Assembly: GCF_020991085.1 (NCBI RefSeq)
Contig: NZ_CP087719.1
Location: forward strand, 4,112,001-4,176,000
Direction of reading: 5' to 3'
Source of the DNA: Roseomonas sp. OT10
Lineage (GTDB): Bacteria; Pseudomonadota; Alphaproteobacteria; Acetobacterales; Acetobacteraceae
DNA: 64,000 bases
Within the stretch, counting starts at the first letter, position 1, and every line of letters begins with the position of its first letter. Below, one piece after another: positions 1 through 64,000 of this stretch. Under the pieces are notes generated by a model. That model was not told where the DNA came from. It saw only the letters and a list, made by a program, of their open reading frames with translations, and ran no database searches. The position numbers and the translations under genes are program-made.

Positions 1-170
1 GACGTCAGCGAATGCTGCGGCCATACCCGCCGAGGAGCATGGCTCCTCGGCGCCTCGACCCCGTCGCAGTCATCCGCGCGGCAGCACTGATCGGGTCCAG
101 GGCCCGCAGGGTCCTGGCGGAGTGGGGGTATCGGGGGCGAGGCAGAGCCTTGCCCCCGGGCCACGAGCGC
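1..170 (+). repeat. structured interspersed repeat, copy 1 (partial)
   Basis: Partial copy of the repeat family, cut by the window edge. Strand is the proposed sense strand (see findings). Visible are hairpin H4 at 29-51 (10-bp stem GCCGAGGAGC/GCTCCTCGGC, loop ATG), H5 at 97-117 (CCAGGGCCC/GGGTCCTGG) and H6 at 132-158 (CGGGGGC/GCCCCCG outer stem). It ends about 50 bp before the stop codon of the minus-strand regulator. The H1-H3 part would lie to the left of the window. No credible gene is present in 1-217. Confidence 0.85.
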
Positions 171-217
171 CGAGGCCACTCATCGACCCCGGGCCGCCAA
201 TCCGGAGTGCGGCGGGA

Positions 218-1627
218 TCAGCGTTCCCGTCCCGGCTCCGGCGTCCGGAAACGGTAGGGCGCCGAGCCTGCCACGGCCGGATCGAGGGCGAGTCGGTGCT
301 CCAGCGGCGGGAAGGCGCGGCTGCGGCATTCGGCGCGGTCGCAGAGGCGGCAGGACAGGCCGATCCCCACCCGCGCCCGGTCCAGGTCGAGGCCGTCGGC
401 GTAGACCACCTCCTCCGCGCGGCCGATCTCGCAGCCCAGGGCGACGACGTGGACGGGCACCGGCTCGCCCCAGCGCGCAGCGCGGCCCTCCACGGTGCGG
501 GCGATGGTGAGGAAGGCGGCGCCGTCCGGCAGCTCCACCGGCTGCACCCGCAGCACGCCGGGCGTCGAGAAGGCGCCGTGCACCATCCAGCGCGGGCAGG
601 AGCCGCCGAAGCGCGCGAAGGGGAAGCCCGCCGCGCTGAAGCGCTTGCCGACGTTGCCGGCGGGATCGACGTGCAGGAAGAAGAACGGCACCCCGCGCGC
701 GCCGTCGCGTTGCAGCGTGGTGAGGCGCTGGCAGGCCTGCTCGAAGGAGACGCCGAAGCGCGCCGCCAGCCGGTCGAGGTCGTGGCGCAGCGCGGCGGCC
801 GCCTCGCGGTAGCGTTCATAGGGCATCAGCAGCGCGGCGGCGGCGTAGTTCAGCAGGCCGATGCGGATCAGGCTGCCCGCCTCCTGGGTGCTGGGCGCCG
901 CGGCGGCGACGATGCCCTCCACCGCGTCGCGCGCCTCGATCAGCATGAGCTGGAAGGCCATGTGGAAGCCGCGGCTTTCGCGCGGCAGCTCCTCCGACAG
1001 GTCCAGCCGGCGCGAGGCAGGGTCGTAGCGGCGCAGCGTGCCCTCGGTGGGGCCGACCATGATGGACAGGCCGTGCCGGCCGCGCAGCCGCTCCGCGATG
1101 GCGTGGTTCAGCTCGGCCGGGGCGTCGGGCAGCTCGCGCCCGATCGCCTCCGCCGCCTCCTCCAGCGCGGGGAAGTGGTTGGCGCGGTCGTGGAAGAAGT
1201 CGCGCGTCTCCTCCGTCGGCAGCAGCAGCTTGCGCCCGGAGGGCAGCGCCAGCCCGCCCGCATCCTCCCGCGCCACGCGCCAGGCGCGGTAGAGCGCGAG
1301 CATCGCCTTGGCCGCCGTCGGCGCGCCCTGGGCCAGCGTCGCCACCTCCGCCTCCGGCACGGCGTCGAGGCCGAGGAGGGGGTCGCGCAGCACCTCGCGC
1401 AGCCCCGTCTCCACCTGTCGCTCCCGCGCGCCGGAGAGGGCGGTGAGGTCCACCTGGAACACCTCCGCCAGCTTGAGCAGCAGGGAGGCGGTGACCGGCC
1501 GCTGGTCGTGCTCGATCAGGTTCAGGTAGCTGGCCGAGATGCCCAGCCGCGAGGCCAGGGCCTGCTGCGTCCGGGACCGTTCCTGCCGCAGGCGGCGGAC
1601 GGTGGGGCCGATGAGGGTGCGGGCCAT
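218..1627 (-). CDS. XRE-family short-chain acyl-CoA regulator (ScfR/RamB type)
   Basis: A 469-aa DNA-binding regulator. Residues about 8-62 form a Cro/C1 helix-turn-helix (TQQALASRLGISASYLNLIE). The middle is an IrrE/M78-like domain in which the HExxH zinc motif is replaced (FHMAFQLMLIEA), so no peptidase activity is expected. The C-terminal part carries a cysteine group (CRLCDRAEC) typical of the DUF2083 region. This is the architecture of RamB, MccR and PccR, which sense short-chain acyl-CoAs and control glyoxylate, methylcitrate or propionyl-CoA genes. It is divergent from aceA across 141 bp of repeated motifs, so it probably regulates aceA and itself. A possible sigma-70-like promoter places its transcript start only a few bases before the ATG. 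Family assignment is strong; the actual ligand is inferred. Confidence 0.9.
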   Translation of the reverse strand: MARTLIGPTVRRLRQERSRTQQALASRLGISASYLNLIEHDQRPVTASLLLKLAEVFQVDLTALSGARERQVETGLREVLRDPLLGLDAVPEAEVATLAQGAPTAAKAMLALYRAWRVAREDAGGLALPSGRKLLLPTEETRDFFHDRANHFPALEEAAEAIGRELPDAPAELNHAIAERLRGRHGLSIMVGPTEGTLRRYDPASRRLDLSEELPRESRGFHMAFQLMLIEARDAVEGIVAAAAPSTQEAGSLIRIGLLNYAAAALLMPYERYREAAAALRHDLDRLAARFGVSFEQACQRLTTLQRDGARGVPFFFLHVDPAGNVGKRFSAAGFPFARFGGSCPRWMVHGAFSTPGVLRVQPVELPDGAAFLTIARTVEGRAARWGEPVPVHVVALGCEIGRAEEVVYADGLDLDRARVGIGLSCRLCDRAECRSRAFPPLEHRLALDPAVAGSAPYRFRTPEPGRER

Positions 1628-1636
1628 GATTTACAG

Positions 1637-1666
1637 GATTTACGGCTTTACAGAAACGACCGTCAA
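1637..1666 (-). promoter_or_regulatory. candidate promoter of the regulator, near-leaderless
   Basis: On the minus strand a -35 TTGACG (1666-1661) is followed after 18 bp by a -10 TAAATC (1642-1637). Initiation would fall near 1630, about 3 bases before the ATG at 1627, giving a leaderless or nearly leaderless mRNA. Three TTTAC direct repeats (1630-1634, 1639-1643, 1647-1651) overlap the -10 region and could be autoregulatory half-sites. Confidence 0.45.
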
Positions 1667-1678
1667 TCGGGCTACCGG

Positions 1679-1719
1679 TTTGCGAGGTTTCACCGGCTTT
1701 GCGGGCTGAACTTTTGCGG
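1679..1719. promoter_or_regulatory. TTTGCG direct repeats upstream of aceA (RamB-like boxes)
   Basis: Three copies of TTTGC followed by G (1679-1683, 1698-1702, 1713-1717; the last is within AACTTTTGCGG) lie between the divergent regulator and aceA. Known RamB boxes in corynebacteria centre on an AACTTTGCAAA-like sequence, so these are candidate operators for the neighbouring regulator. The sites are seen; their use is inferred. Confidence 0.45.
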
Positions 1720-1768
1720 TGCGATGTGAATTATTGACCCAGCGAACGACGCTGCTGGAGACGACGCC

Positions 1769-3127
<1,359 letters not shown>

Positions 3128-3158
3128 TCCCCCCGAAGCCACGAAAGGAGCAGACACC

Positions 3159-3365
3159 ATGAACGACCTCGATCACGACGACGGCCTGGTCCACAGCCAC
3201 TCCTGGGCCTCGGAGCCGACGCCCGCCGTCATCTCCGCCACCAGCACGCTGGGCCGCCCCGCCCCGGTCGTCGTGCCGGCCCGCGACGACAGCCACGATG
3301 ACGGGCTGGTCCACGAGCATTCCTGGGCCTGCACCGAGCGCGGGGCGATGACCAAGGCGAACTGA
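3159..3365 (+). CDS. small His-rich protein with duplicated DDGLVHxHSWA motif
   Basis: A 68-aa protein that I do not recognise. Its ATG is preceded by a strong AAAGGAG ribosome site with proper spacing, and an intrinsic terminator lies 22 bp after its stop, so it is very likely translated as the last gene of the aceA transcript. The N-terminal segment HDDGLVHSHSWAS and the C-terminal segment HDDGLVHEHSWAC are near-identical, joined by an Ala/Pro/Val-rich linker of about 35 residues. No signal peptide or membrane helix is visible. The paired HxH clusters with Asp residues would suit metal binding or a short docking peptide, but this is speculation. A role linked to isocitrate lyase is suggested only by position. 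Confidence 0.8.
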   Translation: MNDLDHDDGLVHSHSWASEPTPAVISATSTLGRPAPVVVPARDDSHDDGLVHEHSWACTERGAMTKAN

Positions 3366-3387
3366 ACCCTTCCACGAGGATCAGCGA

Positions 3388-3416
3388 GGCGGCGGGACCC
3401 CGGTCCCGCCGCCTTT
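3388..3416 (+). terminator. intrinsic terminator of the aceA transcript
   Basis: A 12-bp GC stem, GGCGGCGGGACC (3388-3399) pairing with GGTCCCGCCGCC (3402-3413), is followed directly by TTTCG. It lies 22 bp after the stop of the His-rich microprotein. Confidence 0.8.
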
Positions 3417-3533
3417 CGCATGCGCCGCCCGTGACAGGAAGCCGGGGCCGCCCTGCAAGGAATGCGTGACGGCGGCCGCGCCGGCGGTGTATCCCCCGCC
3501 CCGCCGAATCCCGCCGAGCCCCGGAGCCCCCCC

Positions 3534-3722
3534 ATGGATACGCCCATCGCCCCCCTCCTCTGGGCCGATCACGCACGGCGGGAGCCGGAGGCGCTGCTGC
3601 GCATGATCGCGCATCTGGAGCGCTGCTGCCTGGAGATGGGCGCGGAGGACGCCGCGGATCGCCTCGCCGAAGCCGCGGCCGCGCTGGCGCAGGAGAGCCT
3701 GGAGCGTCGACTGGCCGCATGA
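3534..3722 (+). CDS. small helical hypothetical protein
   Basis: A 62-aa frame starting at MDTPIAPLLWADHARREPEA and rich in Ala, Leu, Glu and Arg, apparently mostly helical, with two adjacent cysteines (ERCCLEMG). No signal peptide or known domain is recognised. A longer frame starts at 3462, but its first 24 residues are Pro/Arg-rich and look untranslated. The region before the ATG is C-rich without a clear ribosome site, which lowers confidence. A copy of the structured repeat begins about 30 bp after the stop. Confidence 0.45.
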   Translation: MDTPIAPLLWADHARREPEALLRMIAHLERCCLEMGAEDAADRLAEAAAALAQESLERRLAA

Positions 3723-3754
3723 TGCGGGCGGCGCGGTGCATCCCCCATTGGGGG

Positions 3755-4151
3755 CGTGGCACCCGTTCCCCGGGGGCAAGGCGCCGCCTCGCCCCCGTAC
3801 CCCCACTCCGCCAGGACCCTGTGGGCCCTGGACCCGATGGGCGCTGCCGCGCAGACGACTGCGACGGGGTCGATGCGCCGAGGAGCCATGCTCCTCGGCG
3901 GGACCGGCCTCCGCACTCGCTGACACCGTTGATGTTTCTTTCAGCGTCCCGCCTGTCCGCGTCCGTCAGGGTTCAGCCCGCAGGCTGACGGCAGCCGCGT
4001 AGAGCCAACTCCCAGCGGGGACCGGGGCCCGCTTGTGGCCCCGGCAGGGGAGGGTCTGGGACGGGGATCGACGCACGGCGTCGATGCCGCAGGCCGGCGT
4101 CCCCTCCCGGTCCCCCGCCCGAACACCACAGCACAACGGGTCAGGTCATCC
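3755..4151 (-). repeat. structured interspersed repeat, copy 2 (variant H1)
   Basis: About 400 bp, located between convergent genes; sense strand proposed as minus, reading away from the D-aminopeptidase stop 81 bp away. In plus coordinates: H6 3771-3797, H5 3811-3831, H4 3877-3899 (stem identical to other copies; loop CAT on plus), H3 3963-3991 (CCGTCAG/CTGACGG), H2 4022-4044 (CCGGGGCC/GGCCCCGG). H1 is altered: the usual GAGGGGAC/GTCCCCTC stem is expanded by an insert that holds its own inverted repeat, ATCGACGC/GCGTCGAT. The interval 3723-4232 holds no other feature. Confidence 0.85.
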
Positions 4152-4232
4152 CGTCGTCCGCATGGCTCGGCCCGGCATTCCAGCCGAGTTGCGGAACCGG
4201 AGCCCGCCGGGGGCGGGGGAGGCCGGTCCCCC

Positions 4233-5834
4233 CTACTCCCGCCGGTAGCGCATGCGCTTCACGCGGCCGCCGCTGGCCAGCAGTCCGGCGATGGTGCCGC
4301 CCTCGCGCTGCACCCGCACGTCGAGCCAGATGCGCCAGAGCGTACCGGGGGTGTGCACGCGGATCAGGTCGCCCTCGATCGCCTCCACCTCCCAGAGCGG
4401 GCCGACGGCGACCGGCCCGCGGGACTGCACCCAGGTTTTCCCGTCCTTCTCCAGCACCGTCCAGACGGCATCCGTCTCCTCGCTGCGATAGGTGCCGGCC
4501 AGCCCCTCGGGCAGCGCCGCGCCGGGCGGCACGCGGTGCCAGAGCCCCTTCACCCCCGCATCCTGTTCCACCTCCACCGCGTCGGGGCCGGCGGCGCGCA
4601 GGGTGAAGACGCTGCTGCTGCGCGGCGAGGCGAGGCGGCCATCCTCCGTCGCCTCCGCCACCACCATCATGCCGTTCAGCGTCAGCGTCGGCGCCCCGGC
4701 CTCGGTGAAGCCGATCTCCAGCGTCGTATCCGTCTCCGGGTCGCGGTAGCGCCCCTCGAGTCCCGCCAGCGCCGCGCGCTTCGGCAGGGCGGGCACGGGG
4801 TGGATGCCCGGCCGTCCGTCCAGCACGGCATCCAGGGCGCGGTGCGCCAGCAGGTTCGGGTCGATCGAGGCAAGGTTGGCGATGGCGATCACCGTCACCC
4901 CCTGTTCCGGCACGCGCAGGAACTCGGTGCGGTAGCCCGGCCAGAGCCCGCCATGGCTGACCGTGCGCAGCCCCCGGTAGGGCCGCACCACCAGGCCGCG
5001 GGCATAGCGGTTCTCCGTGCCGTTGGCGAAGGGGGTCTGCCGGTCCAGCCCGTCCAGCCAGGTGCCGCCGACGCGCCGGGTGGTGAAGTTGCGGTCCCAC
5101 AGCGCCAGATCCTGCACGGAGGAGACCAGCCCGCCCTCGCCATGCAGGGGGAAGGCGTGGGGGGCGCGGGACCAGCCGGTCGTGGCCTCGCCGAAATAGC
5201 CGGTGGCGAGGCCGGGGACGGCTTCCTGCACGCTCTCCGTCATGCGGGTGTCGCGCATGCCGAGCGGGGCGAAGATGCGCCGGTCGAGGAAGCCGCGCAG
5301 GCTCTCGCCGCTCACCCGCTCCACGATCAGCCCGAGCAGCAGGAAGTTCGAATTGCTGTAGAGGAAGCGCGTGCCGGGCGTGAAGTTCAGCGTCCGCTGG
5401 CGGCAGATGCCGGCCAGCAGGTCCTCGGGCCGGACGGGCGTGCCGAGATCGGCGCCGCCATGGCGCATGATCTCCAGCATGTCGCGGATGCCGGAGCTGT
5501 TGTGCATCAGCTGCGCCACGGTGATCCGGTCGGACAGCTCCGGCAGCTCGGGCAGGTGGCTCCGCGCCTCGTCCTCCAGCGAGAGCTTCCCCTCCTCCGC
5601 TAGCATCAGGATGGCGGCGCAGGTGAACTGCTTGGAGACGGAGGCGATGCGGAAGCACGTCCCCGGCCCGATCGGCACGCCGTGCTCGACGCTGGCCAGC
5701 CCCGCATGCCGCCGCACCGCCAGCTCCCCGTCCAGCACGATGCCCAGGGTGGCGCCCGGACCGGGCCGGGTCGCCCAGGGGGCGAGCAGCGCCTCCACGC
5801 GGCGCTCGATCAGGGTCAGGTCCAATCCGGTCAT
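4233..5834 (-). CDS. S12-family serine hydrolase, probable D-aminopeptidase
   Basis: A 533-aa serine hydrolase of the beta-lactamase/DD-peptidase fold. The nucleophile motif is SVSK (Ser65-Lys68), the second motif YSN (159-161) and the third SHGG near residue 285. After the catalytic domain come about 200 residues of beta-rich sequence. This three-domain layout and the length match Ochrobactrum D-aminopeptidase (about 520 aa, catalytic Ser62/Lys65), which removes N-terminal D-residues from peptides. No signal peptide is visible, so it is probably cytoplasmic. It is the last gene of the peptide ABC transporter operon, 35 bp after the second ATPase gene, which supports a role in processing imported peptides with D-residues. 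A carboxylesterase or other S12 activity remains possible. Confidence 0.8.
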   Translation of the reverse strand: MTGLDLTLIERRVEALLAPWATRPGPGATLGIVLDGELAVRRHAGLASVEHGVPIGPGTCFRIASVSKQFTCAAILMLAEEGKLSLEDEARSHLPELPELSDRITVAQLMHNSSGIRDMLEIMRHGGADLGTPVRPEDLLAGICRQRTLNFTPGTRFLYSNSNFLLLGLIVERVSGESLRGFLDRRIFAPLGMRDTRMTESVQEAVPGLATGYFGEATTGWSRAPHAFPLHGEGGLVSSVQDLALWDRNFTTRRVGGTWLDGLDRQTPFANGTENRYARGLVVRPYRGLRTVSHGGLWPGYRTEFLRVPEQGVTVIAIANLASIDPNLLAHRALDAVLDGRPGIHPVPALPKRAALAGLEGRYRDPETDTTLEIGFTEAGAPTLTLNGMMVVAEATEDGRLASPRSSSVFTLRAAGPDAVEVEQDAGVKGLWHRVPPGAALPEGLAGTYRSEETDAVWTVLEKDGKTWVQSRGPVAVGPLWEVEAIEGDLIRVHTPGTLWRIWLDVRVQREGGTIAGLLASGGRVKRMRYRRE

Positions 5835-5869
5835 GGGGCCAGGGCTTTCGAAAGGACGGTGCGGGTGGT

Positions 5870-6892
5870 TCAGGCGGCCTGCGCCGCCCAGCAGGCGGCA
5901 CCATGCCCCCCGCCGAGGTCGAGCAGCGTCGGCTCGGCCTCGGCGCAGCGCGGCATGGCGATGGGGCAGCGGGAGCGGAAGCGGCAGCCGCTGGGCAGGG
6001 CGGCGGGGTCGGGCGGCTCGCCCAGCGGCGGCGGCGCCACGCGGCGCGCCGGATCGGCCGAGGGCACGGCGTCGAGCAGCGCGCGGGTATAGGGGTGCTG
6101 CGGCCGCTCGTAGAGGGCGGCGCGCGACGCCAGCTCCACGATGCGGCCGTAGTACATCACCGCCACCCGGTCGGCCATGTGCTCGACCACGGCGAGGTTG
6201 TGGGAGATGAAGACCATCCCCAGGCCGCGCTCCGCCTGGACGTCCTTCAGCAGGTTGAGGATCTGCGCCTGCACGGAGACATCCAGCGCGGAGACCGGCT
6301 CGTCGCAGACCAGCAGCCGCGGCTCCAGCACCAGGGCGCGGGCGATGCCGACGCGCTGGCGCTGCCCGCCGGAGAATTCGTGCGGGAAGCGGTCGGCGAA
6401 TTCCGGCCGCAGCCCGACCCGGCCGAGGATCCGCGCCACCACCGCCTCGCGCTCCGCCCGGGTGCCGATGCCGTGCAGGTCGAGCCCGAGACGCACCGAG
6501 GCCCCCACGGTCCGGCGCGGGTCCAGCGAGGCCACCGGGTCCTGGAAGACCAGCTGCGCATGGCGGCGCACCGCCTTCAGCCCGGCGGGCGGCAGGTCGA
6601 GGATGCGCTTCCCCTCGATCTCCACGCTCCCCTCGTCGGGCCGGCGCAGCGCGAGGAGCGTGCGGCCGAGAGTGGACTTGCCGCAGCCGGACTCGCCCAC
6701 CAGGCCGAGCGTCTCGCCCGCCGCCAGGGTCAGGTCCACGCCGTCCACCGCATGCACCCAGGCCACCGGGCGGCCCATCACCCCGGCCCGCACCGGGAAG
6801 CGCACGACCAGCCCGGCGGCGCGCAGCAGCGGCACGCGGGTGGCGGCGCGGCCGAGCCCCGCCGCCGGCAGCGCGTCCGGCATCACGACCAC
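5870..6892 (-). CDS. peptide ABC transporter ATPase (OppF/DppF type)
   Basis: A 340-aa ATPase energising peptide import. It has Walker A GESGCGKST, the Q-loop QLVFQDPVASLDPR, signature FSGGQRQR and Walker B LLVCDEPVSALD, followed by the oligopeptide-transporter C-terminal domain with a cysteine cluster (SGCRFRSRCPIAMPRC) that in this family binds an Fe-S cluster. The start overlaps the upstream ATPase gene by 10 bp; an internal Met at residue 4 is an alternative start. It pairs with the OppD-type ATPase to form a heterodimer. Opp, Dpp and related glutathione or nickel importers are not separable from this sequence. Confidence 0.92.
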   Translation of the reverse strand: MVVMPDALPAAGLGRAATRVPLLRAAGLVVRFPVRAGVMGRPVAWVHAVDGVDLTLAAGETLGLVGESGCGKSTLGRTLLALRRPDEGSVEIEGKRILDLPPAGLKAVRRHAQLVFQDPVASLDPRRTVGASVRLGLDLHGIGTRAEREAVVARILGRVGLRPEFADRFPHEFSGGQRQRVGIARALVLEPRLLVCDEPVSALDVSVQAQILNLLKDVQAERGLGMVFISHNLAVVEHMADRVAVMYYGRIVELASRAALYERPQHPYTRALLDAVPSADPARRVAPPPLGEPPDPAALPSGCRFRSRCPIAMPRCAEAEPTLLDLGGGHGAACWAAQAA

Positions 6893-7902
6893 CCCGCCGG
6901 GGCGGGGGCCAGCTCCGGCGCCCCGGCCTGCAGCCAGCAGCGCCCCTCGTGCCCCGGTTGCGCCAGGAAGCGGGGCGGGGCCATGCCGTCGCAGCGGGCC
7001 GCCCCCGCCTGTGCCCGCCCGTCGCAGCGGGGGGCGAAGGCACAGCCGGGGATGCGGCGCGACAGGTCGGGGATGCCGCCGGGAATCTCCCGCAGGCGCG
7101 GCTGCACCGCGCCCATGACCGGGGCGGAGCGGAGCAGCCCGCGCGTGTAGGGATGCGCGGGGCTGCGGAGCAGCGGGCCCACCGGCGCGGTCTCCACCAC
7201 CCGGCCGGCGTACATTACGGCCACCCGGTCGGCCATCTGCGCGATCACCCCGATATCGTGCGTGACCAGGATCAGCGCCGTGCCGAGCGCGCGGCAGCGG
7301 TCGCGCAGCAAGGCCAGGATCTGGGCCTGCACCGTGACGTCGAGGGCCGTGGTCGGCTCGTCGGCGAGCAGCAGGCGCGGACGCAGCGCGAGCGCCACGG
7401 CGATCATCACGCGCTGGGCCTGCCCGCCGGAGATCTCATGCGGATAGGCACGCGCCTTCTGCTCGGGGGCGGGAATGCCGACCGAGCCGAGCAGCGACAC
7501 CGCCTCCCGCCAGGCATCGGTGCGGTTGCGGCCGCCGCGCAGACGTAGCGGCTCGGCGATCTGCGCCCCGATCCGCATCAGCGGGTCCAGGCTGGCCTTG
7601 GGCTGCTGGAAGATCATGGCGATGTCCCGGCCGCGCAGGTCGCGCAGGGCGCGGGCGCGCATCGCCAGCACGTCCTGCCCGTCGAACAGCACCTGCCCTT
7701 CCACGATGCGCCCCGGCGGCTCGATCAGCCGCAGCAGGGACAGCGCCAGCACCGTCTTGCCGCAGCCGGATTCACCGACCAGGCCGAGCACCTCGCCGCG
7801 GTGCACGGCCAGATCCACGCCGTTCACCGCGCGCACCGCCGCGGGTCCCTCGCCGAACTGCGTCCGCAGCCCGCGGACCTCCAGCAGGGGCGCCTCAGAC
7901 AT
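6883..7902 (-). CDS. peptide ABC transporter ATPase (OppD/DppD type)
   Basis: A 339-aa ATPase partner of the adjacent OppF-type protein. Walker A is GESGCGKTV, the signature ISGGQAQR and Walker B LLLADEPTTALD. The C-terminal region has the oligopeptide-transporter cysteine motif (GCAFAPRCDGR and a later ARCDG). The gene overlaps the upstream permease by 8 bp and the downstream ATPase by 10 bp, as expected for a translationally coupled operon. Confidence 0.93.
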   Translation of the reverse strand: MSEAPLLEVRGLRTQFGEGPAAVRAVNGVDLAVHRGEVLGLVGESGCGKTVLALSLLRLIEPPGRIVEGQVLFDGQDVLAMRARALRDLRGRDIAMIFQQPKASLDPLMRIGAQIAEPLRLRGGRNRTDAWREAVSLLGSVGIPAPEQKARAYPHEISGGQAQRVMIAVALALRPRLLLADEPTTALDVTVQAQILALLRDRCRALGTALILVTHDIGVIAQMADRVAVMYAGRVVETAPVGPLLRSPAHPYTRGLLRSAPVMGAVQPRLREIPGGIPDLSRRIPGCAFAPRCDGRAQAGAARCDGMAPPRFLAQPGHEGRCWLQAGAPELAPAPAGWS

Positions 7903-8785
7903 CGCGGGGGTCCAGCACGTCGCGCAGCCCGTTGCCGAGCAGGTTCATCGCGAAGATGGCGACGAAGATGGCCAGGCCCGGCGCGGCCACCTCCCACCAG
8001 GCGGTGAAGAGGAAGGAGCGGGAGTTCACCAGCATCGCCCCCCATTCCGGCGCGGGCGGCTGCGCCCCCAGGCCGAGGAAGGACAGCGCCGCCGCGGAGA
8101 GCGCCGCGATCGGCGTGGCGTAGGACATGTAGACGATCAGGGGCGAGATGGTGTTGGGCAGCACCGTGCCGAAGATGATCTGCGCCTCGCTGGCGCCGAG
8201 CGCCCGGGCCGCTTCCACGTACTCCTCCTGCTTCACCGTCAGGGCGACGGAGCGGATCAGCCGGGCATAGCCGGGGATGCCCGCGATCCCCACCGCCATC
8301 ATCGCGGTCCAAAGGCTGGGGCCCAGGATGGCGACGATGGCGAGCACCAGCAGGATGTAGGGGAAGGCGAGCAGCATGTCGGTGAAGCGCATGATCAGCG
8401 TATCCGCCAGCGGCGAGCCCGCCCCGGCCAGCAGGCCGAGCAGGATGCCGCAGCCCGCCGAGATGGAGGCCGCGATCAGGCAGATCAGCAGGAAGTAGCG
8501 CGTGCCGAAGACCAGCCGGCTGAGCAGGTCGCGCCCCACCTCGTCCGTGCCCAGCCAGTGCCCGGCGCTGGGCGGCTTCAGCCGGCCCAGCGTGTCCACC
8601 GCCAGCGGATCGTGGGGCGCGATCCAGGGCGCGAAGGCGGCGCAGACCAGGATGAGGAGCAGCACCCCGCCGCCGATCCGGGCCGAGGGGTTGCGCAGCA
8701 GCCGGCCGAGCACCCAGCGCCACCCGCCGCGGCGCCGTGCCGGCAGGGGGGCCGCGGCGGTCGGCGCCTCCGCGGTCAGGCTCAC
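7895..8785 (-). CDS. peptide ABC transporter permease (OppC/DppC type)
   Basis: A 296-aa inner-membrane permease. A Pro/Ala/Arg-rich cytoplasmic tail is followed by the OppC_N helix (residues about 35-55), the typical DLGRLKPPSAGHWLGTDEVG region, and a five-helix transmembrane domain containing the ATPase-contact segment EAARALGASEAQIIF. The chosen start is a GTG at 8785 that overlaps the stop of the upstream permease (GTGA), giving tight coupling. A longer open frame upstream lies antisense-like within the other permease and is not used. Confidence 0.92.
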   Translation of the reverse strand: MSLTAEAPTAAAPLPARRRGGWRWVLGRLLRNPSARIGGGVLLLILVCAAFAPWIAPHDPLAVDTLGRLKPPSAGHWLGTDEVGRDLLSRLVFGTRYFLLICLIAASISAGCGILLGLLAGAGSPLADTLIMRFTDMLLAFPYILLVLAIVAILGPSLWTAMMAVGIAGIPGYARLIRSVALTVKQEEYVEAARALGASEAQIIFGTVLPNTISPLIVYMSYATPIAALSAAALSFLGLGAQPPAPEWGAMLVNSRSFLFTAWWEVAAPGLAIFVAIFAMNLLGNGLRDVLDPRDV

Positions 8786-9714
8786 TGGCCGTAGTCCACG
8801 CGCGGGTCGATCCAGGCATAGAGCAGGTCGACGAGCAGGTTGGCCCCGATATGCGCCCCGGCGCTGATCAGGATGATGGCCTGGGTCAGGGCGAAGTCGC
8901 GCCACTGGATCGCCTTCACCCCCAGCTCGCCGATGCCGCGCCAGCCGAAGATCACCTCGATGATGAAGGCACCGCCCAGCAGGTTGCCGAACTGCAGGCC
9001 GATCACCGTCATCACCGCCAGCAGCGTGCCCGGCAGGGCGTGGCGCCAGATGACGGCCAGCTCGCCCATCCCGCGGGAACGGGCGGCGCGGATATGGTCG
9101 CGGCGCAGGATCTCGATCATGGCGGAGCGGGCGATGCGCGACAGCGGCGCCGCCTCGATCAGCCCCAGCGTCAGGGCGGGCAGCAGCAGCGCCGCGCCCC
9201 CGCGCGGCACCACGGGGATCCATTGCAGCCAGACGGCGAAGACCAGGATCAGCAGCAGGCCGAAGAAGAAGGCGGGCATGGAGATGCCGAGCAGCCCCAC
9301 CGTCATGGCGCCGACATCCAGCCAGGTGTCCTTCCTCGCCGCCGAGAGGATGCCCATGGGCACGCCGATGGCGATGCCGATCAGCAGCGCCGTGCCGGTC
9401 AGGGTCAGGGTGTTGGCGAAGCGGTAGCCGATCTCCTCCACCACCGGCTTGCGCAGGCGGATGGACTCGCCGAAGTCGCCTTGCAGCACGTTGGCGCCGT
9501 AGCGGACGAACTGGACATACCAGGGCTGGTCGAGGCCGTAGCGCTCCCGCATGGCGGCGATCGCCTCGGCGGCCTCCTCCTCCGTGACCTGCCCCTCATA
9601 CATGGCGGTGACGGCATCGGTCGGGATCACCGCCTGGATCAGGAAGGTGACCAGCAGGATGCCCGCCACCACCGGCAGCGCCATCAGCAGGCGGCGCAGG
9701 GCGTAGCGGCTCAC
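8782..9714 (-). CDS. peptide ABC transporter permease (OppB/DppB type)
   Basis: A 310-aa inner-membrane permease with six predicted membrane segments. Family marks include the N-terminal helix (LMALPVVAGILLVTFLIQAV), the RYGLDQPWYVQFVRY motif and the coupling-loop sequence HIRAARSRGM. The start is a GTG at 9714 that overlaps the stop of the binding-protein gene (GTGA), so translation is probably coupled. It heterodimerises with the OppC-type permease downstream. Confidence 0.92.
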   Translation of the reverse strand: MSRYALRRLLMALPVVAGILLVTFLIQAVIPTDAVTAMYEGQVTEEEAAEAIAAMRERYGLDQPWYVQFVRYGANVLQGDFGESIRLRKPVVEEIGYRFANTLTLTGTALLIGIAIGVPMGILSAARKDTWLDVGAMTVGLLGISMPAFFFGLLLILVFAVWLQWIPVVPRGGAALLLPALTLGLIEAAPLSRIARSAMIEILRRDHIRAARSRGMGELAVIWRHALPGTLLAVMTVIGLQFGNLLGGAFIIEVIFGWRGIGELGVKAIQWRDFALTQAIILISAGAHIGANLLVDLLYAWIDPRVDYGQ

Positions 9715-11279
9715 CAGTCGCTCATGCGCACGTCGCCGTTCAGCACCTGGTTCAGGTAGTCGAACCGGTAGTTCTGCAGCCCCGCCTGGGTGATCGTCAC
9801 CTGATGGTTGGTGAGGATCGGGATCATCAGGCGGCGGTCCAGGATCGCCTTCTGCGCCTCGGACACCACCTTCTGCCGCTCCGCCGGATCCAGGGTGGAG
9901 TCGACGGCGGTGAGGAGCCGCGTCAGCGCCTCGTCGGGCGGCAGGTTGCGGCGATGGCCCGGCGGGCGGAACAGGTTGGTCAGCACCAGCGGGTCGCTGT
10001 AGGTCCAGCGGTTCAGCGCCAGGTCCCAGCCGTCGCGCAGCAGGGAGGGGTAGAAGGTGCCCCAGTCCGCGGTGGAGATGCTGACCTGGATGCCCAGGGC
10101 GGCGAGGTTGCTCTGGATCACCGCCAGGGCCCGGTCGGTCACCGGGTTGGCGTAGGAGCGGATGGCGAACTTCGCCTCCTTGCCGTCCTTCGCGCGCAGC
10201 CCCCCGGGCCCCACCGTCCAGCCGGCCTGATCGAGCAGGGCCCTGGCCTTCCCCGGATCGTACGGGGTGCCATGGGCCTCGGCCACGGCGGCGTCGTAGC
10301 CGGGGATGCCGCGGGAGAGCGGGCTGAGGTTGACGGCGCCATAGCCGCTGTAGGAGGCGCGCAGGATCGCCTCGCGGTCGATGGCATGGCTGAGCGCGTC
10401 GCGCATCACCCGGTCGTCGAAGGGCGGCCGGAAGGAGAACTCCATGAACAGGATGTTCTTCGCCTTGTCGTCGATGACGACGGAGAAGCGGCGGTCCTGG
10501 CGCAGCCGGTCCACCGTGTCCGTCTGCAGCTCCGCGGCGCTCAGCTCGCCCGTCTGCAGCGCTGAGAAGGCGACCCCCTCCTCGGGCAGCACGCTCAGCG
10601 TCACCTGTTCGGCATAGGCGGGGCCCTTGTTCAGCGCATCGGGGCGCAGCTGCCGGTAGCGCGGGTTGCGCACCAGCACGATCTCGCTCCCCGCCGACCA
10701 CGACTTGAACATGAAGGGGCCGGTGCCGACCGGGCGGCGCCCGTACTGCCGTCCGGCCTTCTGCACCGCGGCCGGCGAGTTGAAGCCGTAGCTGGCGCTC
10801 GCCAGCAGGATCATGGCGGCGGCGAAGGGGCGGCTGAAGCTGAGGCGGACGGTCAGCGGGTCCAGCACGTCGCAGCTGTCGAGCGCCGCGATCTGCCCGC
10901 GCACCGGGGAGGCCAGCTTGGGGTCGAGAATGTTGTCGAAGTGGAACTTCACCGCCGCGGCATCGAAGTCGGTGCCGTCATGGAATTTCGTTCCGGGACG
11001 CAGCTTGAAGGTGATCTGCTTGTTGTCGTCGCTGAAGGACCAGGATTCCGCCAGCCAGGGCTGAGCCTTTCCGTCCTCGTCGATGTAGACGAGGCGGTCA
11101 TGCAGGAAGTTCAGGCAGGTGCTGACGGTGAGGGAGACGCTCTGGCCGCTGTAGAGGGATTCGGGATCTTCCGTCAGGCGGTAGCGCAGCTCCCGGGTGG
11201 CTGCGGCGGCGGGCCGGGGGATGAGCGGAGCGGCGAGGCTTCCTGCGGCGGCATACATCACGGCGCGACGGGTCGGCAT
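9711..11279 (-). CDS. peptide ABC transporter substrate-binding protein (SBP_bac_5)
   Basis: A 522-aa periplasmic binding protein and first gene of the peptide-import operon. The N terminus MPTRRAVMYAAAGSLAAPLI has a twin-Arg pair before a hydrophobic stretch and an AAAA cleavage region, suggesting Tat or Sec export. The family-5 domain follows (ESWSFSDDNKQITFKLRPGT, KFHDGTDF). The ATG at 11279 has a good GGAGGA ribosome site 5-10 bp upstream. Order on minus is binding protein, OppB, OppC, OppD, OppF, D-aminopeptidase. The cargo is likely di- or oligopeptides, perhaps with D-residues given the last gene. Confidence 0.9.
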   Translation of the reverse strand: MPTRRAVMYAAAGSLAAPLIPRPAAAATRELRYRLTEDPESLYSGQSVSLTVSTCLNFLHDRLVYIDEDGKAQPWLAESWSFSDDNKQITFKLRPGTKFHDGTDFDAAAVKFHFDNILDPKLASPVRGQIAALDSCDVLDPLTVRLSFSRPFAAAMILLASASYGFNSPAAVQKAGRQYGRRPVGTGPFMFKSWSAGSEIVLVRNPRYRQLRPDALNKGPAYAEQVTLSVLPEEGVAFSALQTGELSAAELQTDTVDRLRQDRRFSVVIDDKAKNILFMEFSFRPPFDDRVMRDALSHAIDREAILRASYSGYGAVNLSPLSRGIPGYDAAVAEAHGTPYDPGKARALLDQAGWTVGPGGLRAKDGKEAKFAIRSYANPVTDRALAVIQSNLAALGIQVSISTADWGTFYPSLLRDGWDLALNRWTYSDPLVLTNLFRPPGHRRNLPPDEALTRLLTAVDSTLDPAERQKVVSEAQKAILDRRLMIPILTNHQVTITQAGLQNYRFDYLNQVLNGDVRMSDW

Positions 11280-11648
11280 GCGGCTCCTCCAGTTCCAGCG
11301 CGTGCGGGAGGCGTCGACAGAACGTACGGCCCGCACCCTTGGGGGAAACTCTAGCAAACCGCATACCAGGACCCGGCCCCGCGCGACGCCGGTTCGCCGC
11401 GCGCCTGCGGGGCGACGATGCGGCCCGCGCCGCGTGATGCTCGACTTCCGCAACGATCGCGCGAGGAGCGGACGCGCCGGCCCGAGACCCTCCGGCGCCG
11501 GATGCATGGCCGCGCGGGTCTCGAGCCGGCTCGCACGCCGCTTCCCGCTGGCCACGTGATCACCAGATCCGGCCAGGCCCCCGCTCCATGGCGGCGCCCC
11601 GCGACAGCGGCGCGCCCCGCAGGCCATGGCCAGCGTCAGGGGGTGCGT
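11280..11648. other. intergenic region, promoter of peptide operon
   Basis: About 370 bp between the start of the peptide-binding protein gene and the stop of the next minus-strand gene. Apart from the ribosome site next to 11279, no confident promoter, hairpin or coding sequence was recognised. The short frames that cross it lack ribosome sites and family resemblance. Confidence 0.5.
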
Positions 11649-12647
11649 TCACCCATCAACAAGGATCTTCCCCTCCCGGGTGATGACCTCGCCGTCCACC
11701 GAGATCTCGGGATGCCGGATCACGCCCTCCAGCCGCAGCTTCGCGTGGCAGGTGCCGCCCAGCACGATGGTGTCGCCGACACCGATATGCGCGGTGGCGT
11801 ACATCTTCTTGTCGGTCCGCATCCAGCCCGTCGGCGTGACGTTCCGATTCAGCCCGACCGAGATTTCGGCGGGGCAGTTGTAGCTCGGCGGGTCGTTCGC
11901 CTTCTGCAGGATGCTGCGCCAGATCTCCGCCTGTGGCCCGCCCTCGATCCGCGTGACCATTCCCTGCTCGACCGTCAGGATCAGGTGATCCTTCAGCGCG
12001 CCAACGGAATGCGCCGTCACGTCGAAGACCACGCGGCCCTCGCCGGTCCCCTCCACCGGGCAGACATGCGCCTCGCCATCCGGGAAGGCGCAGCCGCCGC
12101 CCTTGCCCGGGTGCAGGGCGAGCGGAATGCCGGTGATGGAACGCCCCACGCGGCCCTTGATGCTCGCCGTCAGGTCGGTGCCGTTCGGGCAGGTGACGCG
12201 GATGGTGTCGGCAGCCGTGTAGAGGGCGGCGAGCTTCCGCCCCAGCTTGTCCATGGCCGGGTAGTCCGCCCAGGCCGGCCCGCCCTGCTTCAGCATGTCG
12301 ACCGTCAGTTCCTCCATCAGGATGAACTTCTTGCCCGCTTCCACGAGGTCGTCCGTGATGCGCGCATGGGCCATCGCCGTGCTGGTGAGATAGCAGACCA
12401 GGTCGACCTCCGGGTCCAGGGCGGCCTTCACCACGGGCGTCGCCGGGTTGGCGGAGTGATGGGCCCGCGGCGTCATGATGGTGACGACCGGCTCCATGTC
12501 CATGCAGGTCGCGGCGGTGGCGAGGCCCTGCCACAGCAGCGGGTCCATGCCCGTGTCCGTGATCACGAGGATCTTGTCGCCCGCCTTCGCGTTCAGCCGG
12601 AGGCTGTTCTGAAAAGCACGCGCGATCTCCATCATCTTCTGTGACAT
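11649..12647 (-). CDS. M29 aminopeptidase / NicX-like metalloprotein
   Basis: A 332-aa cytoplasmic protein resembling the M29 (aminopeptidase T) fold and the related 2,5-dihydroxypyridine dioxygenase NicX, which opens a pyridine ring using iron. Visible features are an N-terminal Rossmann-like half (KAGDKILVITDTGMDPLLW), then a C-terminal half with candidate metal ligands in TAHIGVGD and GGTCHAKLRLEG and a final RHPEISVDGEVI segment. It is too short for a classical M29 peptidase (about 410 aa), and near NicX in length (about 350). It follows a MmgE/PrpD gene with a 112-bp gap, and the cluster has a Bug-type binding protein and an IclR regulator, a setting more typical of catabolism of a small aromatic or carboxylate. 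Peptidase versus dioxygenase is unresolved. Confidence 0.7.
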   Translation of the reverse strand: MSQKMMEIARAFQNSLRLNAKAGDKILVITDTGMDPLLWQGLATAATCMDMEPVVTIMTPRAHHSANPATPVVKAALDPEVDLVCYLTSTAMAHARITDDLVEAGKKFILMEELTVDMLKQGGPAWADYPAMDKLGRKLAALYTAADTIRVTCPNGTDLTASIKGRVGRSITGIPLALHPGKGGGCAFPDGEAHVCPVEGTGEGRVVFDVTAHSVGALKDHLILTVEQGMVTRIEGGPQAEIWRSILQKANDPPSYNCPAEISVGLNRNVTPTGWMRTDKKMYATAHIGVGDTIVLGGTCHAKLRLEGVIRHPEISVDGEVITREGKILVDG

Positions 12648-12759
12648 GAGGAAGGGGTCCTGTCGCTGGTTCGATGCGGGGTTGGGCCGGCCCGTTCGGC
12701 GGCTCTGGCGGGAATGGCCTCCTCGGCCAGCAGCACCTCCCGGCGCCGCCTCCCGATTC

Positions 12760-14106
12760 TCAGCCGATGGCCGGCTCGGCCCTGCTGGGCGCGGGAACGG
12801 CCAGCCAGAAGGCCGCTTCCGGGATCGCTTCCAATCGATCGAGCATCGGGAAGAGGCGGCCGAAGCGCGCCTCGAACCCGTCGAAGCAGTCCGCCAGCTT
12901 GGCAGCCACCTGCTCCCGGGACGGGGGATCGAGCGGCGAGCCGGGGATGGCCGTGCGCTCGAAACGGCCGAGCACGCCGCCGGCTTCGTCCAACACCTCC
13001 AGCACGACATGTCCGAAGGTGATGTCGCCGCCACTGTCGAGCGCCGGATCCTCGCGCAGCTCCACGTGGTCGATCCTCTCCAGCACCGCCTCTCGCGGGG
13101 TGGCGCCGAAATGCGCGACGCCCGGTGGTCCGTCGCGCCAGGCGGCGGCGATGCAGTAGCGGCCGGAGAACTTCGCCTCCATCCCGCTGGTCGGATGGTC
13201 GTAGCGGAGCACCTCCAGGCTGCGGAACGGTGCGGTCACGCGTAGTCGCGCCGCGTCGGTCAGGGCGGAGCCGAGCGCCGCGCGCGCATCGAGCGTGACG
13301 CCGATCAGGCGGTGCGCTGCGTAGCAGCAGGGGTAGAGCTTCAGCGACATCAAGTCCGGCCGCGGCAGGAACGAGTCGGCGGATGGCATGATGGCCGCGT
13401 CCTCGGCGCCATACAGCTCCGCGAAGCCTCCAGGACCGAAGATGTCCGCGCTGCCGGTGACGCCCGCGGCGGCAAGGCGCGCGGCGCGCAGTCCAGCGGC
13501 GGCCGCGAAGCCGACCTGGGCGGGCTTGGCCATGGTGCCGAAGTTCAGCCGCAGCCCGCCGGACTGCGCCGCCGCCATGGCGAAGGCGCAGGCGAGGCGG
13601 CGTGCGTCCAGGCGCAACAGCCGGCCCGCGGCGGCCGTGGCGGCGAAGATGCCGATCGTGCTCGTGCCATGCCAGCCGCGGTGGTAGTGGCCCGCCCCCA
13701 GGCGCCGCGCGACGGCGAGTGCCGTGGCCAGGCCGGCGGCAAAGGCGGCGAGGGTCTCGTCCGGATCGTCCTGCCGGTCCAGGCGGAGGATCGCCGGCAG
13801 GATCACCACGCTCGCATGCGTCGCGCTCTCCAGGAACACGTCGTCGAAATCGAGGGCATGACCGGCGACGGCATCCGCCATGGCCGCGGCCTCCTCGCCG
13901 AGAAGGCGGTCCCCCGACCAGGCGCGCGTGCCGGAGAAGGCAGCATAGGCGTCGACCATCGTCCGTGCGGCAGGTTCGGCCGCGCCGGCGGCGGCGCAGG
14001 CCAGGGTGTCGGCGATGGCACGACCAAGCAGCGCACGCGTGCCAGGGGCGCCGCCGTCGCTTGCCATCACGGCTTCGCAGAGAACGGACATGAATGTCGC
14101 GGACAT
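12760..14106 (-). CDS. MmgE/PrpD family protein
   Basis: A 448-aa protein of the 2-methylcitrate dehydratase / iminodisuccinate-epimerase family. Family marks are the all-helical N-terminal domain with GHALDFDDVFLESATHAS, the loop GHYHRGWHGTSTIGIFAATA and, later, LKLYPCCYAAHRLI. Members act on small di- and tricarboxylates without cofactor; the reaction here is unknown, and methylcitrate synthase and methylisocitrate lyase genes are absent, so a true PrpD role is unlikely. The ATG at 14106 has an AGAGGA ribosome site; an internal Met at residue 6 is an alternative. It is divergent from the Bug binding protein over a shared operator. Confidence 0.88.
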   Translation of the reverse strand: MSATFMSVLCEAVMASDGGAPGTRALLGRAIADTLACAAAGAAEPAARTMVDAYAAFSGTRAWSGDRLLGEEAAAMADAVAGHALDFDDVFLESATHASVVILPAILRLDRQDDPDETLAAFAAGLATALAVARRLGAGHYHRGWHGTSTIGIFAATAAAGRLLRLDARRLACAFAMAAAQSGGLRLNFGTMAKPAQVGFAAAAGLRAARLAAAGVTGSADIFGPGGFAELYGAEDAAIMPSADSFLPRPDLMSLKLYPCCYAAHRLIGVTLDARAALGSALTDAARLRVTAPFRSLEVLRYDHPTSGMEAKFSGRYCIAAAWRDGPPGVAHFGATPREAVLERIDHVELREDPALDSGGDITFGHVVLEVLDEAGGVLGRFERTAIPGSPLDPPSREQVAAKLADCFDGFEARFGRLFPMLDRLEAIPEAAFWLAVPAPSRAEPAIG

Positions 14107-14200
14107 ATCGTTCCTCTCGGCCCGGTCGCCCCGGAGCGACGGCGTCTTTTTGCTCGACAGAGGCCTTATCAGCCGCCAGTATGCCGGTCAACAGAAACAT

Positions 14201-14217
14201 ATTCCGAATATCGGAAT
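14201..14217. promoter_or_regulatory. IclR-type operator ATTCCG-N5-CGGAAT
   Basis: A 17-bp inverted repeat, ATTCCGAATATCGGAAT, lies in the divergent interval between the MmgE/PrpD gene and the Bug binding-protein gene. The same ATTCCG-N5-CGGAAT pattern recurs at 15436-15452 in front of the IclR gene. On the minus strand a TTGACC (14191-14186) nearby could serve as -35 for the MmgE/PrpD gene. Confidence 0.6.
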
Positions 14218-14237
14218 GCAGAGGGGAAGAGGACGCC

Positions 14238-15197
14238 ATGCGTCGCAGAACACTGGCAGCTCTGGCACTGGCGCCATTCGCCCCACGCCCCGCCCTGGCC
14301 CAGGCCTATCCGACGCGGCCCGTGCAGATCGTCGTGCCCTTCCCGCCCGGCGGCGGCACGGACGTGCTGCTGCGGTTGCTGACGCCGCGGCTGGAGCGGG
14401 CGCTGGGCCAGCCCTTCATCATCGATAACCGCGCCGGGGCGTCGGGAAGCATCGGCACCGACCGCGTCGCGAAAGCACCGCCGGATGGCTACACGCTGCT
14501 GGCGCAGGCCACGATCATCAGCGTCTACCCACGCACGATCTCCGACGTGCGCTACGATCCGCTCAAGGACCTCGCCCCGATCGGCATGATGGCGGAGACG
14601 CCGAACGTCTTCGTCGTCAGCCCCTCCTTCGCCGTCACGACGCTGCCGGAGCTGATGGCGGCCTCGAAGCGCAGGCCGCTGACCTTCGCCACGGCGGGCG
14701 TGGGAACGCCGCAGCACCTCGGCACCATGGCGATCGCCAAGTCCCTCGGCGCGCAGGTGGAGCACATCCCCTATCGCGGCACCGCGCCGGCCGTCACGGA
14801 TCTGATCGGCCGCCAGGTCGACTTCGCGGTCTTCAGCCTCAGCTCCGTGCTGCCCCTGATCCGCGAGGGCAGGCTCAAGGCCCTCGCCGTGCACGCGCGC
14901 AAGCGGGACGAGCTGGCGCCGGAGATTCCCTCCTCGCTGGAGCAGGGCGTGGACGACGCCGGGTCCGGGTTGCGCTTCCTCCTCTTCGCCCCTGCCGCCA
15001 CCCCGGCTCCCATCGTCACCACCCTCAATACGGCGCTGAACACGATCCTGCGGGATCCAGAGATCGTGCGTGGGTTCCGGGAGCGCGGCTATACCGTCCT
15101 CACCTCGACCCCGGCCGAGGCGCAGCGTGAGATGGAACGGGAACTGCGCCTCTGGACCCCTGTCCTGGACGAGCTCGACCTGGCACCCGCCCAGTGA
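14238..15197 (+). CDS. Bug-type tripartite tricarboxylate binding protein
   Basis: A 319-aa periplasmic solute-binding protein of the Bug/TctC family, which captures carboxylates, aromatic acids or other small ligands. The N terminus MRRRTLAALALAPFAPRPAL with a following ALAQ gives a Sec signal cut near residue 22. Family marks follow: YPTRPVQIVVPFPPGGGTD, NRAGASGSIGTD and AKAPPDGYTLL. The ATG at 14238 follows a GGGGAAGAGG ribosome site. No TctA/TctB membrane partners are adjacent, as is common for orphan Bug proteins. It probably supplies or senses the substrate of the neighbouring catabolic enzymes. Confidence 0.9.
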   Translation: MRRRTLAALALAPFAPRPALAQAYPTRPVQIVVPFPPGGGTDVLLRLLTPRLERALGQPFIIDNRAGASGSIGTDRVAKAPPDGYTLLAQATIISVYPRTISDVRYDPLKDLAPIGMMAETPNVFVVSPSFAVTTLPELMAASKRRPLTFATAGVGTPQHLGTMAIAKSLGAQVEHIPYRGTAPAVTDLIGRQVDFAVFSLSSVLPLIREGRLKALAVHARKRDELAPEIPSSLEQGVDDAGSGLRFLLFAPAATPAPIVTTLNTALNTILRDPEIVRGFRERGYTVLTSTPAEAQREMERELRLWTPVLDELDLAPAQ

Positions 15198-15435
15198 GAG
15201 CGTGACGGCGCCAATGAAGGGGCATCCCGCGGTCATGGCCGGCGGCGGGGTGGCCACCCACCTCCCGCCCGGCGTCGGACGCCCCGCCGAAGCGGCGCGC
15301 AGCCTTGGCCGGCAGGGGAAGGCCCGGCCGGCCAAGCGCCGGACATCCGGGGTCTTCACCCGGCGGACCAGCAGCGCCTCGTCGGAGAAGCGCCAGGCGA
15401 ACTGAAGGTCCAGCAGCTCCGCCAAACGGCCGTTT

Positions 15436-15470
15436 ATTCCGTTGAACGGAATTAAAGTCTGCGCTATCCT
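15436..15470 (+). promoter_or_regulatory. promoter and operator of the IclR gene
   Basis: The inverted repeat ATTCCGTTGAACGGAAT (15436-15452; 8-bp arms around one base) contains the -35 TTGAAC (15442-15447), followed after exactly 17 bp by a -10 TATCCT (15465-15470). Binding there would block RNA polymerase, so autorepression by the IclR protein is likely. The preceding stretch 15198-15435 shows no convincing gene. Confidence 0.6.
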
Positions 15471-15496
15471 GCGCCCTCCATGGCGGCGGGGAATCG

Positions 15497-16306
15497 ATGA
15501 GCGCAGCGAGCGGGGCGGATGCGAAGACCGCCGGCACGGTCCAGCGGGTGGTGCACCTCCTGCGCTTCCTGGCCGAAGCCGGACAGGAGGTGACGATCAA
15601 GCAGACCGCCGACGCGCTCGGCCTGCCCATGAGCACGGTGCACCGCCTGCTGCATCTCCTCGGCAGCGAGGGCATGGTGCACCACGATCCTGCATCCCGT
15701 CGCTACCAGGTCGGCGTGGAGATGGCGCGGATCAGCTGGCTCATCGCGTCGAGCCGCACGCTGAAGGATGTGGCACGGCCCTTCATGCAGGCCATCGTCG
15801 ACCGCTGCAACGAGGCCTGCCTCTTCGTCGTTCATCTGCCCGCGACGCATCAGGTCAGCCTGCTGGAAGGCATCAACTCCTCCCACCCCCTGCGCTACGA
15901 GATGCAGCTCTACACCGCGCACAGCCTTCTCTGGGGCGCGACCGGACGCTCCATCCTCGCCTTTCTGCCGAAGGAGGAGCAGGCGGCGGCGCTGGCCCGC
16001 GGCGAACCCTCGCCGGGCACCGGCCGCCCGGCGCCGACCCTGGAGGACTTGCGCAAGGAGCTCCGCCCCTTCCTGGAGCGCGGCTATGTCACGTCGCGCG
16101 GGGAGAAGGTGGTCGGCGCCTTCGGCATGGGCGCACCCGTCTTCCGCGCCGACGGGCGGGTCATCGCCAGTCTCTGCCTCACCATCCCGCAGATGCGCGC
16201 CGAGGCGGTGGACGAGGCGCGACTCGCGAGCCTGCTCCGGCGGCAGGCCGACGCGCTGAGCCGCACACTGGGATTCCGCGGCACCTATCCGGGTGGCGCG
16301 ATCTGA
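15497..16306 (+). CDS. IclR-family transcriptional regulator
   Basis: A 269-aa regulator. The N-terminal winged helix-turn-helix spans about residues 15-75 (TIKQTADALGLPMSTVHRLL), and the C-terminal effector-binding domain spans about 90-260, with the usual GATGRSILAFLP and RGYVTSRGEKVVGAFGMGAPV segments. Such proteins bind palindromic operators and respond to small acids. The gene is preceded by a promoter with an embedded inverted repeat that also occurs in the MmgE/PrpD-Bug divergent interval, so it most likely controls that cluster and itself. Start chosen at the ATG at 15497; the ribosome site (GGGGAATCG) is modest. Confidence 0.92.
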   Translation: MSAASGADAKTAGTVQRVVHLLRFLAEAGQEVTIKQTADALGLPMSTVHRLLHLLGSEGMVHHDPASRRYQVGVEMARISWLIASSRTLKDVARPFMQAIVDRCNEACLFVVHLPATHQVSLLEGINSSHPLRYEMQLYTAHSLLWGATGRSILAFLPKEEQAAALARGEPSPGTGRPAPTLEDLRKELRPFLERGYVTSRGEKVVGAFGMGAPVFRADGRVIASLCLTIPQMRAEAVDEARLASLLRRQADALSRTLGFRGTYPGGAI

Positions 16307-16461
16307 GGGGGCAACCTCAATCCCTCCGCCTGGCGAAGCAGGTCGCGTCCCCCGGCACTAGGGGCGATGCCGCTTGCCCTTCCAAGCCCATGCTGGCCGC
16401 CGGCCCCCGCCACGGACGCCGCGACATGTGCGGCCGTGTGAGACGGACGGCGGGATGCCTT

Positions 16462-16836
16462 GATCCGTGCCGGCGTGGTGCCCGTTCCCCGGGGGGCAAG
16501 GCGCTGCCTCGCCCCCGTACCCCCACTCCGCCAGGACCCTGCGGGCCCTGGACCCGATCAGCGCTGCCGCGGGACAGTCTGCGACGGGGTCGATGCGCCG
16601 AGGAGCCATGCTCCTCGGCGGGTACGGCCTCAGCCCTCGCTGACGCCTTCTGAGCTTCTTCGGAGTCCCGCTTGTCCGCGCTCCGTCAGAGTTCAGCCCG
16701 CAGGCTGACGGCTGCCGCACAGCACCAAACTCCCAGCGGGGACCGGGGCCCGCTTGTGGCCCCGGCAGGGGAGGGTCTGGGAGGGGACAGCGTCCCCTCC
16801 CGGTCCACCGCCGGAACACCACAGATCAGGCCATCC
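16462..16836 (-). repeat. structured interspersed repeat, copy 3
   Basis: About 375 bp between convergent IclR and metW genes. Proposed sense strand is minus, beginning 107 bp after the metW stop. H4 lies at 16597-16619 with the invariant 10-bp stem and loop CAT (plus strand). H1 is GAGGGGAC-AGC-GTCCCCTC on plus. All six hairpins are present. The rest of 16307-16943 holds no recognised gene. Confidence 0.88.
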
Positions 16837-16943
16837 CGCCAGCATGACATACGACGCGGCGCCGCGAACCTGCGGCCCGCCCGGGTCACTGGCTGGCATC
16901 CGCCCTGGCAGGAGGTGGGTGCCTGGGGAGGGGCCGCGCCGGA

Positions 16944-17597
16944 TCAGCCTGCCGTGTCCGCCCGGCGCAGCACGAAGAGGGCCTGCTCGCCGAACAGGTT
17001 CGCCAGACGGACCCAGCTCCGCCAGGGCGCGCGCAGCCCGTGCTCGTCCACCGCCAGCCACTGCTCCACCACGTAGCCGTCCTTCTCGCACAGGGCGAAG
17101 AAGTCCAGGATGGTACAGGGGTGGATGTTGGGCGTCTCGTACCAGGGGCGGTTCCAGGTGTCCGTGTCCGGCATCCGGCCGGTGACCAGCAAGCGCCAGC
17201 GCATCTGCCAATGGCCGAAATTCGGGAAGGACACCACCGCGCGGGTGCCGATGCGCAGCATCTGCCGCAGCACCTCGCGCGGCTTCTCCACCGCCTGGAA
17301 GGTGCGGGACAGCACCACGTAGTCGAAGGCCTGGTCCGGGTAGAAGGCCAGGTCGGTGTCGGCGTCGCCATGGATCACCGCCAGCCCGTTGCCCACGGCC
17401 CGGGCGACCTCGGCCATGTCGATCTCGATGCCCCGCGCATCCGCGCCCTTCTCGCGCGTCAGGTGGTCGAGCAGCGCGCCGTCGCCGCAGCCGATGTCGA
17501 GCACGCGGGCGCCCTGCGGGATCATCTCGGCGATCAGCCGCAGGTCCAGCCGCATGTTCTTCGCGACATAGCGCACCGGCTGCGCGGTATCGGGCAC
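16944..17597 (-). CDS. metW: methionine biosynthesis protein MetW
   Basis: A 217-aa SAM-methyltransferase-fold protein of the MetW family. The glycine-rich motif I is VLDIGCGDGALLDHL (residues about 32-46), and the family-specific SFPNFGHWQMRWRLL and NRPWYETPNIH segments follow. MetW partners MetX (homoserine acetyltransferase) in methionine synthesis and is normally encoded directly after metX; here no metX is adjacent, and trpS lies upstream with a 92-bp gap. Start is the ATG at 17597; a downstream Met (MRLDLRL) is a possible alternative. Confidence 0.9.
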   Translation of the reverse strand: MPDTAQPVRYVAKNMRLDLRLIAEMIPQGARVLDIGCGDGALLDHLTREKGADARGIEIDMAEVARAVGNGLAVIHGDADTDLAFYPDQAFDYVVLSRTFQAVEKPREVLRQMLRIGTRAVVSFPNFGHWQMRWRLLVTGRMPDTDTWNRPWYETPNIHPCTILDFFALCEKDGYVVEQWLAVDEHGLRAPWRSWVRLANLFGEQALFVLRRADTAG

Positions 17598-17689
17598 GGC
17601 GTCCTCCTCCCCTGCCCCGCGGCGGCGAAAGAGGTTCGCCGCGGGGCGCTCACGCCCGAAGGCGTGAAGCTGCTTTCCGAACCGCGGGC

Positions 17690-18691
17690 TCAGCGGGCGG
17701 GCAGGAAGCCCACCAACTCCTCCGCCCGGGTGACGATCGGGTTGGCGATGGCCGCCGCCTTCCCCGCGCCGCGGCGCAGTGCGGCATCCACCGCCGCCGG
17801 GTCGTCGAGGAGGCGCTTCATCTCCGCCTGGATGGGCGAGAGCTTCGCCACCAGCGCCTCGGCCAGCACCTCCTTGAAGGCGCCGAAGCCCTTGCCGCCA
17901 TGCTCGGCCAGCACGGCATCGGCCGTGCTGTCGGTGATGGCGGCCAGGATGCCGACCAGGTTGCGCGCCTCCTGCCGGGCCTCCAGGCCGCGGGTCTCGG
18001 AGGGCAACGGCTCCGGGTCGGTCTTGGCGCGGCGGATCTTGAGCGCGACCGTGTCCGCGTCGTCCGTCAGGTTGATGCGCGACTGGTCCGAGGGGTCGGA
18101 CTTGCTCATCTTCTTGCTGCCGTCACGCAGGCTCATCACCCGGGCGGCGACGCCCTGGATGCGGGCCTCGATGCGCGGGAAGAAGTCCTCGCCAGTGTCG
18201 TGGTTGAACTTCTCGGCGATGTCGTTGGCCAGCTCGATGTGCTGCTTCTGGTCGTCGCCCACCGGGACCTCGGTGGCGTGATAGGCCAGGATGTCGGCGG
18301 CCATGAGGTTCGGATAGACGTAGAGGCCGGAGGAGGCGCTCTCCCGGTCCTTGCCCGCCTTGTCCTTGAACTGGGTCATGCGGTTCAGCCAGCCGATGCG
18401 GGCCACGCAGTTGAAGATCCAGGCCAGCCGGGCATGGGCATGGACGTGGCTCTGCACGAAGAGGATGCAGCGCTCCGGGTCGAGGCCGCAGGCGATCAGC
18501 GCCGCCGCCATCTCCCGCGTCTGCTTCGCCAGTTCCTTCGGGTCCTGCGGCTGGGTGATGGCGTGCAGGTCCACCACGCAGAAGAGCGAGGAATCCCCGT
18601 TCTGCATCGGCACCCAGTTGCGGATGGCGCCGAGGTAGTTGCCGAGGGTGGGGATGCCGGAGGGCTGGATGCCCGAGAAGACGCGCTGCAT
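17690..18691 (-). CDS. trpS: tryptophan--tRNA ligase
   Basis: A 333-aa class Ic aminoacyl-tRNA synthetase that charges tRNA-Trp in the cytoplasm. The HIGH-equivalent is PTLGNYLG near residue 14, and the KMSKS loop is KKMSKSD at about residues 193-199. Length matches bacterial TrpRS (about 330-340 aa). The region upstream (18692-18869) shows no obvious T-box or trp-leader structure. Transcribed with metW only by position. Confidence 0.97.
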
Positions 18692-18869
18692 CGGGGGTGG
18701 AGACCGGAGCTGTTGTGGAAGGGGTCCGGGTCATCCCGCGCCCCCCGCGCCCCGTCAACCCCGCCGCCCAGATGTCGTGTGGCGTCCGGAACCACGCGGC
18801 CTTCCCCGCGTTCCGTCCGGGCAAGGCCCGGCGTTTCCCGCCGGGCGGCCAGAGGATGGGAGAGGCAGC

Positions 18870-19106
18870 ATGGATTCCGATCGCGTGACCGGCGCGGTGC
18901 GCCAGGGCTACGGCAAGCTCGAGGAGAAGGTCGGCGAGATGACCGGCAACCGGGACACCCAGGCCCGCGGTCAGATGCGGCAGTTCGAGGGCCAGGCCCA
19001 GAACGCCATGGGCCAGCTGGAGGACTGCATCCGCGACCAGCCGCTGAAGTCGGCCCTGATCGCCCTGGGCATCGGCTGGGTGCTGGGGCGCCTGCGGATC
19101 ATCTGA
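18870..19106 (+). CDS. CsbD-like small membrane-anchored stress protein
   Basis: A 78-aa protein. Residues 5-50 follow the CsbD pattern (GYGKLEEKVGEMTGNRDTQA and a second QFEGQAQNAMGQ segment), and residues about 55-75 form a hydrophobic helix with glycines (SALIALGIGWVLGRL), like the C-terminal anchor of DUF883/YqjD proteins. CsbD proteins are general-stress proteins of unclear mechanism; YqjD-type proteins bind ribosomes at the membrane. The ATG has a nearby GAGAGG. An intrinsic terminator follows about 55 bp downstream, indicating a single-gene transcript. Confidence 0.8.
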   Translation: MDSDRVTGAVRQGYGKLEEKVGEMTGNRDTQARGQMRQFEGQAQNAMGQLEDCIRDQPLKSALIALGIGWVLGRLRII

Positions 19107-19160
19107 CCGCGGCGCGCCGGAGCCCGGCACCGGGCGGCCCGGCCCGCGACGGAGCCCGGG

Positions 19161-19193
19161 ACGGGGCATGGCGGCCGGCCATGCCCCGTTTCC
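19161..19193 (+). terminator. intrinsic terminator after the CsbD-like gene
   Basis: A 12-bp stem, ACGGGGCATGGC (19161-19172) with GCCATGCCCCGT (19178-19189), is followed by TTCC after the terminal T. It lies between the convergent CsbD-like gene and an MFS gene and might serve both strands. Confidence 0.65.
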
Positions 19194-19208
19194 GTGTCTC
19201 CCCGCCGC

Positions 19209-20513
19209 TCAGGAGTGCTCCTCGCGCATGTAGCCGTGCTTCTGCATGTCCGGCATCAGCAGCACGGCGATGGTGGCGATCACCATCATCCCCGTCACGT
19301 ACCAGCCGAAGTGGCTCTCCACCCCCGCATTCTTGAAGCTGAGGGCCACGTACTCGGCCGTGCCGCCGAACAGGGCGTTGGCGATGGCATAGGACAGCCC
19401 CACGCCGAGGGCCCGGATCTCCGCCGGGAAGAGCTCCGGCTTCAGCACGCCGCTGATGGAGGTGTAGCAGCTCACGATGGCCAGCGCGACGAGCAGCAGC
19501 CCCAGCGCCGTCATCGGCGAGGCGGCGGTGCCCAGCGCGCCGAGCAGCGGGATCGTGGTGACGAGGCTGCCGGCGCAGAAGACCAGCAGCAGATTCTTCC
19601 GCCCCACCCGGTCCGACAGAGCGCCGAAAAGCGGCTGCATGGCCATATAGAGGAAAAGCGCCACCGCCATCAGCACGCTGACGGTCTTCACCGGCAACCC
19701 GGCGGTGTTGACCAGGTATTTCTGCATGTAGGTGGTGAAGGTGTAGAAGGCCAGGCTGCCGCCGGCCGTCAGACCCAGCACGGTCAGGAAGGCGCGCGGG
19801 TGGTCGAACAGGGCCCGGATCGTGCCCGCCTTGCGGTCCGCCCGGCTCTCCGCCGTCGAGGTCTCGTGCAGAGAGCGGCGCAGGTAGAGCGCCACCACCG
19901 CCGTCGCCGCGCCGATCACGAAGGGGATGCGCCAACCCCAGGCCCGCAACTGCTCCGTCGTCAGCAGCAGCTCCAGCACCACGACCACCAGCACGGCGAG
20001 GAGCTGGCCGCCGATCAGAGTCACGTACTGGAAGGAGGAGTAGAAGCCGCGGTTCTTCTGCGTCGCCACCTCGCTCATGTAGGTCGCGGCGGTGCCGTAC
20101 TCGCCGCCCACCGACAGGCCCTGGGCCATGCGGGCGAGGAGGAGCAGCGCCGGCGCGGCGAGGCCGATGGTCTCGTAGGTCGGCAGCACCGCGATCAGCA
20201 GCGAGCCGCCGCACATCATCAGCACCGAGACCAGCATGGAGAAGCGGCGCCCCTTCCGGTCGCCCAACCGCCCGAAGAGCCAGCCACCGATCGGGCGCAT
20301 CAGGAAGCCGATGGCGAAGACCGCCGCCGTGTTCAGCAGCTGGACGGTGGTGTTGCCGCTGGGGAAAAAGGCATGCGCGAAGTAGAGCGCGGTAAAGGCA
20401 TAGGCGTAGAAGTCGTACCACTCGACCAGATTGCCGGAAGCCGCGCCGACGATGGCCCGGATGCGCTTGCGCATCTCATGGGCCTCGCCGACGACGATCG
20501 CGCCGCTGTCCAT
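19209..20513 (-). CDS. MFS transporter, metabolite:H+ symporter family (KgtP-like)
   Basis: A 434-aa, 12-helix inner-membrane carrier. The N-terminal signature [20 protein letters not shown] and the loop [10 protein letters not shown] place it in the MHS family (2-oxoglutarate, proline/betaine or shikimate symporters). Location immediately downstream of sucA-sucB, separated only by a repeat copy, makes a TCA intermediate such as 2-oxoglutarate a reasonable guess. Start chosen at [10 protein letters not shown] (20513); the longer upstream frame is Gly/Arg-rich and lacks membrane features. Confidence 0.85.
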
Positions 20514-20806
20514 CGTCCGTATCCCGTCCAGACTGGGGGTGGGGCTGGTCCGGGCCCACGGCCGATTCCCCCGGCCGGGGACCCAGGCCAGCCTGGGTCC
20601 GGAAGCCGGCCCTGCCACGGGTCCGCCGTTCCACCCCCGCTCTACGCCCGCCCCCGCGGCTGTGCACCGGAGCATCCCGCCGGGCTGTCATCGGCATGAC
20701 ACATGACCGGGAATGGCAACCGCCATGAAAAAGGGGCGGAGGCCGAAGCCCCGCCCCCTCCCCGGCCCTGTCGGGCGCGGGTGTTACAAGGATGGCGCGA
20801 TGCGCC

Positions 20807-21189
20807 GATCCGTATCGGCGTGGTGCCCGTGGCCCGGGGGCAAGGCGCTGCCTCGCCCCCGTACCCCCACTCCGCCAGGACCCTGCGGGCCCTGGACCCA
20901 TTTGGCGCTGCCGCGGGACAGCCTGACACGGGGTCACAGCGCCGAGGAGCTTGGCTCCTCGGCGGGTACGGCCGCCGCGCTCGCTGACGCCTTCTGAAGC
21001 TTTTTCGGAGTCCCGCCTGTCCGCGCTCCGTCAGGGTTCAGACCGCAGGCTGACGGCGGCCACGAAGCACCAGACTCCCAGCGGGGTCCGGGGCCCGCTT
21101 GTGGCCCCGGCAGGGGAGGGTTTGGGAGGGGACAGCGTCCCCTCCCGGTCCACCGCCGGAACACGACAGCACGACAGGTCAGGTCATCC
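20807..21189 (-). repeat. structured interspersed repeat, copy 4
   Basis: About 380 bp, starting only 11 bp after the sucB stop on the proposed sense (minus) strand, so it would form the 3' UTR of the suc transcript. H4 at 20941-20963 has the invariant stem with loop TTG (plus strand). H1 is GAGGGGAC-AGC-GTCCCCTC on plus. The interval 20514-20806 upstream of the MFS gene holds no recognised gene. Confidence 0.88.
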
Positions 21190-21200
21190 CGCCGTTGGTA

Positions 21201-22451
21201 TTACAGGCCGAGCATCAGGCGGCGCGGGTCTTCGATGCCTTCCTTGACGCGCACGAGGAAGGACACCGCCTCCTTCCCGTCCACGATCCGGTGGTCATAG
21301 GAGAGGGCGAGGTACATCATCGGCCGCACCTCGATCTTGCCGCCCACCACCATCGGGCGCTCCTGGATCTTGTGCATGCCCAGGATGCCCGACTGCGGCG
21401 GGTTCAGGATCGGCGTGCTCATCAGCGAGCCGTAGATGCCGCCATTGGTGATGGTGAAGGAGCCGCCCGACAGCTCCTCCAGCTTGAGCTGCCCGTCGCG
21501 GGCGCGCTTGCCGAAGCCGGCGATGGCCTTCTCGATCTCGGCGAAGGACAGGTCCTGCGCGTTGCGCAGCACCGGCACGACCAGGCCGCTCGGGCCGCCG
21601 ACGGCGATGCCCATGTTGACGAAGTGCTTGTAGACGATCTCGTCGCCATCGATCTCCGCGTTGACCGCCGGCCACTCCTGCAGCGCGGCGACGCAGGCCT
21701 TCACGAAGAAGGACATGAAGCCGAGCTTGGTGCCCTGCTTCTTCTCGAAGGCGTCCTTGTACTCGTTGCGCAGCGCCATCACGGCCGTCATGTCCACCTC
21801 GTTGAAGGTGGTCAGCATGGCGGCAGTGTTCTGCGCCTCCTTCAGCCGGCTGGCGATGGTCTTGCGCAGGCGGGTCATCTTCACCCGCTCCTCGCCCGCC
21901 TCCGGCGCGCGCGGGGCCTTGGGGGCCGCCTTCGCCGGCTCGGGGGCCGGGCGGTTCAGATAGGCGAGCACGTCGCTCTTGGCGATGCGGCCGTCCTTGG
22001 CGCTGCCCTGGCCGATCTGGCTGGCGGCGAGGCCGCCCTCCGCCATCAGCTTGGCCGCGGCCGGCAGGGGCGCGTGCTCCTGCTTCTGCGGCGTCTCGGC
22101 GCCGCCGGGGCGGCTCACCGGGCCGCTGGCCGGGCGGGCGGGCTCGACCTTCGGCGCGGCCGGGGTCTCGGCGGCGGGGGCGGAGGCCGGCTTCGGCGCC
22201 GCGGCCGCGGCGGTGCCGCCGGCCGCGATGCTGCCGAGCAGCGCGCCGACCTCGACCTCGGCGCCCTCATCGGCCGCGATCGCCTCCAGCACGCCGGCGG
22301 TCGGGGCGTTCACCTCGACCGTGACCTTGTCCGTCTCCAGCTCCACCAACGGCTCGTCGGCCTTCACCGCCTCGCCGGCCTTCTTCAGCCAGCGGGCCAC
22401 GGTGGCGGTGCTGACGCTCTCGCCCAGGGTGGGCACCAGGATGTCGCTCAT
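21201..22451 (-). CDS. sucB: 2-oxoglutarate dehydrogenase E2, dihydrolipoyl succinyltransferase
   Basis: A 416-aa E2 core of the 2-oxoglutarate dehydrogenase complex, transferring the succinyl group from lipoamide to CoA. The lipoyl domain occupies residues 1-77 with the lipoylated lysine at K42 (ETDKVTVEV). An Ala/Pro linker and the E1/E3-binding domain (about 125-165, [20 protein letters not shown]) follow. The catalytic domain ends with [11 protein letters not shown] (His387, Asp391). The gene begins 18 bp after sucA. The E3 gene (lpd) is not in the window. Confidence 0.97.
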
Positions 22452-22469
22452 CGGTCTCTTTCCGTCCCG

Positions 22470-25364
<2,895 letters not shown>

Positions 25365-25685
25365 CGCTGTCCTCCTGCATTCCCGGCCTGACCCCGGACG
25401 GGCGGACGGCTCAGAAAACCAAAGACGCCCGCTTCATGGGGCGACGCCGGTTAACATAGGACGGATGGCACCACCATGGCACCGCGCTTCACATGGCGCC
25501 GAAGCACGGCAGTCCCGCGCCAGGGGCGCCGCGCGCCCCGTCGGGGCCATGGGCGGGCGCCGGGCCCCGATGAGGGGCGGGCGGGGCGGCGGGCATCGCC
25601 CCCAGGCGGGCAGGCGGCGCCGCGCAGGAGCCCCCCGGGGGGGGGGCGGGGAGCGCGGCGCTCCCTCCCGGCGGCGTGGCCCGTC
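25365..25685. other. intergenic region with G10 homopolymer
   Basis: About 320 bp between the sucA start and the stop of an MFS gene. It contains the sucA ribosome site and, at 25631-25646, six C followed by ten G, next to the MFS 3' end. Otherwise it is extremely GC-rich with no recognisable gene; frames crossing it lack start signals. Confidence 0.5.
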
Positions 25686-27014
25686 TCAGGCGGCGCGGCC
25701 GGCCATCGGCGCGAGGGCCCCGCGGGGCCGGTAGACGATCAGCGTCGCCACCAGCCCGCAGGCCCCGGCGAAGGCCAGCCACAGGCCCGGCGCCGCCTTG
25801 TTGCCCGTCGCCTCGATCAGCCAGGTGGAGACCAGCGGGGTGAAGCCGCCGAACAGGGCGGTGGCGAGCGAGTAGGCGAGCGAGAAGCCGGCCGTGCGGA
25901 CCTCGGGCGGCACGATCTCCGTCAGCGCCACCACCATGGCCCCGTTGTAGCTGCCGTAGAGGAAGGACAGCCACAGCAGCACCAGCAGCATGTTCAGGAA
26001 GGTGACGTGCCCGACCAGCCAGGCCAGCGCCGGATAGGCGGTCAGCGCCGTCAGCGCCGAGAAGGCCAGCAGGACCGGCCGCCGCCCGATGCGGTCCGAC
26101 AGCGCCCCCATCACCGGCAGCCAGAAGAAGTTGGACAGGGCGACGCAGAAGGTGACCGCCAGGCTCTGCGTGTCGGTCAGGCCCAGCACCGTCTTGCCGA
26201 AGGTGGGGGTGTAGACGGTGATCGCGTAGAACGAGACGGTGGTGGTCACCACCAGCAGCATCCCCAGCAGCACGATGCGCCAGTTCCGGCCCAGGGTCGC
26301 GAAGACCTCGCCCGCCGTCGGCCGGTGGGTGCGGTGCAGGAAGGCCTGGGTCTCCTCCAGCGAGCGGCGGATATAGAACAGCACCGGCACGATCATGCAG
26401 CCGATGAGGAAGGGGATGCGCCAGCCCCATTCCGCCATCTCCGCCGGCAGCAGCGCCCGGTTCAGCGCGAAGCCCAGCGCCGCGGCGGCCATGATCGCCA
26501 CCTGCTGGCTGGCGGACTGCCAGGAGACGTAGAAGCCCTTGTGCCCGGGGGTCGCCATCTCGGAGAGGTAGACGGAGACGCCGCCCAGCTCGACGCCGGC
26601 GGAGAAGCCCTGGAGCAGCCGCCCGACCAGCACCAGGAAGGGCGCCAGCAGGCCGATCGTCGCATAGCCGGGCACGAAGGCGATCAGGATGGTGCCGCAG
26701 GCCATGATGCCCAGGGTGACGATCAGGCCCCGGCGCCGCCCGATCCGGTCGACATAGGCGCCGAGCAGGATCGCGCCGAGCGGGCGCATCAGGAAGCCCG
26801 CGCCGAAGGTCATGAAGGTCAGCATCAGCGAGGCGAACTCGCTGCCGGCCGGGAAGAAGGTCCTGGAGATGTGGGTGGCGTAGAAGCCGAACAGGAAGAA
26901 GTCGAACATCTCCATGAAGTTGCCGCTGGTCACCCGCAGCACGGTGCCGACCTTCGAGGCGGCAGGAGCGGTGGCCGCGAGGCCCGGGGAGATGGCTGGT
27001 TCTGGGCCGGTCAT
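25686..27014 (-). CDS. MFS transporter, citrate/tricarballylate:H+ symporter-like
   Basis: A 442-aa, 12-helix carrier of the metabolite:H+ symporter family. The first helix [20 protein letters not shown] closely resembles CitA-type citrate carriers, and the inter-helix loop [10 protein letters not shown] is present. It sits between sucD and sucA, codirectional but separated from sucD by a hairpin, so it may be a separate transcription unit within the TCA cluster. Citrate or a related tricarboxylate is a plausible substrate; this is inference from similarity and location. Start at [10 protein letters not shown] (27014). Confidence 0.85.
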
Positions 27015-27100
27015 GGCGTTTCCCGTGTCAGGCCCCCGGGCAGCCGCCACCCTCCGGCGAGGCGGGCGGGACAGGCGGTTCCGAGGCGGCAAATCGGAGA

Positions 27101-27130
27101 AGGCCGCCCACCCCTGGGGCGGCGGCCTTC
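27101..27130 (-). terminator. terminator-like hairpin between sucD and the MFS gene
   Basis: Inverted repeat AAGGCCGCC (27101-27109) and GGCGGCCTT (27122-27130) with further pairing inside. It lies 126 bp after the sucD stop and 87 bp before the MFS start; no strong T-tract follows, so it may be Rho-assisted or an RNA-stabilising stem. Next to it (27168-27215) is a small direct repeat of TCTTGTCGGCA. Confidence 0.5.
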
Positions 27131-27255
27131 AGACACGGGAAAGATACAAGAGTGACCCGCGCCGGCAGGTGTCCGGCGGGTGTCTTGTCGGCAAGGGTAT
27201 CTTGTCGGCAGGCTTGGCGCCCGGCTCCGCCCGAAGGCGGCCGGGCGCCGGCCGG

Positions 27256-28146
27256 TCAGCCCTTGACGGCCTTGATCATGGTGGAGCCCAGCGCCGCCGG
27301 GCTCTCCGCGACATGGATGCCGGCCGCGCGCATGGCCTCCATCTTCGCCGCGGCGGTGTCCTTGCCGCCGGAGATGACCGCGCCGGCATGGCCCATGCGG
27401 CGGCCCGGAGGCGCCGTGGCGCCGGCGATGAAGCCGACCACGGGCTTGTAGTTGGCCGAGCCGGGCTTGTTCTCCCGGCCCAGGAACTCCGCCGCGATGA
27501 TCTCCGACTGGCCGCCGATCTCGCCGATCATGACGATCTGCTTGGTCTCGGGATCGGCCAGGAACATCTCCAGCACCTCCTGGAAGTCGGTGCCCTTCAC
27601 CGGGTCGCCGCCGATGCCGACGCAGGTGGACTGGCCCAGCCCCGCCGCCGTGGTCTGCGCCACCGCCTCATAGGTCAGCGTGCCGGAGCGGGAGACGACG
27701 CCGACCGAGCCGCGCTTGTGGATGTGGCCCGGCATGATGCCGATCTTGCAGGCCTCGGGCGTGATCACGCCCGGGCAGTTCGGCCCGATCAGGCGGGACT
27801 TCGAGCCGTCCAGCGCGCGCTTGACCTTGACCATGTCCAGCACCGGGATGCCCTCGGTGATGCAGACGATCAGCGGCACCTCCGCCGCGATGGCCTCCAG
27901 GATGGAGTCCGCGGCGAAGGGCGGGGGCACGTAGATGACGGAGGCGTCGGCGCCCGTCGCCTCCACGCATTCGGCGACCGTGTTGAAGACCGGCAGGCCG
28001 ATATGGGTCTGCCCGCCCTTCCCCGGGGTCACGCCGCCCACGTAGTTCGTGCCGTAGGCGATGCCCTGCTCGGCATGGAAGGTGCCCTGGGCTCCGGTGA
28101 AGCCCTGGGTCATGACCTTGGTGTGCTTGTCGACGAGGATGGCCAT
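27256..28146 (-). CDS. sucD: succinyl-CoA ligase, alpha subunit
   Basis: A 296-aa subunit that binds CoA and carries the phosphohistidine in the reversible succinyl-CoA to succinate step coupled to ATP or GTP. The CoA-binding Rossmann domain is N-terminal ([17 protein letters not shown]), [20 protein letters not shown] lies centrally, and the phosphorylated His is in [10 protein letters not shown] near residue 245. It follows sucC by 3 bp, so the two subunits are co-translated. Confidence 0.97.
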
Positions 28147-28149
28147 GGT

Positions 28150-29343
28150 TCAGGCGGCCTTCTTCACGGCGTCCACCACCTTCTGGGCGGCGTCGGCGAG
28201 GTTGTCGGCGGGGATGATGGCGAGGCCGGATTCGGCCAGGATCTTCTTGCCCAGCTCGACGTTGGTGCCCTCCAGCCGCACCACCAGCGGCACGGAGAGG
28301 TGCAGGTTCTTGCTGGCGACCACGATGCCGTTGGCGATCATGTCGCATTTGGCGATGCCGCCGAAGATGTTGACCAGGATCGCCTTGACGTTGCTGTCGG
28401 AGGTGATGATCCGGAACGCCTCGGTCACGCGCTCGGCCGTCGCCGTGCCGCCCACGTCGAGGAAGTTCGCCGGCGAGGAGCCGTAGAGCTTGATGATGTC
28501 CATGGTGGCCATCGCGAGCCCGGCGCCGTTCACCATGCAGCCGATCTCGCCGTCGAGGGCCACGTAGTTCAGGTCGTTCTTGACCGCGTCCAGCTCCTTC
28601 GGGTCCATCTCGCTGTCGTCGCGCAGGGCCTCGAGGTCCTTGTGGCGGAACAGCGCGTTGTCGTCGAAGGAGACCTTGGCGTCGAGCGCCACGACCTCGC
28701 CCGCGCCGGTCACGACCAGCGGGTTGATCTCGACGATCGCCATGTCGAGGTCGGTGAAGGCCGCGTACATGGCGGTGACGAACTTCGTGAAGACGCCGAC
28801 CTGCTTGCCCTCCAGCCCCAGCCCGAAGGCCAGCTTGCGGGCATGCCAGCCCTGGATGCCGGCGGCGGGGTCGATCGCGACCTTGAGGATCTTCTCGGGG
28901 TGGTGCTCGGCCACCTCCTCGATCTCCATGCCGCCCTCGGTGGAGGCCATGATGGTGATGCGCGAGGTCTCGCGGTCCACCAGCAGGGAAAGGTACAGCT
29001 CGCGCTTGATGTCGCAGCCGGCCTCGACATAGACCTGATTGACCACCTTGCCGTCCGGCCCGGTCTGCTTGGTCACCAGCGTGTGGCCGAGCATCGCGGC
29101 CGCGGCGGCCTTCGCGTCCTCCGGCTTGACGACGCGCACGCCGCCCTTGCCGTTCGGGTCGTCCTTGAAGCGGCCCGCGCCACGCCCGCCGGCATGGATC
29201 TGGCTCTTCACCACCACCACCGGGCCGGGCAGCTTCTTCGCCGCCGCCTCGGCCTCCTCGGGGGTCTTCGCGACCTGGCCGTCGAGCACCGCGACGCCGT
29301 AGCGGCGCAGCAGCTCCTTGCCCTGGTATTCGTGGATGTTCAT
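28150..29343 (-). CDS. sucC: succinyl-CoA ligase, beta subunit
   Basis: A 397-aa ATP-grasp subunit providing nucleotide specificity and the succinate site. The N terminus [17 protein letters not shown] is characteristic, followed by [23 protein letters not shown] and [15 protein letters not shown]. It begins about 130 bp after mdh with a terminator-like hairpin in between, and is directly followed by sucD. Forms an alpha2beta2 (or alpha-beta) enzyme with SucD. Confidence 0.97.
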
Positions 29344-29443
29344 GCGGGCACCGCTTCCCTGATCTGGGCGGGTCCGGGGCGGCGCGCCCCGGTCCCCGAC
29401 GGGTGGATGGGCCGGGGCTTCGCCCGGTCCCCCGGAAAGGAAA

Positions 29444-29467
29444 GGGCCGGGACCATGGTCCCGGCCC
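29444..29467 (-). terminator. terminator or attenuator between mdh and sucC
   Basis: On the minus strand, GGGCCGGGAC and GTCCCGGCCC pair around a CATG loop, and TTTCCTTTCC follows. It begins 7 bp after the mdh stop, so it could end or reduce transcription before sucC, letting mdh be made in excess of sucCD. Confidence 0.65.
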
Positions 29468-29473
29468 CCGCCG

Positions 29474-31295
<1,822 letters not shown>

Positions 31296-31315
31296 GCTTG
31301 TCCCCCTCATGCGTC

Positions 31316-32503
31316 TCAGGTGAGGTGCGGCAGGGCCAGGTACTCCTGGCTCTGCATCTCCATGAGGCGGGAGGCGGTGCGCTGGAACATGTGCGCGTTC
31401 TCCCCCCGCTCGTAGAGCCGGTCGGGCTGGTCGGCGGCGCTCGCCACCAGCTTGCAGCGGTGCTCGTACAGGGCGTCGATCAGCGTCACGAAGCGACGCG
31501 CCTTGTCGAAGTTCTCCGGGCCGAGACGGGGCACCCCGTCCAGGACCAGGGCGTGGAAATGCGTGGCGATGGCCAGGTAGTCGCCGGGCCCCAGGAAGGC
31601 GCCGCACAGCTCGTCGAAGCTTGCCCGCGCCACGCCGTTGGCGGCCTGCGGAATCTCCACCTTGCGGCCGAGCACGGTCAGGCTCTCGGGCCGGCCCCGC
31701 GCCTGGCCGGTCAGCTCGCGGAAGGCGGCGTCGAGGGCACGCTCGGCGCGGCCGTCATCAGGGGAATGCCAGGTCGGCAGGCCGCGCACCCGGTCACGGC
31801 GATAGTCCTGGTTGGCCTGGAGGAACAGCACCTCCAGCCGCTGCTTGATCAGCGCGATGAAGGGCAGGAAGGCGTCGCGCCCGGGGCGGCCCTTGAACAG
31901 GTCGTCCGGCGCGGTGTTGGAGGTCGCCACCACCACCGTGCCGCGGGCGAAGAGCGCCTCGAACAGCCGGCCCAGGATCATCGCGTCGGTGATGTCGTGG
32001 ACCTGGAACTCGTCGAAGCACAGCAGCGCGGCCTTGCCCGCGATGCTGTCGGCGAGCGGCGGGATCGGGTCCTCGCCGCCCGGATTCTCCTTCTTCCAGG
32101 CGTGGATTCGCCGGTGGCAGTCCTGCATGAACTGGTGGAAGTGGATGCGCTGCTTGCGCGGCACCTCGGCGGTGGCGAAGAACAGGTCCATCAGCATGGA
32201 CTTGCCGCGCCCGACCTCGCCGACGAGGTAGAGGCCGGTCGGCACGTCGCCCGGCGCCTCGTCCACCGGCTTGCGGCGGAAGAAGCGGGAGAGGAAGCCG
32301 CTCTCCTCGGGCGCGGCGCCGGGCCTCGGGTCATAGCCGCGGGTGCGGCGCCACAGGTCCTGCAGCTTCTCCGCGGCCAGCGCCTGCGCGGCGTCCGGCC
32401 GCAACTCCCCCGCCGCGACCTTGGCGCGGTAGGCGGGGAGCGGGCCGGGCGCCGTCGGCGTCATGACGCCGAGGGCAGCGGGGGCCGGGGTCTGTCCGTC
32501 CAT
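31316..32503 (-). CDS. zapE: cell division protein ZapE (AFG1-like ATPase)
   Basis: A 395-aa AAA-type ATPase; ZapE interacts with FtsZ during division and its mitochondrial homologue AFG1 is linked to respiratory-complex turnover. Walker A is GEVGRGKSM, followed by the family motifs RIHFHQFM and LLCFDEFQVHDITDAM (Walker B), then VVATSNTAPDDL and the C-terminal RFVTLIDALYEH. Length fits alphaproteobacterial ZapE. The start is uncertain: Met at 32503 is chosen, an alternative Met is at 32464, and neither has a strong ribosome site. Confidence 0.92.
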   Translation of the reverse strand: MDGQTPAPAALGVMTPTAPGPLPAYRAKVAAGELRPDAAQALAAEKLQDLWRRTRGYDPRPGAAPEESGFLSRFFRRKPVDEAPGDVPTGLYLVGEVGRGKSMLMDLFFATAEVPRKQRIHFHQFMQDCHRRIHAWKKENPGGEDPIPPLADSIAGKAALLCFDEFQVHDITDAMILGRLFEALFARGTVVVATSNTAPDDLFKGRPGRDAFLPFIALIKQRLEVLFLQANQDYRRDRVRGLPTWHSPDDGRAERALDAAFRELTGQARGRPESLTVLGRKVEIPQAANGVARASFDELCGAFLGPGDYLAIATHFHALVLDGVPRLGPENFDKARRFVTLIDALYEHRCKLVASAADQPDRLYERGENAHMFQRTASRLMEMQSQEYLALPHLT

Positions 32504-32916
32504 CGGTGGGAGGGCATAGCCGGGTTGCAGGCCGCTCGCAACCACGTGATGCTCAACGTAACCGTGAAGAGGTCAGGCCATCCCATTGGAAGATTTGAAA
32601 AGCTTCAGGAAATGCCCAGCCCGGCAAGGATTCCGCACCGCGCCGATCCATCCGTGATCACGCCGTCCCGACCCTGGGGACCCTGGGCCTCGGCCCGGAT
32701 ATGGCGGGTCGTTCCGGCGTAGGAGCAGCGCTGGTCCCCGAGGGCGGTCCGCAGGCGTGGTTCATCGGTCCGCCGATCCTCGCAACGCCACAGTCGCCGG
32801 GGAGCCTGGAGCCCCGGCGTGACCCGGCCTCCATGATTGGGGGGTGCAGGGGCTCTGCTCCCGCCAGGCAAGGGGGCCGGCCAGGGAAGCCCCCGCCCGC
32901 AAGCCCAGGGCCAGCG
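32504..32916. other. intergenic region upstream of zapE
   Basis: About 410 bp without a recognised gene. It has a relatively AT-rich stretch at 32575-32610. A 12-base match to the outer end of the interspersed repeat (TCAGGCCATCCC, about 32572-32583) is present but no other part of that repeat is. Small inverted repeats near 32850 are not assigned. Confidence 0.4.
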
Positions 32917-33165
32917 TCAGGCCTCGGTGTGCCCCTCGTCCCTGCCCACGGACCGCATGAGGGCGAGCGTTTCCTCGCGCGTGGTCTGTGTCTGCACCTT
33001 GTCCGCCTCGATCAGGGACAGCTCGGCCAGCGGGACGTAGCCGCGCTCGCCATTCGCCGCCACCACGCGGATGCGGCCGGCATCGAGGTGATCGACCGTG
33101 CCGATCCGCTCGCCCCGGCAATCCACCACAGGCAACCCCTCCTGCAGCAGCGTCGTGTCCACCAT
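32917..33165 (-). CDS. DUF2171 (PRC-barrel-like) protein
   Basis: An 82-aa protein of the DUF2171 type: a short beta-barrel-like domain with LPVVDCRGERIGTVDHLDAG, then RGYVPLAEL and a charged tail. Function unknown; relatives are common in alphaproteobacteria and often stress-induced. A good GGGAGGAC ribosome site precedes the ATG at 33165. It lies 63 bp after the cytochrome c gene, but probably is independent. Confidence 0.75.
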   Translation of the reverse strand: MVDTTLLQEGLPVVDCRGERIGTVDHLDAGRIRVVAANGERGYVPLAELSLIEADKVQTQTTREETLALMRSVGRDEGHTEA

Positions 33166-33228
33166 GGCCGTCCTCCCGCTCCCAGGACGGGGAAACGGCG
33201 CAGCGGGCGGCCGGGATGCGGTCCCGGC

Positions 33229-33819
33229 TCAGGGCAGGTGCGACAGGTGATGCGCCAGGGCGTCCAGATCGGCATCGGCGACGCCGTGCAGGGCCGCGTT
33301 CATCTGCGTGTCCGAGCCGACCCGCACCCCGTCGCGATACTCGCGCAGCGTCCGGGCCAGGTAGTCCTCCCGCTGCCCGACCAGCAGCGGCACCTGCTGC
33401 TGGCCGCGGTAGTCCGGCGTATGGCAGATGCCGCAGCGCCCCCGCTGCGCCGCGGCCGCCCCGGCCGCGAAGCGCGCCGCATCCCGGCGCGGGCGGTCGG
33501 GGGGCGGGCCAGGCGGCAGGGCGGCGGCCCAGGCGGCCAGATCCTCGATCTGCGCGTCCGTCAGCCCCTCCACGGCGGGTTGCATGGCGGGCACGTCGCG
33601 CAGCCCCTCGCGGAACAGGACGAGCTGGATGGTGACGAAGCCCGGCTGCTGCCCGGCGAGGGAGGGGATGTCCGGCATGGCCGAGCGGCCGCGCTCGCCA
33701 TGGCAGGCGGCGCAGTTGCGCTCCGCCGCCAGGGCGGCACCCCGGCGCGCATCCGCCGCCTCCGCCCCACCCGGCGCGGCCAGCGCGCCGAGCAGGGCCA
33801 GGACCGCACCATGCCTCAC
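33229..33819 (-). CDS. periplasmic diheme cytochrome c (c4-like)
   Basis: A 196-aa exported cytochrome. After a signal peptide (about residues 1-22) come two c-type heme sites, CAACH at 36-40 and CGICH at 129-133, each in an approximately 85-residue class-I domain. It starts with a GTG that overlaps the stop of the sugar dehydrogenase gene (GTGA), so the two are translationally coupled. Most likely it accepts electrons from that dehydrogenase and passes them to the respiratory chain. Heme attachment would use the ccm system encoded at 51.7-57.0 kb. Confidence 0.88.
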   Translation of the reverse strand: MRHGAVLALLGALAAPGGAEAADARRGAALAAERNCAACHGERGRSAMPDIPSLAGQQPGFVTIQLVLFREGLRDVPAMQPAVEGLTDAQIEDLAAWAAALPPGPPPDRPRRDAARFAAGAAAAQRGRCGICHTPDYRGQQQVPLLVGQREDYLARTLREYRDGVRVGSDTQMNAALHGVADADLDALAHHLSHLP

Positions 33820-35009
33820 CGCGTGGCGGAGACGCGGTAGATGGCGCCGTTCTGCTCGTCCGAGACGAGCATGGAGCCGTCCGGCAGCATCAGCACGTCC
33901 GTGGGCCGGCCGTGGAACTGGTTGCCCTCCAGCAGCCCGGTCAGGAAGGGCTCGACCACGCCCTTGCCGTCCGGACCGATGCGGACGGTGACGACGTCGT
34001 AGCCGGCCTTCTGCTCCCGGTTCCACGAGCCGTGGCGCGCGACGAAGGCGCGGCCGCGCCAGGCCTCGGGGAAGGCGGTGCCGGTGTAGAAGCGCATGCC
34101 CAGCGCCGCCGCATGCGGGCCCAGCTCCGCCACCGGCGGCGGGAATTCACTGCACCGGCGCTGCGCGTGCTCCGGGTCCTGCCAGCCATTGCCGGAGCAG
34201 AAGGGGAAGCCGTGGTGCTGCCCGACCGGCTCCAGCCGGTGCAGCGTGTCCTGTGGCGCGTCCTCGCCCGCCCAGTCGCGGCCGTTGTTGGTGGCGTAGA
34301 GGACGTTGCTGCCCGGCTGCCAGTCGAAGCCGACGGAGTTGCGGATGCCGCGCGCCACCACCTCGCGCCCCGAGCCGTCCGGGTTGTAGCGCAGGATCAG
34401 CGCATGCCGGTTCTCGTCGATGTCGCAGGTGTTACAGGGCGCGCCGACGTTCATGTACAGCTTCCCGTCCGGGCCGAAGGCCGCGAACTTCCAGCCGTGA
34501 TGCGCCTCGGTCGGCAGGGCGAAGGCGGCGGTCAGGTCCACCGGCTCGGCCGTCGTGCCGGACGCCACGTTGTCGAAGCGCAGCACCCGGTTGATGGCGA
34601 TGACGTAGAGCGCGCCGTCCCGGACCGCCACGCCGTTCGGCTGGTCCAGGCGCTGCGCCAGGATGCGGTGCCGCCGCTGGCCGCCCTCCTCCTGCACCGC
34701 ATAGACGCGGCCGATGGTGCGGGTGCCGACGTAGATCGTGCCGTCCTCGCCGCGCGCCATCATCCGGGCGCCGGGCATGCCGCTGGCCCAGAGCTCCACC
34801 CGGAAGCCATCCGGCACGCGCAGGCGGGCGAGCGGGATCTGGTCCGCCGGCGTGGCGGTCAGGCGCGGGGCATGGGGGGCAAGGGTGCTGTTGGCCTGGG
34901 CGGCGCTGCGGCCCTGGGTCCAGGCGGGCGGGGCGGGAGGCTGCTGCGCGAGGGCCGGCACGGCGAAGGAGAGCGCGAGCGCGAGGCCCGGCATGAGGCG
35001 GTGACGCAT
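33816..35009 (-). CDS. PQQ-dependent soluble sugar/sorbosone-type dehydrogenase
   Basis: A 397-aa periplasmic beta-propeller dehydrogenase. Signal peptide MRHRLMPGLALALSFAVPAL with following AQQ; mature repeats include LRVPDGFRVELWASGMPGAR, HHGWKFAAFGPDGKLYMNVG and EPVGQHHGFPFCSGNGWQDP. It belongs to the glucose/sorbosone dehydrogenase family that uses pyrroloquinoline quinone and calcium to oxidise aldoses; cysteines (CNTCD, CSGN, RRCSEF) are extra. Fused-style coupling with a diheme cytochrome c gene supports quinoprotein electron transfer. No pqq synthesis genes are in the window. Substrate unknown. Confidence 0.87.
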   Translation of the reverse strand: MRHRLMPGLALALSFAVPALAQQPPAPPAWTQGRSAAQANSTLAPHAPRLTATPADQIPLARLRVPDGFRVELWASGMPGARMMARGEDGTIYVGTRTIGRVYAVQEEGGQRRHRILAQRLDQPNGVAVRDGALYVIAINRVLRFDNVASGTTAEPVDLTAAFALPTEAHHGWKFAAFGPDGKLYMNVGAPCNTCDIDENRHALILRYNPDGSGREVVARGIRNSVGFDWQPGSNVLYATNNGRDWAGEDAPQDTLHRLEPVGQHHGFPFCSGNGWQDPEHAQRRCSEFPPPVAELGPHAAALGMRFYTGTAFPEAWRGRAFVARHGSWNREQKAGYDVVTVRIGPDGKGVVEPFLTGLLEGNQFHGRPTDVLMLPDGSMLVSDEQNGAIYRVSATR

Positions 35010-35109
35010 GGTGTCCTCCCGGCGCGGGGCTTGCTGCCCCGGTTCCGGGAGGAAGAATGGCAGAGGCTGCGGCGGCCCGGCAACCGGAGGTTGGCCGGGC
35101 CGCGGCGCG

Positions 35110-35892
35110 TCAGCCCTGGCGTTCGACCATCAGCTGCTTGATGTGGCCGATGGCCTCGGCCGGGTTCAGCCCCTTCGGACAGGTCCGGGCGCAGTTCATG
35201 ATCGTGTGGCAGCGATAGAGGCGGAACGGGTCCTCGAGGTTGTCGAGGCGGCCGCCCGTGTCCTCGTCGCGCGAGTCAGCGATCCAGCGATAGGCCTGGA
35301 GCAGCACGGCCGGGCCGAGGTAGCGGTCGCCGTTCCACCAGTAGGACGGGCAGGCGGTGGAGCAGCAGAAGCACAGGATGCACTCCCACAGCCCGTCCAG
35401 CTTGGCGCGCTCGGACTTGGACTGGAGCCGCTCGCCGTCCGGCGGGGGCGCCGTGTCGGACTTCAGCCAGGGCTCGATGGAGCGGTACTGCGCGTAGAGC
35501 TGCGACAGGTCCGGCACCAGGTCCTTCACCACCGGCATGTGCGGCAGCGGGTTGATGCGGACCTCGCCCTGCACGTCCTCGATCGGCTTGAGGCAGGCGA
35601 GGGTGTTCAGCCCGTCGATGTTCATCGAGCAGGAGCCGCAGATGCCCTCGCGGCAGGAACGCCGGAAGGTCAGGGTCTGGTCGACCTCGTTCTTGATCTT
35701 GATGAGCGCGTCGAGAACCATCGGCCCGGTCTTGTCCAGGTCGAGCTCGTAGGTGTCGTAGCGCGGGTTGGCGCCGGTATCCGGGTCCCAGCGGTAGATC
35801 TTGAAGGAGCGGACCTTCTTGGCGCCGGGCTCGGCCTTGTAGGTCTTGCCCTGCTGGACCGTGCTGTTCTTCGGGAGAGCGAAGGTGGCCAT
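35110..35892 (-). CDS. sdhB: succinate dehydrogenase iron-sulfur subunit
   Basis: A 260-aa subunit of respiratory complex II carrying electrons from SdhA to quinone. The 2Fe-2S cysteines are in [12 protein letters not shown], the 4Fe-4S in [16 protein letters not shown] and the 3Fe-4S in [17 protein letters not shown]. It is the last gene of sdhCDAB, 15 bp after sdhA. Length and motifs are typical of alphaproteobacteria. Confidence 0.97.
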
Positions 35893-35907
35893 GGCTCTGT
35901 CAGGTCC

Positions 35908-37725
35908 TCAGTACACGCGTGCCTTGGGCGGGAAGACCTGAACCTCGTTGGTCAGGGTGCGCATCTTCACGTCGCGATAGGACAGGTCCACCTTGCCGTT
36001 CTCGTCCACCTTGGCGAGGGTGTGCTTCATCCAGTTCACGTCGTCGCGCTCGGGATAGTCCTCGTGGGCATGCGCGCCGCGGCTCTCGTGCCGGGCCTCG
36101 GCGCCGACCATGGTGGCCATGGCGTTGCCCATCAGGTTGTGCAGCTCCAGCGCCTCCATCAGGTCGCTGTTCCAGATCAGCGAGCGGTCGGAGACGCGCA
36201 GGTCGGACAGGCCGTCCCACACGCCCTCCATCTTGTCCACGCCCTCCTTCAGCAGCTCGGAGGTGCGGAACACCGCCGCATGCGCCTGCATGGTGCGCTG
36301 GAGGCTGACGCGCAGCTCGGAGGTCGGCGTGCCGCCCTTGGCGTTGCGGATGCCGTCCAGCCGCGCCAGCGCCTTGTCGCCCGCATCGGAGGGCAGCGGC
36401 GCCTGGCGCGCGCCGGGCTTGATCGTCTCGGATGCCCGGTGCGCGGCGGCGCGGCCGAAGACGACGAGGTCGAGCAGGGAGTTGGTGCCCAGCCGGTTGG
36501 CGCCGTGGACGGAGACGCAGGCCGCCTCCCCCACCGCCATCAGCCCGGGCACCACCGCGTCCTGGTCCTCGGCCGTGGGGCGCAACACCTCGCAATGGAT
36601 GTTCGTGGGGATGCCGCCCATGTTGTAGTGGACGGTCGGCAGCATCGGGATCGGCTCCTTGGTCACGTCCACGCCGGCGAAGATCTTCGCCGTCTCGGAA
36701 ATGCCCGGCAGGCGCTCGTGCAGCAGGTCCGCGCCCAGGTGCTCCAGGTGCAGGTGGATGTGGTCCTTCAGTGGGCCGACGCCGCGGCCCTCGCGGATCT
36801 CCATCGACATCGCGCGCGAGACGACGTCGCGCGAGGCGAGGTCCTTCGCCGTGGGGGCGTAGCGCTCCATGAAGCGCTCGCCCTCGGAGTTGGTGAGGTA
36901 GCCGCCCTCGCCGCGCGCGCCCTCGGTGACGAGGCAGCCCGAGCCGTAGATGCCCGTCGGGTGGAACTGCACGAACTCCTGGTCCTGCATCGGCAGGCCG
37001 GCGCGCAGCACCATGCCGCCGCCATCGCCGGTGCAGGTGTGGGCGGAGGTGCAGGAGAACCAGGCGCGGCCATAGCCGCCGGTGGCCAGCACGACCGTCT
37101 GCGCCCGGAAGCGGTGGATGGAGCCGTCCTCCAGGCACCAGGCCATGACGCCGCGGCAGGCGCCCTCCTCGTCCATGATGAGGTCGAGGGCGAAGTACTC
37201 GACGAAGAACTCGCAGTTGTGCTTCAGCGACTGCTGGTAGAGCGTGTGCAGGATGGCGTGGCCGGTGCGGTCGGCGGCGGCGCAGGCGCGCATGGCCGGC
37301 GTCTTGCCGTAGTTCTGCATGTGGCCGCCGAAGGGCCGCTGGTAGATCTTGCCGTCCTCCGTGCGGGAGAACGGGACGCCGTAGTGCTCCAGCTCGATGA
37401 TGGCCGGGATCGCCTCGCGGCACATGTACTCGATGGCGTCCTGGTCGCCGAGCCAGTCCGACCCCTTCACGGTGTCGTACATGTGCCAGCGCCAGTCGTC
37501 CTCGCCCATGTTGCCCAGCGCGGCGCCGACGCCGCCCTGTGCCGCCACGGTGTGGGAGCGGGTGGGGAAGACCTTGGTGATGCAGGCGGTCTTGAGGCCC
37601 GCGGCGCCCATGCCGAAGGTGGCGCGCAGCCCCGCGCCGCCCGCGCCGACCACCACCACGTCGTAGGTGTGGTCCACCACGCGGTAGGAACCGCCGCCGA
37701 GTCCCGGCTTGCCGATCGCGTTCAT
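35908..37725 (-). CDS. sdhA: succinate dehydrogenase flavoprotein subunit
   Basis: A 605-aa FAD enzyme that oxidises succinate to fumarate. The dinucleotide fold [12 protein letters not shown] is near residue 30, the covalent FAD histidine is in [11 protein letters not shown], the active-site region is [20 protein letters not shown] and [13 protein letters not shown] near the C-terminal half of the FAD domain. Start chosen at MNAIGKPG (37725), which matches homologues; MDEAVEM at 37743 is an alternative. The 246-bp gap after sdhD, unusual for this operon, holds a tandem repeat array. Confidence 0.96.
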
Positions 37726-37816
37726 CTCAACCGCCTCGTCCATCCGTCCGCGCGGTGTCGGGGCCGGCGGAAGCCTTCCGCCCGAAGCCCTGGCGCCGCC
37801 CGGCACCTGTTTCCCC

Positions 37817-37924
37817 GGGGCCGGAGGCCCCTGTCATATCCGCGGGGCCGAAGGCCCCGGTCCAATCCGTGGGGCCAATGGCCCCCATCATCCCTGCCGG
37901 GCCGAGGTCCCCGGTCCCGTCCGC
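37817..37924. repeat. tandem array of about four 27-bp hairpin units in the sdh operon
   Basis: Four consecutive units of 27, 27, 28 and 26 bp (37817-37843, 37844-37870, 37871-37898, 37899-37924) each begin with a GGGGCC-N3-GGCCCC type palindrome followed by a spacer such as GGTCCAATCCGT. A fifth decayed unit follows. The array lies between the sdhD stop (37972 side) and sdhA start within the operon. The arms vary but remain complementary in the first three units. Confidence 0.8.
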
Positions 37925-37971
37925 GAGGCCGGCGCCCCTGACGCAGCCTGCCCCACGCGGCGTCCCCTGCC

Positions 37972-38367
37972 TCAGACGGCGATCCGCAGCACCGCGAGGG
38001 CGGCGTAGAGCGCCAGCACCGTGCAGAGCGCCTTGACCGTCCAGACGGCGATCTGCCGCCGGCTCTCCGGCCGCACGTAGTCCTCGATCACCACCTGCAG
38101 CCCGGCCGCGGTGTGCTGGAAGCCGATGCCGATGATCAGCAGCAGCAGCACGGCGTTGAAGGGCCGGCCGATCCAGGTCACCACGCGCTCATAGGGCGCG
38201 CCCGCGAGGCTCGCCGCCGAGAGCGCGAACCAGATGGTCAGCGGCAGCAGGGCGATGGAGGTCAGGCGCTGCACCCACCAGTGGTGCACGCCGCTATGGG
38301 CGGAACCCAGGCCGCGCACCCGCTTGAGCGGCGCCTGGAGTCGGAGGGCGGTCTGCTGCTCGCTCAT
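37972..38367 (-). CDS. sdhD: succinate dehydrogenase membrane anchor subunit
   Basis: A 131-aa small membrane subunit of complex II with three helices (about residues 35-55, 68-90 and 104-126). The segment HHWWVQRLTSIALLP is the SdhD quinone-side motif, and HTAAGLQVVIEDYV contains the His typical for heme b ligation. It begins 13 bp after sdhC. Helps anchor SdhAB and bind ubiquinone. Confidence 0.93.
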   Translation of the reverse strand: MSEQQTALRLQAPLKRVRGLGSAHSGVHHWWVQRLTSIALLPLTIWFALSAASLAGAPYERVVTWIGRPFNAVLLLLIIGIGFQHTAAGLQVVIEDYVRPESRRQIAVWTVKALCTVLALYAALAVLRIAV

Positions 38368-38380
38368 CGGCCGTCTCTCC

Positions 38381-38830
38381 TCAGCGCGCCCAGGCCACGA
38401 TGGCGATGATCCAGGTCAGCACCGTCGCGACGGCCGTGCCGATCAGCACCCAGCGGCCGCTGCGGTAGGTGGTGGGGATGTCGAAGCCCCAGCCGGCATC
38501 CCAGGCGAGGTGCCGGATGCCGTTCAGCGTGTGGTACCAGGCGGCGCCGGTCATGCCGAACAGCACCAGCACGCCCAGCCAGGAGCTGAAGTACCAGGCG
38601 GCGTTGTGGAAGGCGCGCGGCCCGGCGGCGGCCGCGCCCAGCCACCAGACCAGGAAGATCAGGCCGAAGGCCCAGGCGCAACCGGTGATGCGGTGGCTGA
38701 TGGAAAGCGCGCTGGTCATCTGCAGCATGTCGTAGACCTGCAGATGCGGCGAGAGCGGGCGGCGCACCGGGGTGCCGTCCGACCGACGGCCTGTCATCAT
38801 CGCCTCGCGCGCGTCGTGCCCGACTGCCAT
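38381..38830 (-). CDS. sdhC: succinate dehydrogenase cytochrome b556 subunit
   Basis: A 149-aa membrane subunit of complex II with three helices. The motif RPLSPHLQVY and SISHRITGCAWA (quinone-site Ser/Arg) are characteristic, and WYHTLNGIRHLAWD contains the heme b ligand histidine. It is the first gene of sdhCDAB. A well-spaced promoter is visible about 75 bp upstream. Start at 38830; a second Met at residue 11 is a possible alternative. Confidence 0.94.
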   Translation of the reverse strand: MAVGHDAREAMMTGRRSDGTPVRRPLSPHLQVYDMLQMTSALSISHRITGCAWAFGLIFLVWWLGAAAAGPRAFHNAAWYFSSWLGVLVLFGMTGAAWYHTLNGIRHLAWDAGWGFDIPTTYRSGRWVLIGTAVATVLTWIIAIVAWAR

Positions 38831-38905
38831 CGCACCGTTCCCGTATCGCCTTGCAGCCCTTCCGCGGACGGACCGGGTCGGGCCCGGCGGAAGCAGCGCC
38901 GGCTC

Positions 38906-38935
38906 CTTTTATGTTCCTGTTTTGCGACGCGTCAA
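38906..38935 (-). promoter_or_regulatory. candidate sdhCDAB promoter
   Basis: On minus, -35 TTGACG (38935-38930) is followed after 18 bp by -10 TAAAAG (38911-38906) in a local AT-rich patch (CGCAAAACAGGAACATAAAA). Transcription would begin near 38899, about 70 bp before the sdhC start. Confidence 0.55.
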
Positions 38936-39030
38936 CGCGGGGCCCGCCGTATGGCAGGCCCCGTATCCGGGAATGGACCCGCAAAGTGCCACGGGTTACT
39001 GCAAATGAGAAAAGTTCGCGGGGGAAGGGC

Positions 39031-39342
39031 CTACCAGCCGCGGTAACCCCGTCCGTAATAGCCCGGCGGCGGACCATAGCCGTAGCCGTAGCCATAATAG
39101 TCCGGCCGGCGCGGCGTGGTCGCGGCGCCGCCGATGGCCCCGATCGCGCCACCGATCAGCGCGCCCGCGCCGACATTGCCGTCCGTCGCCCCGGCGATCG
39201 CGGCACCGGCACCGGCACCGAGCAGGCCACCGCCGACCGCGCGCTGCCCGGGGTCGTAGGGGTTGCTGCACCCCGCCAGTCCCAGGAACAGCAGCCCCAG
39301 GGCGGCGGGGCGCAGCATCCGGCGCAATGTGTTCGTCTCCAT
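39031..39342 (-). CDS. glycine-zipper lipoprotein
   Basis: A 103-aa lipoprotein. The signal peptide ends in the lipobox LAGC (cysteine near residue 24). A glycine-zipper hairpin follows (AVGGGLLGAGAGAAIAG and GALIGGAIGAIGGAA), then a Tyr/Gly-rich tail ending GYYGRGYRGW. Such small proteins sit in the outer membrane or insert in envelope stress; exact function unknown. Start at 39342 has a GGAGG ribosome site; an in-frame ATG 12 bp upstream overlaps that site and is less likely. Confidence 0.8.
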   Translation of the reverse strand: METNTLRRMLRPAALGLLFLGLAGCSNPYDPGQRAVGGGLLGAGAGAAIAGATDGNVGAGALIGGAIGAIGGAATTPRRPDYYGYGYGYGPPPGYYGRGYRGW

Positions 39343-39755
39343 GGCACCCTCCATCCCGGCACCCTGGTCGCGGACCAGGGCACCTTTGGGGCGGCAGCGC
39401 GTCGGAGGCGAGGCGGGTTGGATCGTCCCGAAACTGTTACTGGGCAAAGCCCGGGGCCGGTCCGGCGCCGTGGCAACCCGCGGGCGGACCGGCGACGCGG
39501 ACCGGACCAGCGCCCGTCCCGGAGTCGCCGCCGGGCCAGCGGCCCGCCACTCTCGCGGTGCGCCATCCGGCAGCCCCCGTTCCCCCGGGTGGCGCGGCGC
39601 AGCCGGCTGGCGCCTGGCCCATGACACCCGGCGGGTGACCCGGCGCATGGGCCGCGACCTCCTCCGGCACCATCATCCACGGATGGCATCCGGCACCGGC
39701 GGGAGCCTTTCCGGAGCGCCGCTCCGGGCACCGCTTCCGATGCCCGGCGCCGGGA
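39343..39755. other. intergenic region
   Basis: About 410 bp between the lipoprotein start and the asd stop. It has one perfect hairpin, CCCTGGTC (39362-39369) and GACCAGGG (39373-39380), just upstream of the lipoprotein gene, and nothing else recognised. Several short GC-biased frames cross it without ribosome sites or family resemblance. Confidence 0.5.
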
Positions 39756-40787
<1,032 letters not shown>

Positions 40788-40907
40788 GACCCTGAACCCT
40801 TCCCGGGCTTCCGCCCCTGTCCTAACGCGGGCGGAATTAGGGTCCCGGGGCCGGGCCACGCAAGCCCGGAAAGATCGGCCCTGGGCCGCGCAGGGCCCGC
40901 AGCCGGA

Positions 40908-41450
40908 TCAGCGTCCTTGCTGTTGGCGGGCCAGCTCGTTCGCCAGCTCCTGCTGCGCCCGCAGGTTGGGGTTGCGGCGGTATTCGTCCGCGATCGCCTG
41001 GTTGCGCTGGACCTGTGCCGCGGCGGCCGCCTGCTGCTGCCGCTGCTGGGCCACCGCCGCCGCCCGCTGCTGCTGCGCCGCCTGCCAGTTGGGGTCCTGG
41101 GCCCGCTGCTGCTGGCGGACCTGCTGGTTCACCAGCTCCTGCTGCGCCCGCAGGTTGGGATTGCGCTCATACTCGTCCTGGACCGCCCTGTTGGACCAGC
41201 CCCGGCCCGGCGGCGGACGGCCGCGCCAGTCGTCATAGCGCGGCGGCGGCGGGGCATAGGCATAGCCCGGCGCGGGATAGACGGGGGCCGCATAGACGGG
41301 CGGGGCATAGGCCGGAGCGCTATAGCCCCCGACATACCCGCCGCCGCCATAGACCGGCCCGGGCCCGCCGAAGCCTGGATAGCCACCCGGATCGGCGCAG
41401 CCGGCCAGCGCCCCCAGCCCCATGGCTCCGATGATCGCCCAGCCCTTCAC
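40908..41450 (-). CDS. Gln-rich lipoprotein with duplicated NPNLRAQQEL motif
   Basis: A 180-aa predicted lipoprotein. It begins with GTG at 41450 behind a GGGAGG ribosome site; the lipobox is LAGC (cysteine about residue 16). Residues about 20-75 are Gly/Pro/Tyr-rich (APPVYAAPVYPAPGYAY). The C-terminal half is Gln/Ala-rich coiled-coil with two near-identical blocks: DEYERNPNLRAQQELVNQQV and DEYRRNPNLRAQQELANELA, about 68 residues apart. No known domain recognised. Likely anchored in the envelope, with the helical half acting as a spacer or interaction surface (inference). Confidence 0.75.
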   Translation of the reverse strand: MKGWAIIGAMGLGALAGCADPGGYPGFGGPGPVYGGGGYVGGYSAPAYAPPVYAAPVYPAPGYAYAPPPPRYDDWRGRPPPGRGWSNRAVQDEYERNPNLRAQQELVNQQVRQQQRAQDPNWQAAQQQRAAAVAQQRQQQAAAAAQVQRNQAIADEYRRNPNLRAQQELANELARQQQGR

Positions 41451-41551
41451 GGCCAACCTCCCGCTCCCGGCGGCGCACCCGGCACCGCGCAATGCATGCT
41501 GCGGTCTGATCGCGCCGGAATCATGGCGGTTCCATCACGTCTCGCGGCGGA

Positions 41552-43873
41552 TCAGGCCGCGCGGACCGCCGACAGGAAGTCGGTCGCCTTGCGCCGCAGC
41601 CCGTCTGCCGAGGCCGCAAGGCCGGCGCTGCCCTGCAGCATGGTCGCGGCGGCCCCGTCCGTGGCCTCCGTCGCCGCCCGCACCCCGCCGATGGCCCGGG
41701 TGACCGTCGCGGTACCCTGCGCCACCTCCGCCGCCGCCCGGGCGATCTCGCGGGTGGTGCTGCCCTGTTCCTCGACGGCGGCGGCGATCGCGGTCGCGAT
41801 CTCGCTGGTGCGCTCCACCGTCGCCCCGATGCCGCGGATCGCCTCCACCGCCTGCCCGGTGGCCGCCTGCATCTGCGCGATCTGGGCGGCGATCTCCTGC
41901 GTTGCCTTCGCCGTCTGCGCCGCCAGCCCCTTCACCTCGCCCGCGACCACGGCGAAGCCCCGGCCCGCCTCCCCGGCCCTTGCCGCCTCGATGGTGGCAT
42001 TCAGGGCCAGCAGGTTGGTCTGCCCCGCGATCTCCCCGATCAGCCGCACCACCTCGCCGATGCGCTGCGCGCCCTCGCTCAGCCCGCGCACCGTCGCGTC
42101 GGTGGCGCGCGCCTCGGCCACGGCATGCTCGGCCACCTGTGCCGCCTCCCCGACCCGGCGGGTGATCTCGTCCACCGTCGCGGCCATCTCCTCCGCCGCG
42201 GCCGCCACCGCCTGGACATCGGCGCTGGCCTGGCCCGAGGCCTCCGCCGCCTCGCCGGCCTGCCGCCCGGAGGCCAGCGCCTCCTGCGCCACGCTCTCCG
42301 CCGCCTGCCGCAGCTCCGCGGCGCGGGCGGCGACGCCGTCCACCAGCCCGCCCACCTCGCGCTCGAAGGTATCGGCCAGCCGGGCCTGCTCGGTCACCAT
42401 GGCCCAGGTCAGCATGGGACCGACGTAGCGGCCGGCGGGATCGAGGATCGCGCTGGCCTGCAGGTCCATCACCTCCCCGCCCAGCCGCACCCGCGCCCGG
42501 CAGGGCAGCCGCGCCGGGTCGGAGAGCAGGGCGCGCTGGTGCTCCGGCCGGGCATGGAAGATGTCGATGCTGCTGCCCGCCACCTCTTCCGGCCGGTAGG
42601 GCAGCGCAGGGGCCAGCTGGTCGAGGACGCGCCGCATCTCGGCATTGAGGTAGCCGATGCGGAAGCCGTCGCGCGGATCGGCGGTCATGACGCCCAGCGG
42701 CAGCTGCTCGATCATCTGCTGCTGTGCGAAGGCGCGGCCCACCGTGGCGCGCATCTGCTCCACCGCGCGTGCGATCATCCCGATCTCGTCGCCGCGCCCC
42801 TGGTCCGGCACCGCCTGCCCCGCATCCCCGGCGGCGATCGCCGCGATCCCCGAGGCCAGCCGGCGCAGCGGCGCGCCGATGGCGCGCGCCGTGGCCCAGC
42901 CCGACAACGCCAGCAGCAGCGCGGTGCCGCCGGCCAGCAGCAGCGTCAGGTCGCGCGTGCGGCCGGTGGCCCGCAGCACGGAGGCCTGCTCCGCGGCCGC
43001 CAGCGCCCGCATGCCCTCCATCGCGCCCGCCATGGCCGCCTCGGTCGCCTGCTGCCCCGCCGCCACCTGCTCCCGCAGCGCGCGGTTGCTCGCCTCGGCG
43101 GCGGCGAGGATGGCCTCGGACGCCTCCGACATGGCATCGGCCAGGCCCCCCAGGCGCTCCACGTCCTGGCGCAGCCGGTCCGACATGGCCTGGGACACCA
43201 CGCCGCGGCGATAGACGCGCAACTGCCCCACGGCCCGGCGGATGCGGCGCGGCTGCCCCTCCTCGGCCGTGGCGAGGTAGCGCTGCACGCCGATCCGCAG
43301 CTCGTTCACCGCGCCATGCAGCACCATCAGGCGCTGGCGCAGCATCTCCGCCTCCGCGGGGCCGGGGGTCTCGTACTCGATGCCGCTCTGCACGGCCTCG
43401 AAGGCCTGGTCGTAGGCGGCGCTGGCGGCGAAGAGACGGGCCTCCCGCGCCTCCAGCAGCGCCCGGCGCGCCTCCGCCACGGCCGCCACGCCCTGGCCAT
43501 AGAGGTCGATCCCCGGCAGCGCGGCAAGAACGGCCTCGCCCAGGGCCGGCTCCGGGGCCAGGGCCGCCGCCTGGCGCGCCAGGGAGCGGGTGCGCTCCAG
43601 CGCGCCCGCCGCATCCTGTGCCACCGCGTCCAGCTCCGCCGGCGTCTGCGAGGCCAGCAGGTCGCGGCTCAGCACCGGCATGCGCTGGCTTTCCACCAGG
43701 GCACGGTTCAGCAGCTCGTCGGCCCGCAGCACCTGGGCCAGCCGGTCCTGACGCGCCGTCACGCCGGCCATCTGCCACTGCACCAGCACGGCGAGCAGGG
43801 CGAGCAGCAACATCGTCAGCGCCACCGAGGCGGCGAGCCTCCGCCCCACCGAAAGGTTGCGGATCAGGGCCAT
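41552..43873 (-). CDS. methyl-accepting chemotaxis protein with PAS domain
   Basis: A 773-aa chemoreceptor. The first membrane helix is at about residues 12-32, a long helical periplasmic region follows, and a second helix lies near residue 310 ([20 protein letters not shown]). HAMP comes next (about 330-380), then a PAS-like domain ([20 protein letters not shown], through about 500), then the MA signalling domain with the highly conserved tip [21 protein letters not shown]. The periplasmic part is all-helical, resembling four-helix-bundle sensors. No other chemotaxis genes are nearby, so it is an orphan receptor; ligand unknown. Confidence 0.92.
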
Positions 43874-43984
43874 GGTCAGCTGCCTCCCGGCGGTCCGTCG
43901 AGCCGGCAGGATCGCAGGCGAGGGTGAAGGCCCGCTGAACGGCGGCCCTTGCGCGACCGCGCCCGCGACGGCAGATGCGCGGCC

Positions 43985-44407
43985 GTGCTGAACCTGCTCA
44001 AGCTCTCCGTGGGCCCGCGCGACGTGGCCGAGCTGCGCCGCCTGCAAGCCGAGCGCCTGCGGGAGGGCGGCCGGCTGTTCCACCGCACCCGCGTCTTCCC
44101 GCGCCGCGCAGCGGAGCTGCTGGAAGGCGGCTCGATTTACTGGGTGGTCAGCGGCTTCCTGCAGGTCCGCCAGCGGCTGCACGCCATCGAGGAGGACACG
44201 AAGGACGGGCTGCCCTGCGCCGCGCTGATCCTCGACCCGGCCCTGGTCCCGGTGGAGATGCGGCCGGTGAAGCCGTTCCAGGGCTGGCGCTACCTCGCCG
44301 CCGAGGCCGCGCCGGCCGACCTGGCGCAGGACGCCGCCCCCGCCGAGGGGCTGGAAGCCCTGCCCCCCAGGCTCCGGCGCGAGCTGCGGTCGCTCGGCCT
44401 GCTCTGA
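43985..44407 (+). CDS. DUF1489 family protein
   Basis: A 140-aa cytoplasmic protein of the DUF1489 family, conserved mostly in alphaproteobacteria and of unknown function. Marks are [16 protein letters not shown] at the N terminus, the central [22 protein letters not shown] and the C-terminal PFQGWRYL. The GTG at 43985 is chosen because homologues begin at this LNLLKL segment; an ATG at 43949 would add 12 Arg-rich residues. Divergent from the chemoreceptor with about 110 bp between. Confidence 0.8.
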
Positions 44408-44436
44408 CGGCGCCGCGCCCCGCTACCCCCCCCCAC

Positions 44437-44490
44437 CGGGGCCACGAGCGGGGCCCGAACCCTGCTGGGGGTCTGGCTCCGTGTGCTGGG
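44437..44490 (+). repeat. degenerate partial copy of the structured repeat
   Basis: The segment beginning CCGGGGCCACGAGCGGGGCC and continuing into GAACCCTGCTGGGGGTCTGG corresponds to H2 and the following linker of the family (CCGGGGCCACAAGCGGGCCC, CCCCGCTGGG), in the same orientation as copy 5, which starts 26 bp further on. It lies directly after the DUF1489 stop. A run of nine C precedes it. Confidence 0.65.
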
Positions 44491-44515
44491 TGTCATACCG
44501 ACGGGTGGATAACCC

Positions 44516-44892
44516 GACCCGTCATGCTGTGGTGTTCCGGCGTCGGCACCGGGAGGGGACGCTGTCCCCTCCCAGACCCTCCCCTGCCGGGGCCACAAGC
44601 GGGCCCCGGACCCCGCTGGGAATTGGCTCTACAGGGCTGCCGTCAGCCTGCGGGCTGATCCCAGACGGAGCGCGGACAAGCGGGACTCTGGAATAGCTTT
44701 GAAGGCGTCAGTGAGTGCTGCGGCCGTGCCCGCCGAGGAGCCATGCTCCTCGGCGCTGTGACCCCGTGTCCGGCTGTCCCGCGGCAGCACTGATCGGGTC
44801 CAGGGCCCGCAGGGTCCTGGCGGAGTGGGGGTACGGGGGCGAGGCAGAGCCTTGCCCCCGGGCCACGGGCGCACCCCGCGCCGGCACGGATC
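44516..44892 (+). repeat. structured interspersed repeat, copy 5
   Basis: About 377 bp between convergent DUF1489 and membrane-protein genes. Proposed sense strand is plus, following the DUF1489 stop by 108 bp with a partial copy between. H1 GAGGGGAC-GCT-GTCCCCTC, H2 CCGGGGCC/GGCCCCGG, H3 with one mismatch, H4 at 44732-44754 with the invariant stem and loop CAT, H5 and H6 with one G-U pair each. Confidence 0.88.
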
Positions 44893-44976
44893 GAGGTATC
44901 CCGCCGTCCGTATCGGCCTGCGAGCCGAACCCCGGGGAGAATGCGGACAGGCGGGGTGCCGGAGCGAGGCCCTGGG

Positions 44977-45351
44977 TCAGGCCTTCGCCGGGCGGGCGCG
45001 GGCGGAGGCGCCGATCCAGGCCCAGGCGGCGAGGGCGGCGCCGAGCATGCCCCAGGTGGCGTTGTAGTTCAGCACGGCGATGATCCCGAGGGCGACGGCG
45101 GCGACTCGCAAGGCCCAGGGCGCGCCGAGGAAGGACCACAGCCCGAGGGCCAGGGCCGCGCCGCCCCAGAGCTGCCAGTGCTGCAGCCAGAGCAGGGCGG
45201 CGCGCGGGGTGCAGGCCGCGGGGGCCCGGGCCAGGTCGAGGCAGGCCGCCCCCCATTCGCGCGGCTCCACGTAGAGGTGGCGGTAGAGGGCCATTGCCCC
45301 CAACGCCAGCACCACGATTCCCACGCCCTGCCAGTCCCGTCGTGTCAGCAT
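44977..45351 (-). CDS. small integral membrane protein
   Basis: A 124-aa protein with about four hydrophobic segments (GVGIVVLALGAMALY; LQHWQLWGGAALALGLWSF; LRVAAVALGIIAVLNY; MLGAALAAWAWIG) and a Cys-containing loop (CLDLARAPAAC) that may be disulfide-bonded in the periplasm. No family recognised. Start at MLTRRDWQG (45351). Divergent from the S49 peptidase by about 100 bp. Confidence 0.65.
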   Translation of the reverse strand: MLTRRDWQGVGIVVLALGAMALYRHLYVEPREWGAACLDLARAPAACTPRAALLWLQHWQLWGGAALALGLWSFLGAPWALRVAAVALGIIAVLNYNATWGMLGAALAAWAWIGASARARPAKA

Positions 45352-45452
45352 GGGACCGATGCTTGGCGCCGGGGCGTGGCGAGGGCAAGCCCGCATTGTG
45401 GCGGCCGCCGGGCAGCTTGGCGCGGTGCCGCGGGCGGGCCAGATGGGGGTGG

Positions 45453-46262
45453 ATGCGATTCCCCTTCTTCGACCGCCGGCCGCAGGTGGCGGTCCTCCGT
45501 CTCTCCGGCCTCATCGCGCCGCGGGCGCCCGGGCTGGGCGGGCCGGTACTGAACGCGGCCTCCCTCGCCCCCGCGCTGGAACGCGCCTTCGCCCTGAAGC
45601 GGCTGGCCGGCGTGGTGCTGGCCATCAACTCGCCCGGCGGCTCGCCGGTGCAGTCCAGCCTGATCGCCACGCGCATCCGTCAACTGGCGGAGAAGCGGGG
45701 CGTGCCGGTGATCGCCTGCATCGAGGATGCCGGGGCCTCGGGGGGCTACTGGCTGGCCTGCACGGCGGATGAGATCGTCTGCGACCCGGCCTCGGTGGTG
45801 GGCTCGATCGGTGTCATCTCCCAGGGCTTCGGCTTCCAGGAAGCGATGGAGCGGCTGGGGGTCGAACGGCGGGTGGTGACGGCGGGAGAGCAGAAATCCT
45901 TCCTCGACCCCTTCCGCCCGGCCGATCCGGAGCAGCAGGAGCGGCTGCGCGACCTGCTGGCCGCGCTGCACGAGGAGTTCAAGGCCTGGGTCCGCGCCCG
46001 CCGGGGCGAGCGCCTGGTCGGCGAGGAATCCCTCCTGTTCAGCGGGCGCTTCTGGGCCGGGCGGGAGGCGGTGTCGCTGGGCCTGGCCGACCGGCTGGGC
46101 GACCTGCACGGCGAGATCGCGACGCGCTTCGGGGAGGAGGCCCGGCTGGTCTGGCTGAACGCCCGCCGCCCGCGCTGGCCCTGGCGCATCTTCGCGGCGG
46201 CGGCCGGAGCGGGGCTGTCGGTGATGGAGGAGCGCGGCGCCCGCGCCCGGCTGGGGCTGTAG
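45453..46262 (+). CDS. S49 family peptidase (single-domain SppA/SohB-like)
   Basis: A 269-aa Ser-Lys peptidase. The oxyanion-hole region is INSPGGSPVQSS, the nucleophile Ser96 lies in DAGASGGYWLA and the general base Lys148 in TAGEQKSFLDPF. Their spacing of 52 residues equals that of the catalytic dyad in Bacillus single-domain SppA. No N-terminal membrane helix is visible, unlike classical SppA, so it may be cytoplasmic or peripherally attached; a hydrophobic Ala-rich stretch (IFAAAAGAGLSV) lies near the C terminus. Signal-peptide or misfolded membrane-protein degradation is the usual role. Confidence 0.88.
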   Translation: MRFPFFDRRPQVAVLRLSGLIAPRAPGLGGPVLNAASLAPALERAFALKRLAGVVLAINSPGGSPVQSSLIATRIRQLAEKRGVPVIACIEDAGASGGYWLACTADEIVCDPASVVGSIGVISQGFGFQEAMERLGVERRVVTAGEQKSFLDPFRPADPEQQERLRDLLAALHEEFKAWVRARRGERLVGEESLLFSGRFWAGREAVSLGLADRLGDLHGEIATRFGEEARLVWLNARRPRWPWRIFAAAAGAGLSVMEERGARARLGL

Positions 46263-46365
46263 GCACCGGCGCGTCGAGGCGGGACGCAGGGTTGCAGGCG
46301 GATCATTCCTTCCCTGCATGGCTTCTTCATCCCGTTGCGACGCCAGGCGGGCCATATGCGCCCGC

Positions 46366-47472
<1,107 letters not shown>

Positions 47473-47480
47473 TCCCCGCC

Positions 47481-48179
47481 ATGCTGCGCGTCGCCGTCAT
47501 CGAGAACTCCCCCCTCGCGCCCCTCGGCCTGCTGGGGGAGGCCTTGGCGCGGCGCGGCGCGCGGCTCGACATCCTGCCCGGCCCGACGCTGGCCGATCAC
47601 GCGGCGGCGCTGGATTCGGCGGACTTCCTCGTTGGCCTGGGCTCGCCCAAGGCGGTCTATGACGGCGACGACTGGATCCGCTGGCAGGTGGGCTACCTCG
47701 GCCGTGCGGTGGCGGCGGATCGCCCCTATCTCGGGATCTGCTTCGGCGCCCAGCTTCTCGCCGCCGCCATCGGCGGCCGCGTCGAGGCCACCGGCACCCT
47801 GCACGCCGGCTGGACGGAGATCGTGGACGGCGCGGCCCCGGGCGGCGCGGCCTCCGTCTGGCGCGGCCCCTGGATGCGCTGGCACGGCGACCACGTCCGC
47901 CTGCCGCCCGGTGCCGAGGTGCTGGCCCGCGCCGACGACACCATCCAGGCCTTCCAGTTCCGCCGCGCCGTCGGGCTGCAATTCCACCCGGAGGCCAATG
48001 CCGGCTGCATCGCCGACTGGATCGCGATGACACCGCCCGAGCGACTGCGCGGCGTGGACACGCAGGCCCAACTCGCCCTGACCCGTGCGCGCGAAGTGTC
48101 CCATGCCCCTGCCCGCGAGGCGCTGCTGGACGAGGTGCTGAACCGCTGCGGCGTCACCGGCCTCGCACGGGCTGCCTGA
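47481..48179 (+). CDS. class I glutamine amidotransferase-like protein
   Basis: A 232-aa GATase-1 protein similar to stand-alone GMP-synthase-like amidotransferases. The nucleophile Cys87 is in LGICFGAQLLA and the His169/Glu171 pair in LQFHPEAN, so the catalytic triad is complete. The acceptor domain is missing, and the partner or substrate (for example gamma-glutamyl compounds) is unknown. It starts 8 bp after mtnA, indicating an operon. A repeat copy begins 23 bp after the stop. Confidence 0.85.
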   Translation: MLRVAVIENSPLAPLGLLGEALARRGARLDILPGPTLADHAAALDSADFLVGLGSPKAVYDGDDWIRWQVGYLGRAVAADRPYLGICFGAQLLAAAIGGRVEATGTLHAGWTEIVDGAAPGGAASVWRGPWMRWHGDHVRLPPGAEVLARADDTIQAFQFRRAVGLQFHPEANAGCIADWIAMTPPERLRGVDTQAQLALTRAREVSHAPAREALLDEVLNRCGVTGLARAA

Positions 48180-48202
48180 TACCGGCAGCAGCAGGGCCTG
48201 TT

Positions 48203-48570
48203 GCGCTGTGGTGTTCCGGCGGTGGACCGGGAGGGGACGCCGTCCCCTCCCAGACCCTCCCCTGCCGGGGCCACAAGCGGGCCCCGGTCCCCGCTGGGAG
48301 TCTGGTGCTTCATGGCCGCCGTCAGCTGCGGGCTGAACCCTGACGGAGCGCGGACAGGCGGGACTCCGAAAAAGGTTCAGAGCGCGTCAGCGAGAACGGA
48401 CACCGTACCCGCCGAGGAGCAATGCTCCTCGGCGCCTCGACCCAGTGTCCGGCTGACCCGCGGCAGCGTTCATCGGGTCCAGGGCCCGCAGGGTCCTGGC
48501 GGAGTGGGGGTATCGGGGGCGAGGCAGAGCCTTGCCCCCGGGCCACGGGCGCCCCCCGCACCGGCGCATC
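48203..48570 (+). repeat. structured interspersed repeat, copy 6
   Basis: About 368 bp, starting 23 bp after the amidotransferase stop on the proposed sense strand and ending before the terminator of the convergent Tim44-like gene. H1 GAGGGGAC-GCC-GTCCCCTC, H3 perfect (CCGTCAG/CTGACGG), H4 at 48411-48433 with the invariant stem and loop AAT. Confidence 0.88.
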
Positions 48571-48611
48571 ACGCCGCCCGTATGAGCCGGGCCCTAGGGC
48601 GGCCGGACAAG

Positions 48612-48644
48612 AAAAAGGGCCGGTCCCGTGGGGACCGACCCTTT
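48612..48644 (-). terminator. intrinsic terminator of the Tim44-like gene
   Basis: On minus, AAAGGGTCGGTCCC pairs with GGGACCGGCCCTTT (14 pairs, one G-U) and is followed by TTTCTTG. It lies 23 bp after the stop at 48667. Confidence 0.85.
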
Positions 48645-48666
48645 CAGTTGAGGCGGGCGGGCTGGC

Positions 48667-49341
48667 TCAGGCCGAGCGGGTGCCCACCAGCTTCCAGGTC
48701 GGATCGCTGCTGTGCAGGTCGCGCTGGAAGGTCCAGAGATCGTTCAGCTCCGTCACGGCATCGGTTCCGGATACCGGCGTGCCGTCGGCGTTGGAGGTCA
48801 TGTTCACCTGGTCGGAGACGAAGCGCACGGTGACATCGGCGGTGCTGCCGCGCAGGTCCGCCGCTTCGATCGACGCCTCGTGGAGCGCGCGGATCTCCGT
48901 GCGCTGCGTCTGGTGCGCCGCCTCGCGGGCGTTCAGCGCCTGCTCGAACCCGGCCCAGGTCTCGTCGCCCAGCAGGTCGCGCAACACGGTGCGGTCGCCA
49001 CGCGCGAAGGCCTCCACGATCATGCGGAAGGCTCCCTCCGCGCCGCCCAGGAAGGCGCGCGGGTCGAAGCCCGGATCCTCGGCACGGATGCGGGCGAGCG
49101 CCTGTCCGGCCGGGCTGCGTGCATCGGGCACGGCGTAGCGGGTGCCGGCGGTGGCCGCGGCAGGGGGCAGCTCCGCCGCCTCGCCCTCGATGGCGCGGGG
49201 CTTGTAGCCTGGGGTTGCCTGGGCCTCCGGCTGCCGTTCGAAGCCCGTGCGCTTGCCCAGGACGGAGCGCAGCCGCAGCACCAGGAATGCCGCGACCATC
49301 CCGAACAGAATCAGATCTAGGGGAAAGCCGCCCTGCATCAT
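48667..49341 (-). CDS. Tim44-like domain protein (TimA type)
   Basis: A 224-aa membrane-anchored protein. Residues about 6-27 form an N-terminal helix (LDLILFGMVAAFLVLRLRSV), then a low-complexity linker, and from about 80 to the end a Tim44 domain (FLGGAEGAFRMIVEAFARGD, and the C-terminal LWTFQRDLHSSDPTWKLVGT). Bacterial TimA proteins are inner-membrane relatives of the mitochondrial import motor component; role not established. The ATG at 49341 has an AGAGGAGAG ribosome site. Confidence 0.9.
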   Translation of the reverse strand: MMQGGFPLDLILFGMVAAFLVLRLRSVLGKRTGFERQPEAQATPGYKPRAIEGEAAELPPAAATAGTRYAVPDARSPAGQALARIRAEDPGFDPRAFLGGAEGAFRMIVEAFARGDRTVLRDLLGDETWAGFEQALNAREAAHQTQRTEIRALHEASIEAADLRGSTADVTVRFVSDQVNMTSNADGTPVSGTDAVTELNDLWTFQRDLHSSDPTWKLVGTRSA

Positions 49342-49493
49342 TCTCTCCTCTGTCATGCCCATCTGGGGATGACAAGCAGTTCACACAACGCCGGATCGCC
49401 CCGACCGTCACGCACGGCCAAGGGGCCTCCGGCCCGATCATCGGTCCGGCAGCGCCCATTGCCGCATCCCGGCGCCCGCGCCAACTTCGCCGC

Positions 49494-50051
49494 ATGATCC
49501 TGCTGCGCCATGGCCAGAGCGAATTCAACCTGCACTTCACCGCGACCCGGAAGGATCCGGGCATCCAGGACCCGCGGCTGACGCCCCTGGGCCACGAGCA
49601 GGCACAAGCCGCCGCCGTGGCCCTGGCCGGGGAGGGCATCACCCGCATCCTCGCCAGCCCCTATACCAGGGCGCTGGAGACCGCCGCCCCGCTGGCGAAG
49701 CGCCTGGGCCTGCCGGTGCTGGTCCAGCCCCTGGTGCGGGAGCGCTACGCCTTCACCTGCGACGTCGGCAGCCCGATCAGCCGGCTGACCGCCGACTGGC
49801 CGGAGCACGACTTCGCCGCGATCGAGGAGGTCTGGTGGCCGCAGGAGGAGGAGCCGCCCGAAGCCGTCGCCGCCCGCGCCCGGCGCTTCCGGGGCGAGAT
49901 GGCGGTCCGTCCGGACTGGGCCCATACGGTGGTGGTCAGCCATTGGGGCTTCATCCTGGCGATGACCGGGCAGTCGGTGACGAACGGGCAGTGGCTGCGC
50001 TGCGACCCCACCGGTCCGGAACCGGCCGAGGTGATCTGGAAGCACCACTGA
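49494..50051 (+). CDS. histidine phosphatase family protein
   Basis: A 185-aa phosphoglycerate-mutase-like phosphatase. The RHG motif (ILLRHGQSEFN) places the phosphohistidine at His6, with the second histidine in VVVSHWGFI and the ASPYTRALETA arginine motif between. Substrate unknown; many such proteins act on sugar phosphates or phosphoproteins. Divergent from the Tim44-like gene. Confidence 0.88.
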   Translation: MILLRHGQSEFNLHFTATRKDPGIQDPRLTPLGHEQAQAAAVALAGEGITRILASPYTRALETAAPLAKRLGLPVLVQPLVRERYAFTCDVGSPISRLTADWPEHDFAAIEEVWWPQEEEPPEAVAARARRFRGEMAVRPDWAHTVVVSHWGFILAMTGQSVTNGQWLRCDPTGPEPAEVIWKHH

Positions 50052-50115
50052 CGCGGCCAGGCAGGCTCCCCGGCCCCTGGGCCATCCCGTCACCCCCGAT
50101 GGCCGCTACCTCGTC

Positions 50116-50403
50116 GTGCGCGGCCGGCTCTGGCGGATGGCCGACCCGGCCCTGCCCGCGGAGCGTCGCGCGGCGCTGACCCGGGACCTCATGGCCGCCC
50201 GCCGGGCGGTCGGGACCGCGCGGCGGGCCGGCGACGCGGCCGCCCTGGCGGAAGCCCGGCAGGCCGTGGATTCCGCCAAGCGGGCGCTGGGCGAGCGCGG
50301 GCCGGTCTGGTGGACCGATGGCGCGCCCGACCTCAACCGCCGGCTGGCGCGCAACACCCCCTATGCCGCCTGGTTCGCGGGGCTGGGGGAGGCCGGCGCC
50401 TGA
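50116..50403 (+). CDS. conserved small hypothetical protein (start uncertain)
   Basis: A 95-aa frame from a GTG at 50116. The coding character (HPVTPDGRYLVVRGRLWR) clearly continues upstream of this GTG to about 50083, so the true N terminus is probably earlier, although no ATG or TTG is available between there and the preceding gene end in this frame. The sequence RRAVGTARRAGDAAALAEAR suggests a helical region and WWTDGAPDLNRRLARNTPYA the C-terminal signature of a widespread small alphaproteobacterial protein of unknown function. Could be translationally coupled to the phosphatase gene. Confidence 0.55.
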   Translation: MRGRLWRMADPALPAERRAALTRDLMAARRAVGTARRAGDAAALAEARQAVDSAKRALGERGPVWWTDGAPDLNRRLARNTPYAAWFAGLGEAGA

Positions 50404-50439
50404 CCGGCGGCCCGACCCGGCGGCCCCGGCTCCGCCTGC

Positions 50440-50985
50440 TCAGCGGCCGCGGGGCACGCCCGGCAGCGGGTCCTTCGCGTCCACGCCCAGAGCCTCCAGG
50501 AAGCGGGAGACCATGTTGTAGGCGCCGATGGTCGCCGTCAGCTCCACCAGCTCACGCTCCGGCAGCACGGCGCGCACCGCCGCGAAGACCGGCGGCGGCA
50601 CGTGGATCTCGCGCGTCATGGCGTCGCAATAGGCCAGCACGGCGCGTTGCGGCGCATCGAACAGACCGTCCGGGATGTCGCCGGACAGCGCCGCCACCTG
50701 CGCCGCGCTCAGCCCCTCGCGCCGCGCGATCGGCGCGTGCTGCTCCGCCTCGTAGAGGGCGCCGTTCAGGTGGGCGATGCGCATGATGACCATCTCGCGC
50801 AGCGCGCCGGGGAGCGCGCATTCGTGGCGGATGGCGGTGAGGAAGCGCAGCCAGCCCTCGGCCACAGGGCCGCTGTGCAGCAGCATGGCGTAGAGGTGCA
50901 GCAGCGCGCCACGCTCGCGCACGATCCGCTCGACGAGCGGCCTGCGGTCCGGCCGGTCCGGGTCGGCATAGGGGATTCGGGCCAA
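50440..50985 (-). CDS. carboxymuconolactone decarboxylase family protein
   Basis: A 181-aa helical protein of the CMD/AhpD superfamily. The central block LREMVIMRIAHLNGALYEAEQHAPIARREG corresponds to the CMD motif, but the CxxC of peroxidase-type AhpD is replaced (LNGALYE), so thiol peroxidase activity is not expected; His in EQHAPIA is retained. A lactone-ring or unknown decarboxylase-like function is possible. It is convergent with the small protein upstream. Confidence 0.82.
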   Translation of the reverse strand: MARIPYADPDRPDRRPLVERIVRERGALLHLYAMLLHSGPVAEGWLRFLTAIRHECALPGALREMVIMRIAHLNGALYEAEQHAPIARREGLSAAQVAALSGDIPDGLFDAPQRAVLAYCDAMTREIHVPPPVFAAVRAVLPERELVELTATIGAYNMVSRFLEALGVDAKDPLPGVPRGR

Positions 50986-51177
50986 GCATTCCCTCCCGGC
51001 GGATGGGCGGCCCTCTGCCGGGGCCGTGTCACGCCTGCCCCAGCCTAGGGCGGTTTCGGCGGGGTGGCCAACCGCCTGCCCCGGCGCGGACGCTTTCCGG
51101 TCGCGGAACCGCCCTGGCCCGCATTACTCTCCGCCGGTGCCGGACGGGGTGGGGGCCCCGGCCGCACGGGATGGGGG

Positions 51178-51714
51178 ATGGTCGGTCGGATGCAGGGGGC
51201 ATGGCGCGCCGCGTCGGGTCTGGTGCTGGTGCTGGGGCTCGCGGCCTGCGCCGGACCGCGGCTCGATCCCGTGGCGATGGGCTACGAGGCCGGCCGCGGC
51301 ACCCTCTCCTGCGTCCCCTATGCCCGCGCCCGCTCCGGCATCGACCTGCGCGGCGATGGCTGGCAGTGGTGGGATGCGGCGGCAGGCCGGTATGCGCGGG
51401 GCAACACGCCCCGGGTGGACAGCGTCCTGGTCTTCCGCAGCGCCGGCCGGCTGCGCGACGGGCATGTCGCCGTCGTCTCCCGCGTCGTGTCGCCGCGCGA
51501 GATCCGGGTGGATCACGCCAACTGGGCCTCTGGCGGGCTCAAGGGGCTGGTGGCGCGGGACCAGCTGGTGCTCGACGTCTCGCCGCGCAACGACTGGACC
51601 CAGGTGCGCGTCTGGTACCCGCCCGCCGGGGTGGTGGGGAACACGGTCTTCCCGACCTACGGCTTCGTCCACCACGACCTGCTGACCGCCGGCCTCCCCG
51701 GCCGCCAGGGCTGA
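51178..51714 (+). CDS. CHAP-domain lipoprotein, putative peptidoglycan amidase
   Basis: A 178-aa exported lipoprotein. The signal ends in LGLAAC (lipobox cysteine near residue 24). The CHAP domain has the catalytic Cys in TLSCVPYARARSGID and the His in GHVAVVSRVVS; the later NWASGG helps form the site. CHAP enzymes cut peptide bonds in cell-wall peptides. Start at 51178 is provisional, with Met at 51190 as alternative. Convergent with ccmI, 5 bp between stops. Confidence 0.85.
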   Translation: MVGRMQGAWRAASGLVLVLGLAACAGPRLDPVAMGYEAGRGTLSCVPYARARSGIDLRGDGWQWWDAAAGRYARGNTPRVDSVLVFRSAGRLRDGHVAVVSRVVSPREIRVDHANWASGGLKGLVARDQLVLDVSPRNDWTQVRVWYPPAGVVGNTVFPTYGFVHHDLLTAGLPGRQG

Positions 51715-51719
51715 CCGCC

Positions 51720-52511
51720 TCACGGCAGGCCGCGCAACTGCTCCTCGACCATGCCGCGCCAGGGCGCGCCGGGCGGCGTCGCCTCCAGCAGCCCTTGCCA
51801 GAGGCGGCGCGCCTCCTCCGGGCGGTCCTGGCGCTGCATGGCCAGGCCCAGCAGGAAGAGCAGCCGGGGCTCGCCGGGCTGGGCGTCCAGCGCACGGCGC
51901 AGCAAGGCTTCGGCCGGCGCCGCGCGGCCCTGCTCCAGCTCCAGCTCCGCCATGTCCGCCGCCAGGGCCGGGTCGAAGCGCCCGGACAGGGCCCGGCCCC
52001 AGGCCGCGAGGGCCGCCTCCGGCCGGCCGCGCGAGCGCTCCGCATTGCCCAGCAGCAGCCAGCCCCGCCAAGCCGCCGGGCTGGCCGGGTCGAGCGATTC
52101 GATCCGGCCACGCAGCTGGGCGATCAGCGCCTCCTCCTGCGCCGCCGCCTCCCGCCGCTCGCCCAGCGTGGCCGAGGGCAGGCCGGGCGAGCCGTGCCAG
52201 AGGTAGACGCCCAGCGCCGCGGCCGGCACCAGCAGCAGCGCCGTGGCCAGCGCCGCCCCGCCTCGCCCGGCCCGCACCGGCGCCTCCTGCGGCGCGGCGA
52301 GGATGCGGCGCTGCACCTCCAGCACGGCGTTGGCGTGGGTGCCGGGTTCGAGCCGGCCCTCGGCGAGCTGCTGGTCCAGCTCCGCCCGCTGCGCCCGGTA
52401 GAGGGCGAGGTCCGCCTCGTGCCGGCCACGCGGGATGGCCGGGCGCCACAGCGACAGGCCCAGCGGCGCCAGGCACAGCGCCGACAGCAGCAGGAACAGG
52501 AGCCAGGTCAC
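51720..52511 (-). CDS. ccmI: cytochrome c maturation protein CcmI (CycH)
   Basis: A 263-aa membrane protein that chaperones apocytochrome c for heme attachment by CcmF/H. N-terminal helix VTWLLFLLLSALCLAPLGL, cytoplasmic loop with the leucine-zipper-like RAELDQQLAEGRLEP, a second helix near residue 92 and a periplasmic TPR-like domain (ALIAQLRGRIESLDPASPAA onward). The GTG start overlaps the ccmH stop. It is the last gene of ccmCDEFGHI. Confidence 0.9.
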   Translation of the reverse strand: MTWLLFLLLSALCLAPLGLSLWRPAIPRGRHEADLALYRAQRAELDQQLAEGRLEPGTHANAVLEVQRRILAAPQEAPVRAGRGGAALATALLLVPAAALGVYLWHGSPGLPSATLGERREAAAQEEALIAQLRGRIESLDPASPAAWRGWLLLGNAERSRGRPEAALAAWGRALSGRFDPALAADMAELELEQGRAAPAEALLRRALDAQPGEPRLLFLLGLAMQRQDRPEEARRLWQGLLEATPPGAPWRGMVEEQLRGLP

Positions 52512-52963
52512 GTGTCCCGTCCCGCCTCCAGCCGGGCGAGGCGCGCCTGCTCCGCCGCGTTCAGGGGCGGCAGCGGCGCGGCCGGGCGCCGGCGCAGCCA
52601 CCACACCGCCGCCACCCCGCCCAGCAGCGCGATCGCCGGCGTGGCCCAGAGCAGCAGGGTGGCGGCGTTCAGCGGCGGCTTCAGCAGCACGAAATCGCCG
52701 TAGCGGGCATGCAGGTACTCGCGCACCTCGGCGTCGCTGCGCCCGGCCGCCACCTGCTCGCGCACGATCAGGCGGAGCTGGTGCGCCAGGTCGGCGTCGC
52801 TGTCCTCGATGGACTGGTTCTGGCAGACCATGCAGCGCAGCTCGCGTCCGATCTCCCGCGCGCGCTCCTCCTGCGCCGGATCGGGCAGCAGCTCCTCCGG
52901 CCGGCTCATCCCCCAGGCGGCGGGGCCGAGCAGCAGCAGCAGCGCGAGGGCCAGCCGGATCAC
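52508..52963 (-). CDS. ccmH: cytochrome c maturation protein CcmH (CycL)
   Basis: A 151-aa periplasmic thiol reductase for apocytochrome. N-terminal signal/anchor, then the redox motif LRCMVCQNQS with Cys44 and Cys47, the family segment LRLIVREQVAAGRSDAEVRE, YLHARYGDFVLLKPP and a C-terminal anchor helix near residues 105-125. It starts with GTG overlapping the ccmG stop. Confidence 0.94.
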   Translation of the reverse strand: MIRLALALLLLLGPAAWGMSRPEELLPDPAQEERAREIGRELRCMVCQNQSIEDSDADLAHQLRLIVREQVAAGRSDAEVREYLHARYGDFVLLKPPLNAATLLLWATPAIALLGGVAAVWWLRRRPAAPLPPLNAAEQARLARLEAGRDT

Positions 52964-53538
52964 GCGTGGCGCCGCAACAGGGGGTGCAGGTCCTGCGCGA
53001 CCACCTCGGGCGTGATCGGCCCGGCCCAGCGCCAGCGGATGATGCCGCCGCGGTCGATCAGGTAGGTCTCCGGCACGCCATAGACTCCCCAGTCGATGCC
53101 GACCCGGCCCGTCCCGTCCGCGCCGAGCCGCGCGAAGGGGTTGCCGTGCCGTCGCAGGAAGGACGCGGCATCGGCCGGCTTGTCCTTGTAGTTGATGCCG
53201 AAGACCGGCACCCCCTCGCGCTGCAGCTGCATCAGCTGCGGGTGCTCGATCACGCAGGGCACGCACCAGGAGGCCCAGAAGTTCACCAGCACCGGCCGCT
53301 CCAGCCCGCGTAGCGCCTCGGCGGGGAAAGGCGGCAGCTCCACCCCCTCCACCGGCGTCAGGGTGAAGCCCGGCGCCGGCTTGCCGATCAGAGCGGACGG
53401 CACGCCCGTCGGGTTGTAGGAGCCGTCCCGCAGCCCCCGCAGCATCGCCCAGAACCCGATCCCCGCCCCGGCCGCCAGGCCCAGCGGCAGGAACAGCAGC
53501 GCCCGGCGGCCGCGCGGCATCGCCTCGCCGCCACTCAT
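52960..53538 (-). CDS. ccmG: thiol:disulfide interchange protein CcmG (DsbE)
   Basis: A 192-aa membrane-anchored thioredoxin-like protein that reduces apocytochrome c or CcmH. N-terminal helix at about residues 12-32, redox motif FWASWCVPC (Cys92, Cys95), and the GVYGVPETYLID cis-proline loop. ATG overlaps the ccmF stop (ATGA). Confidence 0.95.
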   Translation of the reverse strand: MSGGEAMPRGRRALLFLPLGLAAGAGIGFWAMLRGLRDGSYNPTGVPSALIGKPAPGFTLTPVEGVELPPFPAEALRGLERPVLVNFWASWCVPCVIEHPQLMQLQREGVPVFGINYKDKPADAASFLRRHGNPFARLGADGTGRVGIDWGVYGVPETYLIDRGGIIRWRWAGPITPEVVAQDLHPLLRRHA

Positions 53539-55505
53539 GCCGGCACCGCCGCCGGCTTCGCCGCCGCCTTCCGTCCCGGCGCGGCGACGCGGGTGCGGCG
53601 GTCGGAGAGGGAGAGCCCGCCGCCCAGGGCCATCACCACCGCGCCCAGCCAGATCCACGGCGCCAGCGGGTTGTGGTGCAGGCGCAGGACGGCGCGCCCC
53701 TCGCCCTCCTCGCCCAGCACCGCATAGAGGTCGGAGAGCCAGGTGGTGTGGATGGCGGCCTCGGTGGTGTTCATGCCCGCCACGGGGAAGAAGCGGCGCT
53801 CGGGCTGCATCGTGGCGACCGGGCGGCCGTCGCGGGTGACCAGCAGCGTCGCGCGGCGGCTGGTCCAGTTGGGACCGACCACGTCCCGCACCTCCGTCAA
53901 CTGCCAGGTGTAGCCGGCGAGCGCGGTGCTGCCGCCGGGCTTGAGGGCGACGAGGCGGTCGGTCGCCAGCCCCATCCCGGCCAGGCCGGCCAGGGTCACG
54001 CCCAGCCCGGCATGGGCGATCGCCCCGCCCCAGGCGGAGCGCGGCAGGGAGCGGGCGCGGCCGAGCGCCCCGCGCGGCCGGCTGAACAGCGCCAGCCGCC
54101 CGGCGAGGTCCGCGGCGGCCCCGGCGACGAGCCAGAGGGCGCCGGCGAAGCCCAGGGCCGGGCCGAGCCGCTGGCCCTGCAGGGCGAGGCAGAGCAGGAA
54201 GCCGCCGGCGGCGAGGAGCGCGGCCCACCACAGCCGTTGCAGCACCGGCCAGAGCCGGGCGCGCTTCCAGGCCAGCAGCGGCCCCGCGGCGGTGGCGGCG
54301 ACCAGCGGGATGAAGAGCGGCAGCAGGGCGCTGTTGAAGAAGGGCGGCCCGACCGAGATCTTCGCCCCCAGCACCAGGTCCGCGAACATCGGGTAGAGCG
54401 TGCCGACCAGCACCACGGCCGCGATCGAGCAGAGCAGCAGGTTGTTCAGCACCAGCGCGCCCTCGCGCGAGAGCGGCGCGAAGCGCCCGGCGGGGGCCAT
54501 GGCCGGCGCCCGCCAGGCGAAGAGGGCCAGCGCCCCGCCCAGGTAGGCGCCCAGCAGCGCCAGGATGAAGACGCCGCGCGCCGGGTCGTTGGCGAAGGCG
54601 TGGACGGAGTTCAGCACGCCCGAGCGCACCAGGAAGGTGCCCAGCAGCGACAGGCCGAAGGCGAGGATGGCCAGGAAGACGGCCCAGATCTTCAGCGCCT
54701 CGCGCTTCTCCACCACGATCGCCGTGTGCAGCAGCGCCGTGCCGGCCAGCCAGGGGAGGAGGGAGGCGTTCTCCACCGGGTCCCAGAACCAGTAGCCGCC
54801 CCAGCCCAGCTCGTAATAGGCCCACCAGGAGCCCAGCGCGATGCCCAGCGTCAGGAAGGCCCAGGCGGCCAGCGCCCAGGGCCGCACCCAGCGGCCCCAG
54901 GCGGCGTCCACCCGGCCCTCGATCAGCGCCGCGACGGCGAAGGCGAAGGTGACGGCGAAGCCGACATAGCCGGCGTAGAGGATGGGCGGGTGGAAGGCGA
55001 GGCCCGGGTCCTGCAGCACCGGGTTCAGCCCCCGGCCGTCCGGCGGCGGCGGCCAGACCCGGCCGAAGGGGTTCGAGGTCGCCAGGATGAACAGCAGGAA
55101 GCCCAGGCTGACCATGCCCAGCACCGCCAGCACCCGCGCCCGCAGCGCACCCGGCAGGTCGCGCCCGAACACCGCGACCGCGCCGCTGCACAGCCCCAGG
55201 ATCAGCACCCAGAGGATCATCGAGCCCTCGTGGTTCCCCCAGGCCCCGGACAGCTTGTAGAGCAGCGGCTTGGCGGAGTGGCTGTTCTGCACCACGCCCA
55301 CCACCGAGGTGTCGTTCTGCGCGAAGCACCACAGCAGCGCGCCGAAGGCCGCCGCGATGGCCAGCAGCCCGCCCAGCGCCAGGGCGGGGGCGGCGGCGAT
55401 CAGCCGCGCCTCGCCACGCTGCGCGCCCACCAGCGGCAGGACGGATTGCGCCAGGGCCAGCACGCAGGCCAGGGCGAGGGCGAAGTGCCCCAGCTCCGGG
55501 ATCAT
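53535..55505 (-). CDS. ccmF: cytochrome c heme lyase CcmF
   Basis: A 656-aa polytopic membrane protein that transfers heme from CcmE to apocytochrome c. The tryptophan-rich WWD motif is GWGGYWFWDPVENASLLPWL, and about 14 membrane segments are apparent. Family marks also include GAWGNHEGSMILWVLIL and the GLGVTLAGLAGMG region in the C-terminal part. The frame begins at MIPELGHFALAL, 79 bp after the ccmE stop; the C terminus has a Lys/Ala-rich tail. Confidence 0.96.
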   Translation of the reverse strand: MIPELGHFALALACVLALAQSVLPLVGAQRGEARLIAAAPALALGGLLAIAAAFGALLWCFAQNDTSVVGVVQNSHSAKPLLYKLSGAWGNHEGSMILWVLILGLCSGAVAVFGRDLPGALRARVLAVLGMVSLGFLLFILATSNPFGRVWPPPPDGRGLNPVLQDPGLAFHPPILYAGYVGFAVTFAFAVAALIEGRVDAAWGRWVRPWALAAWAFLTLGIALGSWWAYYELGWGGYWFWDPVENASLLPWLAGTALLHTAIVVEKREALKIWAVFLAILAFGLSLLGTFLVRSGVLNSVHAFANDPARGVFILALLGAYLGGALALFAWRAPAMAPAGRFAPLSREGALVLNNLLLCSIAAVVLVGTLYPMFADLVLGAKISVGPPFFNSALLPLFIPLVAATAAGPLLAWKRARLWPVLQRLWWAALLAAGGFLLCLALQGQRLGPALGFAGALWLVAGAAADLAGRLALFSRPRGALGRARSLPRSAWGGAIAHAGLGVTLAGLAGMGLATDRLVALKPGGSTALAGYTWQLTEVRDVVGPNWTSRRATLLVTRDGRPVATMQPERRFFPVAGMNTTEAAIHTTWLSDLYAVLGEEGEGRAVLRLHHNPLAPWIWLGAVVMALGGGLSLSDRRTRVAAPGRKAAAKPAAVPA

Positions 55506-55584
55506 GCCGGACGCCGCCCGGGCTTCGGGCAGGCAGGCGCGCCGGCGCCGTTCGAGCGTCTCGCCATGACCGTCTCCGCTGCCC

Positions 55585-56100
55585 TCAGCCGCCGCGCTTC
55601 GGCTCGGCCGAGAGGGTGTTCCAGGAGGCCGCCGGCGGCGGCGCCCCGGCCTCCGGCTGCCAGTGGCCGCTGCGCTTCAGCGCGTCGGCCACCTCGGGCG
55701 GCATGTAGGTCTCGTCGTGCCGTGCCAGCACCTCGCTGGCCTGGAACACCCCGTCCCGGCCGAGCTTGCCCAGGGTGACCACCCCCTGCCCCTCCCGGAA
55801 CAGGTCCGGCAGCACGCCGACATAGGTGACGGGGATGGCGGCCGGCCCGTCGGTGACGCGGAAGCGCGCCTCCGGCCGGCCATCCGCCGTCACCTCCCGC
55901 ACCACGCTGCCGGCCTCGACCAGCCCGCCCAGGCGGAAGGCGCGGTCCGGCCCGGGATCGGCGGCCATGATGTCGCTGGGCGAGCGGAAGAAGACGAGGT
56001 TGTCCTGGAAGGCGGACAGCGCCAGCCCCGTGGCGCTGCCCAGCCCCAGCAGGCAGAGGCCCACCACCCACATGCGCCGCTGCTTGCGCGACAGGCTCAC
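55585..56100 (-). CDS. ccmE: heme chaperone CcmE
   Basis: A 171-aa membrane-anchored periplasmic chaperone. After the N-terminal helix (about residues 10-30) the OB-fold domain leads to the heme-binding His128 in ARHDETYMPPE, with the conserved Tyr132. It receives heme from CcmC and hands it to CcmF. ATG overlaps the ccmD end. Confidence 0.96.
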   Translation of the reverse strand: MSLSRKQRRMWVVGLCLLGLGSATGLALSAFQDNLVFFRSPSDIMAADPGPDRAFRLGGLVEAGSVVREVTADGRPEARFRVTDGPAAIPVTYVGVLPDLFREGQGVVTLGKLGRDGVFQASEVLARHDETYMPPEVADALKRSGHWQPEAGAPPPAASWNTLSAEPKRGG

Positions 56101-56231
56101 GGATGCCCCTCCAGCTCGGCCAGGTCACGGCGGGCGGCACGCTGGCGCAGCAGCGTGGCCAGGACCAGCCCGCCGAACACCAGCGCCGACGCCCCCCAGG
56201 CCAGGGCGACGTACCAGAGATGGGGGCTCAT
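56097..56231 (-). CDS. ccmD: heme exporter protein CcmD
   Basis: A 44-aa single-helix membrane protein (LWYVALAWGASALVFGGLVL with a basic tail LLRQRAARRDL). It stabilises the CcmC-CcmE complex. ATG overlaps the ccmC stop and its stop overlaps the ccmE start, as expected for this operon. Confidence 0.9.
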   Translation of the reverse strand: MSPHLWYVALAWGASALVFGGLVLATLLRQRAARRDLAELEGHP

Positions 56232-57019
56232 GCGGCCTCCGCGTCCAGGCGCCGGGCGCGGGCCAGGCGCAGCGACTGCACCCGCCGCTCCAGGATCGCG
56301 CTGCGGGTGCGCGACAGCAGCAGCGCGGCGAAGAGCAGGCTTAAGCCGACGGTGCAGGCCAGCAGCGGGTAGAGGATGTCCACGTGCAGCCCCGGCGCCC
56401 CCAGCCGCGCGACCGAGGCCGGCTGGTGCAGCGTGTTCCACCACTCCACCGAGAACTTCACGATGGGCAGGTTCACCGCCCCCGCCAGGGCCAGGATCGC
56501 CCCCATCCGGGCGCCGCGCTCCTCGTCCTCGAAGGCGCGGACCAGGGTGGCGTGCCCCATCCAGAAGAAGAACAGCACCAGCACGGAGGTCAGCCGCGCG
56601 TCCCAGACCCACCAGGCGCCCCACATCGGCCGGCCCCACAGGCTGCCGGTCAGCAGGCAGAGCCCCGTCACGGCGGCTCCCAGGGGGGACAGCTCGCGTG
56701 CCGCCAGATCGGCCAGCGGATGCCGCCAGATCAGGGCCGAGGCGGAGGCCAGGGCCAGCAGGGCGTAGCCGCCCATTGCCAGCCACGCCATCGGGACATG
56801 GACGTACATGATCCGCACGGTCTCGCCCTGCTGCCAGTCGGGCGGCGACCAGAGCAGCGCCCAGGCGATGGCGGGCAGCAGCGTCAGGCCAGCCGCGGCC
56901 CAGAGCCAGGGCATCAGCCCGTCGGTCAGGCGCAGGAAGCGGCCCGGATTGGCGAAGCGGTGCCAGCCGCCAGGGCGCGGGGCTCGGATCGGGCTGGAAG
57001 AGGCGCTCACGCGCGCCAT
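56228..57019 (-). CDS. ccmC: heme exporter protein CcmC
   Basis: A 263-aa polytopic membrane protein with six helices that loads heme on CcmE. The tryptophan motif WGAWWVWDARLTS is present, flanked by MYVHVPMAWLAMGGY and the SVEWWNTLHQPAS loop with heme-coordinating histidines. First gene of ccmCDEFGHI here; the ATP-driven ccmAB genes normally adjacent are missing from the window. Confidence 0.95.
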   Translation of the reverse strand: MARVSASSSPIRAPRPGGWHRFANPGRFLRLTDGLMPWLWAAAGLTLLPAIAWALLWSPPDWQQGETVRIMYVHVPMAWLAMGGYALLALASASALIWRHPLADLAARELSPLGAAVTGLCLLTGSLWGRPMWGAWWVWDARLTSVLVLFFFWMGHATLVRAFEDEERGARMGAILALAGAVNLPIVKFSVEWWNTLHQPASVARLGAPGLHVDILYPLLACTVGLSLLFAALLLSRTRSAILERRVQSLRLARARRLDAEAA

Positions 57020-57103
57020 GTAATCCCGGACCGCGCAGGATTGAAGCGCGCCCTCATCCGGGCTTGAGTGCCGCCCGCTCATGAGTGGGGGAGACTCGCC
57101 TGC

Positions 57104-57397
57104 ATGCTGTTCGTCATCCTGAACGAGGACAAGCCCGGTTCCTTCGACCTGCGCATGTCCGCGCGGCCGAAGCATCTGGTCTGGCTGGAGGAGAAGGTCG
57201 CGGACCTGATCATGGTCGGCCCCATGCTGGATGAGGAGGGCAAGCCCAAGGGCAGCGTCCTGATCGTGGACAAGCCCGACCTGGAGGCCGCCAGGGCCTT
57301 CGCCGCCGCCGACCCCTATGTCGAGGCCGGCCTCTTCGCGCGCAGCACGGTCAGCCCCTTCCGCACCGTCTACAAGGACGGCGCCAAGGTCGGCTGA
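57104..57397 (+). CDS. YciI family protein
   Basis: A 97-aa ferredoxin-like-fold protein. Marks are RPKHLVWLEEK with the conserved His and MVGPMLDEEGKPKGSVLIVD, typical of YciI proteins, some of which act as small hydrolases or dehalogenase-like enzymes. Divergent from ccmC. It is followed by EVE and Rieske genes with short spacing, suggesting an operon. Confidence 0.88.
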   Translation: MLFVILNEDKPGSFDLRMSARPKHLVWLEEKVADLIMVGPMLDEEGKPKGSVLIVDKPDLEAARAFAAADPYVEAGLFARSTVSPFRTVYKDGAKVG

Positions 57398-57402
57398 CGC
57401 GC

Positions 57403-57816
57403 ATGGCGGGCTGGCTGGTCAAGAGCGAGCCCGACGCCTTCTCCTGGCAGCAGCAGGTGGCCAACGGCGTCGAGCCCTGGACGGGGGTGCGCAACGCCGC
57501 CGCCGCCAACAACCTGCGCGCCATGCAGGCGGGCGACCGGGCCTTCTTCTACCATTCCAACATCGGCAAGGAGATCGTGGGCGTCGTCGAGGTGGTCCGC
57601 GAGGCCTATCCCGACCCCACCGACGAGAGCGGCCGCTGGGTCTGCGTCGACGTCCGTGCCGTGGGCCCGGTGCCGCGCCCGGTGACGCTGGCCGCGATCA
57701 AGGCGGAGCCGCGCCTGGCCGGGCTCGCCCTGGTGCGGCTCTCGCGCCTGTCCGTCTCGCCCGTCTCGGACGAGCACTGGGCGATCCTGGCTGGGATGGC
57801 CGGCTGGACGGGATGA
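57403..57816 (+). CDS. EVE domain protein
   Basis: A 137-aa PUA-like EVE domain protein. Characteristic features are WLVKSEPDAFSW at the N terminus, WTGVRNAAAANNLRAM, and FFYHSNIGKEIVGVVEV. EVE domains bind modified bases in nucleic acids and in eukaryotic thymocyte nuclear protein 1; the bacterial target is not known. Starts 5 bp after yciI and overlaps the Rieske start. Confidence 0.93.
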   Translation: MAGWLVKSEPDAFSWQQQVANGVEPWTGVRNAAAANNLRAMQAGDRAFFYHSNIGKEIVGVVEVVREAYPDPTDESGRWVCVDVRAVGPVPRPVTLAAIKAEPRLAGLALVRLSRLSVSPVSDEHWAILAGMAGWTG

Positions 57817-58160
57817 GCGACGAACGCCGCCTCTGCCGCCTGGACGAGCTGGCCGAGGGGGCCGCCCGTGGCTTCCCCCCCGCCCCCGGCGGCTTCACCG
57901 GGCTGGTGGCGGTGCGGCGGGACGGCGAGGTCCGGGTCTACGTGAACGCCTGCCCGCATCTGGGCCTGCCGCTGGAGGCACTGCCAGACCGCTTCCTGGA
58001 CGGCCGTGGCGAGCATCTGGTCTGCGCCGCGCATGGCGCCCGCTTCCGCGTGGAGGACGGGTTCTGCGTCGCCGGCCCCTGCGCCGGGGATGAGCTGGAG
58101 GCGGTGCCCGTACGGATTGCCGGGGGCGACGTGCTCGTCCCGGCCGACGCCGGTCTCTGA
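57813..58160 (+). CDS. small Rieske 2Fe-2S protein
   Basis: A 115-aa stand-alone Rieske ferredoxin. The cluster ligands are Cys47/His49 (CPHLG) and Cys71/His74 (CAAHGARF), with the usual 22-residue separation between boxes. It lacks a signal peptide or membrane anchor, so it is cytoplasmic, unlike bc1 Rieske proteins. The ATG overlaps the end of the EVE gene. Partner unknown. Confidence 0.88.
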   Translation: MSDERRLCRLDELAEGAARGFPPAPGGFTGLVAVRRDGEVRVYVNACPHLGLPLEALPDRFLDGRGEHLVCAAHGARFRVEDGFCVAGPCAGDELEAVPVRIAGGDVLVPADAGL

Positions 58161-58210
58161 CGAGGACGGCCCGATTCGCCGGCCTGTGGCGGATGTCGCG
58201 CCTGCGGCCC

Positions 58211-58291
58211 GGAGGAAGGTCTGCCCCCTCCCCAGCCTCCCTGTCCGCCAGGATCCAGGGCGCCCTGGAACCGGCCCGGACCGCCGCAACC
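58211..58291 (-). repeat. degenerate partial copy of the structured repeat
   Basis: The stretch GGAAGGTCTGCC through CCGCCAGGATCCAGGG aligns with the H6-H5 region of the family in the same orientation as copy 7. H5 has drifted, but a perfect 16-bp palindrome TCCAGGGCGCCCTGGA (58254-58269) retains its pairing. It directly precedes copy 7. Confidence 0.55.
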
Positions 58292-58337
58292 GACCAGCGG
58301 AGCGCGGCCCCGCCTGATACGGTCGGTGCGAAGCCTT

Positions 58338-58715
58338 GATCCGTACCGGCGTGGTGCCCGTTCCCCGGGGGCAAGGCGCTGCCTCGCCCCCGATACCCCC
58401 ACTCCGCCAGGACCCTGCGGGCCCTGGACCCGATGGGCGCTGCCGCGGGACAGCCTGATACGGGGTCAAGGCGCCGAGGAGCATGGCTCCTCGGCGGGAC
58501 CGGCCGCAGCACTCGCTGACGCCTTCAAAACTATTCTGGAGTCCCGCTTGTCCGCGCTCCGTCTGGGATCAGCCCGCAGGCTGACGACAGCCGCACAGCA
58601 CCAGACTCCCAGCGGGGACCGGGGCCCGCTTGTGGCCCCGGCCGGGGAGGGTCTGGGAGGGGACGGCGTCCCCTCCCGGTCCGCCGCCCGAACACCACAG
58701 CACGACGGGTCATCC
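58338..58715 (-). repeat. structured interspersed repeat, copy 7
   Basis: About 378 bp between the Rieske gene and the Pro/His-rich gene. Proposed sense strand is minus, but here no minus gene ends immediately upstream (lldR ends 425 bp away), so this copy is the exception to the 3'-UTR placement. H4 at 58473-58495 with the invariant stem and loop ATG (plus strand). H1 loop is GGC on plus. H3 has one mismatch. The rest of 58161-58850 holds no recognised gene. Confidence 0.88.
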
Positions 58716-58850
58716 GGCCATCGGTCCGAGGGTCAGGGTCACCTTTTCGTGCCTCGGCCCCTTGCCGCGGACCTGCCGCATTCGGGCCGCGCCCTCGCCC
58801 AGCCTCTCGCGTTGAGTGGGGGTATCGAAAGCGATCCGAAGGAGGAGCCG

Positions 58851-59147
58851 ATGCGACGCTTCCTTGGCCTCGCGGTCCTGGCAGGCCTGCTGGGTGGACC
58901 GCTGGCCCCGATGGCCCCCGCGGCCGCGGGCCCGGTGGCCCTGGCTCCCCAGGCCGCGCCGGGGCTGGTGCAGGAGGTGCAGTATTACCGGCCGCCACCG
59001 CCGCGCTGGCACCGGCCGCCGCCACCGCCCCACTGGCAGCGGGGCTACTATCACCGGCCACCGCCGCCGCACTGGCGCCGTCCACCGCCCCCGCCGCGGC
59101 ACTGGCACCGGCCGCCGCCGCGCCCCTGGGGCCCGCCGCGCTACTGA
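58851..59147 (+). CDS. secreted Pro/His/Trp-rich small protein
   Basis: A 98-aa protein with a signal peptide (MRRFLGLAVLAGLLGGPLAP, cut after AAAG near residue 27). The mature part is nearly all Pro, His, Arg, Trp and Tyr in short repeats of the RPPPPHW type, probably an extended polyproline chain. The ATG has an ideal GGAGGAG ribosome site. Its stop overlaps the end of the convergent lldR gene by 7 bp. Function unknown; similar small proteins appear in the envelopes of proteobacteria. Confidence 0.75.
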   Translation: MRRFLGLAVLAGLLGGPLAPMAPAAAGPVALAPQAAPGLVQEVQYYRPPPPRWHRPPPPPHWQRGYYHRPPPPHWRRPPPPPRHWHRPPPRPWGPPRY

Positions 59148-59983
59148 GCCGGGTCGGGGGAGAGGGGCGCGTCGCCGTCGCGGCTGTCCGCGGCGGCGAT
59201 GCGGCCATCCCCTATCCGCCGCAGTGAGACCTGCAGCCGGGCCTCGGCCTCGCGGATCGTCCGCAGCGCCCCCTGGGTGAAGCGGATGTGCCGCTCCGCC
59301 GCCAGGCGCGCGGACGGCACGTCGCGGGCCAGGATGGCCTCGCTGATGGCCCGGTGCTGGTCCCGCAGCAGCTCCCGCACCTCCGGCCGGGCGTAGAGGG
59401 CCTCCCGGCTGTAGAAGACGCCCTCCCGCAGCATGCCCGACAGGGCCCGCATCACGTGCAGCAGCACGAGGTTGTGGGCGGCCTCGTAGATCGCGATGTG
59501 CAGGTCGGCATCCGCCTCCGCCTCGTCGGACGGATCCTGCAGCCCATGCGCCCGATCGATTCGCTCCATGCAGGCGTGGATGGCCGCCAGATCCACCGTC
59601 GTCGCCCGTTCGGCGGCCAGGGCCGCCGCAGAGCTCTCCATCATGGCGCGGAATTCCAGGTAGTCCCCGGCCGAGGCGTCGCCGTCCGTGGCCAGGAGGC
59701 GCGTCAGCGGGTCGGTGATGCTGGTGCCCAGCGCCGCGACACGGGTGCCGCTCCCCGTCTGGCTGGCCAGGAAGCCGTCCCGCTCCAGGGACTGGAGGCC
59801 TTCCCGCAAGGTGGGACGCGAGACGCCGAGACGTTCGGCCAGCTCGCGCTCCGGCAACAGTCGCTCTCCCGGGCGCAGCGCACCCTCCCGCACGAGCTGT
59901 TCGATGTGGCGTGCCACCGCCTCGGCGGCGCGCCCCGGCTTGACTCGTTCCTTCCGCACGCTGGTTTCCTGTCCGCTTCCCAA
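59141..59983 (-). CDS. GntR/FadR-family regulator, LldR type
   Basis: A 280-aa regulator. The winged HTH is at about residues 15-85 (GERLLPERELAERLGVSRPT), and an FCD effector domain spans about 110-255 with metal-binding histidines (HIAIYEAAHN, DQHRAI, ERHIRF). It is divergent from a lactate permease with an inverted repeat TTGACCA-CTT-TGGTCAA between, the arrangement of LldR-lctP modules. Lactate as effector is inferred from that context. Confidence 0.88.
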   Translation of the reverse strand: MGSGQETSVRKERVKPGRAAEAVARHIEQLVREGALRPGERLLPERELAERLGVSRPTLREGLQSLERDGFLASQTGSGTRVAALGTSITDPLTRLLATDGDASAGDYLEFRAMMESSAAALAAERATTVDLAAIHACMERIDRAHGLQDPSDEAEADADLHIAIYEAAHNLVLLHVMRALSGMLREGVFYSREALYARPEVRELLRDQHRAISEAILARDVPSARLAAERHIRFTQGALRTIREAEARLQVSLRRIGDGRIAAADSRDGDAPLSPDPAQ

Positions 59984-60039
59984 GGACAGGGTAGGGCAGT
60001 GGACCAGGAAGAAAAGTTCGGAAACGATATTTTTCCTTC

Positions 60040-60056
60040 TTGACCACTTTGGTCAA
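60040..60056. promoter_or_regulatory. putative LldR operator
   Basis: Perfect inverted repeat TTGACCA-CTT-TGGTCAA (7-bp arms) in the divergent lldR-lctP interval. A TTGACC that could be a -35 is included in its left arm. The surrounding 60020-60070 is conspicuously AT-rich. The further leader 60057-60334 before lctP shows no recognised gene. Confidence 0.6.
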
Positions 60057-60334
60057 AACAAATTACCAACCGAAAAAGATGGATAAGACCCATGTCCCCG
60101 ATGGCGGCTTCGGCGCGCCTGCCGGACAGGGAGGAGAATCCCGCATGCTGGCCCCGGACCCTGGCACCCCGTGCGCCGCCAACCCGGCGGCCTTCGTTCC
60201 GGCCAGCCGCGCCGTGGAGGCGGGAACGCCCGGACCGGCGCCGCGGGCCAGCCGGCCCACCCGCCGCGACGCCTGACGCCCCGGCACGCCCGCGCGGCCT
60301 GCCGATCACCCCCCAGGAGAGGACACGCCGCCTC

Positions 60335-62032
60335 ATGACATGGTCCCAGGTCTACGACCCGATGGGGAGCATGCTGCTCTCCACGCTGCTGGCCGCCGTG
60401 CCGATCGTGGTGCTGCTCGGCTGCATCGGCCTGCTGGGCATCAGCGCGCATGTCTCGGCCATACTGGGCCTGGTCGCAGCGCTCGCCATCGCCATCATCG
60501 GCTTCGGCATGCCGGGCGAGATGGCCGGGATGACGGCGGTCTACGGCGCCGCCTACGGCCTGCTGCCGATCGGCTGGATCATCCTCAACGTCATCTTCCT
60601 GTACCGGCTGACGGACGAGAAGGGGCAGTTCGCCATCCTGCGCGACAGCATCGCCGGCATCACCCAGGACCGGCGCCTGCAGCTTCTCTTCATCGCCTTC
60701 GCCTTCGGCGCCTTCTTCGAGGGCGCGGCCGGCTTCGGCACCCCTGTCGCGGTGACGGGCGCCATGCTGATCGGACTGGGCTTCGCGCCGCTCGCGGCCT
60801 CCGGCCTGTCGCTGATCGCCAACACCGCGCCGGTCGCCTACGGGGCGCTCGGCGCGCCGGTGATCGCGCTCGCGGCGGTGACGGGCCTCGACCTGCTCGA
60901 CCTCTCCGCCATGATCGGGCGCCAGCTGCCCTTCTTCTCGCTAATCGTGCCCTTCTGGCTGATCGTGGCCTTCGCCGGCTGGCGCGGCATGCTGCAGGTC
61001 TGGCCGGCGCTGCTGGTCACGGGCGTCTCCTTCGCCGTCCCGCAGTTTCTCGTCTCCAACTTCCACGGCCCCTGGCTGGTGGACGTGGTGGCGGCGATCA
61101 TCTCCATGCTCTGCCTCGCCGGCTTCCTGCGCATCTGGCACCCGAAGGAGCTGTGGCTCTCGACCTCCCGCGACAGGGATGCGGTGCCGGTGGCGGCGCG
61201 CTCCCTGGGTGCCGCGGCGGTGATGGACATGGACGCCAAGCCCGTCGAAGGCCCCGGCGGCCCCTACACCTCCGGCCAGGTCTTCCGCGCCTGGCTGCCC
61301 TGGCTGATCCTGACCGTCTGCGTCTTCGCCTGGGGCGTGCCGCAGATGAAGGCCTGGCTGGACGGGCTGTGGATCTGGCGCATCCCCGTCGCCGGGCTGC
61401 ACAACATGGTCATGAAGGTGCCGCCCGTGGTCGCCCAGGCGCATCCGGAGCCCGCGATCTACGCCCTGAACCTGATGTCCGCGACCGGCACCGGCATCCT
61501 GCTGGCGGCGGTGATCTCGGGCCTCGTCATGGGCTACGGGCCGGTGGCCCTGCTCCGGGCCTATGGCCGCACCTTCTGGGCGATCCGCTACTCGCTGCTG
61601 ACCATCGCGGCGATGCTCTCGCTGGGCTTCGTCACCCGCTATTCCGGCACGGATGCGACGCTGGGCCTGGCCTTCGCGCAGACCGGCTGGATCTACCCGC
61701 TGTTCGGCACGCTGCTGGGCTGGCTGGGCGTGGCGCTGACCGGCTCCGACACCGCCTCCAACGTGCTGTTTGGCGGGCTGCAGAAGGTGACGGCGCAGCA
61801 GCTCGGCCTCTCGCCGGTGCTGATGGCCGCCGCCAACTCCTCGGGCGGCGTGATGGGCAAGATGATCGACGCACAGAGCATCGTCGTCGCCTCCACCGCC
61901 ACCAAGTGGTACGGGCACGAGAAGGACATCCTGCGCTACGTCTTCTTCCATTCCATCGCCCTGGCCGTGCTGGTCGGCCTGCTGATCATGGCGCAGGCCT
62001 ACCTCTGGCCCTTCACCCTGATGGCGCTGTAG
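60335..62032 (+). CDS. lldP: L-lactate permease (LctP family)
   Basis: A 565-aa lactate:H+ symporter with about 13-14 membrane helices. Family marks include [26 protein letters not shown] and the C-terminal [14 protein letters not shown] with [21 protein letters not shown]. The ATG at 60335 has a nearby CCCAGGAGAGG ribosome site. No lactate dehydrogenase gene (lldD or lldEFG) follows; acs comes next. A hairpin GGGGCGGGC/GCCCGCCCC (about 62055-62077) lies after the stop. Confidence 0.95.
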
Positions 62033-62201
62033 CGTCGCCGCGGGACCAGACCCGGGGGCGGGCACGCCGCCCGCCCCGCCAAAGCCTGCGCCGGCCGTCA
62101 CGCGATCGCGATGGCCAGCGCAGGAATATGCATCGCTCCCGGCTGACATCCGGCCGGATCATGGCAAGCTTCACCAAACAGGGTTCCGGAGGGGGGAGAG
62201 G

Positions 62202-64000
<1,799 letters not shown>

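Follow-up and report, generated by a model that had tools for sequence, protein, structure and literature searches.

The window, meaning the whole stretch of 64,000 nucleotides of Roseomonas sp. OT10 DNA that was analysed, contains seven copies of a repeat with a quasi-palindromic layout and an interior of six strongly conserved hairpins (H1 to H6). All seven had been reported in a first-pass annotation and were confirmed as one repeat family, but the copies are longer than the 370-400 bp estimated there, at about 410-450 bp. Copy Z (1-174, minus strand) is truncated at the left edge of the window and carries H4 (28-52), H5 (97-117), and H6 (133-157); its left terminal repeat is unrecognisable, with 8 mismatches. 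Copy A (3720-4165, plus strand) has a left terminal inverted repeat (TIR) that, including a TGA slot, covers 3720-3738 and a right TIR at 4145-4165 with the slot TGG, and its duplication has therefore decayed. Its hairpins are H6 (3772-3796), H5 (3811-3831), H4 (3876-3900), H3 (3963-3991), H2 (4022-4044), and an enlarged H1 (about 4058-4108) that has a further hairpin inserted within it; the right end and H1 were assigned by manual reading. A gene was called to its right at 4233-5834 (minus), and a short, uncalled open frame on its left ends with the TGA at 3720-3722. Copy B (16439-16850, plus strand) is flanked by the convergent genes 15497-16306 (plus) and 16944-17597 (minus). Its left TIR lies at 16439-16457 and its right TIR region, at 16830-16850, is poor (7 mismatches), with H6 (16492-16516), H5 (16531-16551), H4 (16596-16620), H3 (16683-16711), H2 (16743-16765), and H1 (16779-16801) between them.

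Copy C (20784-21203, plus strand) is bounded by a perfect TTA duplication (20784-20786 and 21201-21203), the right TTA serving gene 21201-22451 (minus) as its stop codon (TAA); it is the only one of the six whole copies in the window that lies between tandem genes. It comprises H6 (20836-20860), H5 (20875-20895), H4 (20940-20964), H3 (21028-21056), H2 (21088-21110), and H1 (21124-21146). Copy E (44493-44915, minus strand), between the convergent genes 43985-44407 (plus) and 44977-45294 (minus), has terminal repeats at 44493-44513 and 44897-44915 with the slots TCA and TCG, and contains H1 (44551-44573), H2 (44587-44609), H3 (44640-44668), H4 (44731-44755), H5 (44800-44820), and H6 (44835-44859). 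A weak family fragment adjoining it (44425-44482, minus strand, 21.6 bits) is perhaps an old remnant. Copy F (48177-48585, minus strand) shows a perfect TGA duplication (48177-48179 and 48583-48585), of which the left TGA is the stop codon of gene 47481-48179 (plus), and the convergent partner is gene 48667-49341 (minus). Its hairpins are H1 (48229-48251), H2 (48265-48287), H3 (48319-48346), H4 (48410-48434), H5 (48479-48499), and H6 (48515-48539). Copy G (58315-58729, plus strand) lies between the convergent genes 57813-58160 (plus) and 59141-59959 (minus), has terminal repeats at 58315-58333 and 58709-58729 with the slots TGA and CGA, and contains H6 (58367-58391), H5 (58407-58427), H4 (58472-58496), H3 (58559-58587), H2 (58619-58641), and H1 (58655-58677). 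Directly before it, a stretch weakly resembling the family's left part (58156-58273, plus strand, 21.4 bits) may perhaps be another remnant. No genes were called within the window copies.

The repeat is a non-coding DNA of about 420 bp with about 200 copies in this Roseomonas-group genome; a whole-genome search with the core motif gave 213 matches in 5.7 Mb. In the 340 of 360 kb examined of the two smaller replicons, no full copy was present, but two weaker ones scored 201 and 143 bits, and the PLSDB and INPHARED collections contained no plasmid or phage homologues. The first-pass annotation had made novelty depend on the absence of a match to a known REP, ISL, or MITE family; a match to known REP or MITE families was not found, nor was a published description in the open-access literature. 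Rfam 15 gave no match at the gathering score in the window or in six loci of relatives, and the sole match of copy B, to a miRNA family, was far below the cut-off (21.2 versus 58 bits).

The ends of the repeat are TIRs of about 17 bp (left TACGGACGGCGGGATG; right, as reverse complement, TACCGACGGCGGGATGAC), imperfect in each copy. Both ends were measurable in 44 of 59 copies, where the 3-bp TNA duplication was concordant in 29, discordant in 3, and had a decayed slot in 12; in a larger set, 33 were concordant among the 53 of 73 copies with usable ends. Insertion sequences of the IS1031 group prefer TNA as a target and make 3-bp repeats, according to PMC12016507. The repeat combines TIRs and a target site duplication with a short, non-coding, high-copy unit, and by its TIRs and 3-bp TNA duplication it is, judged from sequence, a MITE of the IS5/IS1031 type, for which no autonomous partner was found in the two transposase families searched. 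The earlier suggestion of a non-autonomous element is thereby supported.

The search for a transposase with matching ends, also proposed earlier, returned none. It covered two families, DDE_Tnp_1 and DUF4096, by searching the OT10 genome with Pfam PF01609 and PF13340 and scanning the resulting loci for TIRs. No inverted TIR pair was present at the 30 of 34 DDE_Tnp_1 matches that formed loci or at any of the 26 DUF4096 loci, and the repeat is therefore not filed under a named IS. Single TIR-like matches at transposase loci reached up to 4/18 and 3/16-17 mismatches, and were scattered, for example at L094, L099, and L104 (4 mismatches) and L273 (3 mismatches). A laxer scan allowing 5/16 mismatches gave pairs in most loci and was dropped as uninformative, because chance pairs then arise nearly everywhere. 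The exact left-type TIR pattern has 18 occurrences genome-wide, each of them the end of a repeat copy, 15 placed by coordinate comparison and three by direct reading. Among 75 TIR-like sites in the scanned stretches, 3 were outside copies; the best of these follows the stop codon of an ABC-transporter gene, has no adjacent transposase, and was rejected. The flanks of one OT10 copy match element-free sites in two related genomes (G012 and G004), but base-for-base alignment fails at the junction, and no BLAST match of flank pairs in related genomes spanned an empty-site junction. Presence/absence differences between G012 and G004 involved copies without clear terminal repeats.

A three-hairpin model matched 34 of 150 Acetobacteraceae genomes and none of 114 others sampled class-wide. 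The architecture occurs in roughly one in four of the sampled Acetobacteraceae genera. The terminal repeats are weak in three related genomes (6 versus 4, 13 versus 4, and 10 versus 5, against controls) and do not exceed the control in other genera (12 versus 10 of 48).

The location of the repeat was assessed with our own gene calls, unchecked against annotation; the OT10-trained caller was also used for other genera. In OT10, 54 of 61 full copies could be placed, 46 in convergent, 8 in tandem, and none in divergent gaps, against a background of 120 convergent, 475 tandem, and 120 divergent gene pairs (Fisher p 2e-31 for the convergent excess). An evenly placed sample gave 9, 2, and 0 copies on 45, 215, and 46 such pairs. 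Tandem copies mostly follow the orientation of the gene (7/8 full and 9/12 weak copies, 16/20 overall). In other genera, 24 of the 46 placed loci (of 49) are convergent, 22 tandem, and none divergent, and the tandem ones face either way about equally (10 in the same direction, 12 in the opposite one). The repeat lies mostly between converging gene ends and therefore probably marks or protects the ends of converging messages. A trans-acting or sensing RNA, that is a small RNA or riboswitch-like element, could account for covariation and strong folding, but the repeat's absence from divergent gaps (0/54 here, 0/46 elsewhere), the higher variability of the loops and linkers that would be expected to hold a binding site, the missing Rfam match, and a search of copy B, of little power in such a genome, that gave no sigma-70-like site make it a very improbable reading.

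The first-pass annotation had also suggested a terminator element, which fits the position of the copies but not their sequence. U-tract terminators were absent at copy B and numbered 0/43 in element-bearing versus 1/72 in element-free convergent gaps, so that classical intrinsic termination is unsupported, and an intrinsic terminator (GC hairpin plus U-tract) was rejected for the Roseomonas copies. In other genera, a strict scan found terminators in at least 2 of 49 loci, a lower bound because it misses imperfect hairpins such as that of relative L198. The central hairpin of L198 lies between A5 and T5. The duplication coincides with a neighbour's stop codon in 26 of 32 TGA/TCA cases, compared with 96 of 149 TGA/TCA sites (64%) in element-free convergent gaps (p 0.03); against the per-gap mean baseline of 78% the excess disappears. 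The initially striking idea of a special mechanism that targets stop codons was demoted on this baseline, stop-codon use being only slightly above what short convergent gaps provide.

Within the copies, the stems are better conserved than the terminal repeats (0.984 versus 0.813), the least conserved part, and loops and linkers are more variable. Covariation is strong: 82 double-changed cells were counted versus 25.3 in shuffled data, with 0/500 shuffles reaching this value, although the rows of this test and of one further covariation test were selected partly by structure. The inner pairs of H4, left unconstrained by the anchor, are canonical in 162-166 of 171 copies. As the first-pass annotation had proposed to check, the family is not drifting like neutral duplicates; yet covariation can be mimicked by palindrome template switching. 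RNA folding of copy B beats 100/100 shuffles on both strands (z -4.15 on the plus and -4.39 on the minus strand). The stems are near-perfect Watson-Crick, with G-U pairs in 12 of 1870 cells against 18 A-C mismatches; as G-U is no commoner than A-C, nothing favours one RNA strand over both strands or the DNA. The suggestion of a novel structured RNA class is half borne out, by covariation, distribution over about a quarter of the sampled genera, and the empty Rfam search, but not by any pointer to a single RNA strand.

The same stems could serve at the DNA level. Positive supercoils meet between convergent genes, and a cruciform or putative protein-binding site might act on them there, as in the REP/BIME-gyrase hypothesis; the scarcity of G-U pairs and the quasi-palindromic layout suit this. 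Tandem copies with a preferred orientation in OT10 and the 22 tandem gaps among 46 placed relatives in other genera speak against it, and we regard it as unlikely.

Loops of H4 come in reverse-complement pairs: CAT 63/ATG 31, ATC 10/GAT 7, CAC 5/GTG 2, CAG 5/CTG 2, CGT 2/ACG 1, and ATT 2/AAT 1; the TTG loop, seen 15 times, is not mirrored by CAA. In 7 of 10 comparisons, made with two-flank pairs and hand-checked loci, orthologous copies of related genomes resembled each other no more than paralogues do, which points to concerted evolution; locus memory was kept in the other 3 (ranks 1, 2, and 1). A purely selfish MITE, whose hairpins are needed for transposition or kept perfect by replication template switching and gene conversion and which has no host role, is a rival reading. 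Its copies would survive mainly in convergent gaps because they are least harmful there; terminal repeats and TNA duplication are present, the paired H4 loops are the mark of palindrome flipping, itself able to produce covariation, and the scrambled orthologues and the G-U count agree with it. On the other hand, the terminal repeats, most needed for transposition, are the least conserved part, the core is conserved at gene ends in other Acetobacteraceae genera without them, tandem copies in OT10 have a preferred orientation, and the common TTG loop lacks its counterpart. We consider the selfish reading possible but rather doubtful.

The reading to which we give about even weight is that of a MITE of about 420 bp that carries an older, quasi-palindromic hairpin array acting at transcript 3' ends from both sides. 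An IS5/IS1031-type transposase, now lost or unrecognised, would have moved the copies in trans, and those landing between convergent genes may have been retained because the duplicated stop codon keeps the gene intact and the hairpins serve both messages. As has been hypothesised for REP/BIME repeats, the hairpins would terminate, block, or shield the messages arriving from both sides; candidate modes are termination without a U-tract or with the help of Rho, and/or the stopping of 3' exonucleases. Gene conversion and correction of palindromes would pass sequence between copies, and whole stems would thereby be swapped for other perfectly paired stems. More tentatively, we propose an Acetobacteraceae class of two-sided transcript-end elements, undescribed so far: hairpin arrays common to converging genes and alike through concerted whole-stem replacement, which in this lineage may have been captured by IS5/IS1031-type transposition and carried to about 200 gene ends by insertion at TNA sites, many of them stop codons, which the duplication restores. 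If this is true, the repeat would be a domesticated transposon shipping a ready-made 3' end. The family brings together two subjects usually treated separately, MITEs, regarded as selfish, and REP-like gene-end hairpins, regarded as host parts, and makes it possible to test directly if functional 3' ends can be spread by a mobile element. The stem exchange between orthologous copies makes the family a natural experiment on how palindromes stay perfect, be it by selection on RNA, selection on DNA, or template switching. It would also label some two hundred intergenic stretches here, and many in relatives, that have no Rfam match.

Among known systems, the Correia, ERIC, BOX, RUP, and SPRITE repeats are likewise high-copy and intergenic, but differ in length, sequence, and structure, and we know of no convergent-gap preference among them as strong as that of the repeat. 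Bidirectional intrinsic terminators share strong hairpins common to converging genes, whereas the tested Roseomonas copies have no U-tract and form a hairpin array, not a single hairpin. Despite the REP-like location at gene ends, membership of a REP/BIME family moved by a RAYT (Y1 transposase) is barely credible here: the genome gave no Y1_Tnp match in a search whose control was positive in 5 of 14 known genomes, and the unit is far longer than the 20-40 bp of a RAYT-linked REP with its GTAG/CGTC tag. The repeat has terminal repeats with target duplication, which to our knowledge are absent from RAYT-REP systems. According to PMC3733652, REP/BIME lie mainly between unidirectional and convergent genes, as does the repeat, but REP units measure 20-40 bp, far below its approximately 420 bp. 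The frequency of GT pairs counts there as evidence of an RNA role, whereas G-U pairs are rare in the repeat; CGTC repeats are described there as missing from Acetobacteraceae. Copy numbers quoted in PMC10969869 are over 120 for Correia and up to 711 for ERIC. The IS5/IS1031-type MITEs are equally short and non-coding, with inverted repeats at both ends and a TNA duplication of 3 bp; unlike them, the repeat shares its ends with no scanned IS, its core occurs in other genera where these ends show no excess, and its interior consists of six strongly conserved hairpins.

The family of intergenic repeats with hairpins H1-H6 that the first-pass annotation had described in the window (G000:C1:4112001-4176000) was borne out and extended by a repeat search and an alignment of the seven copies. 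In the Roseomonas sp. OT10 genome (5.69 Mb, three contigs), the core motif gave 213 matches with up to 3 mismatches, 101 on the plus and 112 on the minus strand, and the reversed motif, used as a control, gave 0. The H6 hairpin motif occurs 215 times in this genome, 31, 20 and 14 times in the related genomes G012, G003 and G004, respectively, and is absent from 11 further genomes of the genus. Full-length copy B as a DNA query found some match in 14 of 60 relatives (own genome counted in), and the matches beyond the own genome were mostly short or about 70% identical. A comparison with Rfam, which had been proposed earlier, was run and gave no match to the repeat. Among the first 100 exact core matches listed on the main contig C1 the distribution is uneven, with 47 below 1.08 Mb (none below 0.21 Mb), 28 at 1.08-3.0 Mb and 25 at 3.0-3.65 Mb. 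In 340 kb of the two smaller replicons there are just two copies, both weaker and both on the 286-kb replicon C2 (positions 4735-5088 and 8263-8585 of stretch L176), yet C2 is crowded with transposase genes. Separately, window 6125-7443 contains two similar stretches in neighbouring genes (72-74% identical, spacing 1058) with many paralogous matches; the two genes are probable ABC-transporter ATPase paralogues.

When 59 copies were aligned with their flanks, conservation began and stopped sharply at the element edges. The edges are imperfect inverted repeats, TACGGACGGCGGGATG on the left and, as reverse complement, TACCGACGGCGGGATGAC on the right, and T-N-A precedes both. Both ends were measurable in 44 of the 59 copies, of which 29 had concordant triplets (16 TCA, 12 TGA, 1 TTA), 3 were discordant and 12 had one side decayed. 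The two sides match each other in direct rather than inverted orientation, which makes the TNA a target duplication. Genes were predicted with our own codon-usage gene caller (44 stretches, 782 genes). Of 61 full copies (over 300 bits) seen, 54 could be placed between two called genes: 46 were convergent, 8 tandem and 0 divergent, on 120, 475 and 120 such gene pairs, about half of the 44 stretches having been picked because they hold copies. Twenty evenly placed stretches gave 9, 2 and 0 copies on 45, 215 and 46 pairs. Of 16 weaker copies (60-300 bits), 12 could be placed; all 12 were tandem, 9 of them running in the gene's direction. Some of the weaker copies are truncated, and others belong to a second class in which, on visual inspection, these terminal repeats are missing. 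The duplicated triplet is the neighbour's stop codon in 26 of 32 copies with concordant TGA or TCA (15/20 and 11/12, respectively), and the single TTA copy, in the window, lies at a TAA stop. Since stop codons already account for 96 of 149 TGA/TCA sites in 63 element-free convergent gaps (median 49 bp), the excess at copies is small (p 0.03), and a per-gap baseline mean of 78% leaves hardly any. A lone terminal-repeat-like site at L062:4423 (minus strand of a further stretch) coincides exactly with the TGA stop codon of an ABC-transporter gene; it has no element behind it and may be either a footprint or a chance match.

The mean share of the commonest base in the 59 copies, a set biased to similar ones, was highest in stems (0.984), followed by loops (0.911) and linkers (0.876), and lowest in the terminal repeats (0.813). 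Between the four genomes the two arms of a stem vary together, as in H5, which occurs as CCC-TGC-GGG, CGC-TGC-GCG, AACC-TGA-GGTT, AAAC-TGA-GTTT and CAC-TGC-GTG. From the sequences with an intact H4 stem a diverse set of 46 was selected; it held 82 double-changed cells against 25.3 under shuffling, with 0 of 500 shuffles reaching 82, and pairing dropped from 94% to below 49% in slid structures; further pair types were not above shuffles (19 versus 17.8). A looser anchor, which favours the outer five H4 pairs and sets no condition on the inner six, framed H4 in 176 of 176 copies, with a 25-mer in 171; there each of the 11 pairs was canonical in 162-168 copies and the inner six in 162-166. Among 1870 cells, G-U pairs were no commoner than A-C mismatches (12 versus 18); no strand preference is thus evident, which is what a role of both strands or of the DNA would predict. 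On both strands copy B folded better than all 100 of its shuffles, with z-scores of -4.15 and -4.39. The loops of the H4 stem come in mutually reverse-complementary forms (CAT/ATG, ATC/GAT, CAC/GTG and CAG/CTG; for example at window 28-52 and 44731-44755), as if the hairpins had flipped, and the common loop TTG (15 copies) occurs without such a counterpart. Because these loops look like flipped palindromes, template switching could yield perfect arms without selection. Several copies share a variant H1 into which a further, nested hairpin (ATCGACGCACGGCGTCGAT) has been inserted (window 4058-4108; L054:16587-16758; L072:2-296).

A covariance model of H6-H5-H4 was applied to related Acetobacteraceae, as had also been suggested; because scoring was confined to the 23-30 top candidates of each genome, under strict filters, its counts are lower bounds and its absences not strict, with matches in at least 34 of 150 family genomes and 25 of 102 genera (own and two of its genus included) and, class-wide, in only the own genome among 115. 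The 49 matches read, from 15 genomes of 12 genera (L200 and L201 being the same locus in two genomes), were 24 convergent, 22 tandem (10 with and 12 against the gene) and 0 divergent, with 3 at contig ends. At the 36 of 49 loci whose anchors could be read, 136 of 145 cells of the inner H5 stem (94%) were paired; shuffling 3' halves among loci lowered this to 55% on average and 68% at most. This result is not independent, as the loci had been selected with a structure model. By eye, some relatives resemble a symmetrical five-hairpin array; in stretch L198, A5 and T5 flank the central hairpin.

Judging by its location, its preserved stems and its two-sidedness, the repeat would have its role at the 3' ends of both converging messages. 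Copy B has no U-tract, and U-tract terminators were found in 0 of 43 convergent gaps of this genome with the element and 1 of 72 without it (1 of 115 overall); inside genes, for comparison, 2 of 404 stretches had one. The lack of a U-tract at copy B and in the 43 gaps speaks against a classical terminator. Given this near absence of U-tract terminators, termination that needs no U-tract or is assisted by Rho, and the blocking of exonucleases, would be the likelier forms of action. At one locus with the element in Roseomonas sp. OT10, G012 and G004 are without it and have a small hairpin with A-/T-rich sides instead.

Flanks in G003, G004 and G012 were comparable locus by locus, 15 of 17 comparisons being 91-97% identical and two 73-75%. 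Ten comparisons of orthologous elements at 8 loci, one locus contributing three of them, gave identities of only 77-85% over 126-298 aligned bases, and the orthologue ranked 22/24, 21/32, 23/32, 1/24, 2/24, 25/25, 17/24, 18/24, 10/24 and 1/24 among the other genome's copies. The low identity and scrambled ranks suggest that copies have exchanged sequence, that is, concerted evolution, with some locus memory kept in three comparisons (ranks 1, 2 and 1). Orientation is identical at 8 of 8 orthologous loci, which speaks for old shared insertions over repeated new ones. Presence/absence and partial deletion were also seen among the relatives.

At threshold, the terminal repeat is clear in Roseomonas sp. 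OT10 (69 of 86 copies versus 23 of 86 control stretches), weak in G004 (13 versus 4 of 32), G012 (10 versus 5 of 24) and G003 (6 versus 4 of 19), and at control level in other genera (12 versus 10 of 48). There is good support for the repeat being a MITE in Roseomonas sp. OT10, built around a structured core that is older. A transposase with matching ends, which the first-pass annotation had proposed as a check, was looked for in two transposase families of this genome, and neither yielded the one responsible for mobilising the copies. Y1 transposase had no match in the genome, and a RAYT-REP system was therefore rejected. An IS5-like element appears inserted in a repeat copy, adjoining H4 (L101, around 1191-1466; C1 near 1.034 Mb), where the flank reads gcgccgaggag and a repeat copy is listed at the same place. 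An IS of the genome with 12 identical transposase matches shows, in the 4 copies listed, TNA flanks that agree with each other, and has ends that differ from the repeat's terminal repeats; these ends are presumably IS1031-like. PMC12016507 gives a TNA target with a 3-bp repeat as the rule for IS1031-group members of the IS5 family.
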